From Qaidamihabitans albus (lineage in GTDB: Bacteria; Actinomycetota; Actinomycetes; Mycobacteriales; Pseudonocardiaceae), in assembly GCF_016464705.1 (NCBI RefSeq), contig NZ_JAEHOB010000025.1, positions 1 through 56,506 of the forward strand: a stretch of DNA of 56,506 bases, in the 5' to 3' direction. Made by a program: the position numbers and the translations under genes. Of this stretch, positions 1 to 56,506 are shown one piece after another (the stretch's first letter is position 1; each line of letters starts with the position of its first letter). The notes beneath the pieces were generated by a model. The model was given only the letters and a program-made list of their open reading frames with translations. It did not search any database and had not been told where the DNA came from.

Positions 1-363
1 AGACCCGGACATGCTCACCGGCGATGTGACCGGCGGCCAGTCCCTCACCGGCCTCCGCCAGTGGCGCGGGACGGACCCTCACCGCCGACCTCCCGTCCGG
101 GCTGGGTCGCCTCCGCCTCCGCCAGCGCCCCCGGATCCCACCGCCGAGAGGTGCAGCTCCTCACGCAGGAACCCGGTGATGCCGCGATACCCCAGACCTA
201 CGGCCATACCCCGCCGCACTGCTTCCCCCAGCGCCTCCAGCATGCGGGCGTGGTGGCAGCGCGCCACGGCCTCACCCTCGATCAGGGCCGCGGCCAGCTC
301 CCGATCACTCACCTGCCACCACGCCGACACGGCAGCAGCAGAAGAGGTCATCGTCTCCGGCAC
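1..363 (-). pseudogene. DUF222/13E12-type HNH protein, 5' remnant with two frameshifts
   Basis: The N-terminal part (about 65 residues from 363 or the ATG at 351, including IEGEAVARCHHARMLEAL and the GYRGITGFLREELHLSA stretch) matches what I know of the DUF222/REP13E12 family, whose full proteins end in an HNH nuclease domain. Homology then continues in a second frame (EATQPGREVGGEG, about 80-115) and in a third (LAEAGEGLAAGHIAGEHVRV, about 1-65), so at least two indels break it, and the window edge cuts it off. The HNH domain is not in view. A LexA-type box lies just upstream, as known for mycobacterial 13E12 genes. Either a decayed gene or sequencing errors. Confidence 0.7.
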
Positions 364-384
364 ACACCGAGCCTACCAAAACTA

Positions 385-400
385 TCGAACACATGTTCGA
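385..400. promoter_or_regulatory. LexA (SOS) box
   Basis: TCGAACACATGTTCGA is a perfect actinobacterial SOS box of the form TCGAAC-N4-GTTCGA. It sits 22 bp upstream of the first possible start of the DUF222 remnant and just upstream of a minus-strand -10-like TAGGCT (375-370). REP13E12 genes are known LexA regulon members in Mycobacterium, so site and gene support each other. Confidence 0.85.
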
Positions 401-448
401 CACCTTCGGGTGAGACGCGTGTCGGCTGGGTTGCCCGGTCGAGCCGGT

Positions 449-1081
449 TCAGCTGCCGGCCCGGGTGAATGTCACATGCGCGACTCCGCTTGGCGAGGAG
501 GTGGCCTCGATCTCGTAGTTCTCTTCGAGGCCCTCCAGTCCGTCCCAGAGCCGCACGCCCCGGCCGAGCAGGATCGGGACCAGCACCGTGTGCATGTAGT
601 CGACGAGCCCGGCAGCGAGGAAGTCGCGAATCATGGTGGGACCTCCGCCGATGCGTACGTCCTTGCCGCCCGCAGCCTCGCGGGCCGTCTTGAGCGCCTC
701 GTCGGGCGAAGCGTCGATGAAGTGGAACGTCGTGCCGCCCTCCATCTCGATCGACGGGCGAGTGTGATGAGTGAGGACGAACACCGGTGTGTGGAACGGC
801 GGGTTCGGACCCCACGCACCCTTCCACTCCGGGTCCTCGTGCCATCCGGGGTGGCCGAACTTCCCTGCACCCATGATCTCGGCGCCGATCCCCGGATCGT
901 ACTGCTGGACGAAAGCGTCATCGACGCCGCCGCTGCCACCGGGCCGCCACCACCGGGTGGCGAACATCCATTCGTGCAGCCTTTCCCCGGCATGACCGAA
1001 ATGTGCCTCGTGACTCTGCCCCTCACCGGTGCCGAAGCCGTCGAGTGAGATGGCGAAGTTGTGGACGCGGGCGCGTGACAT
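449..1081 (-). CDS. RibD C-terminal/dihydrofolate-reductase-like protein
   Basis: A 210-residue stand-alone DHFR-like fold protein of the RibD C-terminal domain family. The N-terminal SISLDGF-type strand (residues 11-16), the KDVRIGGGP nucleotide-binding loop (about 140-147) and the VPILLGRGVRLW strand (about 168) are the family landmarks. Start chosen at the ATG at 1081 because a GAAGGAG ribosome site lies 8 nt upstream; an upstream in-frame ATG at 1111 lacks one. Substrate unknown; such proteins are NADPH-dependent reductases by fold. It is divergent from a LysR gene, which may regulate it. Four further relatives occur in the window. Confidence 0.85.
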   Translation of the reverse strand: MSRARVHNFAISLDGFGTGEGQSHEAHFGHAGERLHEWMFATRWWRPGGSGGVDDAFVQQYDPGIGAEIMGAGKFGHPGWHEDPEWKGAWGPNPPFHTPVFVLTHHTRPSIEMEGGTTFHFIDASPDEALKTAREAAGGKDVRIGGGPTMIRDFLAAGLVDYMHTVLVPILLGRGVRLWDGLEGLEENYEIEATSSPSGVAHVTFTRAGS

Positions 1082-1191
1082 GGCCGGTGCTCCTTCGGTG
1101 TTCGGGGGCATTGGTTTGCTCGACCAAGTCGGTCAGATTGCCGACGTGGTGCGGCAGGGTCGGGGTCATGCCACTGAGCGTGCGACGGAGC

Positions 1192-1230
1192 GACTCATAC
1201 GTCTAATGTCAATGCTCATGCAGACTCATA
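1192..1230. promoter_or_regulatory. Two direct GACTCATA repeats between the RibD-like and LysR genes
   Basis: GACTCATA occurs at 1192-1199 and 1223-1230, 31 bp apart (about three helical turns), inside the 163-bp divergent intergenic region. This spacing suits a regulator binding one face of DNA, plausibly the LysR protein encoded next door, but no direct evidence of binding exists. Confidence 0.35.
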
Positions 1231-1244
1231 GATAGGGTCGATAC

Positions 1245-2135
1245 ATGCTGGATGTCACCCGCCTGCGCGTGATCGACGCGGTCGCGCGGCACGGCTCGGT
1301 CACCGCGGCTGCGAGGGAGTTGCACTACACGCAGCCGACGGTCAGTCACCACCTCGCCAGGCTCGAGGCTGAGACCGGCGCGCAGCTGCTGCAGCGGACC
1401 GGGCGCGGGATCAGGCTCACCCCCGCCGGGCAGCTGCTGGCCTTCCGGGCGACCGAGATCCTCGGGCGAATCGATGCCGCCGACGCCGAACTGTCCGCAC
1501 ACGTAGGACTGAGCGCCGGGCGGGTGCGCCTGGCCAGCTTCTCGTCCGTGATCGGCTCGCTCATCCCGCGGGCGGTGGCGGCGCTGACCGACAAGCATCC
1601 CGGCCTGCAGATCGGCCTGACGGACACGCAGCCACCCGAGGCATTGGAAATGCTGCGTACCGGCAGGATCGACGTCGCGGTCATCTTCCGCTACGACGAC
1701 ACCGACCCCGAACCGGACGACGTTCGCCTGCATCACCTGCTCGACGATCCGCTGTACCTGCTGTCCACCCGACGCGGGCACTCGCTGGACAGCCTGCGCG
1801 ACGCCACCTGGATCGCCGGCTGCGACCGGTGCCGCAGCCACCTGTTGTCGATATGCGCCGGTCGAGGGTTCGAACCCAGGATCGGCTACACCTCCGACGA
1901 CATGGTCGTCATGCAGGCGCTGGTCGCCGCCGGCCTTGGCGTGACGACCAGCCCCGGGCTGGCCCTGCGCGCCCACCGCGTCAAGGGCATCGTGGCGAGC
2001 GAAGTGCCCGGATCGCGCCAGCACATCTACGCGGCGACCTACGGCGAACCACCCGACCCGCCCGCCACCACCGCGCTCCTGGCAGCACTCACCGAAGCCG
2101 CGGCATCGGTCGGCGATGTCCGGCCAGCGGACTGA
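1245..2135 (+). CDS. LysR-family transcriptional regulator
   Basis: A 296-residue LysR-type regulator of normal length. Residues 1-60 form the winged HTH (LRVIDAVARHGSVTAAARELHYTQPTVSHHLARLE type), followed by a linker helix and a periplasmic-binding-protein-like effector domain from about residue 88. The ATG at 1245 has no strong ribosome site; a short leader is possible. Transcribed away from the RibD-like gene at 449-1081, the usual arrangement for LysR control of a divergent target. The co-inducer cannot be predicted from sequence. Confidence 0.9.
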   Translation: MLDVTRLRVIDAVARHGSVTAAARELHYTQPTVSHHLARLEAETGAQLLQRTGRGIRLTPAGQLLAFRATEILGRIDAADAELSAHVGLSAGRVRLASFSSVIGSLIPRAVAALTDKHPGLQIGLTDTQPPEALEMLRTGRIDVAVIFRYDDTDPEPDDVRLHHLLDDPLYLLSTRRGHSLDSLRDATWIAGCDRCRSHLLSICAGRGFEPRIGYTSDDMVVMQALVAAGLGVTTSPGLALRAHRVKGIVASEVPGSRQHIYAATYGEPPDPPATTALLAALTEAAASVGDVRPAD

Positions 2136-2171
2136 TCACTGCGCGGGGCAACCAGACTGCGCCATCGACGA

Positions 2172-2216
2172 GCCCGCCCGTGGTGCCCCGCAACGAGCGG
2201 GGCACCACGGGCGGGC
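2172..2216. terminator. Bidirectional hairpin terminator
   Basis: A perfect 20-bp stem (2172-2191 with 2197-2216) and a 5-nt loop lie between the convergent LysR and PQQ-dehydrogenase genes. There is no strong T tract, typical of high-G+C hosts, but position and stability make a shared terminator likely. Confidence 0.75.
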
Positions 2217-2231
2217 GAATGCCGTGCGATG

Positions 2232-4346
2232 TCAGCCGGTCGGCTCCAGTGCGACCTCGGCGTGACCGGTGAGCGCGGGCACGCCGTCGGCACCCGGGTC
2301 GGTGTAGGTCGCGTGGAACACGCCGCGCAGGTCGTCGTGCTCCGGGTCGTGGCCGCTCGGCTCCGTGGTCTGGATGGACCCGGTGCACCCGGCTGCCGTC
2401 GTCTGCCCGTGACCGTGGTCGTCGTGGCCCAGGATGTAGGCCACCTCGACCCGCGAGCAGTCGACCGGCTGGTCGTCGGCGACCTTCACCTCGAACTCGA
2501 CCGTGTCACCGAAGGCGAAGGGCTGCCCCTCGACGGGCTTGACGAGCTCCACCACTGGCGCGGCGTTGCCGACCACGACCTCGACTTCGGCCGAGGCCGA
2601 GCGGCCGCGGTGCTTACCGCCGACGTCGGTCACCTTCAGCGTCGAGGTGTAGACGCCGTTCTCCTGGTACGTGTGCGTGGGGTTGGCCCGCCGGGAGTCG
2701 ACCGTGCCGTCGGAGTCGAAGTCCCACTCGTACCGCAGCCGGTCGCCCTCGGGGTCGTGGGTGCCTTCGCTGGAGAACGAGACGGTGAGCGGAGCATGCC
2801 CGCTGGTCACGTCGGCCGATGCCTTCGGTTCCGGCGTGTGGTTGCCGTTCGGCCCGATGTAGTCGATCCGGGCCAGCTGCGCCTCCGGAAGCTCCGCGAA
2901 GTAGCCCTTGCCGTACTCCAGGATGTAGAGCGCGCCGTTGGGACCGAACTCCATGTCGATCACACCGAACACCGGGATCGACGGGACCACGTCCTCGATG
3001 GAGGCGACCCCGCCGTCGTCGCCGAGGCGGAACGCCTTGATGTAGTCGCGGGTCCACTCGTAGAACAGCGGCGCCCCGTCGTAGTACTCGGGCCACGCCA
3101 CCGGCGCCCGCCCGCGCGTGTCCGCCGGGTCGAAGTCGTAGGCCGGTCCCGCCATGGGGCCGATCCCGCCGGTGCCGAGTTCCGGGAACCGCTCGGACTC
3201 GCTGTAGGAGTACCACACCTCGGGCTGCTCGACCGGCGGCAGCTCGGTCAGGCCGGTGTTGTTCGGCGAGTCGTTCACCGGTGCGGAACAGTCGAACGGC
3301 TCCCCCGACTGCTGGGTGGCGAAGTCGTAGTCCACATAGGGCATGTCCGGCGTGACGCAGTAGGGCCAGCCGTAGTTGCCCGCGTCACGCGCCACGACCC
3401 AGCGGCCCTGCCCGGCAGGCCCGCGCTGCGGGTCGGGTGACCCGGCGTCCGGCGAGTAGTCGGCGACGTAGAGGTCACCGGTCTCCTTGTTGACCTCGAT
3501 GCGGAACGGGTTCCGCAGGCCCATCAGGTAGATCTCCGGGCGCGCGCCCGAGGTGCCCGGCTCGAAGAGGTTCCCTTCCGGGATCGAGTAGGAGCCGTCC
3601 TCGTTCACGTGGATGCGCAGCACCTTGCCCCGCAGGTCGTTCGTGTTCGCGGAGGTGCGCTGGGCGTCGAACGCGGGGTTGCGGTTCGCGCGCTCGTCGA
3701 TGGGGGCGTAGCCATCGGACTCGAACGGGTTGGTGTCGTCACCGGTCGACAGGTACAGGTTTCCCTCGCCGTCGAAGACGATGTCGCCGCCGACGTGGCA
3801 GCAGATGCCGCGATCTTCCTTGACCTCAAGGATCTGCTGCTCGGTGGTCAGGTCGAGCTTGTCGCCGACCAGCTGGAACCGGGACAGGCGCTGGACTCCC
3901 TCGAACGGCGCGAAGTCCGCCGGTGTACCGGTCGTCGGCGCGTCGCCCTCGTTGACGTCCGGTGTGGACGGGTCGTCGGTGGGCGTGTCCATCGGGGGTG
4001 CGTAGTAGAGGTACACCCACCGGTTGCTCTTGCCGTCGAAACCGGGGTCGACGGCGACGCTCTGCAGCCCTTCCTCGTCGTGGCTGTAGACGTCCAGCTC
4101 CGCGGCGAGCTTGTTCAGGCCGGTGTCCGGGTCGTTCAGCCAGAGTTCGCCGGCACGGGTGGTGTGCAGCACCCGGCCGTCCGGCACGACCGCGAGATCG
4201 ATCGGCTCACCGGGGGTGTCGTTGAGCGTCACCTTCTGGAACGCCGCGTCGTCGGGCCGCGCGGGCTCCGCCGTCGACGCCGGCGGCGCTATGGCGAGGG
4301 CGACCCCCGCTGCGGCGAGCGTTGCCACCATGCGTGATCTGCGCAT
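2232..4346 (-). CDS. Secreted PQQ-dependent sugar dehydrogenase-like protein with PKD domain
   Basis: About 704 residues. A Sec signal peptide (residues 1 to about 26, ending STA) leads into a six-bladed propeller of the glucose/sorbosone dehydrogenase family (about 35-480; PDGRVL, GGDIVFDGEGNLYLSTGDD and GLRNPFRIEV motifs), then a PKD domain (about 510-590, WDFDSDGTVDSRRANPTHTY) and a C-terminal beta-rich segment. It should oxidise sugars outside the cell, but the substrate is unknown and PQQ use is inferred from the family. Start set at the ATG 4346 with GAGG about 10 nt upstream rather than the in-frame GTG at 4352. Lies 79 bp downstream of the isomerase gene, probably one operon. Confidence 0.88.
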   Translation of the reverse strand: MRRSRMVATLAAAGVALAIAPPASTAEPARPDDAAFQKVTLNDTPGEPIDLAVVPDGRVLHTTRAGELWLNDPDTGLNKLAAELDVYSHDEEGLQSVAVDPGFDGKSNRWVYLYYAPPMDTPTDDPSTPDVNEGDAPTTGTPADFAPFEGVQRLSRFQLVGDKLDLTTEQQILEVKEDRGICCHVGGDIVFDGEGNLYLSTGDDTNPFESDGYAPIDERANRNPAFDAQRTSANTNDLRGKVLRIHVNEDGSYSIPEGNLFEPGTSGARPEIYLMGLRNPFRIEVNKETGDLYVADYSPDAGSPDPQRGPAGQGRWVVARDAGNYGWPYCVTPDMPYVDYDFATQQSGEPFDCSAPVNDSPNNTGLTELPPVEQPEVWYSYSESERFPELGTGGIGPMAGPAYDFDPADTRGRAPVAWPEYYDGAPLFYEWTRDYIKAFRLGDDGGVASIEDVVPSIPVFGVIDMEFGPNGALYILEYGKGYFAELPEAQLARIDYIGPNGNHTPEPKASADVTSGHAPLTVSFSSEGTHDPEGDRLRYEWDFDSDGTVDSRRANPTHTYQENGVYTSTLKVTDVGGKHRGRSASAEVEVVVGNAAPVVELVKPVEGQPFAFGDTVEFEVKVADDQPVDCSRVEVAYILGHDDHGHGQTTAAGCTGSIQTTEPSGHDPEHDDLRGVFHATYTDPGADGVPALTGHAEVALEPTG

Positions 4347-4425
4347 GGTCACCTACCTCTCATCACTGTTCGGTCGGGTGGGGACGGTTCGATCGAGGAG
4401 GGGATCCGGTCGGATCGGCCCTGCC

Positions 4426-5385
4426 TCAGGTACGCAGATCACGGAGGTAGCGGTAGCCGACCTCGGCGCTCCGCAGCGGGCTCACGTCCGGGGTGTCGTT
4501 CTCGACGATGTACTCGAGCACCGAATGAGCCCGGAGGATCCGCGGGAAGTCGATCATGCCGGTACCGAGATCGGCCATGTCGCCGCTGTCGGCGTGCCGG
4601 TCCTTGACGTGGTACTGCAGGACCCGCTGCGGCGCGCGGCGGATGACGTCGATGGCGAAGCCCTCGGGGTCGGCGGCGCCGTCGCCGCTCTCGATCCCGC
4701 CCCGGACCACCCAGTACAGGTCGATCTCCAGGTGCACCAGCGAGGGGTCCAGCTCGGCGGTGAGCACGTCCCACGGGGTCCTGCCACCGCCGAGGTCGAT
4801 GGTGAACTCGTGCGCGTGGTTGTGGTACCCGTAGCGCAGCCCGGCCGACCGTGCGACCTCCGCCTCCTGGTTCATCTCCTCGGCCCAGCGGCTCCAGTCG
4901 TCGGCACTGGACGAGTTCAGATACGGCACGACCATGAACGACTGGCCGAGGGTGGCGGCGTTGGCGACCTTGGTGTCCAGGTCCTGCCGGTTCGCGCTGA
5001 TGCCGTCATGGCTCGAGGTCGCCGAGATCCCGAGGTCGTCGTAGAAGGCACGCAGCTCCCCGGCGGTGCGGCCGAAGTAGCCGAGGGCCTGCTCGACCTT
5101 GGGGTACCCGAGGTCGGCGATGGAGCGCAGCGTGGCGTCGAACCCTGGCGAGCCCCACAGCGCGTCGCGCAACGTCCACAGCTGGATGCTGATCAGGCCG
5201 GGTGGAACGTGCGGCCTGCCGGTCGCGCGGCCTGCGGCGTGTGCGGGCGCCGCACCGATGCCCGCGGCGAGCAGCCCCGCCCCGACGACACCGGACAGCG
5301 CTCCGCGCAGCACGGCACGGCGGTTCGTTCCGCGTTCGGCGAGCGAGCGCCCCAGCGCCGCGTCACCGTCGAATCCGTAACACAT
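4426..5385 (-). CDS. Tat-exported sugar phosphate isomerase/epimerase-like TIM barrel
   Basis: 319 residues. A twin-arginine signal (NRRAVLRG, residues 21-28, hydrophobic stretch, AHA cleavage near 50) precedes a xylose-isomerase-like TIM barrel (LISIQLWTLRD at the barrel start; GYHNHAHEF and HLEIDLYWVV carry likely metal ligands; QYHVKDRH near the end). Start at ATG 5385 has a good GGTAGGAG site. Exported members of this family sit with secreted sugar dehydrogenases in actinobacteria, so joint processing of an extracellular sugar is inferred. The substrate is not known. Confidence 0.87.
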   Translation of the reverse strand: MCYGFDGDAALGRSLAERGTNRRAVLRGALSGVVGAGLLAAGIGAAPAHAAGRATGRPHVPPGLISIQLWTLRDALWGSPGFDATLRSIADLGYPKVEQALGYFGRTAGELRAFYDDLGISATSSHDGISANRQDLDTKVANAATLGQSFMVVPYLNSSSADDWSRWAEEMNQEAEVARSAGLRYGYHNHAHEFTIDLGGGRTPWDVLTAELDPSLVHLEIDLYWVVRGGIESGDGAADPEGFAIDVIRRAPQRVLQYHVKDRHADSGDMADLGTGMIDFPRILRAHSVLEYIVENDTPDVSPLRSAEVGYRYLRDLRT

Positions 5386-5512
5386 GGTGGCTCCTACCTT
5401 CTCTCGATCGGTGGTGCTGAAAGCGGCATCGTCGGAGCCCCCCTCGGGCGCAGCGCCCGCCGCCGGGCGTCCCGTGACCGGCAACTGTCCGCTGGGTTTC
5501 GTATGACCGGGA

Positions 5513-5541
5513 ACACTAAGCGGACTTTTGATTACGGTCAA
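5513..5541 (-). promoter_or_regulatory. Promoter of the isomerase/dehydrogenase operon
   Basis: On the minus strand TTGACC (5541-5536) and TAGTGT (5518-5513) are separated by exactly 17 bp, a good SigA-type promoter. It implies a leader of about 120 nt before the ATG at 5385. Confidence 0.55.
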
Positions 5542-5595
5542 CATAGGTTTGCCCAGGTTGAACTGAAGAGCGATCTTCTGGATCACATCCGGCGT

Positions 5596-5617
5596 CAAGT
5601 TACCGCCAAGTAACTTG
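5596..5617. promoter_or_regulatory. Palindromic operator candidate CAAGTTAC-N6-GTAACTTG
   Basis: Perfect 8-bp arms with a 6-bp spacer lie about 55 bp upstream of the -35 box of the isomerase operon. The position fits an activator or a sugar-responsive repressor. The cognate regulator is not obvious in the window. Confidence 0.45.
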
Positions 5618-5623
5618 CCGATG

Positions 5624-5677
5624 CTCGTGAGTGCGCACGCGAGTTAGAACACTGTTACGCATTCACGACCGGTGACC
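5624..5677 (-). repeat. Dispersed palindromic repeat, copy 1
   Basis: A 54-nt copy in the orientation opposite to the other three, differing at one position (ATTCAC for ACTCAC) and lacking the outer 8 nt at one end. It lies 44 bp downstream of the TetR gene stop (5722) and upstream of the isomerase promoter region. See copies at 36009, 45050 and 51847. Confidence 0.85.
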
Positions 5678-5721
5678 GGCACCAGTCGAGATGACGGATA
5701 CGCCCGCTGCCACCGGCGAGG

Positions 5722-6303
5722 TCACTCGCGGCTGTCGGCGCCGAGTACCAGGTCGACGAACGCCTCCATCGCCTCGTCGGCCGCCCGCACGTCACCGGTG
5801 ACGAGCACATCGTGGAGCAGGCCGCGTGCGACGGCGAGACCGAGGCGGGCATGCACCCTGGCGGACGCCGGGTCGTGGCCTGCGCGCTCCAGCAGTCCGG
5901 TCAGCGCGTCGAGCCACGGACCGACCAGGTTCGCCCGCAACGCCTCCGCGTGCGGCTGTGCCTGCATGGCATGAGCCGACAGTTCGAAGAACAGTGGCCC
6001 GTACCGCAGCGCGGGCCCGACAACGAGAGACCAGAAGCGCAGCACCGCCACGCGCGGGGCGACATCCGCGGCGTCGGCCAAGGCTTCGAGAGTGTCCCGT
6101 TGCCCGCGTTCGACGACATCGACGATCTCGGCGAGCAGTCCCTCGCGTGAGCCGAAGTGGTAGATGAGCATGCGGTGGCTGGTGCCGATCGCCGCCGCGA
6201 GCCCGCGCAGGCTCCGGTCGGTCACACCGTTGTCCGCGAGGTGCTCGATCGCCGCGTGCAGCAACCGGTCCCGCCCGGCGACCGTGGTCGCTCCATCCCG
6301 CAT
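5722..6303 (-). CDS. TetR-family transcriptional regulator
   Basis: 193 residues with a TetR N-terminal HTH (about residues 10-55: RDRLLHAAIEHLADNGV, then LRGLAAAIGTSHRMLIYHFGSREGLL) and a divergent alpha-helical ligand domain. Its start codon at 6303 overlaps a perfect 16-bp palindrome, so it very probably represses itself and the divergent SRPBCC gene at 6342. The ligand is unknown. Confidence 0.9.
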   Translation of the reverse strand: MRDGATTVAGRDRLLHAAIEHLADNGVTDRSLRGLAAAIGTSHRMLIYHFGSREGLLAEIVDVVERGQRDTLEALADAADVAPRVAVLRFWSLVVGPALRYGPLFFELSAHAMQAQPHAEALRANLVGPWLDALTGLLERAGHDPASARVHARLGLAVARGLLHDVLVTGDVRAADEAMEAFVDLVLGADSRE

Positions 6304-6318
6304 GTACCATATGGTACA
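6303..6318. promoter_or_regulatory. TetR operator TGTACCATATGGTACA
   Basis: A perfect 16-bp palindrome in the 38-bp gap between the divergent TetR and SRPBCC genes, touching the TetR start codon. The short gap implies that both promoters overlap the site. Confidence 0.75.
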
Positions 6319-6341
6319 GACGGCGAGCCGGAGGTGCGCTG

Positions 6342-6788
6342 ATGGTTGTCACGGCGGAGGAAGACGTCGACGCGGCACCGGCGGCACTGTGGGCGATCCT
6401 GGCGGATCCGGAGGCATGGCCGCGGTGGACGGGGTCCATCGACAACGTCGAGGTGCTCGACGGGAACCTGCACCTCGGGTCGCGGGTGCGGATCACCCAG
6501 CCCGGGATGTGGCCGCTGCTGTGGACCGTCTCCGAGTTCGAGCCGGGACGGGCTCTCACCTGCACCGCATCGGCGGGCGGGGTCGGCACCGCCGCGTCCC
6601 ACACGGTCGGCCCGCTGGACGGGGGACGGCGGAGCCGCCTGCACCTCGGACTGACGCAGCGCGGAGTGATGGCGCCCGTGGTCTCGCTGTTGCTCGGCCA
6701 CCGCGTGCGCCGCTACGTCCGGCTCGAGGCCGCGGGCCTCAAGGCCGCCGCCGAGGACCACGCCCGGCGAGCGGCAGGCGAACACTGA
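6342..6788 (+). CDS. SRPBCC-family (START-like) protein
   Basis: 148 residues of the polyketide-cyclase/SRPBCC fold: an N-terminal strand and helix (VTAEEDVDAAPAALWAILADPEAWPRWT) followed by an antiparallel sheet and a long C-terminal helix that would close a hydrophobic ligand pocket. GGAGG lies 7 nt before the ATG. Probably controlled by the adjacent divergent TetR. Whether it is enzymatic or a ligand carrier cannot be told. Confidence 0.85.
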   Translation: MVVTAEEDVDAAPAALWAILADPEAWPRWTGSIDNVEVLDGNLHLGSRVRITQPGMWPLLWTVSEFEPGRALTCTASAGGVGTAASHTVGPLDGGRRSRLHLGLTQRGVMAPVVSLLLGHRVRRYVRLEAAGLKAAAEDHARRAAGEH

Positions 6789-6828
6789 CGGCCGATGACC
6801 AGGCCCCGGGCCGGTGAGGCGGTGCGGC

Positions 6829-7701
6829 TCAGCCGGGACGCAGGGTGGTCTTCGCCTCGCCGGTGGCGGGATCGTGGGGAAAGGACAGATGCTGATGGAT
6901 CATCAGCCAAGCGCCGTCTCTCCGTTCGAACACCCGGGTCCCGCGTGACCAGGTGTCGACGGTCTCGCCGGAGCCGTCCTCGACCCGGACGTGGTTGAGT
7001 CCCCACGTGACGGCGATGTCGCCCCGGACGAGGATCTTCAGGTCGGGTACGTCCAAGCTGACGGAGGCGTCGGCGGCCGCCGCGAGGCCGCGCGCGCAAA
7101 CCTCCCGCACCGCCTCGGCCCCGACGTACTGAAGGGGCTCGTCGTGCTCGTAAGAGACGACGTCACCGGCGATGCGGGCCATCATCCCGTCCAGGTCCTT
7201 CGCCGCGGTTTCGTTGAACCAGTTCCGGTGCAACAGGCGCACCTCCTCCTCGGCCTGCTCGGGGTCGGCGCCGTCCTGCCGATCGCCGTCCTGGGGTGGA
7301 GCCGGGTCGGCGAGGGGGAACGAGTGATGCTCGTGTGCGACGACCCATCGGCCGTCCTGCTTGCGCAGGCCGAGCGTCAGCCGCAGGCGGTTCTCCGGGT
7401 CGGCGGCGAGGTCCTCCGGTGTGCCGCAGCGCAGCAGGGCGTAGGCGAAGGCGACATCGTCACCCGCGACGATGTCGAGCGATTCGATGTCGAACGAGGC
7501 GCCTTGCGCCTGCCAGCCGAAGAACGGAGGCCAGGTCTCGCGGTAGGCATCGATGCCGCGCACGCCGCGGTGGGGTGGTGGCACGTCGAACATCACGATG
7601 TCCGTGGCGTGGTCGGCGAGGACACCGTTCATGTCGCCGGAATGCACTGCTGCCGCCCAGCGCTCGATCAGGGTCCGGATCTGCTTTTCGTCTGCGGGCA
7701 T
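6829..7701 (-). CDS. Tandem SnoaL-like (NTF2-fold) protein
   Basis: 290 residues made of two SnoaL/NTF2-like domains: about 1-140 (ERWAAAVHSGDMNGVLADHATDIVMFDVPPP) and about 150-285 (HRNWFNETAAKDLDGMMARIAGDVVSYEHDEP). Both keep the helix, strand and cone-shaped pocket pattern, including the DGRWVVAHEHHSFP and DGAWLMIHQHLSFP strands, so the protein probably arose by domain duplication. Calcium/calmodulin-kinase-association-type SnoaL_3 proteins look like this. Downstream of the ECF sigma gene (72-bp gap), whose own C-terminus is SnoaL-like, so a functional link is plausible. Confidence 0.8.
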   Translation of the reverse strand: MPADEKQIRTLIERWAAAVHSGDMNGVLADHATDIVMFDVPPPHRGVRGIDAYRETWPPFFGWQAQGASFDIESLDIVAGDDVAFAYALLRCGTPEDLAADPENRLRLTLGLRKQDGRWVVAHEHHSFPLADPAPPQDGDRQDGADPEQAEEEVRLLHRNWFNETAAKDLDGMMARIAGDVVSYEHDEPLQYVGAEAVREVCARGLAAAADASVSLDVPDLKILVRGDIAVTWGLNHVRVEDGSGETVDTWSRGTRVFERRDGAWLMIHQHLSFPHDPATGEAKTTLRPG

Positions 7702-7772
7702 CGCGCTTCGTCCCTTCCAGTGGAAGCTCTGTCAGGACTACAACCCGCGCGGATCCGGAAAATCATCGCGAG

Positions 7773-8777
7773 TCACCGCATCGATTTCGGCAGCTCCGCC
7801 GGCAGGCCGAACGCGGTGAGGTCGGCATCCAGGAACGAGACCACCTCGGCCACCCGCCGGCCACGCAGGACCACCAGGTCCAGGCCCGCCGCGGCATGGA
7901 CGGCCCTGCTGTCGTCCCACATGTACGTGCCGAAGGCGAGGTGCCCGTTGGCCCACGTCGGCAGAAAGCGCCAACGATGCCTCAGGGGTCCCTCGAGCAG
8001 GAAACGGCGAATTCCGTCGTGACCGGCGTACCACGCCGGCAGCGGCGGCATCGCGTACTTCGCGTCCTCGGTCAGCATGGCGACGATCGCGTCGACGTCC
8101 CCGGCCTCCCACGCGCTCATGTACCGCCGGGCGACCTCGCGTACGGACCCGTCGCCGAGCGCTTCCAGGGTTCCCTGCTGCGTGGCCTCCGGCAGCAGTC
8201 CGGCCATCGTCCTCCGGGCCCGCTGGAGGCTGCTGTTGACCGCGGCGACCGTGCTCTCCAGCACGTCGGCGACCTCGCCGGCGGCGTAGCCGAGCACGTC
8301 GCGGAGGAGCAGGACCGCCCGCTGCGCCGGCGACAGGTGTTGCAGGGCGGCGACGAAGGCCAGCTCCACGCTCTCCCGCGCCACGACCCGCTCCTCCGGG
8401 GTCAGTTCCGTCGTCCAGCTCATCAGCCGGTCCGGGTACGGTTCGAGCCAGACGGCCTCGGCCACGGCCGCGCCTTCGGGACCGAGATCGGTGGGCAGCG
8501 CGCGGCGGCCCCGTCGCTCGATGAGCGTCAACGACCTGTTCGTCGCGATCTTGTACAGCCACGGCCGGATCGACCCGCGGTCCTCGAACCGTCCCAAACC
8601 TCGCCAGGCCCGATCGAACGTCTCCTGCACCGCGTCGTCCGCGTCATGGACGGAGCCGAGCATCCGATAGCAGTGCGCGCGCAACTCCTCCCGCAACGGC
8701 CCCACAAGCCGGCCGAAGGCCTCGTCGTCACCGGCGCGCGCCGCGGCCAGCAGATCCGCCGCCGTCGCCTCGTCCAT
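7773..8777 (-). CDS. ECF sigma factor with C-terminal SnoaL-like domain
   Basis: 334 residues. Sigma region 2 (residues about 15-85: [25 protein letters not shown]) and region 4 (about 130-185: [26 protein letters not shown]) are followed by a SnoaL-like domain (about 205-325). This architecture matches the TIGR02960/SigX5-type ECF group, where the tail modulates activity in place of a classical anti-sigma factor. ATG 8777 is preferred to the GTG at 8798 because AGAGGG lies 7 nt upstream. The promoter targets are not visible. Confidence 0.88.
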
Positions 8778-8857
8778 TCCCCGCCCTCTGCTCGTCACAG
8801 GAGCAAGACTACGAAGCCCGGCTCGGACCCCGCCGTCACCCGGTGCCGACGCGATCG

Positions 8858-9474
8858 TCAGCCGAGCAGGAAAGTGCCTGCTTGCCGGGTGACCGGTTCC
8901 GGCGCCGTCCAGAACGCGGAATGGTCGTGGTCAGGCAGAGTCAGCACGGTGACGTTAGGCAGGATCGCGGCCAGCGCGTTGGCGCCCTCACGGATGAAAG
9001 CCTCACCGTTACCGCCGACGGCCACCGCGATCGGCACGTCGATCGACCAGCGGTCGGTGGGCAGCGGTTTGCCGTCCTGGAGCCCGCGGAGGATCCGGCC
9101 GTCGTAGGCGTAGGTGTGCGCGTACTCGGCCATTGCGTCCCAGGAAGGGTCCTGCTTCATCGCTGGGATGTACTCCGCCGGGACACCGATCATCTCGGTC
9201 ATGAAGTACTCGACGGCCTCGCTGCGCCTGCCCGCCGCGACCAGCGCTTCCTGGTGTTCGACGTAGTCGGCGGGCGCCGGAGGCCGGGAGTCGTCGACGA
9301 TGAACGGCGGCTCGTAGAGATAGAGCCCTTTCACCTTGCCGCCCAGTGCGCCGGCCGCGTCCATGGCGAGCCCGCAGCCACCAGAACCGCTGTCAGCGCC
9401 GCAGAGCCGCCTGCGACATCGATCAGTGCGGCGATGTCGTCGATCTCGCGCGCCGGGTCGTAGGGCTGCGGGTC
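8858..9474 (-). pseudogene. Alpha/beta hydrolase, N-terminally truncated and frameshifted
   Basis: The frame open from 9364 to 8858 carries the C-terminal two thirds of a small alpha/beta hydrolase (GKVKGLYLYEPPFIVDDSRPP and PDHDHSAFW, the last with the likely catalytic His). Homology continues upstream in a different frame (PYDPAREIDDIAALIDVAGGSA, up to about 9470), so an indel lies near 9395 at the nucleophile elbow (GSGGCGLAMDAAG). The expected first 80-90 residues with the oxyanion HG motif are absent; the sequence runs directly into the ArsR gene stop. A deletion plus a frameshift; not functional as it stands. Confidence 0.75.
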
Positions 9475-9775
9475 ACCAGGAGCCGAGGGGATCCATCCGC
9501 TCCGACCACAGGGCGGCGAATCCCTGCACCCAGTCGCTCAGCTCGCGGATCGATTCGGGGCGCAGCCGGTAGATCCGCTGCTGGGACCGCTTGGTCACCT
9601 CGACCACGCCCGCCTCGGCGAGCAGCCGCAGATGCCGGGACACCTGCGGCTGACCCATACCCAGCGCGTCGACGATTCCACCCACCGGCTGCGGGCCGTC
9701 CCTGAGCAACTCGACGATCCGGAACCGGTTCGGCTCCGAGATCGCCGTCAATCGCTGCTGCACGCTGTCGACCAC
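9473..9775 (-). CDS. ArsR-family transcriptional regulator
   Basis: About 100 residues of a winged-HTH ArsR protein (RLTAISEPNRFRIVELLRDGPQPVGGIV, then GMGQPQVSRHLRLLAEAGVVEV and RIYRLRPESI). No metal-binding CxC motif is seen in the recognition helix. The GTG at 9775 is preferred; the longer GTG start at 9814 would translate through a promoter-like TATATATTA stretch. The C-terminus ends at the junction with the truncated hydrolase, so its last residues may be altered by the deletion. Confidence 0.8.
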   Translation of the reverse strand: MVDSVQQRLTAISEPNRFRIVELLRDGPQPVGGIVDALGMGQPQVSRHLRLLAEAGVVEVTKRSQQRIYRLRPESIRELSDWVQGFAALWSERMDPLGSW

Positions 9776-9778
9776 GCC

Positions 9779-9794
9779 CTGAACATACAGGGTA
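9779..9794. promoter_or_regulatory. ArsR operator candidate
   Basis: CCCTG-N6-CAGGG in the minus-strand reading, immediately upstream of the preferred GTG and adjacent to an AT-rich -10-like element. Self-repression by the ArsR protein is the simplest reading. Confidence 0.4.
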
Positions 9795-9862
9795 ATATAT
9801 ATACACGCAAGCACATTTATAGGCCGGACGTTGCCCGAGCTAGTCGGAAGCTGTCACAACGC

Positions 9863-10085
9863 TTATGGTGCGGCGGTGACCTGCTCGGTCAGGAGCAGGT
9901 AGATGAACCGCAGGCTGACATCGCCGCGCGGAGTGGGCCCTGGTGTCGTCGAGGTCGAAATCGGCGGCGATCACGCGGGAACGTTCGCTGGCGCGTACGA
10001 ACTCGGCGATCACATCGGCCAGCGTTTCGCCGTCGGTGACAACGAAACTGCCGTCGCCACCCGTGGCGTTGCGGACGCTTCCGGC
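9863..10085 (-). pseudogene. DinB/DUF664-family protein, C-terminal remnant
   Basis: Minus-strand frames encode SFVVTDGETLADVIAEFVRASERSR then, after an indel near 9920, DVSLRFIYLLLTEQVTAAP and a stop at 9863. This is the second half of the DUF664 (DinB-like) pattern, where a DLDD loop is followed by SLRW-x-L-x-HMIEE. The usual HNGHADLLRE tail and the whole N-terminal half are missing. An intact relative sits at 51955-52434. This fills most of the gap between the ArsR and PhoX genes. Confidence 0.55.
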
Positions 10086-10133
10086 CCTTGTCAGACGGTC
10101 CTCGGGGAATACCGGTTACCGACTGCCGCCTGT

Positions 10134-11285
10134 TTACCGGGAGGTGCGGAAGGGGCCGGTGATCTCGTAAGTGATGCCGCCGATGGGCAGGCCCCAGGTT
10201 CCGCGCTGTGAGGAGAAGTACAGGCGGTCACCGGCGGGGTTGAAGGCGACCCCGCAGAGCTCGGAGTCGGACTGGCCGGTCACGCGCAGGAACGGTGCGA
10301 CGATGTCGTCGGGGGTGATGACGCAGATCTCCATGTTGCCGCCGTCTTCGGCGACGTAGAGGTCGCCGACGTGCGTGTCACCGGTGATGTTGTCGACGCC
10401 GGTCAGCGGGGGGTTGGAGGTGGAGTCGTCGTCGTAGACGGTGCTGAGGGTGTTGGCCGCGGCGTCGTAGGCCCAGACCTTGTTGTCACCCTTGGTGGTG
10501 AAGAAGCACTTGTCGTTGGTGTAGTAGGCGCCCTCGCCACCGTTGAAGAGCTTGGCGCCGGATACCTGCTTCATGGTGGGGGTGGGCACGCCGTCGGGAT
10601 CGGGAACGTCCATCCAGGACAGGCTGCCCGCGCTGTCGACCAGCACCTGCAGCGTGCCCGCCGACAGGTCCGGCCACACGGTGGGGACGAAGCGGTAGAA
10701 GCATCCGTCAGAGGTGTCCTCGGTCTGGTAAACCACCTTGCGGACCGGATCGCAGGCGGCGGCTTCGTGCTTGAACCTGCCCATCGCGCGGCGCCGCACC
10801 GGGGCTTTGCCGCCCCACGGGTCGGTTTCCCAGGTGTAGCCCAGGTCGTGCTCCTCGCAGGACAGCCAGGTGTTCCACGGAGTGGCGCCGCCGGCGCAGT
10901 TGAGGCTGGTTCCCGACAGGATCGGGTAGGCGTCGACGATCCGCGCGTTGCCGTCGAACTTCACCGCGCCCACGCCGCCGAGCAGCGGGATCTCCGAGTT
11001 GGATACGTAGATCCAGCCGTCGCCGTCGCTGAAGCAGGCACCGCCATCGGGCGCGCTGTGCCACACGTGGCCAGTGCCGGGCACGGTCCGGAGCGACCGC
11101 GCGATGACTCGGCTGGTGAAGCCGGCGGGCAGTTGGATGCCGTTGGCGTCAGCAGTCCGCAGCGGGCCGTACGGGCTCGGACCGGTCTGAGCCGGGTAGG
11201 CGATCGCCTGCCGGGTGACGCTGAAGCCCAGTGCGGCCGCACTGGTTCCGACAACCGCGGCGCGGAGGAAGCTGCGACGGTCCAC
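10134..11285 (-). CDS. Tat-exported PhoX-type alkaline phosphatase (DUF839)
   Basis: 383 residues from a GTG with GGGAAGAG just upstream. A twin-arginine signal (DRRSFLRAAVVGTSAAALGF) directs folded export, as in PhoX enzymes that load calcium and iron in the cytoplasm. The body has the DUF839 propeller landmarks (TPWNTWLSCEEHDLGYTWE, MGRFKHEAAACDP, VYQTEDTSDGCFYRFVP, FFTTKGDNKVWAYD, NITGDTHVGDLYVAEDGGN). A role in releasing phosphate outside the cell follows from the family. Transcribed divergently from the LPMO gene. Confidence 0.87.
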   Translation of the reverse strand: MDRRSFLRAAVVGTSAAALGFSVTRQAIAYPAQTGPSPYGPLRTADANGIQLPAGFTSRVIARSLRTVPGTGHVWHSAPDGGACFSDGDGWIYVSNSEIPLLGGVGAVKFDGNARIVDAYPILSGTSLNCAGGATPWNTWLSCEEHDLGYTWETDPWGGKAPVRRRAMGRFKHEAAACDPVRKVVYQTEDTSDGCFYRFVPTVWPDLSAGTLQVLVDSAGSLSWMDVPDPDGVPTPTMKQVSGAKLFNGGEGAYYTNDKCFFTTKGDNKVWAYDAAANTLSTVYDDDSTSNPPLTGVDNITGDTHVGDLYVAEDGGNMEICVITPDDIVAPFLRVTGQSDSELCGVAFNPAGDRLYFSSQRGTWGLPIGGITYEITGPFRTSR

Positions 11286-11523
11286 GGCTCTTCCCTTCTC
11301 CCAGGTGATGTCGCGCCGGCCCCCGTCCGCGGCAGCCGGACGAAACGAACCGTAGCGACACAACGTCGCAACCCGGTGCGGCGTCTCTGAACCCCAGGTT
11401 GCCAGATGACGACATCGAGCGATATCGGGCAGGTGAACCATCAACCGCCACCAGGGAGGCTCCGAGAACCGTGCGATCACCTCACGAGACGCGGAACGGT
11501 CCGCACACGATATCCCGTCCCCG

Positions 11524-11552
11524 TTGAAGTTCACGCCCCTCGCGTATACGCT
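11524..11552 (+). promoter_or_regulatory. LPMO promoter
   Basis: TTGAAG (11524-11529) and TACGCT (11547-11552) are 17 bp apart. The CebR-type operator starts 12 bp after the -10 box, so a bound repressor would cover the transcription start. Confidence 0.5.
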
Positions 11553-11563
11553 TACTCCCTGTG

Positions 11564-11577
11564 TGGGAGCGCTCCCA
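11564..11577. promoter_or_regulatory. CebR-type operator TGGGAGCGCTCCCA
   Basis: A perfect 14-bp palindrome identical to the consensus of the LacI-family repressor CebR, which controls cellulose-degradation genes in Streptomyces and relatives and is released by cellobiose or cellotriose. It lies 44 bp upstream of the LPMO start. Confidence 0.88.
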
Positions 11578-11621
11578 ATATTGATCATCATTCTGATCAA
11601 CGGGAGAATGGAGGCTCAACC

Positions 11622-12281
11622 ATGCGTATACGCACTACCTCCGGGTCGGTTGGCAGACGGCGCCGCATCCTGGCACTGGTCATCAGCGCGATGGCCTTCC
11701 TGGTCATCGGGACCCCGGCGGCCTCGGCCCACGGCACCATCGTCGATCCCGCTTCCCGTGCCTATCATTGCTGGCAAGCCTGGGGCGACGACCACACGAA
11801 CCCTGCCATGCAGCAGGAAGATCCCATGTGCTGGCAGGCATTTCAGGCCAACCCCGACACCATGTGGAACTGGATGAGCGCGCTGCGGGACGGTCTCGGC
11901 GGAAACTTCCAGGCAAGGACCCCCGACGGTCAACTGTGCAGCAACGGGCTCACGCGCAACGACTCCCTGAACAACCCCGGACACTGGAAGACCACCAACG
12001 TAGGCAGCAACTTCTCGATGCGACTGTACGACCAAGCCAGCCACGGTGCTGACTTCTTCCGGGTCTACGTGAGCAAGAACGGGTTCGACCCAACCACTCA
12101 GCGTCTCGGCTGGGGAGACCTCGACTTCATCATGCAGACCGGCAGCTACCCGCCGGCGAACAACATCACGTTGAATGTCCAGACCTCTGGCTACAGAGGA
12201 CATCACATCGTCTTCACGATCTGGCAGGCCTCGCACCTCGACCAAGCCTACATGTGGTGCAGCGATGTGAACTTCGGCTGA
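11622..12281 (+). CDS. AA10 lytic polysaccharide monooxygenase
   Basis: 219 residues. The signal peptide ends ASA and exposes His37 as the mature N-terminus, the first ligand of the copper histidine brace; His141 (DQASHGADFF) is the second and Phe218 near the C-terminus the axial aromatic residue. The sequence strongly resembles Streptomyces ScLPMO10B-type enzymes that oxidise cellulose and chitin. There is no carbohydrate-binding module. Good ribosome site (GGAGG, 7 nt) before ATG 11622. The CebR-type operator upstream suggests induction by cello-oligosaccharides. Confidence 0.93.
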   Translation: MRIRTTSGSVGRRRRILALVISAMAFLVIGTPAASAHGTIVDPASRAYHCWQAWGDDHTNPAMQQEDPMCWQAFQANPDTMWNWMSALRDGLGGNFQARTPDGQLCSNGLTRNDSLNNPGHWKTTNVGSNFSMRLYDQASHGADFFRVYVSKNGFDPTTQRLGWGDLDFIMQTGSYPPANNITLNVQTSGYRGHHIVFTIWQASHLDQAYMWCSDVNFG

Positions 12282-12314
12282 GAAGGTCCGGCCAACCAGC
12301 ACTCCGAAGCACCT

Positions 12315-12349
12315 CAGCCCGGCGCCGGCCTGTACTCGGCGCCGGGCTG
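12315..12349. terminator. Hairpin terminator between LPMO and sigma-factor genes
   Basis: A perfect 13-bp stem (12315-12327 with 12337-12349) with a 9-nt loop in the gap between the convergent LPMO and ECF42 genes. Confidence 0.65.
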
Positions 12350-12363
12350 CCCTTCGACGGGCA

Positions 12364-13611
12364 CTACCCCAGCTGGTCGCGGCGGCGGGTGAGGTAGGCG
12401 ATCTCGGCGGTGTTGCCCGCCAGCTCGATGGCTTTGTCGTAGGCCGCGCGTGACTTCTGGCCGTAGCCAAGCCGGCGCAGCAAGTCGGCGCGGGTCGCAT
12501 GGTAGGCGTGATAACCGGCCAGCTTGTCGTCGAGACGGTCGACGGCCGCCAGTGCCACCTCCGGGCCGTCGAGCTCGGCGACCGCGATGGCCCGGTTGAG
12601 GGCGACGATCGGCGAGGGGTCGAGGCGGACGAGCTGGTCGTAGAGGGCGAGAACCTGCGACCAGTCGGTGTCGCGTACGTCGCGGGCGGAGGTGTGCACG
12701 GCGTTGATCGCGGCGAGGATCTGGTAGCGCCCCGGAGCCACCCCGGTAGCCGCGGCGGCGAGGCGCTCGCGCACCAGCCGATGGCCCTCGGCGACCAGCG
12801 CCGCGTCCCAGGCCCCACGGTCCTGCTCGCCGAGGGGGACCAGTTCGCCGCTCGCCGAAACCCGGGCGGTGCGACGGGCCTCGGTGAGCAGCATCAGCGC
12901 CAGCAGCCCGGCCACCTCACCGTCCTCCGGCAGGAGGGCACGGATCAGGCGGGTGAGCCGGATCGCCTCGGCGGTCAGGTCGTGACGCACGGGATCGGTG
13001 CCGGGACCGGTCGCCAGGTAGCCCTCGTTGAACACGAGGAAGAGGACGGCGAGTACGCCGGAGACGCGTGCCGGAAGATCCTCCGCGGACGGCACCCGGT
13101 AAGGGATGCGGGCCGCCTTGATCTTGGCCTTCGCGCGGGTGATCCGCTGCCCCGTGGTGCTCTCGTGCACCAGGAAGGCGCGGGCGATCTCGGGCACGGT
13201 CAGACCGCCGACCATGCGCAGCGTCAGCGCCACGCGGGTCTGCATCGCCAGGGCCGGGTGGCAGCAGGTGAAGATCAGCCGGAGCCGCTCGTCGTCGACG
13301 GCGCCGAGAGGCTCCGACGGCACAGCCGGGTCGTCCCACACCATCCGAGCCTCCTTCTGCTTGTCGTCGCGCTTGTTCTCCCGCCGGATCCGGTCGATGG
13401 CCTTGCGGTTGGCGGTGGTGGTCAGCCAGGCGCCGGGATTGGGTGGTACGCCGTCGGCAGGCCACCGCTCGACGGCGGTCGCGAAAGCCTCGGCCGCCGC
13501 CTCCTCAGCGATGTCGAGGTCGCCGAAACGCCTGGTCAGAGCGGCGACCACCCGCGCCCACTCCTCGTGGTGGGCGCGGGTGATCGCCTCCCGGACGCCG
13601 GTCACGCTCAC
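12364..13611 (-). CDS. ECF42-type sigma factor with TPR-like C-terminal extension
   Basis: 415 residues. Sigma regions 2 and 4 occupy about 1-180 (HHEEWARVVAALTRRFGDLDIAEEAAAEAFATAVERWP; LRMVGGLTVPEIARAFLVHESTTGQRI), then a long helical DUF6596/TPR tail (LDPSPIVALNRAIAVAELDGPEVALAAVDRLDD) as in ECF42 factors. Its GTG start overlaps the stop of the DGPF/YCII gene by 4 nt, so translation is coupled. ECF42 genes are known to travel with DGPF-protein genes, as here. The inducing signal is unknown. Confidence 0.9.
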   Translation of the reverse strand: MSVTGVREAITRAHHEEWARVVAALTRRFGDLDIAEEAAAEAFATAVERWPADGVPPNPGAWLTTTANRKAIDRIRRENKRDDKQKEARMVWDDPAVPSEPLGAVDDERLRLIFTCCHPALAMQTRVALTLRMVGGLTVPEIARAFLVHESTTGQRITRAKAKIKAARIPYRVPSAEDLPARVSGVLAVLFLVFNEGYLATGPGTDPVRHDLTAEAIRLTRLIRALLPEDGEVAGLLALMLLTEARRTARVSASGELVPLGEQDRGAWDAALVAEGHRLVRERLAAAATGVAPGRYQILAAINAVHTSARDVRDTDWSQVLALYDQLVRLDPSPIVALNRAIAVAELDGPEVALAAVDRLDDKLAGYHAYHATRADLLRRLGYGQKSRAAYDKAIELAGNTAEIAYLTRRRDQLG

Positions 13612-13937
13612 TCGCCCAGGAACGGCCGCACCTCGATCTTCCGATCGCAGACCTTCGACGCCTCGGCGGCGAGCTCGAGCGCCACATCCAGATCGGGGGC
13701 CTCCCACACCCAGACACCGGCGAGGTACTCCTTCGACTCCACGAAAGGCCCGTCGCTGAACACCGCCTCCTCGCCCCGGTTGTCGATGACCGTGGCCGCG
13801 TCGGTGTCCGCGAGTCCGCCCGCGAAAACCCAGTAGCCCTCGGCGATCAGCCGGTCGTTGAACGCGCTGATGGCAGGCCGCCTGTCCGTGCGGCCGGGAT
13901 TGCTCTTGTCATCGATCACGGAAACCAGGTACTGCAT
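13608..13937 (-). CDS. DGPF/YCII-family protein
   Basis: 109 residues with the signature FSDGPFVESKEYLAGVWVWEAPDLDVALELA of the YCII-related DGPF family. These small ferredoxin-like-fold proteins are regularly encoded beside ECF42 sigma factors and are thought to be part of the regulatory unit, though the biochemistry is unclear. GGAG lies about 11 nt before ATG 13937. Forms the middle of a probable three-gene operon with the RibD-like gene upstream and the sigma gene downstream. Confidence 0.88.
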   Translation of the reverse strand: MQYLVSVIDDKSNPGRTDRRPAISAFNDRLIAEGYWVFAGGLADTDAATVIDNRGEEAVFSDGPFVESKEYLAGVWVWEAPDLDVALELAAEASKVCDRKIEVRPFLGE

Positions 13938-13990
13938 CTGAAGATCATCTCCTGTGGTGTCAAGACAGCGTGGTTCAGTGGTCAGCGACT

Positions 13991-14599
13991 TCAGGCCGTC
14001 GCATACCGCGGGCGCCCGCCGGGCCGGTAGACCTGGATCGTCACGCCTCCCGAGGTGGCTCGCGACTCGACCAGGTCAAGCGCCGTGTCCGGGCCGGTGG
14101 CGGGGAACAGCCGCGTGCCCTGGCCGACGACCACGGGATAGGTGAGCAGGATGATCTCGTCGACCAGCTGGTTGCCGAACAGCCAGCGGACCAGGCTCCC
14201 GCTGCCGTGCACCTGCAGCTCACCTCCCGGCTTGGCCTTCAGTTCGCGGAGGGCGGCCGCGACGTCACCGGAGAGGACGGTCGTGTCCGCCCACTGCGGG
14301 TCGGTGAGCGTGGTCGACGCCACGTACTTGGGCCGCGTGTTCAGGGCCGCCGCGATGGGGCTGCTGCTCGGATCCTCCATCACGCCCCAGGAGCCGGCGA
14401 AGATCTCGTAGGTCCGCCGGCCGAACAGGAAGGCGTCGGTGCGCTGGTAGACCTGACCGAGGAGCGTCTCGGCCTCGTCGTCGAACAGCGGCAAGGCCCA
14501 TCCGCCGCGCTCGAATCCGCCCCTGCGGTCCTCGTCCGCCCCACCGAGCCCCTGCATCACTCCGTCGACGGAGACGTTCGTGACAGTCGTCAGTTTCAT
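13991..14599 (-). CDS. RibD C-terminal/dihydrofolate-reductase-like protein
   Basis: 202 residues. Landmarks are TTVTNVSVDGVMQG at the N-terminus, FLFGRRTYEIFAGSWG (about 60), KYVASTTLTDPQW, GELQVHGSGSLVRWLF and ILLTYPVVVGQGTRLFP. Start chosen at ATG 14599, which follows a strong GAAGGAGGAGG site; the longer frame to 14656 lacks one. It lies 53 bp upstream of the DGPF gene, so it is probably the first gene of the DGPF-ECF42 operon. Confidence 0.87.
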   Translation of the reverse strand: MKLTTVTNVSVDGVMQGLGGADEDRRGGFERGGWALPLFDDEAETLLGQVYQRTDAFLFGRRTYEIFAGSWGVMEDPSSSPIAAALNTRPKYVASTTLTDPQWADTTVLSGDVAAALRELKAKPGGELQVHGSGSLVRWLFGNQLVDEIILLTYPVVVGQGTRLFPATGPDTALDLVESRATSGGVTIQVYRPGGRPRYATA

Positions 14600-14689
14600 G
14601 GGTTCCTCCTCCTTCAGGCGCCCCTCGTGGGCGGGCCTCACCCCTTCCACGAACACGACCGCCCCGATCCGACACCGCTCCCGGATTTC

Positions 14690-15589
14690 TCAAGCCCCGT
14701 TGCCCAGATGGTCGCGGATGGTTCGGTTGACCAGGCCGGGGTGTTCGTCGGTGATCCAGTGAGTTCCGCCAGGCACGTCGATGAACGTCAGGTCGGTGAC
14801 GTAGCGATCAAGTCCTCGGCGGGAGGCGGGACGGATCCATCTGTCGTCACCGGCATGCATGACCAAGGTGGGTACGGTGACGGTCAGCGGGGAGATGTGC
14901 CGTACCACGTTGCCGTTGGCCGGTGTTCCGTCGGGTGATTCGGGGCCCTGGCCTTCGGCGTGGAACCAGCGCAGCGCGGCCGCGAGAGCTCCGGGTTCCT
15001 GCCAGCCCTCGACGTACCGGGCGAGTGTGCCGGGCTGTATGAACGGCTCGTCGAGCGCGGCGCGCAGCACGGCGAAGTCGTTGGCCGAGAAGAACTCGAC
15101 GGCATCGGGGCGCCGCGCGGTGAGCATGTAGCGACTGGCCTCCTGCTGGTCGGAGTCGTGGTGCAGCGCATGGTCGAACAGGGCCGGATGCGGTGCGTCC
15201 AGGATGACCAGCGCCCGCAGCATATCGGGATGGTGCAGGGCGAACGACCAGGCGACCGCGCCGCCGACGTCGTGGCCGACGAGTACGAACCGCTGGTGCC
15301 CGAGATCCAGGGCGAGCCGGCGAATGTCCTCGACCATCGTGCAGGTGGTGTAGGCGTGGACATCCTCGGGTTTCGCGGACAGGTTGCAGCCGCGCAGGTC
15401 CGGCGCGACGGCATGGTGGTCGCGGGAGAACTCGGCGAGCTGTTCGCGGTACTGGTACCAGCACTGGGGGAACCCGTGCAGGAACATGATGAGCGGACCT
15501 GCTCCCGCGCTGACGTAGTGCAGCCGGGTGCCGTTGACATCGGCGTAATCGTGGCGGACAGCGGTTTCGTCGAACTGGGTCGTCGTCAT
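14690..15589 (-). CDS. Epoxide-hydrolase-like alpha/beta hydrolase
   Basis: 299 residues. The oxyanion motif HGFPQCWYQYR (about 39-49), nucleophile elbow GHDVGGAVAW with an Asp nucleophile, and late His in GGTHWI mark the epoxide hydrolase/haloalkane dehalogenase branch. The Asp nucleophile excludes an esterase; epoxide hydrolase is more likely because of the HGFP motif. Ribosome site GAAGG before ATG 15589. Transcribed in the same direction as the RibD-like gene 90 bp downstream. Confidence 0.88.
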   Translation of the reverse strand: MTTTQFDETAVRHDYADVNGTRLHYVSAGAGPLIMFLHGFPQCWYQYREQLAEFSRDHHAVAPDLRGCNLSAKPEDVHAYTTCTMVEDIRRLALDLGHQRFVLVGHDVGGAVAWSFALHHPDMLRALVILDAPHPALFDHALHHDSDQQEASRYMLTARRPDAVEFFSANDFAVLRAALDEPFIQPGTLARYVEGWQEPGALAAALRWFHAEGQGPESPDGTPANGNVVRHISPLTVTVPTLVMHAGDDRWIRPASRRGLDRYVTDLTFIDVPGGTHWITDEHPGLVNRTIRDHLGNGA

Positions 15590-15761
15590 ATCGCTCTTTC
15601 CTTCGGCGGAAGTGTGAGTGCGGCACCGGGGATTCGTGCGTTGACGAGTTCACCAGTCGCTGCGCGGGTGGTCTGGCGAGTTCACGACCGCACCACCGCT
15701 CGCCCACGGTGACGTCGCATTCTCGCTAGCTCTGCCCGTGCCCTTCGACCATGCTGGACGG

Positions 15762-17231
15762 GTGCATCAGGACGTGGAGCGGTGTGTTCGTGCGGTGCGG
15801 TCGAAGGACGCGCGATTCGACGGCTGGTTCTTCACGGCGGTGGTCACGACCGGGATCTACTGCCGCCCGAGCTGCCCCGTGGTGCCGCCGAAGGTCGAGA
15901 ACATGCGGTTCCACCCGAGCGCGGCGGCTGCTCAGCAGGCCGGGTTCCGGGCGTGCAAGCGGTGCCGGCCCGACGCCAGCCCAGGCTCCCCGCAATGGAA
16001 CGAGCGCGCCGACCTGGTCGCGCGGGCGATGCGGTTGATCGCCGACGGGGTGGTCGACCGGGACGGTGTCACCGGTCTGGCCACGCGGCTGGGCTACAGC
16101 GTCCGGCAGATCCAGCGGCAGTTGCTGGCCGAGTTGGGGGCCGGGCCGCTCGCGCTGGCGAGGGCGCAGCGCGCGCAGACGGCGCGGCTGTTGATCGAGA
16201 CCAGCACGGTGCCGATGGGCGATGTCGCGTTCGCCGCGGGGTTCGCCAGCGTGCGAACGTTCAATGACACTGTGCGTGAGATTTTCGGCCTCACACCAAG
16301 CGAATTGCGCGAGCGCGCCGTGCGGCGACAGCCGTCCGCCGCGCCGGGATCGCTGGTGCTGCGGCTGCCGTACCGGGCGCCGCTGTGCCCGGCCGACCTT
16401 TTCGGTCAGCTCGCGGCCGCCGCGGTGCCAGGGGCGGAGGAATGGCGTGCCGGAGCCTACCGGCGCACGCTGCGCCTACCGCGTGGCCACGGCTTCGTCG
16501 CACTCCGCCCGTTTCCCGAGTACATCGACTGCCGGCTGACCCTCACCGACCTGCGGGACCTGTCCACCGCGATCGCCCGTTGCCGGTGGCTGCTCGACCT
16601 CGACGCCGACCCGGTCGCCATCGACGACCTGCTCCGCGCCGACCCGGTGCTCGCCCCCCTGGTGGACAAGGATCCTGGCCGCCGAGTACCGCGCACCGTG
16701 GACGCCGACGAGTTCGCGGTGCGCGCCGTGCTCGGGCAACAGGTATCCACCGCGGCAGCCCGCAGACACGCGGCGCGCCTGGCCGCCGCCCACGGCTACC
16801 CGGTTTCCGATCCGGCAGGCGGCCTGACCCGCGTGTTCCCCGATGTGGCGGCGCTGGCGGCCCTCGATCCGGCCACGCTCGCCGTCCCCCGAGCCCGGCG
16901 CGCGACACTCGCCACGCTGATCAACGCCCTGGCGCGGGGCGAGATCGATCTCAGTGCCGGCACCGACTGGCGCCGGGCCCGCGCCCAACTCGCCGAGGTG
17001 CCCGGGATCGGCACCTGGACTGTCGAGGCGATCGCGATGCGCGCGCTCGGTGATCCCGACGCCTTCGTCCCGACCGATCCGGGCCTCCGGCGCGCCGTCC
17101 GTGACCTGGGTCTGCCCGGCACAACCTCGGCGCTGGCCGGGCGTTCGGCGGCTTGGCGGCCGTGGAGCGCGTATGCCGTGCAGTACTTGCGGGCGGCCGG
17201 CGACCACGCCAGCAACCGGCTTCCGGCGTGA
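15762..17231 (+). CDS. alkA: Ada-like/AlkA fusion: alkylation-damage regulator and 3-methyladenine DNA glycosylase
   Basis: 489 residues. Order: Ada zinc-binding methyl-phosphotriester domain with Cys34, Cys38, Cys65 and Cys68 (GIYCRPSCP and ACKRCRP), an AraC-type HTH pair (about 85-190), an AlkA N-terminal domain, and an HhH-GPD glycosylase domain (VPGIGTWTVEAIAMRALG; catalytic Asp in FVPTDPGL). Cys34 is expected to take the methyl group and activate transcription, while the glycosylase excises alkylated bases. GTG 15762 matches the usual family start; an upstream GTG at 15738 is possible. Followed by ogt after 14 bp. Confidence 0.92.
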   Translation: MHQDVERCVRAVRSKDARFDGWFFTAVVTTGIYCRPSCPVVPPKVENMRFHPSAAAAQQAGFRACKRCRPDASPGSPQWNERADLVARAMRLIADGVVDRDGVTGLATRLGYSVRQIQRQLLAELGAGPLALARAQRAQTARLLIETSTVPMGDVAFAAGFASVRTFNDTVREIFGLTPSELRERAVRRQPSAAPGSLVLRLPYRAPLCPADLFGQLAAAAVPGAEEWRAGAYRRTLRLPRGHGFVALRPFPEYIDCRLTLTDLRDLSTAIARCRWLLDLDADPVAIDDLLRADPVLAPLVDKDPGRRVPRTVDADEFAVRAVLGQQVSTAAARRHAARLAAAHGYPVSDPAGGLTRVFPDVAALAALDPATLAVPRARRATLATLINALARGEIDLSAGTDWRRARAQLAEVPGIGTWTVEAIAMRALGDPDAFVPTDPGLRRAVRDLGLPGTTSALAGRSAAWRPWSAYAVQYLRAAGDHASNRLPA

Positions 17232-17245
17232 GGAAGGGACCGGTC

Positions 17246-17752
17246 GTGCACAAGGCACACACCGTCGTGGACAGCCCTGTCGGCCCGCTCACTCTGGTCG
17301 GCGTCGACGGAGCGCTCACCGGCCTCTACATGGCCTGCCAGCGGCACCGGCCGCCGCAGGAGACGTTCGGCGAGCCCGACGCCGCGCCGTTCGGCCTCGT
17401 CATCGAGCAACTGGCCGAGTACTTCACGGGGGTCCGCGGCGAGTTCGACGTGCCGATAAGGCTGACGGGCACACCGTTCCAGCGCACGGTGTGGACGGCG
17501 CTGCGCGACATTCCCTACGGCGAGACGGTGTCCTACGGTGAGCTTGCCCAGCGGATCGGGAGGCCGACCGCCGCGCGGGCGGTCGGCTTGGCCAACGGCA
17601 AGAACCCGATCGGCATCATCGTGCCCTGCCACCGCGTCGTGGGTGCCACCGGCCATCTCACCGGCTACGGCGGCGGGCTGGAACGGAAACGGCACCTGCT
17701 CGACGCCGAACGAAATGTGGTCGTCCACGGCAGGTCTTCGTCTCGGCCGTGA
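17246..17752 (+). CDS. ogt: Methylated-DNA-[protein]-cysteine S-methyltransferase
   Basis: 168 residues. The suicide-acceptor motif PCHRV is present, with the HTH-like FQRTVWTALRDIPYGETVSYGELA and the NPIGIIVPCHRVVG core. It repairs O6-methylguanine in one turnover per protein. GTG 17246 follows GGAAGGG by about 8 nt; the gene directly follows the Ada-AlkA fusion, so the two form a compact alkylation-repair operon whose first product is probably its own activator. Confidence 0.94.
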   Translation: MHKAHTVVDSPVGPLTLVGVDGALTGLYMACQRHRPPQETFGEPDAAPFGLVIEQLAEYFTGVRGEFDVPIRLTGTPFQRTVWTALRDIPYGETVSYGELAQRIGRPTAARAVGLANGKNPIGIIVPCHRVVGATGHLTGYGGGLERKRHLLDAERNVVVHGRSSSRP

Positions 17753-17761
17753 TCCGGCCGC

Positions 17762-18322
17762 CTAGCCGTGGGCTCGGCGGGTGGCGGCGTGTCGCATGTC
17801 GTCGGCGGTTTCCGGTGCCCTCGCCGACCTGGGCCGCCGCGCCATGCGAATCGCCAGGATCAGAAGCACGAAAGCGCCGACAGCGGCGGCGAATCGGATG
17901 TCGTGGAAGACTCCCCAGGTGCTCAGCCGCTCCTCGTAGTCGTCCGGGAGACGCCCGGCCGCCCATTCCCTGATCTCGCCGTTGATCGGTACGTTGCCGA
18001 AGACGGTCGTCACCAGCGCGGTGGCGGCGAGACCGGTCGCGGCTGTCAGCAAAGCCCGCGCAGCACCGCGGGTGACGACTGCGGACCAGACCAGAGTCAC
18101 GATCGTCGTGCCCATCAACAGCGGCATGATCGTCCCGTTTCGCTGCATCAGCTCGACCCGGTAGGTCAGGTGCACGTCCAGCGGGACGGCGGCGAAGGTC
18201 GGCGCGACGTTGGCCCAGCCGTACAGGAACGCGCCGGCGAGCAGGCCGGCCGAGAGCAGGGCGAGTCCCGTGGCGAGCCTCGCGTGCACAGTGGGGGGAG
18301 GGTTCGTTGTCATGGTGGACAT
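17762..18322 (-). CDS. DUF1772 (anthrone-oxygenase-like) membrane protein
   Basis: About 186 residues with four hydrophobic segments (ATGLALLSAGLLAGAFLYG, MPLLMGTTIVTLVWSAVV, ALLTAATGLAATALVTTVFG, FAAAVGAFVLLILAI). The loop FGNVPINGEIREW is typical of DUF1772 proteins, some of which are anthrone oxygenases. Start at ATG 18322 with GAAGGAG 12 nt upstream; ATG 18313 is an alternative. Lies downstream of the esterase-like gene on the same strand, possibly co-transcribed. Confidence 0.8.
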   Translation of the reverse strand: MSTMTTNPPPTVHARLATGLALLSAGLLAGAFLYGWANVAPTFAAVPLDVHLTYRVELMQRNGTIMPLLMGTTIVTLVWSAVVTRGAARALLTAATGLAATALVTTVFGNVPINGEIREWAAGRLPDDYEERLSTWGVFHDIRFAAAVGAFVLLILAIRMARRPRSARAPETADDMRHAATRRAHG

Positions 18323-18381
18323 GAGCTCGCAAGCTCCTTCTACGGCCGGCCGCCGGACGATGTCGGCGACGATGGTTCGGG

Positions 18382-19626
18382 TCACCGCGGTCTGATGCGT
18401 TGGTCGGTGGTCTGCAGTCGTGGCACGTAGGCCACCGCATCCAGCGCGTCGAACGCCGGTATGCCAAGGAAACCGTTCTCCGCGCGGAACTTCCGGACGG
18501 ACGCGGCGTCGTCGATCTCGGGCCGCGCGGCGCGCAGATCGGCGATCGTCAACGCCGCGTCGCTCTCGAAAGCCGCCTCGACGCTGTCCGGCTCGGGCTC
18601 GGGCAAGGCATGTTCGACGAGTTCGAGGCCGGTCGGTTCGTCGGGGTTGAGCGCTCCCGCGGCGATCCGCCCGTGGTTTCCGGTCGCGGCGATCGCCACG
18701 TAGTCGTCCCCGAGTGCGTTTCGCAGATGGTATCCGGCGGGGAAGAGCCCCGCCGCTCCTTCGTGCTCGACCGGCGTCGCGCGAATGTGGACGTTGTGGA
18801 CCGCCAGTACGATCTTGCTGTCAGGTTCGAGTTCGAGTCGCCGCAGAACCGACTCGGCCATGAAGGCGTCCAGTGAAGTCGTCCCGACCGCCAGCCCTTG
18901 CCCGGCCATGTCCCGCTGGAAGTGGTCCACGAGCCAGGCACCCCGCAGGTAGCTCATTGCCGCGTCACGTTCGGCCGTCCGCCGGGTGGACATGCTTTCC
19001 ATCCGGCCGAGGAGCCTGCTCAGCGTCGCCGTGACGGTGTCCCGGACTCGCTCGTCGGTCGCCAGGTAGTTGTGCAGGGCCTTCATCGGTGCCGCGTCGT
19101 GGTAGGTGCCGGCCGCGGTGATCGCCCGTTCGAGCAAGGGAAGCGTGTCCGGGTCGGCCTGCCTCGACCAGTCGGCGACCCTCCGCAGTTCGGGAAGGGG
19201 TGATCCGCCACCATCACCGGCAAGGGTGCCTGCGAAACGCACGGCGCGGCTCGCCGTCGCGTTGTGCGCCCGGAGCCAGCGCAGCGCATCGTGCATCTCC
19301 CGGCAGTCGGTCAGGGCCATGGTGGCGGTTCCGGTGAGTCCGGCCAGCTCGCCCGGGCCACCTCGGACCCAGTCGTCGACCGCCTCGGACGCGACATACG
19401 GTGCTTCGAAGGCGTACACGGTGAAGCCGCAGCGTTCGACGAGGAAACGCAACAGGCGGTGTCGCAACAGGTAGAACTCGCGAACGTGGTGGGCGCTCTC
19501 CCCGATCGCGACCACGCGCGCGTCACCAACCAGCGCGCGCAGCGGTTCGAGATCGTCGAGCGGCGCGGCCGGGTCGATCGTGTCGGCGGCCATCGCGCTG
19601 GCCTTGACCCACTGCGCGAACCTCAT
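18382..19626 (-). CDS. Erythromycin-esterase-family protein (cytoplasmic)
   Basis: 414 residues of the Ere superfamily. Active-site segments are visible: VVAIGESAHHVREFYLLRHR, FTVYAFEAPYVAS, CREMHDALRWLRAHN and ILAVHNVHIRATP. There is no signal peptide. Ere enzymes hydrolyse macrolide lactones, but the superfamily is broad and several branches do not act on macrolides, so resistance should not be assumed. Start at ATG 19626. A promoter (TTGACA-17-TAGCTT) lies upstream and the divergent TetR gene probably controls it. A secreted relative is at 43612. Confidence 0.82.
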   Translation of the reverse strand: MRFAQWVKASAMAADTIDPAAPLDDLEPLRALVGDARVVAIGESAHHVREFYLLRHRLLRFLVERCGFTVYAFEAPYVASEAVDDWVRGGPGELAGLTGTATMALTDCREMHDALRWLRAHNATASRAVRFAGTLAGDGGGSPLPELRRVADWSRQADPDTLPLLERAITAAGTYHDAAPMKALHNYLATDERVRDTVTATLSRLLGRMESMSTRRTAERDAAMSYLRGAWLVDHFQRDMAGQGLAVGTTSLDAFMAESVLRRLELEPDSKIVLAVHNVHIRATPVEHEGAAGLFPAGYHLRNALGDDYVAIAATGNHGRIAAGALNPDEPTGLELVEHALPEPEPDSVEAAFESDAALTIADLRAARPEIDDAASVRKFRAENGFLGIPAFDALDAVAYVPRLQTTDQRIRPR

Positions 19627-19685
19627 GACCACTTCCCCCCGCCGGCACGATCACGACTGGACCGTTAACTCTTACAGCAATGACA

Positions 19686-19714
19686 AAGCTAGCGATCTCT
19701 TACGTGCATGTCAA
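19686..19714 (-). promoter_or_regulatory. Promoter of the esterase-like gene
   Basis: Minus-strand TTGACA (19714-19709) and TAGCTT (19691-19686) with a 17-bp spacer, close to the ideal SigA promoter, 60 bp upstream of the ATG and within the divergent region shared with the TetR gene. Confidence 0.65.
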
Positions 19715-19733
19715 ATATTGCTAGAGTGGGAGA

Positions 19734-20357
19734 ATGCCCGAAACGAGGACCCGCCGACCCCGGCGCGCCGACGCCGAGCGCAGCCGAGCCGCGATCTTGC
19801 ACGCGGCCGCGCGAGTTCTCGGTGAGCAGCCGGACGCCGGCCTCGACGACATCGCCGCGGCCGCGGACGTCACCCGCCAGACCGTGTACGCCCATTACAG
19901 CTCCCGCCAGAACCTGATCAGCGCGGTGATCGACCACGTAACCGCCGAGGTCGTCGCGGCGCTGGACGAGGCCGGCGCGGAACACGCGGAATCGGCCGAA
20001 GCCGCCATCGTGCGGTTGCTGGACGCGAGCCGGGTAGCGGTCGACCGCTACCCGTTGATCCTGCGGCCACCGCCGGTGGACCCGCACGAGTCGCACGGTC
20101 TCCACCGCCCGATCTTCGACCGGTTCGCCGAGGTCATCGAGCGTGGCAGGCGCGCTCACGAGTTCACCGACCGGCTCCCGCTCGACTGGCTGGTCGCGGC
20201 GACCATCGCGCTCGCCCATACCGCCGCCGCCGAGGTCGCCGGCGGACGAATGACGGCCGACGATGCCGAGGACGCCCTGCGGCAGAGCGCGCTCAAGATG
20301 CTCCGCGACGAGGTGTCCCCGGGTGCCCGGGGACCGACGATCACGACCGCGCATTGA
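19734..20357 (+). CDS. TetR-family transcriptional regulator
   Basis: 207 residues. The HTH occupies about residues 12-60 (AAILHAAARVLGEQPDAGLDDIAAAADVTRQTVYAHYSSRQNL), followed by a TetR_C-type helical domain. Divergent from the erythromycin-esterase-like gene with a 107-bp intergenic region, so it is the likely repressor of that gene and of itself. The ATG at 19734 is very close to a GGGAG sequence. Confidence 0.9.
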   Translation: MPETRTRRPRRADAERSRAAILHAAARVLGEQPDAGLDDIAAAADVTRQTVYAHYSSRQNLISAVIDHVTAEVVAALDEAGAEHAESAEAAIVRLLDASRVAVDRYPLILRPPPVDPHESHGLHRPIFDRFAEVIERGRRAHEFTDRLPLDWLVAATIALAHTAAAEVAGGRMTADDAEDALRQSALKMLRDEVSPGARGPTITTAH

Positions 20358-20375
20358 CCATGGCCCGGAGAACGA

Positions 20376-20990
20376 TCAGTCGTTCCGCGGTAGCAGCCCG
20401 TTGGCGACGATGTCGGTGGCGCTCTGGAGCAGGTCGCGCAGTTCGGGTTCGGACCGGCGCAGGCGGTCCGGGCGCCAGCCGAGGCTGATGATTCCGTTCC
20501 AGGCCGACCAGAGGACGGTGGCGACCTCTTGCGGGTCGACCGGCCGCACCGCTCCTTCGTCGATGCCGCGCCTGATCGCGTCGACCATCCGGCGGTTCTG
20601 TTCGTCCACCGACCGGGCGAGGCGGTCGGCCAGTTCCCGGCCTGCGGGGTACTGACCGGGCTCACCCGGGAAGGCGAGCATCCGGAAGTACTCGGGATTC
20701 TCGAGGTAGAACCGCAGGTACTCCTCCGCCGCCGCATAGAGCCGCTGCACCGGATCCCGGTCCGGCGTGTACGCCAGGTCCATGAACCGCCGGTCCGCGT
20801 CGAGGGCGCCCTCGACGACGGCCGCGTGCAGGCCGGCCTTCGAGCCGAAGTGGTTGTAGATCGACCCGACCGCCACTCCGGCCCGGCCGGCGATCTCCTC
20901 CACGGTCACGTCCTCGATCGAACGCTCGGTGAGGATCTCCTGCGCGGCGCGCAACAGCGCGTCGATCGTGCGCCGGCGGCGCGGGTCCAT
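20376..20990 (-). CDS. TetR-family transcriptional regulator
   Basis: 204 residues. HTH about 5-55 (RRTIDALLRAAQEILTERSIEDVTVEEIAGRAGVAVGSIYNHFGSKAGLHA) and a C-terminal domain with the EYLRFYLENPEYFRMLAFPG helix pair typical of TetR_C_11-like proteins. Start at ATG 20990, downstream of two near-identical imperfect palindromes (21005-21021 and 21057-21073). Probably represses the divergent alpha/beta hydrolase gene. Confidence 0.9.
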   Translation of the reverse strand: MDPRRRRTIDALLRAAQEILTERSIEDVTVEEIAGRAGVAVGSIYNHFGSKAGLHAAVVEGALDADRRFMDLAYTPDRDPVQRLYAAAEEYLRFYLENPEYFRMLAFPGEPGQYPAGRELADRLARSVDEQNRRMVDAIRRGIDEGAVRPVDPQEVATVLWSAWNGIISLGWRPDRLRRSEPELRDLLQSATDIVANGLLPRND

Positions 20991-21004
20991 GACCACCCCC
21001 GGAT

Positions 21005-21073
21005 CTTGTATCCATTGCAAGAAGTGCGACCGAATGCTAGCTTAAGCTGGCAAGTTCTTGTAACCACTGCAAG
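21005..21073. promoter_or_regulatory. Two TetR operator copies CTTGTA-N-CCA-Y-TGCAAG
   Basis: CTTGTATCCATTGCAAG at 21005-21021 and CTTGTAACCACTGCAAG at 21057-21073, both followed by AAGT. The 52-bp offset is about five helical turns, so two dimers would sit on the same face of the DNA, covering both divergent promoters. Confidence 0.78.
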
Positions 21074-21164
21074 AAGTTGGCCGGAGGCTCAGCGTGATGT
21101 TCGGGCGGGCAGGGTGGTCGGTGGCGGTCGGTCGCGGTGAATCCGCACCACGAAGGCGCCGGCC

Positions 21165-22062
21165 ATGACGGGCCACGCCTTCCGGGACACCCGCCTCGGC
21201 GCCGCGCGTGAGGTCGAGCTGCCCTCGGGCACGGTGCGCTACCACGACGCCGGGACGGGACCCGTCCTCGTCTTCGTGCACGGCTACCTGGTCAACGCGA
21301 ACGTCTGGCGCAAGGTCGTGCCACCGCTCGCCGGGCACTTCCGGTGCATCACGCCGGACTGGCCGCTCGGTTCCCACACGGTGCCGATGCGGCGGGACGC
21401 CGACCTGACTCCCCCCCGGCATCGCCGGGGTGATCGCGCAGTTCCTCGATGCGCTCGATCTGCGCGAGGTGACCCTGGTGGGTAACGACTCGGGCGGCGC
21501 CTACAGCCAGATCGTCGCCGCCGCGCACCCCGCGCGCATCGCCCGCCTTGTGCTCAACAGCTGCGAGACCCCCGAGTGCACCTGGCCGCCGACGCCGGGC
21601 GGGTTCGGCCTGCTCAAGGCCACGGCCGCGCACCCGGCGAGCTACCGCACGCTCTACCAGCTCCTGCGGATATCCCGCACCTGGCGCTGGCGCAACACCT
21701 ACGGGTGGCTGGCGAAGTACCCCATCGACGCACACGTGATGAACAGCTTCGTTCGCCCCGTCCTCACCGACCCGGCGATCCGCCACGACGGCCGCAAGGC
21801 GATCGGTAGCGTGTCGGCCCGCCACAGCCGCGCCGCCGCCGACCACCTCGCCGCGCATTTCACCAAGCCGCTGCTGCTGGCCTGGGCCGCCGACGACCAC
21901 GTCTTTCCGCTCACCCACGCGCAACGGTTCGCCACCCGGCTCAACGCACCCCTCGAAACCATTCCGGACAGCTACACCTACACGGCCGAGGACCAACCAC
22001 ACCGCACAGCCGCCATCCTCCGGGACTGGATGCACTCCACCGTCGACAAGGGACGACCATGA
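21165..22062 (+). pseudogene. Alpha/beta hydrolase split by a frameshift in a C7 run
   Basis: Residues 1-82 read from 21165 (VHGYLVNANVWRKV, PDWPLGSHTVPMRRDADLTPP) and the rest from about 21420 in another frame (GIAGVIAQFLDALDLREVTLVGNDSGGAYSQ with nucleophile elbow GNDSGG; late WAADDHVFP). The paralogue at 42709-43566 shows PRGVAG at the join, so six rather than seven C residues are expected at 21411-21417. One extra base breaks an otherwise intact gene of about 298 residues. Could be a real mutation, slippage or a sequencing error. Confidence 0.85.
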
Positions 22063-22169
22063 CGAACAGGCCCGGCGACTGGTAGTGTCGGCGATCTCGG
22101 ATCCGCAACCTCCCTCCTGATCATCGGGGGCGGCGCAAGATCTCCGTTGTCACGTTGGAGGGTCTTGCG

Positions 22170-23126
22170 ATGGATGGAATCACACGCGTCCCGAACACAT
22201 CGCACGCCCGTCTGTGCCTGCTGACCGTCGTCAGCGCCAGGAAGGACGCGGGAAGCAGCCCCACGAGGATCGTCGGGAGGAGCTTGGCGCGGCAGCTGCT
22301 GGACGCCGGGGACCGGGTGCGTGTTCTCGCCGAGCCCGAGCAGGTGGACGGCTGGCCTGACGGGGTCGAGGTCGTCGAGGGGTCCATCACCCGGCCGCTG
22401 GAGCACGCCGGGGTCTTCACCGGCGTTGACGGCGTCTTTCTCGCCGGGGCCATACCGGCGACGGTGCGGGATGCGCTGGAGATCGCCAAGGGTGCCGGTG
22501 TGCGGCGGATCGTCGTGCTGTCCTCGCACGGGCCGGAGTACGAGGAGACCTATTCGCCGGAGACCTGGTTCTGGCTGGCCATCGAGCGTGCCGTCGAGCG
22601 CTCGGGGATGGGGTGGACGCACATCCGCCCGTCGGCGGTGATGGGGGCGATGATCGAGGGCACCTATCCGGCCACCGGATCGGACTGGCCGGACACGATC
22701 AGCGGTGAGCGCATCGTGCGGGAGGCCTTCCTGGACGGCGGCCACTATCCCTTCATCCACGAGGACGATCTCGCCGCCGTCGCGGTGGCGGCGCTGCGTA
22801 CCGACGACCATGTCGGCGCCGTCGTGGAGGCCGTCGGACTGCCGATCAACACCCGGTCGCGCGTGACGAGCATCGCCGAAGCCATCGGCCGCGATATCTC
22901 CGCCGTCGAGGTGGCGCCGGAGGAAAGTCGCGCGACCTGGCGGCGTCGCGGCTGGCCCGACAGCGGCATCGACGTGACGCTCTACGCCCTGCAGGAGTAC
23001 GGCGCGCGGCTCACCGAACTCACCCGGTGGACGCTCGACCAGCGCCCGACCGTGCGCGAGAGCACCGGTCTCCCCATGCGCGGCTTCGACGACTGGGCGA
23101 GCGAGAACGCCCACCTGTTCCGCTGA
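22170..23126 (+). CDS. NmrA-like/atypical SDR NAD(P)-binding protein with abnormal N-terminus
   Basis: 318 residues. From about residue 35 (IVGRSLARQLLDAGDRVRVLAE) the protein follows the NmrA/atypical short-chain dehydrogenase pattern (VEVVEGSITRPLEHAGVFTGVDGVFLAG; VRRIVVLSSHG; WTHIRPSAVMGAM; YPFIHEDDLAAVAVAAL). The first 34 residues do not show the expected beta strand and GxxGxxG dinucleotide loop; the position is filled by LLTVVSARKDAGSSPTR. Start ATG 22170 has GGAGG 7 nt upstream. Either the N-terminus was replaced by a rearrangement or the cofactor loop has been lost. Confidence 0.75.
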   Translation: MDGITRVPNTSHARLCLLTVVSARKDAGSSPTRIVGRSLARQLLDAGDRVRVLAEPEQVDGWPDGVEVVEGSITRPLEHAGVFTGVDGVFLAGAIPATVRDALEIAKGAGVRRIVVLSSHGPEYEETYSPETWFWLAIERAVERSGMGWTHIRPSAVMGAMIEGTYPATGSDWPDTISGERIVREAFLDGGHYPFIHEDDLAAVAVAALRTDDHVGAVVEAVGLPINTRSRVTSIAEAIGRDISAVEVAPEESRATWRRRGWPDSGIDVTLYALQEYGARLTELTRWTLDQRPTVRESTGLPMRGFDDWASENAHLFR

Positions 23127-23278
23127 ACGTCCACTCCGCCACGAAGTGCGCATCTCCTTCGGCGTGATCCCCGACCACGCCGAACACCGGACACCGACCC
23201 CCGGCCCGCGCGAAGTCGCCCTCTACAAGGCTTTCCGGCAACTCACCCAACAGGCGGTCACGGACTCGGCGCACGAAC

Positions 23279-24472
23279 CTACGTCACTGTGGAACTGCTG
23301 CGGTCCAGCTCACCCCGTCGTGAAGCGGGGCCGGGCTTGGGGCGCCCGGCGAGTTCCGGGATGAGGGTCGCGATCCCGAGCACCGCCATCGCGGCTCCCA
23401 CCCACAACGGGGCGCGCAGACCGAAACCGCTGATCGCCAGGCCGCCGATCGAGGATCCGAGGATGACGCCGAGGGTGATGAAGGAGGAGTGGACCGTGTT
23501 GACCAGCGGGCGGGCATTCGCGGTGCGCTGGACCCGGGTGATCATCGCCGGGTTCATCGTCACCCCGACCAGGCCGATGCCCAGCATGAATCCCACCGCG
23601 GGGAGGCGCAGATCGGCCAGCAGCGCGAACCCGGTCAGGAAGAGCAGATTGAGGATCAGGCCGTAGACCAGTACGGGGATCGTGTACCGGTCGGCGAGGC
23701 GGCCGACCGCGGTGTTGCCGACCACGGTCGCGGCCCCGTAGGCGACGAGCAGGAGCGGCACCGTTCCCGCGCTGATCCCGGTGACCTCGGTGAGGATCGG
23801 GGTGAAGTAGCTGAACGCGGAGAACGTCGCACCGATGATGAGCGTGCTCGTGGCAAACACCAGCCACAGCCTGGGATTGCGGAAGGCGGCCAGCTCCCTT
23901 CGGACGTTGCCGCCGTCGTCGGCGGGCCGAATGCGGGGCACCGCGGCGATCGTGCACAGGGCGGCGAGGGCCGTCAGTACCGCGATGGCCCAGAACGCGG
24001 CGCGCCAGCCGAACCGGGTGCCGATCAAGGTGGCCAGTGGCAGTCCCAGCAGTGTGCCGAGCATCAGGCCGTTCATCACCGCCGCGATGGCTCTTCCGCG
24101 TACCTCCGGGCGCGTGAGCTGGGCGCTCAGTGAGATGGAGACTCCGAAGAACGCGGCCGCCGCGGTCCCGGTGATGAGTCGGGCCACGAGCATGACTCCG
24201 TAGCCGGACGCGGTGGCCGCCAGCAGGTTTCCCCCGAGAAAGATCACGAACAACGCCAGCAGCGCGTGCTTCGGCGGCAGTTTGAGCACCGCGACGGTCA
24301 GCAGCGGGCCGCCGAAGCTCATGGCCACCGCGAACGCGGTGATGAGGTAGCCGATCTGCGGGATGGTGGCAGCCAGCCCCTGCGCCATCTGCGGCATCAG
24401 CCCGGCCACGACGAACTCGCTGGTGACCATGGCGAAGATTCCCATGGCCAGGACGTAGACAGCACGAGGCAC
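23279..24472 (-). CDS. MFS drug-efflux-type transporter
   Basis: 397 residues with 12 predicted membrane helices, DHA1 family, similar in pattern to AraJ/Cmx-type exporters (ALAMGIFAMVTSEFVVAGLMPQMA in helix 1, RLITGTAAAAFFGVSISLSAQL before the first loop, GRAIAAVMNGLMLGTLLGLPLATL motif C region). The GTG 24472 with AGGAG 7 nt upstream is preferred to a TTG at 24487. The promoter contains TTTTG-N12-CAAAA, shared with the neighbouring TetR gene, so a TetR-controlled pump is likely. Substrate unknown. Confidence 0.9.
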   Translation of the reverse strand: MPRAVYVLAMGIFAMVTSEFVVAGLMPQMAQGLAATIPQIGYLITAFAVAMSFGGPLLTVAVLKLPPKHALLALFVIFLGGNLLAATASGYGVMLVARLITGTAAAAFFGVSISLSAQLTRPEVRGRAIAAVMNGLMLGTLLGLPLATLIGTRFGWRAAFWAIAVLTALAALCTIAAVPRIRPADDGGNVRRELAAFRNPRLWLVFATSTLIIGATFSAFSYFTPILTEVTGISAGTVPLLLVAYGAATVVGNTAVGRLADRYTIPVLVYGLILNLLFLTGFALLADLRLPAVGFMLGIGLVGVTMNPAMITRVQRTANARPLVNTVHSSFITLGVILGSSIGGLAISGFGLRAPLWVGAAMAVLGIATLIPELAGRPKPGPASRRGELDRSSSTVT

Positions 24473-24498
24473 TGTGGCGCTCCTCAATGTCGCACTAG

Positions 24499-24520
24499 TT
24501 TTGTATAGTTCAGTTCAAAA
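24499..24520. promoter_or_regulatory. TetR operator TTTTG-N12-CAAAA at the MFS gene
   Basis: Overlaps a TATACA -10-like box upstream of the MFS gene. The arms extend to AGTTTTG and CAAAACT. The same spaced palindrome occurs at 25174-25195 upstream of the TetR gene. Confidence 0.72.
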
Positions 24521-24559
24521 CTCGGGCACAAAAGGGCGGGAGTGGTACCCGCAGGGTGC

Positions 24560-25156
24560 TCAGCAGGTCAGGGCGTCCAGCGCGGTGGCCGCGATACCGT
24601 CGAGAGCCGCCCGATCCGCTCCCCCTTGGCCGGCGACACGGATTCCGGCGATCACACCGTTGACGAAGCGGGCCAGCGAGTCGGCATCGCGCGTGGACGT
24701 GATGTCGCCCTCGCGCTTTCCTGTCTCGATCGTGGCGCGCAGAACGGTCAGCCTGTGCGCCAGGTCGAGCTCCAGCATTCTCGCCGTCTCCGGATCACGC
24801 CCAGCGAGCTCCACTGTCGTGTTCACGGTCAGGCAGCCGATGCTGCCGCCCTCGCGCCTGTTGCGGAACTCGCCGTCGACCACGAGGGCGAGCAGCGCCC
24901 TGATCCGCTCGATCGCCGGCCGTTGGCGGTCTTCGAGGAGGGCGAACTGGGCCGCGTTCATGGCATCGATGTAGCGGGCGAGAACACGGGTGAACAGGTC
25001 GTGCTTGCTGTGGAACGTGTTGTAGATGCTGCTGCGGCCCAGGCCGGTGGCCGCGCACAGGTCCTGGGTCGACGTCGCCTCGTAGCCGTTCGCCCAGAAG
25101 GTGCGCATGGCCGCGTCCAGTGCCCGCTCCTCGTCGAACCTTCTCGGTCGTGCCAT
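24560..25156 (-). CDS. TetR-family transcriptional regulator
   Basis: 198 residues. HTH about 10-55 (DEERALDAAMRTFWANGYEATSTQDLCAATGLGRSSIYNTFHSKHDLF) with a TetR_C_16/YcdC-like ligand domain. Start at ATG 25156 gives the normal MARPRRF beginning. It lies upstream of the MFS gene on the same strand, and the same TTTTG-N12-CAAAA motif precedes both, so it most likely controls both. Confidence 0.9.
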   Translation of the reverse strand: MARPRRFDEERALDAAMRTFWANGYEATSTQDLCAATGLGRSSIYNTFHSKHDLFTRVLARYIDAMNAAQFALLEDRQRPAIERIRALLALVVDGEFRNRREGGSIGCLTVNTTVELAGRDPETARMLELDLAHRLTVLRATIETGKREGDITSTRDADSLARFVNGVIAGIRVAGQGGADRAALDGIAATALDALTC

Positions 25157-25173
25157 AACCGCACCGTAGCATG

Positions 25174-25195
25174 TTTTGGACTGGACGATGCAAAA
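25174..25195. promoter_or_regulatory. TetR operator TTTTG-N12-CAAAA at its own gene
   Basis: Second copy of the operator seen at the MFS gene, with the same 12-bp spacer, 17 bp upstream of the TetR ATG. Autorepression is expected. Confidence 0.7.
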
Positions 25196-25347
25196 TTCGC
25201 CGTGATCGTCGACACCCGCATCCGCCACCCCGCGACGCCCCGCAAGACTCGGAGCCTCCGCGATTCTTCCGGACAGCCTGAACAAGAAGCCAGGTTACGG
25301 CCAAAAACACGAATATGTAGAAGAGCCACGAGAGACCGAGTGCGACT

Positions 25348-26052
25348 CTATCGGCGTGGGAGGTCGCCGGTGGTCGTGATGGTGTTCGCGAGCTTTCGGA
25401 TCTTGATGTTGCGGTCTTGCGAGATGCGCATGAGCAGGTCGAACGCCTCGTCCTCGGTGAGTTTGTGGCGCTCCATGATGATGCCGAGGGCTTCGCCGAT
25501 GTCCTGGCGTGTGCCGATCGCCTCGTGCAGTTGTGCGTTGGTGTGGGCACTGGCGAGCGCGACAGCGGCGTGCGAGGCGAGGATCCATCCCGTTTGCTCG
25601 GAGCGTTCGGTGAACGCGCCCGGCTGGGGGGAGTACAGGTTCAGCGCTCCAAGATCATTCTTGCCGTCGGTGAACAGCAGGAAGCCCATCATGCTGCCGA
25701 CGCCGAGCTCGCGTGCCTTGGGTGCGAACCGGGGCCACCGTTGCTCGGTGGTGGTCATATCGGCGATCCGGTAGACCTCTTCTTTGTTGTAGGCCGCGTC
25801 GAAACACGGCCCTTCTCGTAGGTCTGCCTGCATGCGGTCGGAGGCTCGGACCACGTTGTCGGTAGCCGTCATCGTCACGACGCGGCCGCCACGCAGGACG
25901 AGGATTCCGGCAGCCTCGCAGCCCTCCACCAGGTCCGCCGCATGAACCACGATCCGGTCCAGGGTGTGCTGCACCGAGTCCTGGGCCAGCAGGTCACGAG
26001 CCATTCGTGCCATTGCGATCGCCAGCTCCTGCCAGCCTCGCGCCTCCGACAC
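25348..26052 (-). CDS. GAF-ANTAR domain antitermination regulator
   Basis: 234 residues from a GTG. A GAF sensor domain (about 20-165: GCEAAGILVLRGGRVVTMTATDN, GPCFDAAYNKEEVYRIADM, LLFTDGKNDLGALNLYSP) is followed by an ANTAR RNA-binding domain (about 170-225: IGTRQDIGEALGIIMERHKLTEDEAFDLLMRISQDRN). ANTAR proteins bind paired RNA stem-loops and prevent transcription termination; actinobacterial GAF-ANTAR proteins are numerous and often stress-related. No target leader is evident next to it. Confidence 0.92.
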   Translation of the reverse strand: MSEARGWQELAIAMARMARDLLAQDSVQHTLDRIVVHAADLVEGCEAAGILVLRGGRVVTMTATDNVVRASDRMQADLREGPCFDAAYNKEEVYRIADMTTTEQRWPRFAPKARELGVGSMMGFLLFTDGKNDLGALNLYSPQPGAFTERSEQTGWILASHAAVALASAHTNAQLHEAIGTRQDIGEALGIIMERHKLTEDEAFDLLMRISQDRNIKIRKLANTITTTGDLPRR

Positions 26053-26671
26053 GATCCCTCGCCCTTCTCGATCTCAGCCCTCAGGCAACACCGTGCCGCA
26101 CCAGGAGACCGGTATAGGTTGCCTACAGTCGTGGAAGATTAGCGTACCCGCCCACAGGGCACTCTGATCACCAGAGCTGCCACTGCGCCCGGGAGCGGGG
26201 CAGCTTCAGATTCCGCCGGTTGAGCAACGGCAGCCGGCGGAATCACCCCTTCCATGCGGTGGCGCAATGCCTACAGGCCGGGCCGGGTGCCCCCCGCCGT
26301 GGCGACGGCCACGATGACCTGTCGGTCCATGGTTCTCTGAGTGCCCGCCAGGTGGTCAGGCTGGCGAGGCCGTACTGGTCGGCGAGATGGAGGTAGCTGG
26401 GTTCAGGGATCTTGCGCACACGTGGAGCATTTACGCCATTGTCCAAGGACTTGTGAAACCCTATGCGCGGAGAAGCGAGGTAGCTCAACCGAACGATCAG
26501 GACCGCCTCAAGCTCCACGGACCATGAAGCACGCGGGCCGTAGAGTCGCCGAGTTTCGTCACCAGACCACTCCTTGTCGGCGCCAGAACTGGTCGGTTAC
26601 GAGGAGACCGAGACGCATCACCCGATGCAGTACCGGTTCGGTGTGGTCACCCACCGAGCCGATAATCCGCT
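26053..26671. other. 619-bp interval without a recognisable gene
   Basis: Codon bias breaks down here and the sequence is visibly less G+C-rich than its flanks. A minus-strand open frame (26518-26243, ending CRHCATAWKG) and a plus-strand frame ending YEETETHHPMQYRF (to about 26672) have protein-like composition but no start and no family I recognise. These may be remnants of a lost gene. No repeats or RNA genes are seen. Confidence 0.4.
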
Positions 26672-26968
26672 ATGACATCGCCAACCGGACCTGCAGGTGC
26701 ATCCGTCCGCGCTGATGCGGCTGCAGGCGACGTGCACGATCACGTCACGGCGTTTAACAGGCTCGACTTCTATACATGTTCCGCCCGAGCCGAGGTTCCT
26801 CCCGGCGCATCTTCCTGCTTTCCTGAGGACATCGGCCGGTCCACGGAGATGGTTTCCGAATTCGAGGGACACATGTACCAATATGTCGACAAAATCGGGG
26901 ACGACTGCTGGATCTCGGACGAGCAGGAACGCCGAGTGTGGATACCGGAGGCGTTGTGCGACCGCTGA
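26672..26968 (+). CDS. Small hypothetical protein
   Basis: 98 residues, ATG at 26672 without a clear ribosome site. The C-terminal half (MVSEFEGHMYQYVDKIGDDCWISDEQERRVWIPEALCDR, described by its acidic and aromatic content) looks like real protein, the N-terminus less so; a later start is possible. No family recognised. It precedes the prenyl synthase gene by 103 bp on the same strand. Confidence 0.35.
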   Translation: MTSPTGPAGASVRADAAAGDVHDHVTAFNRLDFYTCSARAEVPPGASSCFPEDIGRSTEMVSEFEGHMYQYVDKIGDDCWISDEQERRVWIPEALCDR

Positions 26969-27071
26969 CGGTCCGCGCTCTGAACCGCCTGGGCCTGCCC
27001 CGGCGTTCGGATGCCTGGGAGTGGGACGCGGATCCCCTCTGCACCACCAGCACGGACGGGAGGTTGACCTC

Positions 27072-28115
27072 GTGACCGCGACCTCGCCACGCGAGGCTAC
27101 CCCGACCGGCTCAGTACCGGGCTGGCTGGCCCATGCCGAGGCCACCGTGGCCCCGGTGCTGCGATCCACGCTCGATCAGCTCCACCCTGACCTGGTGCAG
27201 ATGGCGACGTATCACAGGGGATGGACCGATTCCGCCGGGAGGCCGACACCGGACGCGTCCTCGGGCAAGGGTTTGCGGCCGGCGCTGGCACTGTGGTCCG
27301 CTCAAGCCGCCGGAGCGTCACCCGAGACCGGAATCCCGGCCGCGGTCGCGGTCGAACTCATCCACGACTTCAGTCTGGTGCACGACGACATCATGGACGG
27401 TGACACGATTCGCCGCGGACGAGACACCGTCTGGACCGTATATGGCACCGGCCCGGCCGTCCTGCTCGGCGACGCACTGCACGCCCAAGCCACCGTCACC
27501 CTCGTCGCCGCAAGGTCGCACAGTCGCCAGGCCGTCGCACGCCTGGCCGAGACGACCGCCGAGCTGTGCCGCGGGCAGGCTCAGGATCTCGCGCTGGAGC
27601 ATCGCGACCAGGCCAGTGTGCAGGACTACCTGGCGATGGTCGAAGGCAAGACCGGTGCACTGATGCGATGCGCCACCACCCTCGGCGCGATCCTGGTCGA
27701 CGCCGAACCGGATCTGATCAGTGACCTGGACCGGATCGGCCACCACCTCGGGGTTCTGTTCCAAGTCGTCGACGACATGCTCGGCCTCTTCGGAGATCCG
27801 TCGGTCACGGGCAAATCGATACGGTCGGACCTGTCGCGACGCAAGAAGACCCTCCCGATCCTCGCCGCCGCGGCTTCGACCACAACGGCCGGGCAGGAAC
27901 TGGCCGACCTGCTGCACCGGTCCACACTGGACGAGCACGACCTGAACCGGGCGGCCCGGCTCGTCGAGGAGGCCGGGGGAAGCGCCCGAGCGTGGGACGA
28001 ATGCGTCTGGCATCACGATCAGGCCGTCGCGGTGCTCACGCGGATGCGCCTCGATGCCGACAGCGACGCCGTCCTGCGTGACCTGCTGACCTACCTGCTC
28101 AACCGCATCCGCTAG
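27072..28115 (+). CDS. Polyprenyl diphosphate synthase (GGPP-synthase type)
   Basis: 347 residues from GTG 27072 with GGGAGG 8 nt upstream. All-alpha trans-prenyltransferase: the first Asp-rich motif is in IHDFSLVHDDIMDGDTIRRGRDTVW, the second in FQVVDDMLGLFGD, and GKGLRPALALW and KTGALMRCATTLGA are the other core segments. It should condense IPP with allylic diphosphates; small residues before the first motif suggest C15-C20 or longer products, but length cannot be fixed by eye. With ispH and a methyltransferase downstream it forms an isoprenoid gene group. Confidence 0.9.
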   Translation: MTATSPREATPTGSVPGWLAHAEATVAPVLRSTLDQLHPDLVQMATYHRGWTDSAGRPTPDASSGKGLRPALALWSAQAAGASPETGIPAAVAVELIHDFSLVHDDIMDGDTIRRGRDTVWTVYGTGPAVLLGDALHAQATVTLVAARSHSRQAVARLAETTAELCRGQAQDLALEHRDQASVQDYLAMVEGKTGALMRCATTLGAILVDAEPDLISDLDRIGHHLGVLFQVVDDMLGLFGDPSVTGKSIRSDLSRRKKTLPILAAAASTTTAGQELADLLHRSTLDEHDLNRAARLVEEAGGSARAWDECVWHHDQAVAVLTRMRLDADSDAVLRDLLTYLLNRIR

Positions 28116-28240
28116 CCGCAGCCCGCCACCCCGCTCTCGGCGACTGTGGTCACACCAGCGCCGCTGCGCTCACCCCGCACCGGCTACATCTCTGCCTGTC
28201 CCCGGCAAGCCGCACCGGCCGAACCACGGAGAAGGAGACG

Positions 28241-29215
28241 ATGAGCGCCTCGTCCAAACGAGTTCTGCTGGCCGCGCCGCGTGGATTCTGCGCCGGGGTG
28301 GACCGGGCCGTCAACGTCGTGCGGGAAGCCCTGGCACGCTACGGGCCACCGGTGTACGTAAGGCACCAGATCGTGCACAACACCCAGGTCATCACCGAAC
28401 TCACCGCCGCAGGCGCGATCTTCACCGACGACCTCGACGAGATCCCCCACGGCGCGCGGGTCGTCTTCTCGGCACACGGCGTGTCCCCCGCGGTAAGTCA
28501 GCATGCCCACCGTCGCGGCCTGCGAGTCATCGACGCCACCTGTCCCCTCGTGTCGAAGGTCCACACCGAGGCCCGTCGATTCGCTCGTGATGACCAGCAG
28601 GTCGTACTCATCGGGCATCCCGACCACATCGAGATCGAGGGCACCCGCGGGCACGCACCCGAGCACACCCACGTGGTCGACCCCGACGACCCGGACGCGG
28701 TGGACCGCCTGGAACTGGACCCCGACCGGGGGGTGGTGTGGCTCTCGCAGACCACCCTCGCGGTCGACGATGTCGCCGGCGCCGTACAGCGACTCCGCGA
28801 ACGGGTCCCGGCGCTACACGACCCGCCCAGTGATGACATCTGCTATGCCTCCACCAACCGCCAGCAAGCCGTGACCACGATCGCGCCACGCTGCGAGCTG
28901 GTACTGGTCATCGGCTCGGACAACTCGTCGAACTCGCGGCGCCTTGTCGAGGTCGCGCTGCACGCGGGAGCTCCGGCCGCGCACCTGCTCGACCGGGCCG
29001 CACAGCTACGACCGGAGTGGCTGGACGCGGTGACCACAGTGGGTGTCACCGCAGGCGCCAGCGCTCCCGAAGTCCTGGTGGAGGACCTACTCGCGGTGCT
29101 GGCCACGCACGGTTTCGCCACCGTCGAGCTCGTCACCACGGCCGAAGAGAACATCCGCTTCGGGCTTCCGGCGTCACTGCGACCCGCATCCGGACAAAGG
29201 GGAAACCCCACGTGA
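28241..29215 (+). CDS. ispH: 4-hydroxy-3-methylbut-2-enyl diphosphate reductase
   Basis: 324 residues. The three cluster-binding cysteines are in RGFCAGVDRA, DATCPLVSKVH and DDICYASTNRQ, with substrate-binding AHGVSP, HPDHIEIEGTRGH, SQTTLAVDD and SSNSRRLVEV. It catalyses the last step of the MEP pathway to IPP and DMAPP. A strong GAGAAGGAG site precedes ATG 28241. Located 125 bp after the prenyl synthase, so precursor supply and chain elongation are encoded together. An additional housekeeping copy elsewhere would be expected in this kind of genome. Confidence 0.95.
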   Translation: MSASSKRVLLAAPRGFCAGVDRAVNVVREALARYGPPVYVRHQIVHNTQVITELTAAGAIFTDDLDEIPHGARVVFSAHGVSPAVSQHAHRRGLRVIDATCPLVSKVHTEARRFARDDQQVVLIGHPDHIEIEGTRGHAPEHTHVVDPDDPDAVDRLELDPDRGVVWLSQTTLAVDDVAGAVQRLRERVPALHDPPSDDICYASTNRQQAVTTIAPRCELVLVIGSDNSSNSRRLVEVALHAGAPAAHLLDRAAQLRPEWLDAVTTVGVTAGASAPEVLVEDLLAVLATHGFATVELVTTAEENIRFGLPASLRPASGQRGNPT

Positions 29216-29432
29216 GCCCGCCACGAGTTCCGACACAGTCCGGTTCTCTGCGGCGAATCCGGATGGACCGCTGGTGGGACCCAGTCACGAAGCCGTACTC
29301 ACAGCGGTCGACCTGCCCACACCATCACCTTCACGTTCGACGACAACCACACTGCCGCCGCAACGATCGCGGTGCACTCGTGACTCGATCAGAACCTACC
29401 TCGGATTCCCGCCCCAACGGATTGGAGCGTCG

Positions 29433-30239
29433 ATGACCACTACGCCGCCCCGATACGACGCGGTATTTCACGCCGAAGCCGGCCGGGAACACACCCGGCT
29501 GGCGGCGCTGGCGGACACCTTCGACCCCTTCAGCCACGCACGCGTGGCGGACCTACCACTGGCGTCACATCCACGGGTGTTGGAGATCGGGCCGGGCCTG
29601 GGCACCCTTGCCCGCTGGATGACCGGCACCTACCGGCCGACCGAGCTCGTGCTGCTCGGCCGAGACCAGGCGCTGCTGGACCAGCTGCGCGGGATCTCCA
29701 CACGACAGTTCAGAGTGGACCTGACCGCCCCGGGGCTCGCCGAAATGGTCCCTGCGGACACTTTCGACCTGATCCACTGCCGGTTCGTGCTCATGCACCT
29801 ACCCGACCCTCAGCACGTCCTCGATCAGGTCGTGACCTGGCTGCGACCGGGCGGTTGCCTACTCGTCAGCGACGGCATCGACCTCACACCGGCCTCCGGA
29901 GACGCGGACGTGCGTGTCCTGATGCGCACGCTGTGGCGCACCGCGCGAGAACGCATCGGGACCAACCCCGACTGGGCACGTCACTACCCCACACCATTGC
30001 GGCAGGCCGGTCTGACTCGTGTCGGGATCGCAGCTGACGTTCCCATCCTGACCGGCGGTGGTCCGTGCGCCACGTTCCTGCGCCTCACATTCGACGAGCT
30101 CGCCCCCGACCAGCCGGATACGGCGCTCGGCGAGCACCCCGGCATGCGCCGCCTGCACCAGTCTGACCTGATGACGCCCGCACCGATGGCCATGATCACC
30201 GCATGGGGAAGACGCCGTTCCCCCACCGCGCACTGCTGA
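29433..30239 (+). CDS. Class I SAM-dependent methyltransferase
   Basis: 268 residues. Motif I is in RVLEIGPGLGTLARWM, the acidic second strand in ELVLLGRDQALLDQL, motif post-II in FDLIHCRFVLMHLPDPQHVLDQVVTWLRPGGCLLVSDGI. This resembles small-molecule methyltransferases of natural-product pathways. ATG 29433 has TTGGAG 6 nt upstream. It is 217 bp downstream of ispH on the same strand, so it may decorate the isoprenoid made by this group, but no cyclase is present in the window. Confidence 0.87.
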   Translation: MTTTPPRYDAVFHAEAGREHTRLAALADTFDPFSHARVADLPLASHPRVLEIGPGLGTLARWMTGTYRPTELVLLGRDQALLDQLRGISTRQFRVDLTAPGLAEMVPADTFDLIHCRFVLMHLPDPQHVLDQVVTWLRPGGCLLVSDGIDLTPASGDADVRVLMRTLWRTARERIGTNPDWARHYPTPLRQAGLTRVGIAADVPILTGGGPCATFLRLTFDELAPDQPDTALGEHPGMRRLHQSDLMTPAPMAMITAWGRRRSPTAHC

Positions 30240-30371
30240 GGCGACGGCGGCCCCTACCTCCGCCCATGGGTTGCTCCGGCCGTGCCACCGCAGACACGCT
30301 CCCTGTCAAGCTCGGCGACGAGTGTCGACCATGGCGGCGAGGCGGAGCGGCCCGGGTTGCGCGCGGCCCTA

Positions 30372-30391
30372 GTGAGTGTATAGTCACTCAC
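30372..30391. promoter_or_regulatory. TetR operator GTGAGTG-N6-CACTCAC
   Basis: Perfect 7-bp arms with a 6-bp spacer (tatagt) ending at the base before the TetR ATG (30392). A closely matching site occurs at 31106-31125. Confidence 0.8.
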
Positions 30392-30976
30392 ATGGCCAGG
30401 GAGCGAGTGTCACTGTCCACCGCCGAGGCCCGCCGTGAGGCCGTCGTGGCCAGCGCCGTGACCGTGTTCGCGCGGGGCGGGTACGCCGGCACGCCCATCA
30501 CGGCGGTGGCCGAGCACGCCAGGATCTCGCCCGCGTACGTGTTCAAGCTGTTTCCCTCCAAGGTCTCGTTGTTCGTCGCGGCACTGGAGCGGTGCTACGA
30601 GCGGATCGTCGACGCGCTCGAGGGCGGTGCCGCGCGGGCGGAGACACCAGCCCCCGCGGACGTGCTGCACTCGATGGGCGCGTCCTACGCCGCCCTGATC
30701 GCCGACCGCGACCTGCTGATGCTGCAAGTACACGCCCAGGCCGCGACGGGTGCACCGGAGATCGCCGAGGCCGTCCGGCGCGGCATCGCCCGTGTCACGT
30801 CCTTCGCCTCCAGCCGCTCCCGCGCCTCCGCCGACGAGGTGCAGCAGTTCATCGCCTACGGGCAGCTCTGCCACCTGCTCACCACGCTCGACGCTTTCGG
30901 TGTCGACGAGCCGTGGGCGGCGACGCTCACCGCCGGCATCCGTCACCACTGGCCGGAGGGAGGTGAGCAGACATGA
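30392..30976 (+). CDS. TetR-family transcriptional regulator
   Basis: 194 residues with HTH about 10-58 (STAEARREAVVASAVTVFARGGYAGTPITAVAEHARISPAYVFKLFPSKVSLFVAAL) and a helical ligand domain. A palindrome touches its start codon, so it probably blocks its own transcription and, through the matching site at 31106, the epimerase transcript downstream. Its stop overlaps the ATG of a 26-residue ORF by 4 nt. Confidence 0.9.
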   Translation: MARERVSLSTAEARREAVVASAVTVFARGGYAGTPITAVAEHARISPAYVFKLFPSKVSLFVAALERCYERIVDALEGGAARAETPAPADVLHSMGASYAALIADRDLLMLQVHAQAATGAPEIAEAVRRGIARVTSFASSRSRASADEVQQFIAYGQLCHLLTTLDAFGVDEPWAATLTAGIRHHWPEGGEQT

Positions 30977-31053
30977 GCCGCCCCGCCGTGCGTTGGATCT
31001 CCCTGATCCCGCTGGCAGTTCTCGACGTCATCATGTTCGTCGCCTGGAGCTGA
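30973..31053 (+). CDS. 26-residue hydrophobic peptide (candidate small membrane protein)
   Basis: ATG overlaps the TetR stop (ATGA), which suggests translational coupling. Most of the peptide is one hydrophobic stretch (WISLIPLAVLDVIMFVAW) long enough to cross a membrane, after a short positively charged N-terminus. It ends AWS; the next small ORF (31143) ends AWN, so the two may be related. Followed by a hairpin with a T tract. No known family; it could still be a chance ORF. Confidence 0.45.
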   Translation: MSRPAVRWISLIPLAVLDVIMFVAWS

Positions 31054-31068
31054 CCCCACCCACGCTCG

Positions 31069-31094
31069 CGGCCCCGACAGCGGGCCGTTCTTTT
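31069..31094 (+). terminator. Intrinsic terminator after the TetR/small-ORF unit
   Basis: CGGCCC and GGGCCG arms (31069-31074, 31082-31087) with a 7-nt loop are followed by TTCTTTT, a proper T tract that is unusual in this G+C-rich window. Confidence 0.65.
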
Positions 31095-31105
31095 GAGCCT
31101 TCGAA

Positions 31106-31125
31106 GTGATTGACCAGTCACTCAC
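31106..31125. promoter_or_regulatory. Second TetR operator GTGATTG-N6-CACTCAC
   Basis: Matches the operator at 30372-30391 at 13 of 14 arm positions and has the same 6-bp spacer. It lies 17 bp upstream of the 37-residue ORF and so would control the transcript that carries that ORF and the epimerase gene. Confidence 0.75.
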
Positions 31126-31142
31126 AACCATAAGGAGTTGTC

Positions 31143-31256
31143 ATGTCGCCGGAAGCCGGCAACCGGGGCCGGGTGCCCACCGAACGCATCGCCTGGCAGG
31201 CCACGCTCACGGTCCTGCTGACGGCCGCCGTGCTCATGCTGACGGCGTGGAACTGA
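31143..31256 (+). CDS. 37-residue single-span membrane peptide
   Basis: ATG 31143 follows AAGGAG by 6 nt, a good ribosome site, and lies just after a TetR operator. The N-terminal half is polar and charged (PEAGNRGRVPTERIAW), the C-terminal half one hydrophobic helix (ATLTVLLTAAVLMLTAW). The last codons and the stop lie inside the left arm of a 29-bp perfect hairpin. It may be a functional small membrane protein or a leader peptide whose translation affects the hairpin. Confidence 0.55.
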   Translation: MSPEAGNRGRVPTERIAWQATLTVLLTAAVLMLTAWN

Positions 31257-31310
31257 CGGGGGTGGCGTGCCCGGCCGGGCCGGCCGGGCACGCCACCCCC
31301 GTCAGTTCCA
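31248..31310 (+). promoter_or_regulatory. 29-bp perfect hairpin between leader ORF and epimerase gene
   Basis: Arms 31248-31276 and 31282-31310 are exact reverse complements over 29 bp with a 5-nt GGGCC loop. The left arm includes the stop codon of the 37-residue ORF; the right arm ends 26 bp before the epimerase ATG. There is no T tract, so this may be an attenuator, an mRNA-processing site or a terminator rather than a plain intrinsic terminator. Confidence 0.75.
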
Positions 31311-31336
31311 GCACAGACCCAGCCCGGGAGAAACTC

Positions 31337-32287
31337 ATGAGCAGCACCAGCACAGAACTCCACGTCGTACTCGGCGCCGGACCGGCGGGCACCGCCGTCA
31401 CCGCCGAGCTCGCCGGCCGCGGCCTCCGGGTACGGCACGTCGACCGGAAACCGATCAGCGGCGCGCCCGCCGGCGCCGGGACGTACCAGGCCGACGTCTC
31501 CGTGCCCGAGGAGGCCGTTGCCGCCACCGGCGGCGCGTCCGTCATCTACCACGCGATCAACGTGGCCTACCACCGGCAGGTGGACGTCCTGCCCACGATC
31601 ACCGACAACATCCTCGCCGCTGCCGAGCGGCACGGCGCGAAGCTCGTCGTGCTCGACACGCTCTACCCGTACGGCGAGGCCGACGGCGAGCACATCACCG
31701 AGACCACCCCGTGGGCCGCGACCGGCCGCAAGGGCAAGCTCCGTGCCGAGCTCGACCGGCGCTACCTCGACGCGCACTCGTCCGGCGCCGTGCGCACCAC
31801 GATGGGGCGCTCGGCCGACTTCTTCGGTCCCGGCGTGTTCAACTCCACCCTCGGCGGCGCGTTCTTCCCGGCTGCGCTGACGGGGCAGCCCGCACTCGCG
31901 CTCGGCGACATCCAGCTGCCCCACAGCTACAGCTACATCCGCGACGTCGCCCGCGGGCTCGCCACGCTCGGCACCACCGACAGCGGCGATGGACGGATCT
32001 GGCACCTGCCAACCGTTCCGGCGGTCAGTACGGCCGAGATCCACCGCATCGTCGAGGACATCATCGGCCGGTCCGTCACGGTCGACCTGCTCACCGAGCC
32101 GGAACCGTACGGCCCGTTCGACGAGGTCTTCATGCGGGAGTACGCGGAGATCTTCTACCAGCACCGGATTCCGCAGAACATGGTGTCCACCGCCTTCGAA
32201 GGCACCTTCGGGCAGGTCCCCACCCCGCTGCGGGAGGCGTTGCGGGCCACCGTCGAGTGGTACCGCGACCACGTGCTCCGAACCTGA
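31337..32287 (+). CDS. NAD-dependent epimerase/dehydratase-like protein (extended SDR)
   Basis: 316 residues. The N-terminal dinucleotide motif is GAGPAGTAV (residues 13-21), followed by ASVIYHAINVAYHRQVDVLPTITDNILAAA, LVVLDTLYPYGE and the SYIRDVARGLATLG segment of extended SDRs. The usual YxxxK pair is not clear (RGKLRAELDRRYLDAH region), so catalysis may be atypical. ATG 31337 with GGGAG upstream. Expected to be under the TetR encoded at 30392 through the operator at 31106. Confidence 0.82.
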   Translation: MSSTSTELHVVLGAGPAGTAVTAELAGRGLRVRHVDRKPISGAPAGAGTYQADVSVPEEAVAATGGASVIYHAINVAYHRQVDVLPTITDNILAAAERHGAKLVVLDTLYPYGEADGEHITETTPWAATGRKGKLRAELDRRYLDAHSSGAVRTTMGRSADFFGPGVFNSTLGGAFFPAALTGQPALALGDIQLPHSYSYIRDVARGLATLGTTDSGDGRIWHLPTVPAVSTAEIHRIVEDIIGRSVTVDLLTEPEPYGPFDEVFMREYAEIFYQHRIPQNMVSTAFEGTFGQVPTPLREALRATVEWYRDHVLRT

Positions 32288-32333
32288 AGCACGTCCGTCC
32301 ACAGTAGAGGACCGGAGCACCCGGCCCGGTCCT

Positions 32334-32966
32334 CTACCGCTTCGAGGACGTGACCTCGGCGCGGGCCTGGACCCGGCCCGCGTACCACGCGGTCCAGGCG
32401 GACAGCGCGGCGACCAAAGCGATCAGCAGCGCGACGCTGAGCCCGGCCATCACGTCCACCGGCAGCAGGTAGACGAGTGGCACGCGCAGGGCGGCCTCCA
32501 ACAGGAGGGCGAGGCCCCACACCGCCGTCATCCGGACGAAAGCCCGCCGGAACCCCGGGAGCTCGGCGCACAACCGGTCGATCTCGGCGCGCTTCGCCGC
32601 CCCCGAACCGGCCCGCACGGCAACCAGCACCAGCGGCGCGTGGCTCGCGCAGCTGGCGAGCATGATCAGCGCGGCGGCGCCGGTGGCGAAGGACTCCTTG
32701 AGGATGAGGAACCGGGGGTCGCCGGTGACGAACGAGAGCGCCAGGCCGACGCCGAGCACGGTGGCGAGCAGGGCGGCGAACCCGTCGAACGAGCGTTGCC
32801 GCACCGCCGCCCAGCCCAGCCGCAGCGCGGCGAGGAGTGCCCCGGCCAGCAGCGCGACCCGCTCGTCCTGACCGGCCAGCCGCAGCCCGTAGTAGGCCGC
32901 GAGCGGCAGCCCCACGTCCCACAGCAGCAGCGGGATCGGCGAGCCGCCCGGCTTCTGTGCCGTCAC
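32334..32966 (-). CDS. VC0807-like integral membrane protein
   Basis: 210 residues with five or six hydrophobic segments (LLLWDVGLPLAAYYGLRL, VALLAGALLAALRLGWAAV, GFAALLATVLGVGLALSFV, TGAAALIMLASC, GLALLLEAALRVPLVYLL, GLSVALLIALVAALSAWTAWY). The TGDPRFLILKESF loop is typical of VC0807-family proteins of unknown function. Its GTG overlaps the stop of the hydrolase gene by 4 nt, so the two are translationally coupled and probably work together. Confidence 0.78.
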   Translation of the reverse strand: MTAQKPGGSPIPLLLWDVGLPLAAYYGLRLAGQDERVALLAGALLAALRLGWAAVRQRSFDGFAALLATVLGVGLALSFVTGDPRFLILKESFATGAAALIMLASCASHAPLVLVAVRAGSGAAKRAEIDRLCAELPGFRRAFVRMTAVWGLALLLEAALRVPLVYLLPVDVMAGLSVALLIALVAALSAWTAWYAGRVQARAEVTSSKR

Positions 32967-33843
32967 GACTCGACCTCGGCCAGGAACGCCAGTACCCGCG
33001 CGTTGACCTCGGCGGCGGACTCGCCCGCGATCGAGTGGGTCGCCGCGGGCCACAGCTCCGCGCGGACGTCCGGCAGCAGCTCGCGGGCCCGCGCCACAGC
33101 CCGGCGCGCGTCGTGCATGACGCTGCGGCCTGCGATGAGCGCCAGCACCGGTACGTCGATCGAGCGCAGCTGCGCGTCGGTGAACTGTGTCGGGGTCGGC
33201 AGGGCGATCCGGTAGGTTCGCATGCCCTCGTTGATGGCCCCGGCGACCGGGTCGGCGGTGAGCGACTCCGCGTCGCCGGAGATCCAGCGCAGGAACGCGG
33301 GCCGCCCCCACCGGCTGATGCCGGGGATGAGGGCGAGTGCCGTGCGGGCGAGCAGCGCGAGCGGGAAGCGGGCGAAGGTCTGCACCGGGTCGATCAGGGT
33401 CAGCGAGGCCAGCCGCCGCGGCGCCCGCACTGCCAGGTTGGTCGCGAGCCAGCCGCCGAACGAGTACCCGAGCAGATGCACGGCGGGCAGCTCCAGCACG
33501 CCGAGCACCGTGTCGAGCCAGGCGGCCTGATCCGCGGCCCCGCGTATCGGCGCGGTCTGCTCGCTGCGCCCCGGCTCCCCGATCAGGTCGAACGCGTAGA
33601 CCGGCCGGTCGGCGGCGAACGCGGCGAGGTTGGGCTCCCACATGACCACGGCTCCCGCCCGGCCGGGCAGCAACACCAGGGGCGTCGGGCCGGGCTTGCC
33701 GAAGCGGTACACACGCGCGCCGTGCCGAACTCGGTGGCGATGTCGTGCCGCGCCGCCGGCTCGGGCAGCGCGGCCAACCCCCGGTCGTAGGCGGCGTCGT
33801 ACTCCGCCCGGGCCCCCGGTGAGACGAACCGGCCAACCGTCAT
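32963..33843 (-). pseudogene. Alpha/beta hydrolase split by a frameshift near 33712
   Basis: The N-terminus starts at ATG 33843 (VGRFVSPGARAEYDAAYDRGLAALP, with GGAAGAGG upstream) and ends in the wrong frame after GTARV; the rest is open from 33712 (YRFGKPGPTPLVLLPG, nucleophile elbow GYSFGGW, late His in THSIAGES). The join falls in an alternating GCGCGCGTGTGT run where one GT too many explains the shift. Intact length would be about 292 residues. Real slippage or a sequencing error. Possibly under the divergent TetR at 33931. Confidence 0.82.
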
Positions 33844-33862
33844 CGCGACCTCTTCCGTTTGG

Positions 33863-33878
33863 CGATACGATCGTATCG
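33863..33878. promoter_or_regulatory. TetR operator CGATACGATCGTATCG
   Basis: A perfect 16-bp palindrome in the 87-bp divergent gap between the hydrolase and TetR genes. A half-site (GTCGTATCG) recurs at 33908-33916, closer to the TetR start. Confidence 0.75.
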
Positions 33879-33930
33879 TAAAGACGGTCGAGCGGTTTCG
33901 CAATCCGGTCGTATCGCGAAAGGGGGACGC

Positions 33931-34527
33931 GTGCCCAAGCGCGTCGATCACGAGGAGCGACGGCACCTCATCGCCGAGGCCGTCCGCCGCATCGCCGCCG
34001 ACCGCGGCCTGGAGGCGGTGAGCCTCGGCGAGGTCGCGGCGGAAGCGGGTATCTCCAAGGGCCTGGTGCAGCACTACTTCCCGTCCAAGGACACGATGCT
34101 GCGGCACGCCACCACGACGCTGCGCCACCACGTCGAGGACCGGATGAGCACCGCACCGGCCGACCTGCGCACGACGCTCGTCGCCCTGTTCCCGCTTGAC
34201 GACGCGGGCCGCACCGAGGCCCTGGTGGCGAACGCGTTCCTCGTCCGGGCGCTCAAGGATCCCGAGATCGCGGACCGCTTCCGCACCGGCCACGCCCAGC
34301 TCCGCGACGCCGTCGCCACCCTGATCGCGAACGAGCAGGCCACCGGTGCCCTACCCGCGGACCTGGACCCGGCCAGGGAGGCAGACCTCCTGCTGGCCCT
34401 GGTCTCCGGCCTCGGCGACGCCGTCCTGCTCGGCCACCGCACGCCCGCGGAAGCCGAAGCCCTCATCGACCACTACCTGTCCCGCCTGGCCCACCAGCCA
34501 GGTGAGCACCCCCACCCCGATGGCTAG
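33931..34527 (+). CDS. TetR-family transcriptional regulator
   Basis: 198 residues from GTG 33931 with AGGGGGA upstream. HTH about 8-52 (EERRHLIAEAVRRIAADRGLEAVSLGEVAAEAGISKGLVQHYFPSKDTML) with a BetI-like C-terminal domain. Divergent from the hydrolase/membrane-protein pair and separated from it by a perfect palindrome, so it is the likely local repressor. Confidence 0.9.
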   Translation: MPKRVDHEERRHLIAEAVRRIAADRGLEAVSLGEVAAEAGISKGLVQHYFPSKDTMLRHATTTLRHHVEDRMSTAPADLRTTLVALFPLDDAGRTEALVANAFLVRALKDPEIADRFRTGHAQLRDAVATLIANEQATGALPADLDPAREADLLLALVSGLGDAVLLGHRTPAEAEALIDHYLSRLAHQPGEHPHPDG

Positions 34528-34661
34528 GTTGCAAGCACGGGCCGCCAGCTCAATTGATGGAGCTGCGGTGCGACGAAGAAGGGCGTGCGCCTGGTGAGCA
34601 GGCGACGGCCGGGGTGCGTCGCAGGCAGGTCCTCAACACGGATCACGAGGTCTCCCTTGGC

Positions 34662-35050
34662 TCACCGGGCAGAGGAGGCGGAGCCGCCGGCGACGCGTTC
34701 GTCGTCGAGGGCCAGCACGTCGGTGAGCGTGGTGACGGTCGCGGCGCGGTCGATGTTCGATATCTCGTCGAGCATCCGGCGGCACCGCTGCGCCGACGCC
34801 AGCGGTTCCACCAAGACCGCGAACTTCTCCTCGAACTGCTTGTCGGTCATCGGCGTCCGATGACCACCGGGCGCGTCGCACACCTCGCGGACGAGTTCCT
34901 CACCGGAGGCGAGCTGGATGGTGACCCGGTTGGGAATGCGAGCCGGCAGCATCGCCGTGAGGGCCGGATCCGCACGAACCTCGACCCGGGCCGTCAACGC
35001 GGCGACCACAGGGTCGGCGAGCGCGTCCGGGTCATAGGAGGACGGGGTCA
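34662..35050 (-). pseudogene. MmgE/PrpD-family C-terminal fragment
   Basis: About 125 residues match the end of the 2-methylcitrate-dehydratase-like MmgE/PrpD family (DPVVAALTARVEVRADPAL; IQLASGEELVREVCDAPGG; PMTDKQFEEKFAVLVEPL). The first 300 or more residues are missing and the fragment abuts an AtuA fragment upstream. No start codon or ribosome site suits it. A remnant left by deletion. Confidence 0.7.
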
Positions 35051-35700
35051 GCTTCCCACACCGCATTGTGCCCGTAGAGGCGAAGGTCGAAGGCGTACTC
35101 GTCGTCCGCGAACCCCAGCGTCTGGCTCACCCGCTGCCTGATCATCGTGCGCATCAGGTCCGCCCAGGCGTCGATGTCGGCGAGGATGAGCGGATCCCGG
35201 ATCGCCGAGAACGACATGGTCTCGTAGCCGGTGATCCGCGCGCCTTCCAGCTTGATCGTGTACTGGTCGGCGACGTGGAACTCCGATCCCTCGACCCGGA
35301 CGGTCCGGTCGTCGACCGCGGCGTACTGCGCGTCCCGGACGTCGAGGGTGCCGTCGGGCTCCCGCATCTCGAACGGGTTCGCGGTCTCGTAGAGCATGTG
35401 GGCGGCCACCGAGATCGGCGTGCACGCCACCGTGGGGTCGAGCGGCTCGATGGTGAAGCCACCGGCGTCGATGGTGGCGAGGACGCCGCCCGCGCGCGGG
35501 TTGCTGGTGCACTGACCGCCGCACTCGACGATCTTGGCGGCGTGCCAGGTGGGCCCTGCGGGCATGCCCTTCATGAGCGGGTAGGCCGCCGCCACGGCCG
35601 TGTCGGTCGCACGGCCTGCGAGCACCACCTGGGCACCCGCCCGGAGCGCCTCGACGATCGGGTTCGTGCCCCATCGCGCCGACGATGTGGGTGCAGCTTT
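35032..35700 (-). pseudogene. AtuA-type (DUF1446) acyclic terpene utilisation protein fragment
   Basis: About 220 residues match the central part of AtuA/DUF1446 proteins (NPIVEALRAGAQVVLAGRATDTAV; KIVECGGQCTSNP; TIDAGGFTIEPLDPTVACTPISVAAHMLYE; YTIKLEGARITGYETMSFSAIRDPLILADID; LRLYGHNAV). The N-terminus is cut at about 35700, where a plus-strand lipase fragment begins, and the C-terminus ends at a stop where the PrpD fragment begins. Both borders look like deletion joins. Confidence 0.75.
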
Positions 35701-35704
35701 CGAG

Positions 35705-35920
35705 GGGCTCCTGAGCACCGCTACCCCGCCGCGCTCGACGCTGCTACGTGGGACTCGCCGGAGTCGTGGACAGGCACCGCGAGCTCGGCATCGACCCGGA
35801 CCGGATCGCCCTCTACGGCACCAGCGCGGGCGGTTGCCTGGCCGCGGCGACGGCCTTGCTGGCGCGCGACCGCGGCGGTGAGAACCTGGCGCCCGATGCC
35901 GGACTGAGCGTTCGAATCCG
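35705..35920 (+). pseudogene. HSL-type alpha/beta hydrolase (lipase/esterase) fragment
   Basis: PEHRYPAALD in one frame is followed after an indel by YVGLAGVVDRHRELGIDPDRIALYGTSAGGCLAAATALLARDRGG, the region around the GTSAGG nucleophile elbow of hormone-sensitive-lipase-like esterases. The N-terminal HGGG motif and the C-terminal Asp and His are absent. A third truncated gene within 1.3 kb. Confidence 0.65.
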
Positions 35921-36008
35921 TGGATACCGACGGGACGCGCTTCGCCGGGCACTCCGCGGTGAGGAGCCGCCCTGATCCAGCTGACGCGCTGCTGTTCCTC
36001 CTCGCGCG

Positions 36009-36061
36009 TCGTGAGTGCGTAACAGTGTTCTAACTCGCGTACGCACTCACGAGAGGTGACC
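36009..36061 (+). repeat. Dispersed palindromic repeat, copy 2
   Basis: 53-nt copy with one difference from copies 3 and 4 (ACGCAC for GCGCAC), lacking the outer GGTCACCGG. It overlaps the last 15 nt of the histidine kinase gene: the repeat encodes its last residues (GHLS with its stop). Confidence 0.88.
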
Positions 36062-37126
36062 GGGAAGTCGAACCGTGACGAGGAGACCACCGCCTGCGCG
36101 GGGTCTGAGGTCGAGGATCCCGTCGTGTGCTCGGACGATGCTGTGCACGATGGCCAGCCCGAGGCCGACGCCGGCGTGCTCGTCGGTGCGTATGCGTTCT
36201 GTTCCGCGTTGGAAGGCTTCGGTGAGGGTCGGTACCAGCTCCGCTGGCACCGGGTGGCCTGTGTTCTCGACCCGCAGCACGCTCGCGTCGTGCTGCGATT
36301 CGGTGTGGACCGTTACGGTGCCCCCGGCGGGGAGGTTGTGGACGATGCCGTTCTGGACGAGGTTGGTCACCATCCGCCGGATAAGCGCCGCGGAGCCGAC
36401 GGTCTGTGTCGCCTCGCCGGTGACGTCGAGCGTGATCCTGCGCTTCTCGGCGAGGGAAAGCAGTGTTTCGGCGGCTTCTTCGGCGATGAGGGAGAGCTCG
36501 ACGGGCTCGCTGGTGAAGCCGCGGTCGCCGCGGCTGAGCAGCAGGAGGGCCTCGGTGAGGTCGATCGCCCGCGTGTTGACGGTGTGGAGGCGTTCAATGA
36601 GTTCACGCTGGTCCCGCGCGGGGTCGTTGCGGGCGACGTCGAGGAGTGTCTGCGAGATCGCCAGCGGGGTGCGCAGTTCGTGGGAGGCGTTCGCGGCGAA
36701 CCTTTGCTGTTCGGCGACGTGTGACTCGAGTTGTTCGAGCATGGTGTCGAACACGTCGGCGAGTTCGCGGAACTCGTCTTTACGGCCTTCCATGCGGATC
36801 CGGTGGGACAGCGATTCGTCCGACGCCATCCGTGCCGCGTCCGCGATCCGGGTGAGCGGTGCGAGCATCCGGCCGGCGAGGATCCATCCTCCCAGGACGC
36901 CGAACACGAGCAGGAACGCCAGTGCTGCGGCCGCTGGTGGGACGAAGACGCGCAGGAGGACGCGCTGGTTGGGTGCGACCCCGAGCAGGCCCTGCTGGTT
37001 GTCGGGTACGTAGCGCAGCAGGAACACCCATACAACGGCCAGCAGGAGAGCGCCGGCGAGGAGGAGGAATCCGGCGTAGCTGATGGTGAGTTTCAGCCGG
37101 GCGCTGAGCCCTGGGCGCCTATTCAC
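36047..37126 (-). CDS. Sensor histidine kinase (OmpR/VanS type)
   Basis: 359 residues. Two membrane helices (LKLTISYAGFLLLAGALLLAVVWVFLLRY and PPAAAALAFLLVFGVLGGWILAG) enclose a short external loop of about 35 residues, then HAMP, HisKA with the phospho-acceptor His in NASHELRTPLAISQ, and HATPase_c (NLVQNGIVHN; GVGLGLAIVHSIVRAHDG). GTG 37126 overlaps the end of the response regulator gene. The short sensor loop suggests sensing in or at the membrane. The last codons and stop come from the dispersed repeat at 36009-36061. Confidence 0.92.
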   Translation of the reverse strand: MNRRPGLSARLKLTISYAGFLLLAGALLLAVVWVFLLRYVPDNQQGLLGVAPNQRVLLRVFVPPAAAALAFLLVFGVLGGWILAGRMLAPLTRIADAARMASDESLSHRIRMEGRKDEFRELADVFDTMLEQLESHVAEQQRFAANASHELRTPLAISQTLLDVARNDPARDQRELIERLHTVNTRAIDLTEALLLLSRGDRGFTSEPVELSLIAEEAAETLLSLAEKRRITLDVTGEATQTVGSAALIRRMVTNLVQNGIVHNLPAGGTVTVHTESQHDASVLRVENTGHPVPAELVPTLTEAFQRGTERIRTDEHAGVGLGLAIVHSIVRAHDGILDLRPRAGGGLLVTVRLPGHLS

Positions 37127-37792
37127 GAGTACCACCGGTGTCGATCCGGTAGCCGACGCCGGGCACCGTGGCGATGAGCCATGGTTCGCCGAGTCGTTTG
37201 CGCAATGCGGAGACGGTGATGCGGACAGCGTTGGTGAAGGGGTCGGCGTTCTCGTCCCAGGCCCGCTCCAGTAGCTCTTCGGCGCTGACGACACCGCCTT
37301 CGGCGGCGACGAGGACCTCGAGCACGGCGAACTGCTTCCGGGTGAGCGCGACGTAGCGTCCGTCGCGGAAGACCTCCCGGCGGAAGGGGTCGAGCCGCAG
37401 GCCCGCGATCTCGCTGACCGGAGGCCGGGCGTGCGCGCGCCTGCGGTCGAGCGCCCGCAGCCGCATGACAAGCTCCCGAAGCTCGAACGGTTTGGTGAGG
37501 TAGTCGTCGGCACCGAGCTCGAACCGGAAGCCTTGTCGTCGATCCGGTCGGCAGCGGTGAGCATGAGGATCGGGATGCCGCTGCCGGAGGCGACGATTCG
37601 CCGGGCGATCTCGTCGCCGGAGGGGCCGGGGATGTCGCGATCGAGGACCGCGAGGTCGTAGGAGTTGATGCTGAGCAGCTCCAGGGCAGTGTCACCGTCG
37701 CCCGCGATGTCGGCGGCGATAGCTGCCAGCCGGAGACCGTCACGGACGGCTTCGGCCAGGTAGGGCTCGTCCTCCACGATCAGCACGCGCAT
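37119..37792 (-). pseudogene. OmpR-family response regulator with a frameshift near 37527
   Basis: The receiver N-terminus (VLIVEDEPYLAEAV; phospho-acceptor Asp in YDLAVLDRDIPG; LMLTAADRIDDK) reads from 37792, then a single missing base shifts the frame. The expected FELGADDYLTKPFELRELVMRLRAL and the winged-helix DNA-binding domain (LTRKQFAVLEVLVAAEGGVVSAEELLERAW; VRITVSALRKRL) continue in the next frame to the stop at 37119. Without the shift it would be a normal regulator of about 224 residues. Upstream of, and overlapping, its kinase gene. Confidence 0.85.
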
Positions 37793-37830
37793 ACCTGAAG
37801 CCTAAGCAGCGCGGCATATCGCCGACATAT

Positions 37831-38370
37831 TCAAACCGGACGCCCCGTAGCGCACCACCAGCGGCGCGACGCCAGCGCGGCCAGCCCGGCGCCGGCGGTG
37901 TTGAGCAGTACGTCGTCCACAGAGGACACCCGGTCCAGCCGTAGGACGTACTGCACGGTCTCGACCAGGACCGAGCAGCCCGCCGCGAGCGCCAGGATCC
38001 GCGGTACCGACGCCAGCACCGCGAACCGCAGTGGTGCGAGGAACCCCAGCGCCGCGAACACCAGCAGGTTGCCGACGACCTGGCCCGTCGACATCGTGAG
38101 CAGGTCCTGCAGCGGTACCAGGCTCACCCGACCGGGGACGGCGCCGGCCCGGCCGCCCGGCAACATGATCATCCAGACCCACGGCACGGTCCCGTAGACG
38201 ATGCCGACATCGGCCAGCGACGTGCGCCACGCCCACGCCGGCGTGGCGCCGGTGGCACTCCGACGGCGTGCCAGAGCCCACACCGCCAGCGCGGCCAGCG
38301 GCAGTGCGGCCACTGTGATGAGCGCCACACCGGTGAACGTACCGACCCAGCCGTGCCAACCCTCGACCAT
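37831..38370 (-). CDS. VanZ-like membrane protein
   Basis: 179 residues with a good GGAGG site. Five hydrophobic segments; the family signature is in QDLLTMSTGQVVGNLLVFAALGFLAPLRF, then SVLVETVQYVLRLDRVSSVDDVLLNTAGAGLAA. VanZ-like proteins are linked to low-level teicoplanin and lipoglycopeptide resistance in some hosts, by a mechanism still unclear. It lies between a serine hydrolase gene and a two-component system, 38 bp before the regulator start, so all four are probably one transcript. Confidence 0.85.
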   Translation of the reverse strand: MVEGWHGWVGTFTGVALITVAALPLAALAVWALARRRSATGATPAWAWRTSLADVGIVYGTVPWVWMIMLPGGRAGAVPGRVSLVPLQDLLTMSTGQVVGNLLVFAALGFLAPLRFAVLASVPRILALAAGCSVLVETVQYVLRLDRVSSVDDVLLNTAGAGLAALASRRWWCATGRPV

Positions 38371-38447
38371 GCCACCTCCGCTTCCCTCCGACTGCGAAAC
38401 CTGCCCGGGGCCCCTTGTCTTCGTGTCCGCCAGGCCGTGGCCGCGCA

Positions 38448-39713
38448 TCAGCGCCGGCCGACGATGGCCTGCCTCTCCTGTTCGAGGATGTCCTGCATCG
38501 GCAGACCGTCGTAGTTGCTGAGGACGACGCCGACCCAGCCGGTGTACGGGTAGATGTTCCAGCTGGCGGAGCTGCCGGCGTTGACGCCGCCGCGCCCGAT
38601 CACCCACTGGCCGTTGACGATATGGGCCGTCGGCCCGTAGGTCCTGAACCCTGGGGAGTTGTCGGGTTCCTGGCCGGGCTTGTCCCGCCAGTTGGGCCTC
38701 TTGGCCGCGGTGAACACGTCGGCGTAGGGCCGGTCCAGCACCGTACCGTCGCGCAGCCCGTGCGCGAACCGGGCCAGGTCCGGCGCGGTGGCGAAGCCGC
38801 CGTCCCCGACGGGATCGATGAAGTTGCGGCCATTGTTCTTGCCCGGCTGGTACGGGCTCGGGCTGCCCTTGTCCAGGTTGCGGACGGCGTCCACCCGGCT
38901 GCCGTCGGCCTGCAGCATGTACGAGTGCGCGATGTGCTCGTCGGTGCGCCACTGCGGCCTGGTGTAGAACGCCGAGCCGGTCATGCCGCAGCGCCCGAAG
39001 ACGTGCTCGTGCACGTAGTCCCAGTACGTCGTGCCGGTCACCGCCTCCAGGATCTGCGCGGCGATGTCCAAACCGACGCTGGTTCTGTCGGCTGCCGCGC
39101 CGGGGACGCCCTCCAGCGTCGCCTGCCGGGCGTACTGCTGGTAGAACTCGTGCACCTCCTCCCGGCTGTGGAAGATGCGTTGCAGGTCCAGCTCTGGGGC
39201 GGTCAACCCGGTGGTTTCGGTGAGCATGTGGTGGATGCGCACCTGCTCGGCGATCTCCTTGGCGAAGCCCTCCAGGTACGTTCCCACCGTGTCCGACAGC
39301 TTCACCTTTCCCCGCTGCGCCAACTGCAGGATGGCCACCGCGACGAACGGCTTGACCGCCGAGCCGAGGTTGACCGCGACGCCCTCGTGGTTGCGGATCC
39401 CGTTCTCCTTGTCGGCCATGCCGTAGCTGCGCGACAACACCGTCCGGCCCCGGTGCGACAGCAGCACCACACCGGAGAACTTGTCCTCCGCGGCCAGCTT
39501 CGCGATGTAGCGGTCGTAGGCTCCGCCGGGCCGGGGGTCCGGCGGGATCCGGCCGTCCCCGGGCTGTTCGGGCGAGAAGGGTGCACCGGGGCCGGTTGGG
39601 GCCGGGTCGGCGTGGCCGAGCCGGGTGCCCGCCGCCACCACGCCGGCGGCCGCCAGCCCGCTCCACCCGAGCAGCTGCCGCCGGTCGATACCACGTACGG
39701 AATCCAGGTCCAT
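38448..39713 (-). CDS. Tat-exported serine hydrolase (beta-lactamase/D-Ala-D-Ala carboxypeptidase family)
   Basis: 421 residues. A Tat signal (IDRRQLLGWSGLAAAGVV) is followed by a class C beta-lactamase-like domain: SxxK nucleophile in NLGSAVKPFVAVAIL, the QIRIHHMLTETTGL segment after it, and a late GGVNAGSSASW strand. Such proteins include peptidases, esterases and true beta-lactamases, which sequence alone does not separate. ATG 39713 with AGGAGAGG upstream. Probably the first gene of the VanZ/two-component operon, suggesting a cell-wall role. Confidence 0.87.
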   Translation of the reverse strand: MDLDSVRGIDRRQLLGWSGLAAAGVVAAGTRLGHADPAPTGPGAPFSPEQPGDGRIPPDPRPGGAYDRYIAKLAAEDKFSGVVLLSHRGRTVLSRSYGMADKENGIRNHEGVAVNLGSAVKPFVAVAILQLAQRGKVKLSDTVGTYLEGFAKEIAEQVRIHHMLTETTGLTAPELDLQRIFHSREEVHEFYQQYARQATLEGVPGAAADRTSVGLDIAAQILEAVTGTTYWDYVHEHVFGRCGMTGSAFYTRPQWRTDEHIAHSYMLQADGSRVDAVRNLDKGSPSPYQPGKNNGRNFIDPVGDGGFATAPDLARFAHGLRDGTVLDRPYADVFTAAKRPNWRDKPGQEPDNSPGFRTYGPTAHIVNGQWVIGRGGVNAGSSASWNIYPYTGWVGVVLSNYDGLPMQDILEQERQAIVGRR

Positions 39714-39797
39714 GATCACAGTCCTCTCCTGACCGGCAAACTGACCGCTGGTGCGTTGTGGTCCATGCCTCCACAGAAGACGCAGGACTGTTGCGGT

Positions 39798-39821
39798 GGC
39801 GTATGCGTTTTTCGATACGCC
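39798..39821. promoter_or_regulatory. Inverted repeat GGCGTAT-N10-ATACGCC upstream of the serine hydrolase gene
   Basis: Seven-bp perfect arms with a 10-bp T-rich spacer, 85 bp upstream of the serine hydrolase ATG. It may be the binding site of the response regulator encoded in the same operon or another operator. Confidence 0.4.
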
Positions 39822-39903
39822 CGCGATATCCGGCGATCACCCGCGTGCCAACCACACCACCGTGCTGACAGCTCCTACGCCGGTCGCACGCGACGTCGAG
39901 CGT

Positions 39904-40332
39904 TCAGCCGAAGAACTCGTCGATCCACGGGCCGAGCAGGTCTACAGAGGACTGTCGGAGCGTGCCGGCGAACTCGTCGATGGCGCGGTCGATCTCGTCG
40001 GGTGAGAGCACCGAGCCGGCCAGCTCCTCCGCGTCGTTGACGACTTGCCAGCCGCCGTCGACGGGCACGATCCGCACCCACCACGTGCCGTCCTCGGACA
40101 GCTCGTGCCCGTCGAGTGAGACCGACTCGAGCACGAACGCCCCACGCCCGTCGCCCTGCGCCTTCCACCCGCGCAGTGCCACGGCGAGCTCGACGACCGG
40201 GAAACGGACCTCGGCGAAGATCTCCCGGTCGCCGTCAAGCACCGCGAGATCCGCTTCGACGTTGACGAATACGTCGCCCTCCGAGCGGTTCGTCAGCGCC
40301 TCACCGGTCAGTGCGGAGAACCTGAGCTCCAT
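39904..40332 (-). CDS. Hypothetical acidic protein
   Basis: 142 residues, start at ATG 40332 with GAGAGGACAGGT upstream. Acidic, beta-rich N-terminal half (MELRFSALTGEALTN; EADLAVLDGDREIFAEVRFPVVELAVAL) and a helical C-terminus (SPDEIDRAIDEFAGTL). This pattern resembles small immunity-type or stress proteins of actinobacteria, but I do not recognise a named family. Single gene between unrelated neighbours, same strand. Confidence 0.65.
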   Translation of the reverse strand: MELRFSALTGEALTNRSEGDVFVNVEADLAVLDGDREIFAEVRFPVVELAVALRGWKAQGDGRGAFVLESVSLDGHELSEDGTWWVRIVPVDGGWQVVNDAEELAGSVLSPDEIDRAIDEFAGTLRQSSVDLLGPWIDEFFG

Positions 40333-40464
40333 ACCTGTCCTCTCACCAGGGTATGGCTGCTTCCGGTGGCGGCCGCCCGCGCCCCTGGGTGCTTCTGCCT
40401 GATGACGAAGCTACCCGGTGCCTTGACCCGCCCGCACGTAGTACGTGTGGACTCGGCGCCGGGC

Positions 40465-40995
40465 CTACATGTCGGCGGAGTCACGGGAGTGCGGGATCTC
40501 GGCGTTGGAGAAGTACGGCGCCGTGAACGGCAGGCTGTCGTCGCCGAGCCAGGTCTGCAGCGCGGCGTACACCTTGGCGTAGTACCCGTCACGGTAGGCC
40601 TCCGGCGTCACCCACCAGCTGACGTCCACGTCGTGACGGGCCAGGTCTTCGGTGAGGGGCCGACGTGCTCCCATCGGGTAGAGGTAGCAGCAGCCGAGGT
40701 AGGTGTCGTCGCTGCGGTAGATGCCGTAGGTGAACGACCTGCCGTCCCGGAACTCGCACTCGTGCCACACCAGGTCGACGTAGTTGTATTCGTCGGTGAC
40801 GGGACCGGAAGGCCAGCTGCCGCCCCGGGTGCGCCTGATGAGATCGATGCTGGCGTTGATCCCCGCCACGTCGTCGGCGAGGTGTTCGCGGCCGAGCGCG
40901 CGGATCTCGAGGTCGTCGAAGGCCAGTGCCCGCGGCACCTCGACTCCCGGCGGCAACTGGATGCGCTTGACCAGTCCCTGGTAGTCCATCTTCAT
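40465..40995 (-). CDS. GNAT-like N-acetyltransferase
   Basis: 176 residues. The acetyl-CoA fold is suggested by RALAFDDLEIRALGREHLADDVAGINAS at the start, the YGIYRSDDTYLGCCYLYPMG strands, VSWWVTPEAYRDGYYAKVYAALQTWL (the A-motif region) and the C-terminal strand. The ATG overlaps the stop of the DUF1349-SRPBCC gene by 4 nt (ATGA), so it is the last gene of a coupled operon. The acceptor is unknown. Confidence 0.78.
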   Translation of the reverse strand: MKMDYQGLVKRIQLPPGVEVPRALAFDDLEIRALGREHLADDVAGINASIDLIRRTRGGSWPSGPVTDEYNYVDLVWHECEFRDGRSFTYGIYRSDDTYLGCCYLYPMGARRPLTEDLARHDVDVSWWVTPEAYRDGYYAKVYAALQTWLGDDSLPFTAPYFSNAEIPHSRDSADM

Positions 40996-42020
40996 CGACC
41001 TTTCTGTCCGGTGACGAAGTCAGCGCAGGCGGCCAGCAGGACTTCGCTGCCCTGCCGGCCTCCTTCCAGTTCCTCGGTGGACCGGCATCGCTGCCGGCTT
41101 TGCACCCGCGTCCCGCCGGCGTGGTCGCGGAAGGTCATCTCCATCACCGTGTCGCCACCGGCGAAGCTGGTCTCCATGATCAGGCGCTGGCCGTCGACGA
41201 CATCGAGATAGCGGCCCGCCATCGCTTCCCCGGGCTCACCGTCCACGCTGGTGTCGACCCGCCAGCGCCCCCCGGGTCGAACGTCCAGGCTGACGGTCGC
41301 TGCTGTCCCGCCGAACCAGGACGCGAAGGCCCGCGGCTCGGTCCAGGCCTGCCAGACCTGGTCTCGAGGCGCGGGGAGGTCGCGTTCGACGACGTACTCG
41401 AGCGGCGGTGGGTGGGTGGTGTCGTGCAGGTCATGGACGACATCGTTCAGGTAGCCGATGTGGGCGAAGCTCGCGCGGCAGCCCTCGCCCGTGGGCGACT
41501 GGGTGAGGAATCCGATTTCACAGTCTTGCTCGCCGAGGTAGAAGTGGCGGATGAAGTGCCAGCGCTGCCCGTCGGTGGAGGCGTGGAAGGCGTACGAGCC
41601 GGCTCGACGGGCGAGCTTGAGCCACACCGCGTCGGCGTCGATGTGCAGGCCGGCGGCGTCGTCGGAGCGGCCACGCGTCACCACCGAGACCACCATCGGC
41701 TTCCGCTGAGGGGAGACCTCGTAGGCAAGCTTCGCCCAGTGGTCCGGTGTCAGCCGCACGACGAGAGCGCCCGCGTCGAACTCGCTGGCGAAGTCGACCG
41801 AGACCCGTGCGGTCATCGTGAACTCCCGGTGCGGGGCGCCTCCCAGCAGCGCGCACCCGGTGGCCGTCACCTCGCCGGTGGCCGGGTCCACGAACCAGTC
41901 GGTGCGCGCGCCGGTGGTGATGGTGAGCGTGTCCTCGTCAGCCTGCACGGTCAGCGGGGAGCCAGACCACCGCAGCGGCATCGGCACTCCGGTGAGCCGG
42001 ACGACCTCGGGCCGGTCCAT
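40992..42020 (-). CDS. DUF1349-SRPBCC fusion protein
   Basis: 342 residues with two domains: a DUF1349 beta-sandwich of the concanavalin-like type (about 12-195; RTDWFVDPATGEVTATGCALLG, FDAGALVVRLTPDHWAKLAYE, FHASTDGQRWHFIRHFYLGEQ) and an AHSA1-type SRPBCC domain (about 208-335; VVERDLPAPRDQVWQAWTEPRAFASWFGG). Both families usually occur as separate proteins, often in the same operon, so this looks like a fusion. It starts 3 bp after the stop of the RibD-like gene and is coupled to the GNAT gene. Confidence 0.85.
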   Translation of the reverse strand: MDRPEVVRLTGVPMPLRWSGSPLTVQADEDTLTITTGARTDWFVDPATGEVTATGCALLGGAPHREFTMTARVSVDFASEFDAGALVVRLTPDHWAKLAYEVSPQRKPMVVSVVTRGRSDDAAGLHIDADAVWLKLARRAGSYAFHASTDGQRWHFIRHFYLGEQDCEIGFLTQSPTGEGCRASFAHIGYLNDVVHDLHDTTHPPPLEYVVERDLPAPRDQVWQAWTEPRAFASWFGGTAATVSLDVRPGGRWRVDTSVDGEPGEAMAGRYLDVVDGQRLIMETSFAGGDTVMEMTFRDHAGGTRVQSRQRCRSTEELEGGRQGSEVLLAACADFVTGQKGR

Positions 42021-42023
42021 GGG

Positions 42024-42566
42024 TTACGTCCGGCTCCGCATGGCGATGACCACGACACCGTTGTCGAAGGTGGTGGTGCCGATGGTCTCGAACGTGGCGT
42101 GCAGCCCTGGCGTGAGCAGCACGTCGTCCGGCCCACCCACGCCGGCGAGGACCGGGTGGTACCACAGATGCAGCTCGTCGAGGAGCCCCGCTCCCGCGAG
42201 GCTCTTGGCGACCGGACCGAAGCCGTGCATCAGGATCGTGCCGGCGGTGTCCTTGAGCCGTGCCGCGGCTTCGGCCAGGTCTCCCTGGACGACCGTGGTG
42301 GCGTTCCATTGAGGATCGGTCAGGGTGGTGGATACGACGTACTTGGGCATGGCATTGATCCGCTCGGCGTAGTCTCCCTCTCGCCCTGGCCAGGCCGACG
42401 CGTAGACCTCGTAGGTGCCTCGGCCCATCAGCATGGCGTCAGCCTCGCGGAGCTGTCGCAGGGCCAGCTCGTCGGTCTGTTCGCTGATGAAGTCGAAGTG
42501 CCATCGGTCCATGTGGTTGATGACGCCGTCCAGCGACACGAACGTGGCGTCAACGATCTTTCCCAT
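42024..42566 (-). CDS. RibD C-terminal/dihydrofolate-reductase-like protein
   Basis: 180 residues. Start at ATG 42566 with GAGAAGGAG 7 nt upstream. Landmarks: KIVDATFVSLDGVINHMDRW, MLMGRGTYEVYASAWPG, KYVVSTTLTDPQWNATTV, ILMHGFGPVAKSLAGAG and LHLWYHPVLAGVGGPDDVL. First gene of a tight operon with the DUF1349-SRPBCC and GNAT genes. Confidence 0.87.
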   Translation of the reverse strand: MGKIVDATFVSLDGVINHMDRWHFDFISEQTDELALRQLREADAMLMGRGTYEVYASAWPGREGDYAERINAMPKYVVSTTLTDPQWNATTVVQGDLAEAAARLKDTAGTILMHGFGPVAKSLAGAGLLDELHLWYHPVLAGVGGPDDVLLTPGLHATFETIGTTTFDNGVVVIAMRSRT

Positions 42567-42708
42567 GGTGGCTCCTTCTCGGTGGGGCTCCTCGACATCC
42601 GGCACGTACCCAACGGGGTCGGCTGCCTGGCCGGGTGCCAGCGTGGCATGCGGACGTCACGCGTGCCTCCGTCCGCGTGCGTACCCGCGCATGCGTCCCC
42701 TGACGTAC

Positions 42709-43566
42709 TCAGTCGGTCTTGTCGGGGCCGGCGTGCGAGGCGGCCGCGATCTGATCGGCGACGAGTGCCGGTTCGTCGAGCTGGACGAAAGTGCGTGCCC
42801 CCGGGACCTCGATGAACTCCGCGGCCGGGAAAGCCGCTGCCAGCCGCTTGCCGAGGGCGGGCTTGAAGGCACGGTCGGCCATGCCCCACACCACCCGCAC
42901 GGGCACGTCGACGTCCCGCATCCGCGCCGACACCTCGTGGAGCTCGTGGGGATCGATGCCCTTGAGGAAGCGGACGGCGTCGGCGCGGATCTCGGGGTCC
43001 GTCAGGCAGGGCTCGATCCAGGAGCGGGTCTGCTCGGCGCCGAGCTGGTTTGCCAGCAGCCCGAACCCGAGCGGGGAGTGCCGGAACGCCCTGGAGCGCA
43101 TGGGGAGCAGGTTCATGCGCATCCTCATGTCGCCCCGGAGCAGGGGGAAGATCAGGTTGAAGGGGAACGGCGGGAAGGTGTCGAACGCGTCGCAGTTGAG
43201 AAAGACGACGCGGCCGATCCTGCTGCGGTCGGCGTCGAGCGCGTACTGCGCCAGTGCACCACCCGTGTCGCTGCCCACGAGGGTGACGTCGTGCAAGTCC
43301 AGTGCCTCGAGGAAGCCGAGCACCTGGCCCGCGACGCCACGCGGCGACTGGTCGGCATCCCGGTGCATCGGAATCCGGTGTGCGCCCAGCGGCCAGTTCG
43401 GCGCGAACGACCGGAAGCCTCGCGCGGCCAGCAGCTCGGCGACCGGCGACCACACGGAGCCGTCGACCAGGAAGGCGTGCACGAACACCACGGGTGGTGT
43501 GCTCGGGTCATCGGGTCCGGCGGTGCGGTACTGCACTCGTCCATGCGGGAGATCGATCGTTCTCAT
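42709..43566 (-). CDS. Alpha/beta hydrolase
   Basis: 285 residues. Oxyanion strand VVFVHAFLVDGSVW, the PNWPLGAHRIPMHRDADQSPRGVAG loop, an elbow VGSDTGGALAQ with an Asp-Thr-Gly pattern, and the acid segment VVWGMADRAFKP. The late catalytic His is replaced in the expected place by GARTFVQLDEP, so activity may be atypical. It is the intact paralogue of the frameshifted gene at 21165. ATG 43566 with GAGGAAGG upstream. Confidence 0.82.
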   Translation of the reverse strand: MRTIDLPHGRVQYRTAGPDDPSTPPVVFVHAFLVDGSVWSPVAELLAARGFRSFAPNWPLGAHRIPMHRDADQSPRGVAGQVLGFLEALDLHDVTLVGSDTGGALAQYALDADRSRIGRVVFLNCDAFDTFPPFPFNLIFPLLRGDMRMRMNLLPMRSRAFRHSPLGFGLLANQLGAEQTRSWIEPCLTDPEIRADAVRFLKGIDPHELHEVSARMRDVDVPVRVVWGMADRAFKPALGKRLAAAFPAAEFIEVPGARTFVQLDEPALVADQIAAASHAGPDKTD

Positions 43567-43611
43567 TGACCTGGTCCTTCCTCGTGATGGCGTGCGCCCG
43601 GCCGGTAGCGG

Positions 43612-44979
43612 CTAGTAGGTCCGGCTCGCAGTGGTCACCGGCAGGTAGATCGCGGCATCGAAGGCTGCGCGTAGTCCGTCGACAGTCATGGTGTAGTCGT
43701 TTCCGTCGTGGCCGGCCTCGAACACGGGCAGGATCACCCGCATCGTGTGGACGTCGTCGAGCCAGTCGAGCACCGCTGCCGGTCCCCTGGGCGCGCGCAG
43801 GTCGATGGCGAAGTTCGCGGGACGGGCTGCGTGGAGGGTGGCCTCGAACATTCCGGCGCCCGGCGGTCCGATCGGCTGAGGCATCGGTCGCCGTCCCGGA
43901 GAGCTGATCTCGCCGGCGCCGAACCAGGTGCCGATCGACACGTAGCGCTCACCGAGGCGCCGTTTCAGGATGCCGCCTGCCAACGTGCCGCTCTGCTCCT
44001 CCTCGGGGGTGCGGACGGTGACGGTGGGCGTGGCGGCGGTGTGTACGTTGGCGGCCCAGTAGACGGCCTTTCGGTGCCCGGTCAGGCCCTGCCACCACCG
44101 GAGCGAGTCCGCGATGAACCGCTCGCGGTGGGCGCGGAACCCGCTTTCGACGTAGTAGTTGCGGAACCAGCCGAGGATCGCGCGGGCGTGCTGCTCGGCG
44201 TACTCCCGCTCCCATCGGTCGGGGCCGGCCACGTCCTCGACGAGGGTGACGACCCGCCCGGCCGCGGCGATGAGGGCCAGCTTCTCGGCATCATCCAGGC
44301 CGCCGTACCAGACGAACGGGTTCTGGCCCTCGGGCGGGCGCAGGTCGGCGAGGTCGGCCTCGAGCTCGCCGATCCGGTCCGGTGCGCGGGTGCTCACGTA
44401 GCGGGTGATGTGGTCGAAGCTCAGCTCCCGCAGCTGAAGCAGGTCGGTGCCGAGGAAGCGAACCTTGTCGGAGTGGCTCTCGTTCCAGGCGCGCAGCCAC
44501 GTCACCAGCTCGAGGATCTCCTCCGTGGCCAGCAGCGGCGAGGCCATCTGGCCGACGAGCGTGCGGGGGTCCCCCTGCCCGGTGGTCAGATAACGATCGA
44601 TGAGCACGCCGCTGGCGAAGTCGTCCTCGAAGGCGACCGTGCGGAAGCCGTGGTGCTCGATCATCCTGCGGACCAGCCGGTGCTTGACCTGCAACTGCTC
44701 GCTCGAGCCGTGGGTGGACTCGCCGAGCCCGACCAGCCGGGCGTCCCGGATGACCCGGTCCAGCCACCTCAGGTCGCGTGCCGGTGCGCCGGGTGCGATC
44801 TCGATGGCATGGGCGTGCCTGTCGATCCACGATTCGATCGGTTCGCACGGGGCCTTCGAGTGGTGGTCCGCGGCCGTGGCGGGAGTGGCGACCGACACCA
44901 AGGGAAGACAGACGCTGACGGCTGCAACGAACAGCGACTGCCACTGAGACAACCGGCGGGACCGGGCCGCGTTGGGCAT
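43612..44979 (-). CDS. Secreted erythromycin-esterase-family protein
   Basis: 455 residues. Start at ATG 44979 (AAGGAG, 7 nt) gives a Sec signal peptide ending ATA about residue 37. The Ere core is visible: RLVGLGESTHGSSEQLQVKHRLVRRMIEHHGFRTVAFEDDFASG, WLRAWNESH, FLGTDL and VYWAANVHTAATP. As for its cytoplasmic relative at 18382, macrolide hydrolysis is possible but unproven. Copy 3 of the dispersed repeat lies 70 bp upstream. Confidence 0.85.
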   Translation of the reverse strand: MPNAARSRRLSQWQSLFVAAVSVCLPLVSVATPATAADHHSKAPCEPIESWIDRHAHAIEIAPGAPARDLRWLDRVIRDARLVGLGESTHGSSEQLQVKHRLVRRMIEHHGFRTVAFEDDFASGVLIDRYLTTGQGDPRTLVGQMASPLLATEEILELVTWLRAWNESHSDKVRFLGTDLLQLRELSFDHITRYVSTRAPDRIGELEADLADLRPPEGQNPFVWYGGLDDAEKLALIAAAGRVVTLVEDVAGPDRWEREYAEQHARAILGWFRNYYVESGFRAHRERFIADSLRWWQGLTGHRKAVYWAANVHTAATPTVTVRTPEEEQSGTLAGGILKRRLGERYVSIGTWFGAGEISSPGRRPMPQPIGPPGAGMFEATLHAARPANFAIDLRAPRGPAAVLDWLDDVHTMRVILPVFEAGHDGNDYTMTVDGLRAAFDAAIYLPVTTASRTY

Positions 44980-45049
44980 GATGCTCTCCTTGTCCTGGCT
45001 GGCGAAGAATCGTCGATGGTGGACACGATCAGGGCGAACCATTTCCGCG

Positions 45050-45111
45050 GGTCACCGGTCGTGAGTGCGTAACAGTGTTCTAACTCGCGTGCGCACTCAC
45101 GAGAGGTGACC
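45050..45111 (+). repeat. Dispersed palindromic repeat, copy 3
   Basis: Full 62-nt copy. The ends form an imperfect inverted repeat (18 of 20 positions: GGTCACC then TCGTGAGTGCG on one side, the complement on the other) around a 22-nt centre. Identical to copy 4 over the whole length. It lies 31 bp after the stop of the membrane protein gene at 45143. Confidence 0.92.
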
Positions 45112-45142
45112 AGGCGCGATGCCGCACCTGCATGGGTTGTAG

Positions 45143-45511
45143 TCAGGATCGCGGCGCTACGGGGCGTCCCCTCTTCCGCATCGCGAATGCGAGGGTCACG
45201 CCCATGACGAGGGCGACGAGTGCTCCCGCGAGACGGATTGCCGTGCCGACAGCCTGCCCCGCGCCATCGACGCCGGCGAGAGTGAAGGCACTCGGGACGA
45301 CCTCCGCGAGAGCGACCAGTGCCGCGACCAGCGCCGGCCAGCGATGGTCCGGAAGGAACGCGACCAGGCAGGCTCCGGCAACCAGCAGAACGGCGCCTGG
45401 AGGCACGAGTGGCATGGCCATCCCGGCTGCCTTGGCGAGGCCCATGCCGAGCACGCCGGCGAAGAGCCCGGAGATGGTGATGAGTCTGAGGGTGGAAATG
45501 TTCTTGGTCAC
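45143..45511 (-). CDS. Small integral membrane protein of unknown function
   Basis: 122 residues from a GTG at 45511 with a weak ribosome site. Four hydrophobic segments (LITISGLFAGVLGMGLAKAAG, GAVLLVAGACLVAFL, ALVAALVALAEVVPSAFTLAG, AVGTAIRLAGALVALVMGVTLAF) and a basic C-terminus. No family recognised. Downstream of the DoxX-like gene on the same strand but separated from it by a hairpin terminator. Confidence 0.65.
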   Translation of the reverse strand: MTKNISTLRLITISGLFAGVLGMGLAKAAGMAMPLVPPGAVLLVAGACLVAFLPDHRWPALVAALVALAEVVPSAFTLAGVDGAGQAVGTAIRLAGALVALVMGVTLAFAMRKRGRPVAPRS

Positions 45512-45615
45512 GTGGACAGCGTCGTCGCGGAGAGCTCGTGGGGCGTCAGCGTGATGACGCAACTGGATGTACGCGACCAGGCGTAGCGAGGTTTCCCCGC
45601 ACGCTCTCAACGTGG

Positions 45616-45650
45616 AGGTGGCCCGGGCGAGCTCCTCGCCCGGGCCACCT
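45616..45650. terminator. Hairpin terminator after the DoxX-like gene
   Basis: A perfect 16-bp stem (45616-45631 with 45635-45650) and a CTC loop lie 14 bp downstream of the DoxX-like gene stop. Confidence 0.7.
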
Positions 45651-45663
45651 GAGTGCGGTCCCG

Positions 45664-46203
45664 TCACCGGGCCCGGCCGGTCCGGTCGGTGACCATGCGG
45701 GCGCCGAGTGCCGTGGCTGCGACGACAGCTGCAGCTGCGAGCAGGATGACGTCCTTCAGCACGTACTGCGCCTCGATAGTCGGCAGTCCACCCGGGAACA
45801 TCTCGCCAGGAAACAGCACGACCGGCATCATGATCCCGCCAAGCCAGCCCGCCATCACGACGAGGCACCAGCGCAGTCCGCGGCCGGTGAGCAGGGACAG
45901 GCCGATCAGGGTCTCGAGCACGGCCGTGATCAGCACCGCAGGCCGTCCGTCGACGACGCCGAAGGTCAGAGCCTCGGTCGTCTGCATGACCAGTCCCTCG
46001 GCGGGCGAGGCGCCGGGCACGTACTTGAGAGCGCCGAAGCCGGCGATGACCAGGCCGAGGCTGATCCTCAGCGCGGCGACGCTGTGCGCGGCGAGCCACT
46101 CAGCCAGGGTTGCCGTGAATCGCGGCACGCGGGGCCTGCCTCCGTCGTCGGGCGGGGGCACCGCGGTTGTCGAGGCGATCCGCGGAATCGTGGTGGGAGC
46201 CAT
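45664..46203 (-). CDS. DoxX/DUF417-like membrane protein
   Basis: 179 residues, ATG 46203 with GAGAAGGAG upstream. After a proline-rich N-terminus there are four hydrophobic segments (ALRISLGLVIAGFGALKYVPGA, GRPAVLITAVLETLIGLSLLTG, WCLVVMAGWLGGIMMPVVLF, YVLKDVILLAAAAVVAATAL). The FGALKYVPGASPAEGL motif is typical of DoxX-related proteins. Function unknown; some relatives act with thiosulfate or redox stress. Divergent from the two-component system at 46449. Confidence 0.75.
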   Translation of the reverse strand: MAPTTIPRIASTTAVPPPDDGGRPRVPRFTATLAEWLAAHSVAALRISLGLVIAGFGALKYVPGASPAEGLVMQTTEALTFGVVDGRPAVLITAVLETLIGLSLLTGRGLRWCLVVMAGWLGGIMMPVVLFPGEMFPGGLPTIEAQYVLKDVILLAAAAVVAATALGARMVTDRTGRAR

Positions 46204-46448
46204 GGCGGTCTCCTTCTCGGTGCTGGCCGCCGGGTCGGCGACCGGATGCACGGAACGATTCCGCGGAACCACCGTCACCGGATCCGCCCGGCGGCGGCAC
46301 GTGTAGTGCGCTCGTGGCTGGTGGGCCCGACCCGCCCGTACGACGCCGGAGGTAGCCGTGCCTGCGTTCCCACGAGGACCCGTACACACCGGAGATGGGG
46401 CAGGATTGACTCCCACCGAACACCTCGGCACCAGGAGTGGAGGACCAC

Positions 46449-47612
46449 ATGGGCGGGATCCCCGTCCCACTCGTCCACGAGGCGCCTGCCAGGCGTCGGC
46501 CGTCGCGTGCCGTGATCGACGGTGTGCTCGTCGCAGTCCTGACGACCGTCGTCGTGTTCAGCCTGCCCTTCGTGGCCGAGGGCGATGGCACCGACCGTCC
46601 ACTCCCCGTGGGCTTCGGTTTGGTGCTGGCGGCGGCCGCGGCGACAGCCGTGCGTGGCCGCCACCCCGCTGTGGCCGCCCTGATCGCGGTCGCTGCGACG
46701 TCGACGTACCTCGCACTCAGCTATCCCTACAGCCCGGTGTTCGCGTTCGTGTTGCTGACCGTCTACACACTCGCGCGCCGCCTGCCGCTCCTGCGGTCCG
46801 CGCTACTCGCCCTGGTCTGTCTCGTGATGCTGAGCGCGCACGTGCTCAGCAACGATGCCGCTCTCTCCGGTGCGATCGGGCTGCTTCCTGCGACAGCCTG
46901 GATCGCCATCCCGTTCACCGTCGGCGCCGCCCGCCGGATGGTGGTTGCGGCGGCGGCGCGGGAACGTGCGGCCACCGACCGGCAGCTCGTCGACGCCGAG
47001 CGCCTCCGGCTTTCGCAGGAGGTGCACGACGTGGTCGGACACGGGCTGGCGGCGATCCAGATGCAGGCCGACATCGCGCTGCACGTGGCGCAGCAGCGGC
47101 CCGGGCAGATGCGCGAAGCCCTCGCCGCCATCAGCACTGCCAGCGGGCAGGCGCTGACCGAGCTCCGCGAGACCCTGCGCAGCACCCACCCGGACGGCGA
47201 GGCGAAGGCCACCCGTGCTCCGACCCCCGGTCTGGCCCGGGTGCGCGAGCTGTGCGACCGAGTCGCCGACGTGGGCGTCGAGGTCGACCTCACGATCTCC
47301 GGCGAGCAGCGGCCGCTCATCGAAGCCGTCGACGTGGCGGCATACCGGGTGCTCCAGGAGGCACTGACCAATGTGGTCAAACACTCTCCGCACCCGCGCG
47401 CGGAGGTGCGGATCAACCACACCGCGGACTCGGTGACCGTCGAGGTCACGAACCAGAACCTGGCGCCGGCACCGCCCGCGCCGGGGATCGGCATCAGCGG
47501 CATGCAACGCAGGACCGCTGCGGTCGGAGGCACCTTCTCCGCCGGCCAGGGCACCCGGCCGGCGACGTTCACCGTCTGCGCCACCTTCCCACGAAGCCAG
47601 GAGACCCCATGA
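46449..47612 (+). CDS. NarL-family sensor histidine kinase
   Basis: 387 residues from ATG 46449 with GGAGG 6 nt upstream. About five membrane helices in residues 20-165, a HisKA_3 dimerisation domain with phospho-acceptor His in LRLSQEVHDVVGHGLAAIQMQADIALH, and a compact HATPase (AAYRVLQEALTNVVKHSPHPRAEVRI; GIGISGMQRRTAAVGG). No separate sensor domain, so sensing is probably in the membrane. Its stop overlaps the start of the cognate regulator. Confidence 0.93.
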   Translation: MGGIPVPLVHEAPARRRPSRAVIDGVLVAVLTTVVVFSLPFVAEGDGTDRPLPVGFGLVLAAAAATAVRGRHPAVAALIAVAATSTYLALSYPYSPVFAFVLLTVYTLARRLPLLRSALLALVCLVMLSAHVLSNDAALSGAIGLLPATAWIAIPFTVGAARRMVVAAAARERAATDRQLVDAERLRLSQEVHDVVGHGLAAIQMQADIALHVAQQRPGQMREALAAISTASGQALTELRETLRSTHPDGEAKATRAPTPGLARVRELCDRVADVGVEVDLTISGEQRPLIEAVDVAAYRVLQEALTNVVKHSPHPRAEVRINHTADSVTVEVTNQNLAPAPPAPGIGISGMQRRTAAVGGTFSAGQGTRPATFTVCATFPRSQETP

Positions 47613-48268
47613 ACCAGCTGATCTCGATGATGCTGGTCGACGACCAGGACCTCGTCCGCCTCGGGCTGCGCACGCTCTTCGACGCCGAGGACGGGTTCGA
47701 GGTCGTCGCGGAGGCAGCCGACGGCCTGGCCGCGGTCAAGGAAGCCCGCCACCACCGGCCCGCCGTGATCCTGATGGACATCCGCATGCCCGGCATCGAC
47801 GGTCTCGACGCCACCCGCCGGATTGCCGCCGACGAGACCCTCGCCGACGTCAAAATCATCGTGCTGACCACCTTCGAGCACGACAACTACGTCTTCGAGG
47901 CACTCCGAAGTGGCGCGAATGGCTTCCTCCTCAAGAGCACACCCCCGACAACCCTGGTCGAGGCGGTCCGAACCGTCGCCGACGGTGCGGCCCTGCTCTC
48001 CCCGACCGTGACCCGAACCCTGATCAGGGAGTTCGTGGAGATCGCGCCGCGGACAGTGACACCGCACCCTCGCCTGGAGCACCTCACCGAGCGGGAACGG
48101 GAGATCGTCGGCCTGGTCGCACAGGGCATGAGCAACCAGGAGATCGCCGACCATCTCGTGCTCAGCCCGGCCACCGCACGTACCCATGTCAGCCGCGCAA
48201 TGATCAAACTCGGCGCACGAGACCGGGCGCAGCTGGTCGTGTTCGCGTACCAATCCGGCCTCGCCTGA
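47609..48268 (+). CDS. NarL/FixJ-family response regulator
   Basis: 219 residues. Receiver domain (MMLVDDQDLVRLGLRTLF; phospho-acceptor Asp in AVILMDIRMPGIDGLDATRRI; VLTTFEHDNYVFEAL; Lys in GFLLKSTPP) and a LuxR-type HTH (LTEREREIVGLVAQGMSNQEIADHLVLSPATARTHVSRAMIKLG). ATG overlaps the kinase stop by 4 nt, so the pair is translationally coupled. The targets are unknown; the divergent DoxX-like gene is a candidate. Confidence 0.94.
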   Translation: MNQLISMMLVDDQDLVRLGLRTLFDAEDGFEVVAEAADGLAAVKEARHHRPAVILMDIRMPGIDGLDATRRIAADETLADVKIIVLTTFEHDNYVFEALRSGANGFLLKSTPPTTLVEAVRTVADGAALLSPTVTRTLIREFVEIAPRTVTPHPRLEHLTEREREIVGLVAQGMSNQEIADHLVLSPATARTHVSRAMIKLGARDRAQLVVFAYQSGLA

Positions 48269-48381
48269 GGCAGCTCAGGAATGTCCTGTCTCATCGAAGG
48301 CGGCACCGTCTCAGACCTCGACCCGCGCGGCGATGACACCCGGGTCCCGGTGAACAGCCTGCGCGCCACTATGCTGGGCCA

Positions 48382-48816
48382 ATGCCGTCGGTCAAGCAGT
48401 TCCAAGTCACCTTCGACTGCGCAGAACCTGAGCGCGTCGCTCGTTTCTGGTGCGAGGTGTTGGGGTATGTCGTACCGCCGCCACCGGAGGGGTTTGCCAC
48501 TTGGAACGACTTCGATCGCTCGCTGCCGCCTGAGCGTCAGGGTTCAGCGTTCGCCTGCATCGATCCCTCGGGTGTGGGCCCGCGACTGTTCTTCCAGCGC
48601 GTTCCCGAAGGGAAGGCCGTCAAGAACCGGGTGCATCTCGACGTGCGGGTCGGCACCGGTCTCGTGGGTGAAGAGCGCCTCGCCGCGCTCGAGGCCGAGT
48701 GCGCACGACTGGTCGCGCTCGGCGCGGTACGCGTGCGACTACTGGCTGCCGATGGCGACGAAGAATCGTGCATCGTGATGCAGGACATCGAGGGCAACGA
48801 GTTCTGTCTCGACTGA
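48382..48816 (+). CDS. VOC-family (glyoxalase-like) protein
   Basis: 144 residues of the glyoxalase_6 type: FQVTFDCAEPERVARFWCEVLGYVV at the N-terminus, a RVHLDVRVG strand in the second half and VMQDIEGNEFCLD at the end. Metal ligands His and Glu appear in the expected strands. Substrate unknown. No strong ribosome site. Follows the response regulator by 113 bp. Confidence 0.85.
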   Translation: MPSVKQFQVTFDCAEPERVARFWCEVLGYVVPPPPEGFATWNDFDRSLPPERQGSAFACIDPSGVGPRLFFQRVPEGKAVKNRVHLDVRVGTGLVGEERLAALEAECARLVALGAVRVRLLAADGDEESCIVMQDIEGNEFCLD

Positions 48817-48824
48817 GGAACATC

Positions 48825-49020
48825 TGGGTCAGGAGATGTACCGGGACGTCTTCGCTGGCACGGGAGTGGTACCGCTACATCAACTACGCCGACGTGGATT
48901 TGGCCGCCCCTCAGTGGAACTCCGGGTGTGTGGACGAGCCCCTCGTGGTTCCCCGACAGAAAGCCGCGACGGCACCCCCGCTTGCGCGATCGGCAGCACG
49001 GCCACGGCGGTGGTAGCGGC
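48825..49020 (+). pseudogene. Possible C-terminal remnant of a FAD-linked oxidase
   Basis: WYRYINYADVDLAAPQWNS (48867-48923) resembles the sequence just before the berberine-bridge C-terminal region of FAD-linked oxidoreductases; the following sequence continues only weakly in another frame. No other part of such a gene is present. Tentative. Confidence 0.35.
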
Positions 49021-49055
49021 ACGCGGAACGCCATCCTCGTCGTTCCCGTCATCAC

Positions 49056-49634
49056 TCAGCGGTCCTGGCGGACGCCGCGCCGCCAGACGTCGCAGATGGA
49101 GCTGGTCGCGGTGACGTCGCTGGTGGGGTCACCGTCGACCAGCAGGAGGTCCGCGCGCAGACCTGGGGCGATCCGACCGCGGTCGGCCAACCCGAAGTGG
49201 CGGGCGGGCACACTGGTCGCTGCGGCGAGCGCCTCCTCGCTGGTGAGTCCGGCCCGCGTCAGCAGGACCAGTTCGCGGTGCATGCTCTCCCCGTGCACCG
49301 GGGCGAAAGGGGTCGCGTCCGTGCCGGCCAGCAGCGGCACACCCGACCGGTGCAACGCTCCCGCCGCGCGCACAGCATTCCCCGCGCTGCCGGGTGAAGC
49401 GTGGTCGACACCGCCTGCTCCCTGCTGGCCGATCACCTCGAAGTACACCAGCGTGCTGACCACGAACACGCCCTGCGCCGCGATCCGCGCGGCAAGTTCG
49501 GACGCACTCTGTCCCGCGTCGGCCCAGACGTGCGCGAGACCGTCGACACCCGCGTCGAGAGCGATCCCGACCTCGGACGCCGTGATCGCGTGCGCGATCA
49601 ACCAAGAGCCCGGTCTCGCTGGCCGGTGTAACAC
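49056..49634 (-). pseudogene. Amidohydrolase C-terminal fragment
   Basis: About 190 residues match the C-terminal half of imidazolonepropionase-type amidohydrolases: AHAITASEVGIALDAGVDGLAHV, GVPLLAGTDATPFAPVHGESMHRELVLLTRAGLTSEEALAAAT, and GLADRGRIAPGLRADLLLVDGDP. The metal-binding HxH and the N-terminal beta-sandwich, about 200 residues, are missing; the frame begins at the junction near 49625, just before a divergent sigma factor gene. Probably inactive. Confidence 0.78.
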
Positions 49635-49726
49635 GCTGAGGCCCCAGTCACATCCGCGGCCCGCGATGTCACATCACGGACGCCCCTGGTCCTCTTATGG
49701 GCGCACCGTGACAGGAGGGCACCACC

Positions 49727-50615
49727 ATGACCGACCGTGACTCCGCCACGCAGCGGTTCGTCGAACATCGCGAACTGCTGTTCTCCATCGTCTACAACAT
49801 GCTCGGCAGCGTCGCCGACACCGAGGACGCACTCCAGGAGACCTGGCTGGCGTGGACTGACGCGGACCAGGAGCGGATCGAGAACCCGCGCGCCTACCTC
49901 GTGCGAATCGCGGTCAACCAGGCCCTCGCCCGCCGGAAGGCCATCAGCCGTCGCCGGGAGACCTACATCGGGCAATGGCTGCCCGAACCACTGGTCACAG
50001 ACCCAGCCGACACAGCCGACGCGGCCGACGCCGTGCTGCACACCGAGTCGTCCTCGGTGGCGCTTCTGGTCGTGCTGGAAACCCTCAGCTCGACCGAACG
50101 CGCGGTGTTCGTCCTGCACGAGGTTTTCGGCTACGCCCACACCGAAATCGCTGACGTCATCGGCCGCAGCCCCGCCGCGGTGCACCAGCTCGGACACCAG
50201 TGCCCGCCAACACGTGCACGCCCGCCGGCCCCGCTACCAGGTCGACACCCGCGTCCAGCGGGAGGTGACCAAACGCTTCGTCACCGCCGCGATCGGCGGC
50301 GACCTCCAAGCACTCCTCCGGATCCTGGCCCCTGACGTAACACTGTGGACAGACGGCGGTGGCAAGGGACCCGCCACGAGCCTCCAGCCGGTCCACGGCC
50401 GCGACGCGGTAGCCGAACTCCTCGTGGCCGTCGGATCCAGCGCCCCTCAGAGCCTCGAAGTCCGCTACCGCCACGTCAACGGAGACTCGTCCGCCCTGCT
50501 CTTCATCGGCGAGTCACCGTTCGCTGTCCTGGTTCTCGACCCGACACCGGACGGCGACCGGATACGAGGTATCTACTCGGTCACCAACCCGGACAAGCTG
50601 ACCCGGGTCCGCTGA
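49727..50615 (+). pseudogene. ECF41-type sigma factor with SnoaL-like tail, frameshifted near 50197
   Basis: Sigma regions 2 (IVYNMLGSVADTEDALQETWLAW) and 4 (LSSTERAVFVLHEVFGYAHTEIADVIGRSPAAVHQLGH) read from ATG 49727. The expected ARQHVHARRPRYQVD and the SnoaL-like domain (TKRFVTAAIGGDLQALLRILAPDVTLWTDGGGK; ending IYSVTNPDKL) follow in another frame up to the stop at 50615. One extra base near 50197 explains the split. In ECF41 factors the tail is needed for control, so a truncated protein might be unregulated or unstable. Could be a sequencing error. Confidence 0.85.
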
Positions 50616-51022
50616 CCCGTTGCGGTTGACGCGGTCTGGCGGGCACAGCCAGGCCGTGAGCGGCCTGCGTAGCCGACTCGTCGGGGCCGGCGGTCGACGG
50701 CCCGAAGCTGGGGCTCATCAGATCGACGCCGGAAGCTGTCGAGCTTGGTGTCGCGACGCGTTCATCGCGCCCAGCAAAGCGCTCGACGCCGATCCGGGCT
50801 TCACAGGTTGCCCCGGCTCCGGCTATCGGGGCCCGTACGCCGACAGCGGCATCCATGCCATGACTCGAGCGTGGTCATCGAAACCTGTTCCGGACAGCCG
50901 CTTCACCGGGGTTCAGCCGAAGCGGGTACTCGTCATCCGGAGTGCAGAACACCGGGTCTCGTCCGGCGCGGCAGCAAACGTCAGATCCACCGCGGCAGGA
51001 GCCTGTTGATGGTGCTCGTCGG
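50616..51022. other. 407-bp interval without a recognisable gene
   Basis: Between the frameshifted sigma gene and the GIY-YIG gene. Open frames exist on both strands but none has codon bias, a ribosome site or a recognisable family. Confidence 0.4.
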
Positions 51023-51796
51023 CTACTCCGCGCCCTTGTCCCGGTTGATCACCACGACGTCCCCGTCGAGGTAGGTCAGAGCCAGCGCAGCATGCTCGGC
51101 GAGCACGCGGGCGGTCTTGCGGCCGAGCGGCAGCGTCTCGGCCTCGCCGCGGGACTCGATCGTCGCGTGCAGCGCCACGGCCAGCGTGACCGTGCCGCCG
51201 CAGTAGAGGTGCGCTCGGAGTTCGTCGTGGATCCGCTGGTTGGTCTGCTGGGTCGGCCCGGGCCGGCGGTAATGGTAAGTACGGTGGCGGAGGTCGTCGG
51301 ATTCGCCGATGTAGACCTTCGGCAGCTCCTGATCGGCAGCGTCGGCCAGGGTGAGGCGGTAGATGCCCGACTGACAGGGCAGAGCCGGGAACACGACGTC
51401 GCCCGCATCGTCGAGGGTGACGTGCCCAGCGCGCTGCCACTCCATGGTGATCCGCACGTCGAGCTGCGCGGCATCGGTCTCCTCGACGAGCACCGCAGCC
51501 GCCGTGTCGTGCAGCGGTCGGTGACCGCGCGCCCGGTAACTGCCACCGACCTTGCCGCGGGCGAACCGGACCTGGCGGCGCTCAAGGTCCACGGTGTCAA
51601 CATGCCAGTCGGCGTCTCGCCATGCCTGTGCATGGCTGTGGCTGCTGTTGGCCCACCACTGACGACTCTCGTAAGCCGACGCCGGGAGCTCGCCGACCAG
51701 CGTCGCGATGTCGCCGAAGCCGAACTCGGCATGCCGATGGCCCGCCCTGGCCAGCTCGGACAGCCGCACGAACAGCGGCTGATACTTTCCGGCCAT
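51023..51796 (-). CDS. DUF7662-GIY-YIG fusion protein
   Basis: 257 residues from ATG 51796 with AGGAGG upstream. The N-terminal domain (about 1-75: KYQPLFVRLSELARAG, FGFGDIATLVGELPASAYESRQWWANS) is the DUF7662 type often found near restriction or nuclease genes. The C-terminal half carries GIY-YIG landmarks: SGIYRLTL, KVYIGESDDLRHRTYHYRR. The catalytic Arg of the family is likely in DDLRHR. A DNA-binding or repair nuclease is plausible; a role in defence is only a guess. Confidence 0.78.
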   Translation of the reverse strand: MAGKYQPLFVRLSELARAGHRHAEFGFGDIATLVGELPASAYESRQWWANSSHSHAQAWRDADWHVDTVDLERRQVRFARGKVGGSYRARGHRPLHDTAAAVLVEETDAAQLDVRITMEWQRAGHVTLDDAGDVVFPALPCQSGIYRLTLADAADQELPKVYIGESDDLRHRTYHYRRPGPTQQTNQRIHDELRAHLYCGGTVTLAVALHATIESRGEAETLPLGRKTARVLAEHAALALTYLDGDVVVINRDKGAE

Positions 51797-51846
51797 ACCC
51801 ACCTCCTCGCCGCCATATCGTGTTCGTCAGCATGGTGCGCCGGCCA

Positions 51847-51908
51847 GGTCACCGGTCGTGAGTGCGTAACAGTGTTCTAACTCGCGTGCGCACTCACGAG
51901 AGGTGACC
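51847..51908 (+). repeat. Dispersed palindromic repeat, copy 4
   Basis: 62-nt copy identical to copy 3; the identity runs four bases further on the right side (AGGC). It lies 46 bp after the stop of the DinB gene (51955) and 50 bp upstream of the GIY-YIG start. Confidence 0.92.
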
Positions 51909-51954
51909 AGGCAAACGCCGCGCCTTCCTGGGATCAAGGAAGGGTTCTCAGAAC

Positions 51955-52434
51955 TCAGTCGGCAATTACCTGTTCGCGCAGGATGTCGGCGTGTCCGCAA
52001 TGGTGGGCCAGCTCCCGCAGCACTTGCAGGTACACCCAGCGAAGCGTGCGCGGTCCGGTCCGGTGGCCGGTCACGACGGCGTCCAGTGGCAGGCCTGCGA
52101 CCGCCTTCCGGGCCGTGGCGCATGCTGCCCGGTGGGCTGCCGTGACCGAGGCGACGGTGTCGTCGTCGGAGAGCCGGAAGGATTCATCCGGACTCTGCAC
52201 CAGGCCGAGCTCCCGGCGGGACGTGCCGCCGACGCACTCCTCGAACCACACCCGCTGCATCCACGTGACGTGCTTGAGCAGCCCGAGCAGCGTCGTCGCC
52301 GACGAGACCAGTCGGCGGCGGGCCTGGTCCTCGGTGAGACAGTCGAGAGTCACCTCAATGGCACTGCGATATTCCTCGATGAAGGCCTCGAGCTGGGTGC
52401 GTTCGTCGTCCAGCGGCACATCGAACGAACCCAT
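51955..52434 (-). CDS. DinB-family (DUF664) protein
   Basis: 159 residues forming the DinB four-helix bundle: EAFIEEYRSAIEVTLDCLTEDQARRRLVSS, LLGLLKHVTWMQRVWFEECVGG, and the end LRWVYLQVLRELAHHCGHADILREQVI. His in the KHVTW and AHHCGHAD positions would bind a metal. Many actinobacterial members are thiol-dependent transferases or of unknown function. An eroded relative lies at 9863-10085. Confidence 0.87.
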   Translation of the reverse strand: MGSFDVPLDDERTQLEAFIEEYRSAIEVTLDCLTEDQARRRLVSSATTLLGLLKHVTWMQRVWFEECVGGTSRRELGLVQSPDESFRLSDDDTVASVTAAHRAACATARKAVAGLPLDAVVTGHRTGPRTLRWVYLQVLRELAHHCGHADILREQVIAD

Positions 52435-52780
52435 CAGAGTCTCCTATCACGCTGCAGGCCGAGGGCCGCAGCAGCTCGTGCGAGCGCCGGCCCACGGCGA
52501 CGTCGACAATCCTGGTCTCACGACTCTAGTGCGCAGCCCAAGGTGAGCAGCGGGGGCACCACGGATCCCCATTGACTTGTTCCGGGAGTGCATCCGACGG
52601 ACAGGCGTCCGACGAAGGCTTTCTCTGAGCCTGGACCCGCTGTTCGTGATCCTGATCGTCTCGGTGCACCGGGAGTTCAAGGATCCGGCGCCAGCAGTGG
52701 ACGGCGGGGACATCTGGTACTGGCACTCAGGCGCACCAGGCAGGTGGTTCGCGGACCACCTGCCTGGCGTGCGCTTACGG
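52435..52780. other. 346-bp interval without a recognisable gene
   Basis: Upstream region of the DinB gene and downstream region of the peptidoglycan-binding gene. No open frame with convincing codon use, and no clear palindrome. Confidence 0.4.
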
Positions 52781-53335
52781 TTAGTCGCAGGTGTTGTACT
52801 TGTATCCCGCGTTTCGTCGGTGTCCGTTGCCGTCGTAGAAGGAATAGATGCCGTTGCTGTCCCGCCGCGCGCTGAAGCTCCAGTCCTTACCGCGGTAGGT
52901 CAGGTTGAGCACCTTGCCCCGGGCCGAGCTGCCGCTGGAGTAGCGGAGGTTGTCGTCGGCGCGGCCGAAGGTCACTTTGCCGACCACGCCATCAATGCCT
53001 ATCTTCCACCTGGCTTGCAGCGACTTGGTCGCATACTCCGTGTTGGCGCCGAAGTGACCGTCAATGTCTGCTTTGTCGAAGGTCGAGAGGTTCTTCTCCG
53101 TGGCTCCCTCTGCCCACAGGATCTTCTGCCACAGGCACACAGCGTTGGAATTGTTGTGGTTGGCAATGCCATGGCCCATTTCTCCCTCGTCACCCCAGTC
53201 GCCCTTGAAGGTGTCGTAGCCGCGCACGTAACCATCACTCTTTGCGGCGGAGGCCGGCGTGGCGCTGAGCACCATGGCCACCACCGCCAGACCGACCAAC
53301 CCCAGGCGCGCTACACGGCGCTTGATTGTTCTCAT
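52781..53335 (-). CDS. Secreted peptidoglycan-binding-like protein
   Basis: 184 residues. A Sec signal (LGLVGLAVVAMVLSATPASAA) is followed by a peptidoglycan-binding-like helical domain: AVCLWQKILWAEG, then IDGHFGANTEYATKSLQARWKIGIDGVVGKVTFGRA, the pattern of repeats that dock on peptidoglycan. The C-terminal 60 residues are beta-rich and cysteine-poor. No hydrolase domain is seen, so it may be a cell-wall ligand or enzyme inhibitor. ATG 53335 with GGGGAG upstream. Confidence 0.72.
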   Translation of the reverse strand: MRTIKRRVARLGLVGLAVVAMVLSATPASAAKSDGYVRGYDTFKGDWGDEGEMGHGIANHNNSNAVCLWQKILWAEGATEKNLSTFDKADIDGHFGANTEYATKSLQARWKIGIDGVVGKVTFGRADDNLRYSSGSSARGKVLNLTYRGKDWSFSARRDSNGIYSFYDGNGHRRNAGYKYNTCD

Positions 53336-53773
53336 TTCTCCCCGTTCCCATTTGCCAGAATCGGACTTCTGTTCTGTCGACACCGCGACCGCATGTAGCC
53401 GCCCGCAACTAGCATGAGTACCCCAAATCGACGCCACAACAGGCCCTTGATCAGCCACCTCAAGTTAGCCCGCATTCAGTGATGCGGCCGAAGCCTTTTC
53501 CAGAATCGAGTGGACGCCGATCACTGATGTCTTTGTGTCGACTGGTTTTCGACTCTAGCCGCCTGCGGTGACCACCGCGTCGGGTGAACGCCTGACATCC
53601 ATGCCGAGGCTCCTGACGCTGCCACGTAGCTTAAGTTGATCATGCTGCTCGGGGTGAGGGCGTGGAGCCTGATGGTGGCCGGCTCGGAGCATGGCGGCCA
53701 GAAACGTCGGTGTGCCGGATGTGCCTGAGGACTGGGGGTGCCCGCCTTGTACGAGGCGGCCGCCAAGGGCCCG
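53336..53773. other. 438-bp interval without a recognisable gene
   Basis: Contains no frame with convincing codon bias. Includes the promoter region of the peptidoglycan-binding gene and the downstream region of the amber-split RibD-like gene. Confidence 0.4.
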
Positions 53774-54340
53774 CTAGCGCGCCACGCGGTAGCGGAGGAG
53801 GTAGACGACTTTCGAGTCGAAGGTGCGGGTCTCGACGAGTTCGAGATCCACCCGGCGCTCGCGCTGGGGAAAGAACGGAATGCCACCGCCAACCAGCACC
53901 GGGTAGACCTTGGCCCGGTACTCGTCGATCAGACCCGACGCGGCCGTCTCGGCGGCGAGAGTCGCGCCGCCGATCGCGATGTCGCCCTCCCCCGGCCCGG
54001 CTCGCAACCACTCGATCTCCTCCGCCAGGCCACCGGAGGCCAGGCGGGCATTGCCCTGCACCGCCGGCTACGTGGCGGAGAACACCACCTTGGGGAGCGG
54101 CTTCCAGAGCGCGGCCCACTCGAGCGTTGAGAAGTCGAGCGGCGGATTCGGGTCAAAGGTCTCCCAGTACAGCATCGTCTCGTACAACCGTCGTACCAAC
54201 AGGTAGACGCCGACCTCTCGAGTGTCGTCGGTGGCGAAGCGAAAGACCTCCTCATCAGGTGCTGTCCAGTCGAAGTCGCCGTCCGGCCCCACGATGTAGC
54301 CGTCGAGTGAGACGCTCATCGAACAGGTCACGCTGCGCAT
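53774..54340 (-). pseudogene. RibD C-terminal/DHFR-like protein with an in-frame amber codon
   Basis: The same frame encodes both halves: SVTCSMSVSLDGYIVGPDGDFDWTAPDEE to KPLPKVVFSAT, then TAG (54070-54068), then PAVQGNARLASGGLAEEIEWLR and GEGDIAIGGATLAAETAASGLIDEYRAKVYPVLVGGG. In this family a leucine normally follows the VVFSxT strand, so one base change (TTG to TAG) explains the stop. There is no frameshift, and a good ribosome site (GAGGAGG) precedes ATG 54340. Readthrough, suppression or a sequencing error would restore it. Confidence 0.88.
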
Positions 54341-54690
54341 CAGAGGTCCTCCTCGGTAATGGCTTCGACAGTACGACCGCCGAACGCCGCGGAACTCGTC
54401 GCGGCTCGCCGGATCCCCAGAGCCGAGTCACCCCACGAGATCATTTCGTTGAGAGAACTTCGATGACGCGCGCTCGGGGTTGGTGGACAGTCGAATGGCG
54501 GCCTGTGACATGTTCCTTACCAACCCCGTTATGCGGTCTCCTGTATGGCGGCGATTTGAATGAGGGTGCCTCTGCGACCACCGCGTTCTTCTACGGCGGC
54601 AGGGGTGGGCCGATGGTTCGAGCAGCAATCCGGCGCCGCGGCCTGGTCGTCGACGAAGACGCTGGCCACGTTGATCCTCATTGGCCGCCC
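54341..54690. other. 350-bp interval without a recognisable gene
   Basis: Between the amber-split RibD-like gene and the SRPBCC gene, both on the minus strand. No convincing frame; a promoter for the RibD-like gene is presumably here but not obvious. Confidence 0.4.
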
Positions 54691-55215
54691 TCAGCCGTGA
54701 CCGGCAGGCAGGTTCTCCGCCGCCCAGCGCCGTCCCGGCTCCGGGTCGACGCCGAAGCGCTCGGCGTAGCGTTCGTGGATTTCCCTCCACGGCTTGTGTG
54801 CCTCCTCGTCGGAGAGGTACTCGCCGGCCAGATGAGGCTCGAGCCGCGAGAGATAGATCTCCCAGCCGGTTGCGGTCTGCGCTGCTGGCAGGTCGTCGAT
54901 GACGTGAGTAAAGATCAACCGGCAGCCGCCGTCCGTTGCGAAAAGCTCGAAGCTCTGCGGCTGGCCGGCAAACGTCCACGCCAGGCGGTGCGGTGCATCG
55001 ACCTCGGTCACCTCGAGGGTTGCACCGCCGAGGTCGATGGTCTCGCCCTTCGCCGGGGTCCAGTCGGCGGCGCCGGGAAAGAAACGCTCCAGCTCTGCCG
55101 GCACGCTGACCGCCTGCCACACGCGCTCGATCGGGTATGCGAGCGAGCGCTCGAAACGCAACCCCGGACGCCCGTCGATCGTCTCCAGGGTTCCGTAAGC
55201 CGTGGTGTCGGTCAT
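54691..55215 (-). CDS. AHSA1-type SRPBCC protein
   Basis: 174 residues: RFERSLAYPIERVWQAVSVPAELERFFPG at the start, TLEVTEVDAPHRLAWTF and CRLIFTHVIDD in the sheet, and GWEIYLSRLEPHLAG in the closing helix, the AHSA1/START pattern. Its ATG overlaps the stop of the ArsR gene (ATGA), the common ArsR-SRPBCC pair of actinobacteria. Function likely depends on a ligand bound in the cavity. Confidence 0.87.
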   Translation of the reverse strand: MTDTTAYGTLETIDGRPGLRFERSLAYPIERVWQAVSVPAELERFFPGAADWTPAKGETIDLGGATLEVTEVDAPHRLAWTFAGQPQSFELFATDGGCRLIFTHVIDDLPAAQTATGWEIYLSRLEPHLAGEYLSDEEAHKPWREIHERYAERFGVDPEPGRRWAAENLPAGHG

Positions 55216-55495
55216 GTGATGGTGTCCCTTCGTATCTGTGGCCGGCGAGTCACGACGGTTTGCAGCGGTGTGGTGCCGATCGAGTGGTGCTTGTAGCGGC
55301 CTTCCTCGGCCGCGATCACGACCCGGCAGCCTGGAGCACGTCGAGGTGCTGCGATGTGGCCCCACGCGACGAGGTGAGCCCATGTTTCGGCGTCAAGCGG
55401 CCGCACAGGTCGAAGAGCGTCTGTCGATCCCGCTCGATACGCTCGTCGAGGATGGTTCGTCGGGTCGATTCGGCGATCGCCTTGTACACGTCGCT
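55212..55495 (-). pseudogene. ArsR-family regulator with a frameshift near 55327
   Basis: DVYKAIAESTRRTILDERIERDRQTLFDLCGRL and SSRGATSQHLDVLQAAG read in one frame; after a missing base VIAAEEGRYKHHSIGTTPLQ continues in the next and ends overlapping the SRPBCC start. This is the HTH and wing of the ArsR type linked to SRPBCC genes. GTG 55495 is the likely start (a TTG at 55516 is possible). A single-base deletion near 55327 would remove the wing. Confidence 0.82.
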
Positions 55496-55519
55496 CACGA
55501 AGGCAACAATAGGCAAGTG

Positions 55520-55535
55520 TTGACTTGCATGTCAA
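55520..55535. promoter_or_regulatory. ArsR operator candidate TTGAC-N6-GTCAA
   Basis: Five-bp arms with a 6-bp spacer, 25 bp upstream of the likely ArsR start. Resembles a dimeric ArsR site. Confidence 0.5.
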
Positions 55536-55575
55536 TTGGGTGGCCCGAAGCCCGCGCTGATCCGCCGTCGGGCAC

Positions 55576-56139
55576 TCAGCGCCTGGTCTCGTACCTGGTC
55601 AGCACCACGCCGTCGGGAAACGTCCGGGTCTCCACCAGGCTCAGGTTCACCCAGTTGTCCAGGGCTGTGAAGAACGGCGTGCCGCCGCCCACCAGGACCG
55701 GATGGGTGACGATCGCGTACGCGTCGATCAGCCCGGCCCGCATGGCCGCCGCGGCGAGTGTGGCACCGCCGATGTCCATGGGGCCGCCGTCGTCGGCCTT
55801 GAGCCTGGTGATCTCGGTGACCGCGTCGCCGGTGACCAGACGGGTGTTCCAGTCGACCGTGCTGGTCGTAGAGGAGAACACCACCTTCGGCATGTCCCGC
55901 CAGCGGCCGGCGAACTCGATCGCCGCCGGTGTGGCACCCGGCTGCTTGTCGGCGGTCGGCCAGTGGGAGCTCATCGTCTCCCACAGCTTGCGCCCGTACA
56001 GCGCCAGGCCCGTCGCGTCCACCCGGTCGGACCACCACTGGAACAGCTCGTCGCTCGGCACGCTCCAGCCGAGGTCGTCGCCGGGCGCGGCGATGTAGCC
56101 GTCCAGGCTCATGTTCATGCCGAAGGTCAGTTTCCGCAT
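55576..56139 (-). CDS. RibD C-terminal/dihydrofolate-reductase-like protein
   Basis: 187 residues from ATG 56139 with GGGAGG 8 nt upstream. Landmarks: LTFGMNMSLDGYIAAPGDDLGW, LALYGRKLWETMSSHWP, KVVFSSTTSTVDWNTRLV, GPMDIGGATLAAAAMRAGLIDAYAIVTHPVLVGGGTPFF. The closest relative in the window is the amber-split gene at 53774, with which it shares the DIGGATLAA-type loop. Located upstream of the ArsR-SRPBCC pair on the same strand. Confidence 0.87.
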   Translation of the reverse strand: MRKLTFGMNMSLDGYIAAPGDDLGWSVPSDELFQWWSDRVDATGLALYGRKLWETMSSHWPTADKQPGATPAAIEFAGRWRDMPKVVFSSTTSTVDWNTRLVTGDAVTEITRLKADDGGPMDIGGATLAAAAMRAGLIDAYAIVTHPVLVGGGTPFFTALDNWVNLSLVETRTFPDGVVLTRYETRR

Positions 56140-56506
56140 GGCTTCAGCCTCCCGTGAGTCGGTATTCGGCGTACAGACCAGCACGGCGCGCAAAACTCAT
56201 CGGTCAGGCCACACCGAGGGCCAGTTGACCACCACGCCAAGCGGATGCTCCGTACGGAAAGGAAACCTCCGACGTACCGGCGGGGACGAGACGAGCCCAC
56301 CGCCACCGCTGTGATCTGCGCTGTTGCAGATACCCCGTACGGTGAAAATCTCACTAACCGGAGGCTAAACATACACGTACTGAGCCCAGCTATACCAAGA
56401 TCAAACCCTGCCAACTCCTTGACGCATGACAGCTCGCCGACCACGACGTCGTCGTCGACGGTGAGGCTGATGTTGAGTACGTGTGGGAGCCGTTGGGTGG
56501 AGTGGC
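56140..56506. other. 367-bp window end without a supported gene
   Basis: A minus-strand frame entering from the right (VDDDVVVGELSCVKELAGFDLGIAGL, about 56480-56390) and a plus-strand frame at 56427-56506 (DHDVVVDGEADVEYVWEPLGG) both look somewhat protein-like, but neither has a start or a known family inside the window. A gene crossing the edge is possible. Confidence 0.35.

Follow-up and report, generated by a model that had tools for sequence, protein, structure and literature searches.

Fixed-length palindromes at gene 3' ends in Qaidamihabitans albus and its relatives suggest a shared gene-ending signal

Described repeats and the four copies in the window

REP elements carry a conserved tetranucleotide beside their hairpin, the DNA uptake sequences of Neisseria and Haemophilus consist of a short fixed word that recurs after genes in inverted pairs and in dialects, and the attC sites of integrons have conserved boxes at their ends. 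Passages of an account of REP elements give a size range of 21-65 nt, within which the 44-bp unit described here falls, and place these elements between convergent genes, with mobile DNA able to insert at their axis (PMC1525189). It is still debated how GC-rich actinobacteria terminate transcription where U-tracts are weak or absent, as such tracts are described to be in Streptomyces and mycobacteria (PMC12207403, PMC12288462); for Streptomyces, 3-4 U per 10 nt are given (PMC12207403). In the literature searched, we found no description of the palindrome family presented below.

The window, that is, the whole stretch of 56,506 nucleotides of Qaidamihabitans albus analysed here, contains four copies of a dispersed repeat, all located where the first-pass annotation had placed them. 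Their 31-nt core (CGTGAGTGCGTAACAGTGTTCTAACTCGCGT) gave exactly four matches at up to three mismatches and none in 100 dinucleotide shuffles. Copies 3 and 4, reported as identical over 62 nt, are so over 66 nt. As also reported, copies 1 and 2 each have one changed base and lack one outer arm, the arm missing from copy 2 being the opposite of that missing from copy 1. The inverted-repeat ends pair through arms of 7+11 nt as claimed, and copy 3, over its 62 nt, has folding energies of -39.1 kcal/mol (z -6.7) on one strand and -33.8 kcal/mol (z -6.0) on the other.

All four copies contain a 44-bp palindrome of one hybrid subtype. In copy 1 it lies on the minus strand (5625..5668), with the GTAACAG half first on that strand and one tip mismatch; the remaining arm of a MITE, GGTCACCGG on the minus strand, adjoins it at 5669..5677, and a TetR-family gene (TetR_N; 5722..6303, minus strand) ends 53 nt before the copy. 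The palindrome of copy 2 (36009..36052, plus strand), next to its remaining MITE arm GAGGTGACC (36053..36061, plus strand), overlaps a histidine kinase gene (36047..37135, minus strand, start uncertain). This gene ends ...CTC TCG TGA, and the right tip in minus-strand reading contains its TGA stop. Copy 3 (45059..45102, plus strand) sits within a worn MITE (45027..45136, plus strand) whose left and right flanks, 45027-45058 and 45103-45136, were delimited by eye against the consensus. An open reading frame without Pfam match (45143..46099, minus strand) ends 40 nt before copy 3 and is less sure because the gene caller missed it; by eye, only its last ~110 residues resemble a small membrane protein. 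Copy 4 (51856..51899, plus strand) has the same sequence as copy 3; its worn MITE (51847..51947, plus strand) retains only GGTCACCGG on the left and extends on the right to the terminal-repeat-like GGGATCAAGGAAGGGTTC. A mycothiol-S-transferase-family gene (51955..52434, minus strand) ends 55 nt before this copy. These gaps are measured from the 44-bp unit; the earlier statement that no copy is more than 50 bp away from the stop codon of a minus-strand gene holds when the outer arm is taken as the starting point.

A family of 44-bp palindromes at gene 3' ends

We found that the repeat unit is a 44-bp imperfect palindrome, TCGTGAGTG-N9-GTTNNAAC-N9-CACTCACGA. A fixed 62-nt element was rejected as the unit, since the outer arms are the flank of a ~151-bp MITE with AGAGCCTGTCC-type inverted ends. 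CTAA/CTCA-like bases adjoin several copies of this MITE, and by subtraction 40 of the 95 hybrid copies have neither MITE flank. A loose search for the MITE ends in 800 kb returned mostly chance pairs among the matches listed. We propose that the window subtype multiplied in part because this IS-like MITE carries it; the flanks would have worn away afterwards while the 44 bp stayed.

The genome holds far more than four copies. The core is present 116 times at up to three mismatches (reversed control, 0), and the family has 485 members, most of which have other interiors than these hybrid cores. Thus, the 22-nt centre that had been called conserved is fixed inside this subfamily and variable in the family at large; the fixed centre is the subtype's hybrid of two half-types. 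In an unselected sample from this genome, 11 of 67 elements are perfectly symmetric (2.7 expected). The non-palindromic centre fails as an argument against a terminator; what speaks more convincingly against an ordinary intrinsic one is that the tips hardly vary, that the length is fixed at 44 bp and that a U-tract is lacking.

The length is 44 bp in 61 of 66 exact-tip pairs, and AG/CT stands at the centre of 66 of the 68 elements found in 800 kb. Tip mismatches are absent from 61 of these 68 (search permitting up to three), a constancy that is partly a product of searches requiring no more than one to three tip mismatches; near-intact tips were also seen in copies picked by the centre alone (96 matches). 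Altogether, 127 of the 140 tips in the 800 kb sit in 44-bp palindromes and 13 lie outside. In 136 flanks, a strong base preference was seen only at position -1, which is C in 88% and G in 12%. The two halves are almost freely combined in this genome and are not equivalent, as only 2 of 2000 random flips were as asymmetric; the same test gave 187 of 2000 in the sister genome, Prauserella shujinwangii, and 35 of 2000 in the set of loci L158-L269. In tandem gaps the centre reads AG in 38 and CT in 21 of 60 cases (p 0.036), a weak orientation signal on which we do not rely. Two inserts of mobile DNA were seen at the palindrome axis.

At least one element is present in 90 of 249 genomes of the same family, Pseudonocardiaceae; L176, whose label 'Rhodococcus rhodnii' is doubted, was not counted as another family. 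Twenty-three genomes carry at least 50 copies, and copy number is patchy within genera, spanning 1 to 398 in g27. Relatives with hundreds, dozens or none therefore form a natural comparison set. Spread by phage or plasmid was rejected, as the exact 44-bp pattern had no match in viral contigs and the 62-mer, representing only the interior found in the window, had none in plasmid or phage records. No Rfam family reached its gathering score in the window, and four loci gave three sub-threshold hits, two of them microRNA models on the L188 palindrome (E 0.39 and 0.83).

Placement is strongly biased toward gene ends. The 68 elements, among which the doubtful C23:161432 (3 tip mismatches) was retained, comprise 42 in convergent, 23 in tandem and 2 in divergent gaps, and 1 inside a called gene. 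Counted by gene pairs, convergent pairs have an element in 41 of 130 cases, tandem pairs in 23 of 451 and divergent pairs in 2 of 131 (convergent vs divergent, Fisher 3e-12); hence, about one third of the convergent pairs sampled in this one genome bear a recognisable signal. All 65 measurable stops lie -25 to +34 nt from the element, and at 26 of them the tip itself supplies the TGA. The same pattern was found in P. shujinwangii (13 convergent, 11 tandem and 2 divergent of 26) and in L158-L269 (61, 45 and 5, plus 16 edge cases).

Symmetric copies fold at about -35 kcal/mol (z about -10). Compensatory change is strong in 54 of the 107 distinct elements of L158-L269, where 93.8% of cells are paired vs 79.4% in shuffles, with 151 double changes vs 55. 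Pairing is well kept in most other species. In this genome it is weakly kept, with an inner stem that is often unpaired; covariation in 27 of its 53 distinct elements was no higher than in shuffles, and it was weak in 67. None of nine Kibdelosporangium persicum elements is symmetric. A bias toward one RNA strand was looked for and not found: mismatches read in gene sense show no preference for G.U over A.C (20 vs 25). Nor does a U-tract follow the hairpin: 246 flanks average 1.30 U per 10 nt vs an intergenic mean of 1.67.

Comparison with P. shujinwangii revealed both retention and turnover. Of 26 sites that could be compared, eight have an element in the sister as well (1.93 expected, P 0.0003), counting once the tandem elements C23:349379 and 349426, which share one sister element and enter twice into the identities below. 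The other 18 lack a clear element, one being decayed, and thus the element is dispensable at many gene ends. Empty sites, which the first-pass annotation had proposed to look for, occur in both directions. At shared sites the register is mostly shifted by some nucleotides, and long collinear blocks persist. Tips of orthologous elements are 96% identical and their interiors 25%, which is chance level, whereas interiors inside each genome are 62-64% identical. These data point to concerted evolution of the interior into species 'dialects'. At one Amycolatopsis gene end, relatives have other palindrome families or none; one flank served this first orthologous-site test poorly, since the gene there has different contexts among relatives, and with the second flank the palindrome was in none of the ten relatives listed.

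Candidate explanations

Judging from sequence comparison, we interpret the window repeats as belonging to a lineage-specific family of extragenic palindromes of fixed length that most likely act as bidirectional 3'-end signals, in transcription termination and/or mRNA 3'-end definition, a function to which we give an even chance. The arms would fold in the transcript of either gene, or the site would be bound as DNA, and a putative sequence-specific host factor would read the C/G-TCGTGAGTG tips along with the central GTTNNAAC at a fixed spacing. Such a reader would explain why tips are constant over genera while interiors change in concert within each genome. To our knowledge, the homogenising processes described so far do not obviously explain concerted change of dispersed 44-bp units; near-complete concerted evolution of the interior thus makes a co-evolving reader, or a new copying process, testable. 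More tentatively still, Pseudonocardiaceae may possess a sequence-specific 3'-end (termination) system in which a putative host factor recognises the near-invariant tips together with the dialect interior of the fixed 44-bp site. Site and reader would co-evolve, so that the hundreds of scattered sites change in step, and rival palindrome families would replace each other at the same gene ends.

A selfish origin is possible and the strongest of the alternatives, while clearly less probable than a 3'-end signal. Here, a REP-like non-autonomous element would be moved in trans by a putative recombinase other than RAYT that requires both tips and centre, the dialects would be successive waves from different masters re-using the same gene ends, and copies would persist chiefly at 3' ends, since insertions at other places do harm. 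The initial proposal of a mobile REP/MITE-like element stands in so far as the palindrome is dispersed, high-copy, REP-like and at gene 3' ends, with a MITE involved. The patchy copy number inside genera, the empty sites in both directions, the shifted registers, as re-insertion would give, and the tandem pair at C23:349379 and 349426 facing one sister element all agree with mobility, as does the placement of REP elements between convergent genes (passages of PMC1525189). However, the RAYT gene expected of a REP system was not found: Y1_Tnp (PF01797) is missing from this genome (none in G000 or G001), and only 2 of the 23 genomes with at least 50 copies have it (absent from 21; 50 of 249 overall), so that RAYT was rejected as the driver. 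Moreover, interiors are diverse (62% identity) and tips near-constant, which argues that copies are not simply recent, no target-site duplication of the 44-bp unit was obvious by eye at empty sites, and the viral, plasmid and phage searches above gave no match.

A site acting at the DNA level, for chromosome organisation, supercoiling or site-specific recombination, seems unlikely. The polarity of an oriented complex would reside in the unequal halves and in the non-palindromic AG/CT between them, and hybrids would arise through exchange at the centre. The fixed length, the AG/CT centre of nearly all elements, the non-equivalence of the halves in this genome, their almost free combination and the absence of RNA-strand bias fit this proposal, but a pure DNA site would not be expected to follow stop codons so closely or to keep its pairing in most other species, and frequent recombination among ~485 sites would scramble gene order, which the long collinear blocks contradict. 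It is very improbable that the elements are ordinary intrinsic terminators, I-shaped and free of U-tracts, with nothing but ancestry in common. Gene-end placement, stable hairpins and the weak or absent U-tracts of Streptomyces and mycobacteria (PMC12207403, PMC12288462) suit this reading, yet structure alone would then suffice, with no need for a 9-nt word that hardly varies or for one length across several genera. Moreover, U content is under both the background and the Streptomyces value (PMC12207403), and shared ancestry alone would keep orthologous interiors alike, which they are not.

Comparison with known systems

In our best reading, the family consists of sequence-specific bidirectional 3'-end elements that are REP-like in form. 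Like REP/BIME sequences, they are short, high-copy extragenic palindromes, often between convergent genes; unlike them, they occur without RAYT/Y1_Tnp, are exactly 44 bp long, mostly single, vary in interior by species dialect, and show only the C/G preference beside the tip instead of an adjacent conserved tetranucleotide. The likeness to MITEs is confined to the ~151-bp carrier of the window subtype with its AGAGCCTGTCC inverted ends, whereas the palindrome mostly lacks a carrier and shows no link to this MITE when its interior is of another type. With DNA uptake sequences they share a fixed short word in inverted pairs and dialects, but here the tip is hardly ever single. Finally, like the I-shaped intrinsic terminators of actinobacteria, they place a stable, possibly bidirectional hairpin without U-tract right after the stop codon, and differ in an inner stem that is often unpaired in this genome, in a fixed length, and in 9-nt ends and a centre that are conserved across several genera.

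Architecture of the 44-bp element and its carrier

We found the four palindromes that the first-pass annotation had reported in the window; their 44-bp units lie at 5625-5668 (minus strand) and at 36009-36052, 45059-45102 and 51856-51899 (plus strand), far more than chance would give (none in 100 shuffles). That annotation also proposed searching the whole genome with the repeat. In the 6.53-Mb draft genome of Qaidamihabitans albus, of which the window forms contig C18, the core GTAACAGTGTTCTAACTCGCGT has 116 matches with up to three mismatches (reversed control, 0), the tip-only pattern TCGTGAGTG-N(10-40)-CACTCACGA returns 454 sites (control, 0), and fixing the length at 44 bp with at most one tip mismatch yields 485 elements.

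The architecture was characterized in an unselected 800-kb sample (positions 1-400000 of each of contigs C12 and C23). Among exact-tip pairs spaced by up to 140 bp, 61 of 66 measure 44 bp, and the remaining five 35, 69, 91, 134 and 135 bp. The 91-bp pair matches a tandem double element on C23 (349379-349422 and 349426-349469, 3-bp gap; L341), where the sister genome, Prauserella shujinwangii, has one. The consensus is TCGTGAGTG-N9-GTTNNAAC-N9-CACTCACGA. Across 134 Q. albus half-sites, constancy is 99-100% at the tip positions and 96-100% at GTT, with a variable middle; this tip constancy is partly built in, since elements were picked with up to two tip mismatches. When three were permitted, 61 of 68 sample elements still had none, and copies picked by their centre alone have near-intact tips too. 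The base directly outside the tip is C (88%), G (12%) or T (1%), never A (136 flanks), and 66 of the 68 elements have AG/CT as their central dinucleotide.

The non-palindromic centre described by the first-pass annotation holds for the window copies, which join a half CGTAACAGTGTT to a half CGCACGCGAGTT, and does not hold as a family trait: symmetric forms of the former occur in genome G003 and of the latter in Q. albus itself. In the fetched loci, 95 copies of this hybrid subtype include 45 with right-flank likeness to GAGGTGACCAGGCA, 38 with left-flank likeness to TTCCGCAGGTCACCGG, and 28 with both. The best copies span about 150-152 bp and are bounded by sequences resembling AGAGCCTGTCCTCGAACC ... 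GGATCAAGGACAGGCTCT, indicating that a MITE carries the hybrid palindrome. In the hybrid alignment, 40 of 44 palindrome columns are at least 94% conserved and most flank columns away from it 35-77%, a contrast partly built in because hybrid copies were picked by centre and tips. Window copies 3 and 4 are worn MITE copies, and copies 1 and 2 retain a short remnant. The start of an erythromycin-esterase-family gene (PF05139; 43612-45042) adjoins copy 3. Elsewhere in the window, an inverted repeat whose perfectly matching 31-nt arms stand 1 nt apart (31248-31310) overlaps a called gene; it may form a hairpin or stem from an assembly error.

Placement at gene ends and distribution

Genes were called with our own codon-bias script, whose stops are good and whose starts are uncertain. 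In the 800-kb sample, 68 elements (up to three tip mismatches) comprise 42 in convergent, 23 in tandem and two in divergent gaps, and one within a called gene. Counted by gene pair, 41/130 convergent, 23/451 tandem and 2/131 divergent pairs hold an element (convergent versus divergent, Fisher 3e-12). The nearest stop codon lies -25 to +34 nt off the element in all 65 measurable cases; in 26 of these the overlap is exactly 6 nt, TCG-TGA, with the TGA within the tip. Convergent, tandem and divergent counts were 53, 33 and 8 for the 95 hybrid copies (one at an edge), 5, 10 and 1 for 16 non-hybrid elements in the same loci, 13, 11 and 2 for 26 P. shujinwangii elements, and 61, 45 and 5 for a multi-species set (L158-L269; 16 at edges), in which the nearest stop is at most 60 nt away in 96 of 119 cases.

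At least one 44-bp site occurs in 90 of 249 Pseudonocardiaceae genomes and 19 of 46 genera (reversed control, one match in one genome). Many carriers have one or a few sites, 23 have at least 50, and copy number is patchy within genera (1 to 398 in genus g27). None of 24 genomes from other families of the order has a site, and a class-wide draw of 394 genomes returned only Q. albus, G580 (10 copies) and two singletons. G580 belongs to another family of the order; those of its ten palindromes that were listed share the tips and differ in the centre, e.g. AGCAGGCT. The tips may predate the centre, or their presence in G580 may reflect convergence. Viral contigs gave no exact match to the 44-bp pattern. 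Named records among the matches listed are Amycolatopsis, Kibdelosporangium, Prauserella, Haloechinothrix, an Actinophytocola MAG and 'Rhodococcus rhodnii'. The last label (NRRL B-16535; L176, L185, L196, L200 and L229) is doubtful and may be a misidentification, because the genome behind L176 measures 12.4 Mb. The sister genome is the P. shujinwangii record CGMCC 4.7125 (L194), with which it shares an identical 3,088-bp rRNA locus at one contig position; the window's genome falls in the same genus.

Turnover and symmetry

Comparison of Q. albus elements with about 800 kb of P. shujinwangii gave 27 elements (26 distinct sites) collinear on both flanks. Eight sites are occupied in the sister (up to two tip mismatches; seven with none), against 1.93 expected from its own gap-type occupancy (P 0.0003). 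The counterpart of C23:335274 looks decayed, and the remaining 17 sites have no clear element there. Empty sites, which the first-pass annotation had suggested looking for, are present both ways. Positions 10-18 are 62% identical within Q. albus and 64% within P. shujinwangii; between the two, identity is 23% for random and 25% for orthologous elements (nine rows, eight sister elements), the interior reading ...CGAGTT versus ...CGTGGTT. Tip identity is 96-99%, tips being a selection criterion. Sites thus persist or get re-used with tips nearly unchanged, and the interior is rewritten genome-wide. The register is conserved at C23:330049, where both genes end CCC TCG TGA, and shifted elsewhere, so elements may have re-inserted at these gene ends.

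In 54 of 107 distinct multi-species elements, the 21-bp stem is 93.8% paired versus 79.4% in shuffles, with 151 versus 55 double-changed cells; slid versions of the set's stems are 31-40% paired. In nine named sets, 31/65 elements are perfectly symmetric (10.1 expected); Kibdelosporangium persicum has 0/9. The figures are 11/67 in Q. albus (2.7 expected; mean mismatches 3.0 versus 3.55, sd 0.16) and 2/25 in P. shujinwangii (0.55 expected), and covariation in 27 of 53 distinct Q. albus elements did not exceed shuffles. Given this weaker symmetry and lack of excess covariation, half-site sequence seems to carry more constraint than pairing in Q. albus. Its halves are non-equivalent: when elements are oriented to show AG on the top strand, 65/66 left versus 46/66 right halves have A at position 18. 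Random flips were as asymmetric in 2 of 2000 trials for Q. albus, 187 of 2000 for P. shujinwangii and 35 of 2000 for the multi-species set.

Candidate roles and known systems

The elements are best interpreted as a probable bidirectional 3'-end signal, which a putative host factor would read. RAYT transposases (PF01797), which the first-pass annotation had proposed to look for, are absent from Q. albus and P. shujinwangii and are excluded as the driver; they occur in 2 of the 23 genomes with at least 50 copies and in 50 of 249 family genomes overall. The main rival is a selfish REP-like element that a putative non-RAYT enzyme would move; the patchy copy number speaks for it. A DNA-level site is a further rival: mismatches have no RNA-strand preference, which favours it, and the paired stems of the multi-species set count against it. 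Plain terminators are the weakest rival: U content 3' of the hairpin is below background. Weak U-tracts with long hairpins are described in Streptomyces (PMC12207403), as are I-shaped terminators (PMC12288462).

One Amycolatopsis gene end carries the 44-bp palindrome in L188, a TGAATGACTCATTCA palindrome in L288, and AAGGGGACGTTCC palindromes in L293 and L297; in the rest of the ten relatives shown, no repeat was recognised there by eye. Such differences fit exchangeable end signals. The P. shujinwangii counterpart of C23:311202 has a long palindrome of CCAATGTGGCATTCGG type at the gene end. Each of these three palindrome types may represent another family comparable to the 44-bp one.

We found no paper describing the 44-bp element in the open-licence literature; of 96 papers containing the nine-letter tip, none of the 15 listed deals with it, and the available text of a REP survey (PMC12306157) does not name Amycolatopsis or Pseudonocardiaceae. 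According to PMC1525189, REPs occur between convergent genes, and insertion sequences insert at the REP axis. Two Q. albus palindromes, C12:332032-332166 (L320) and C23:41956-42090 (L326), have a similar fold-back insert of about 90 bp at their centre, with TA on both sides; these central inserts resemble the mobile DNA described there as inserting at the REP axis.
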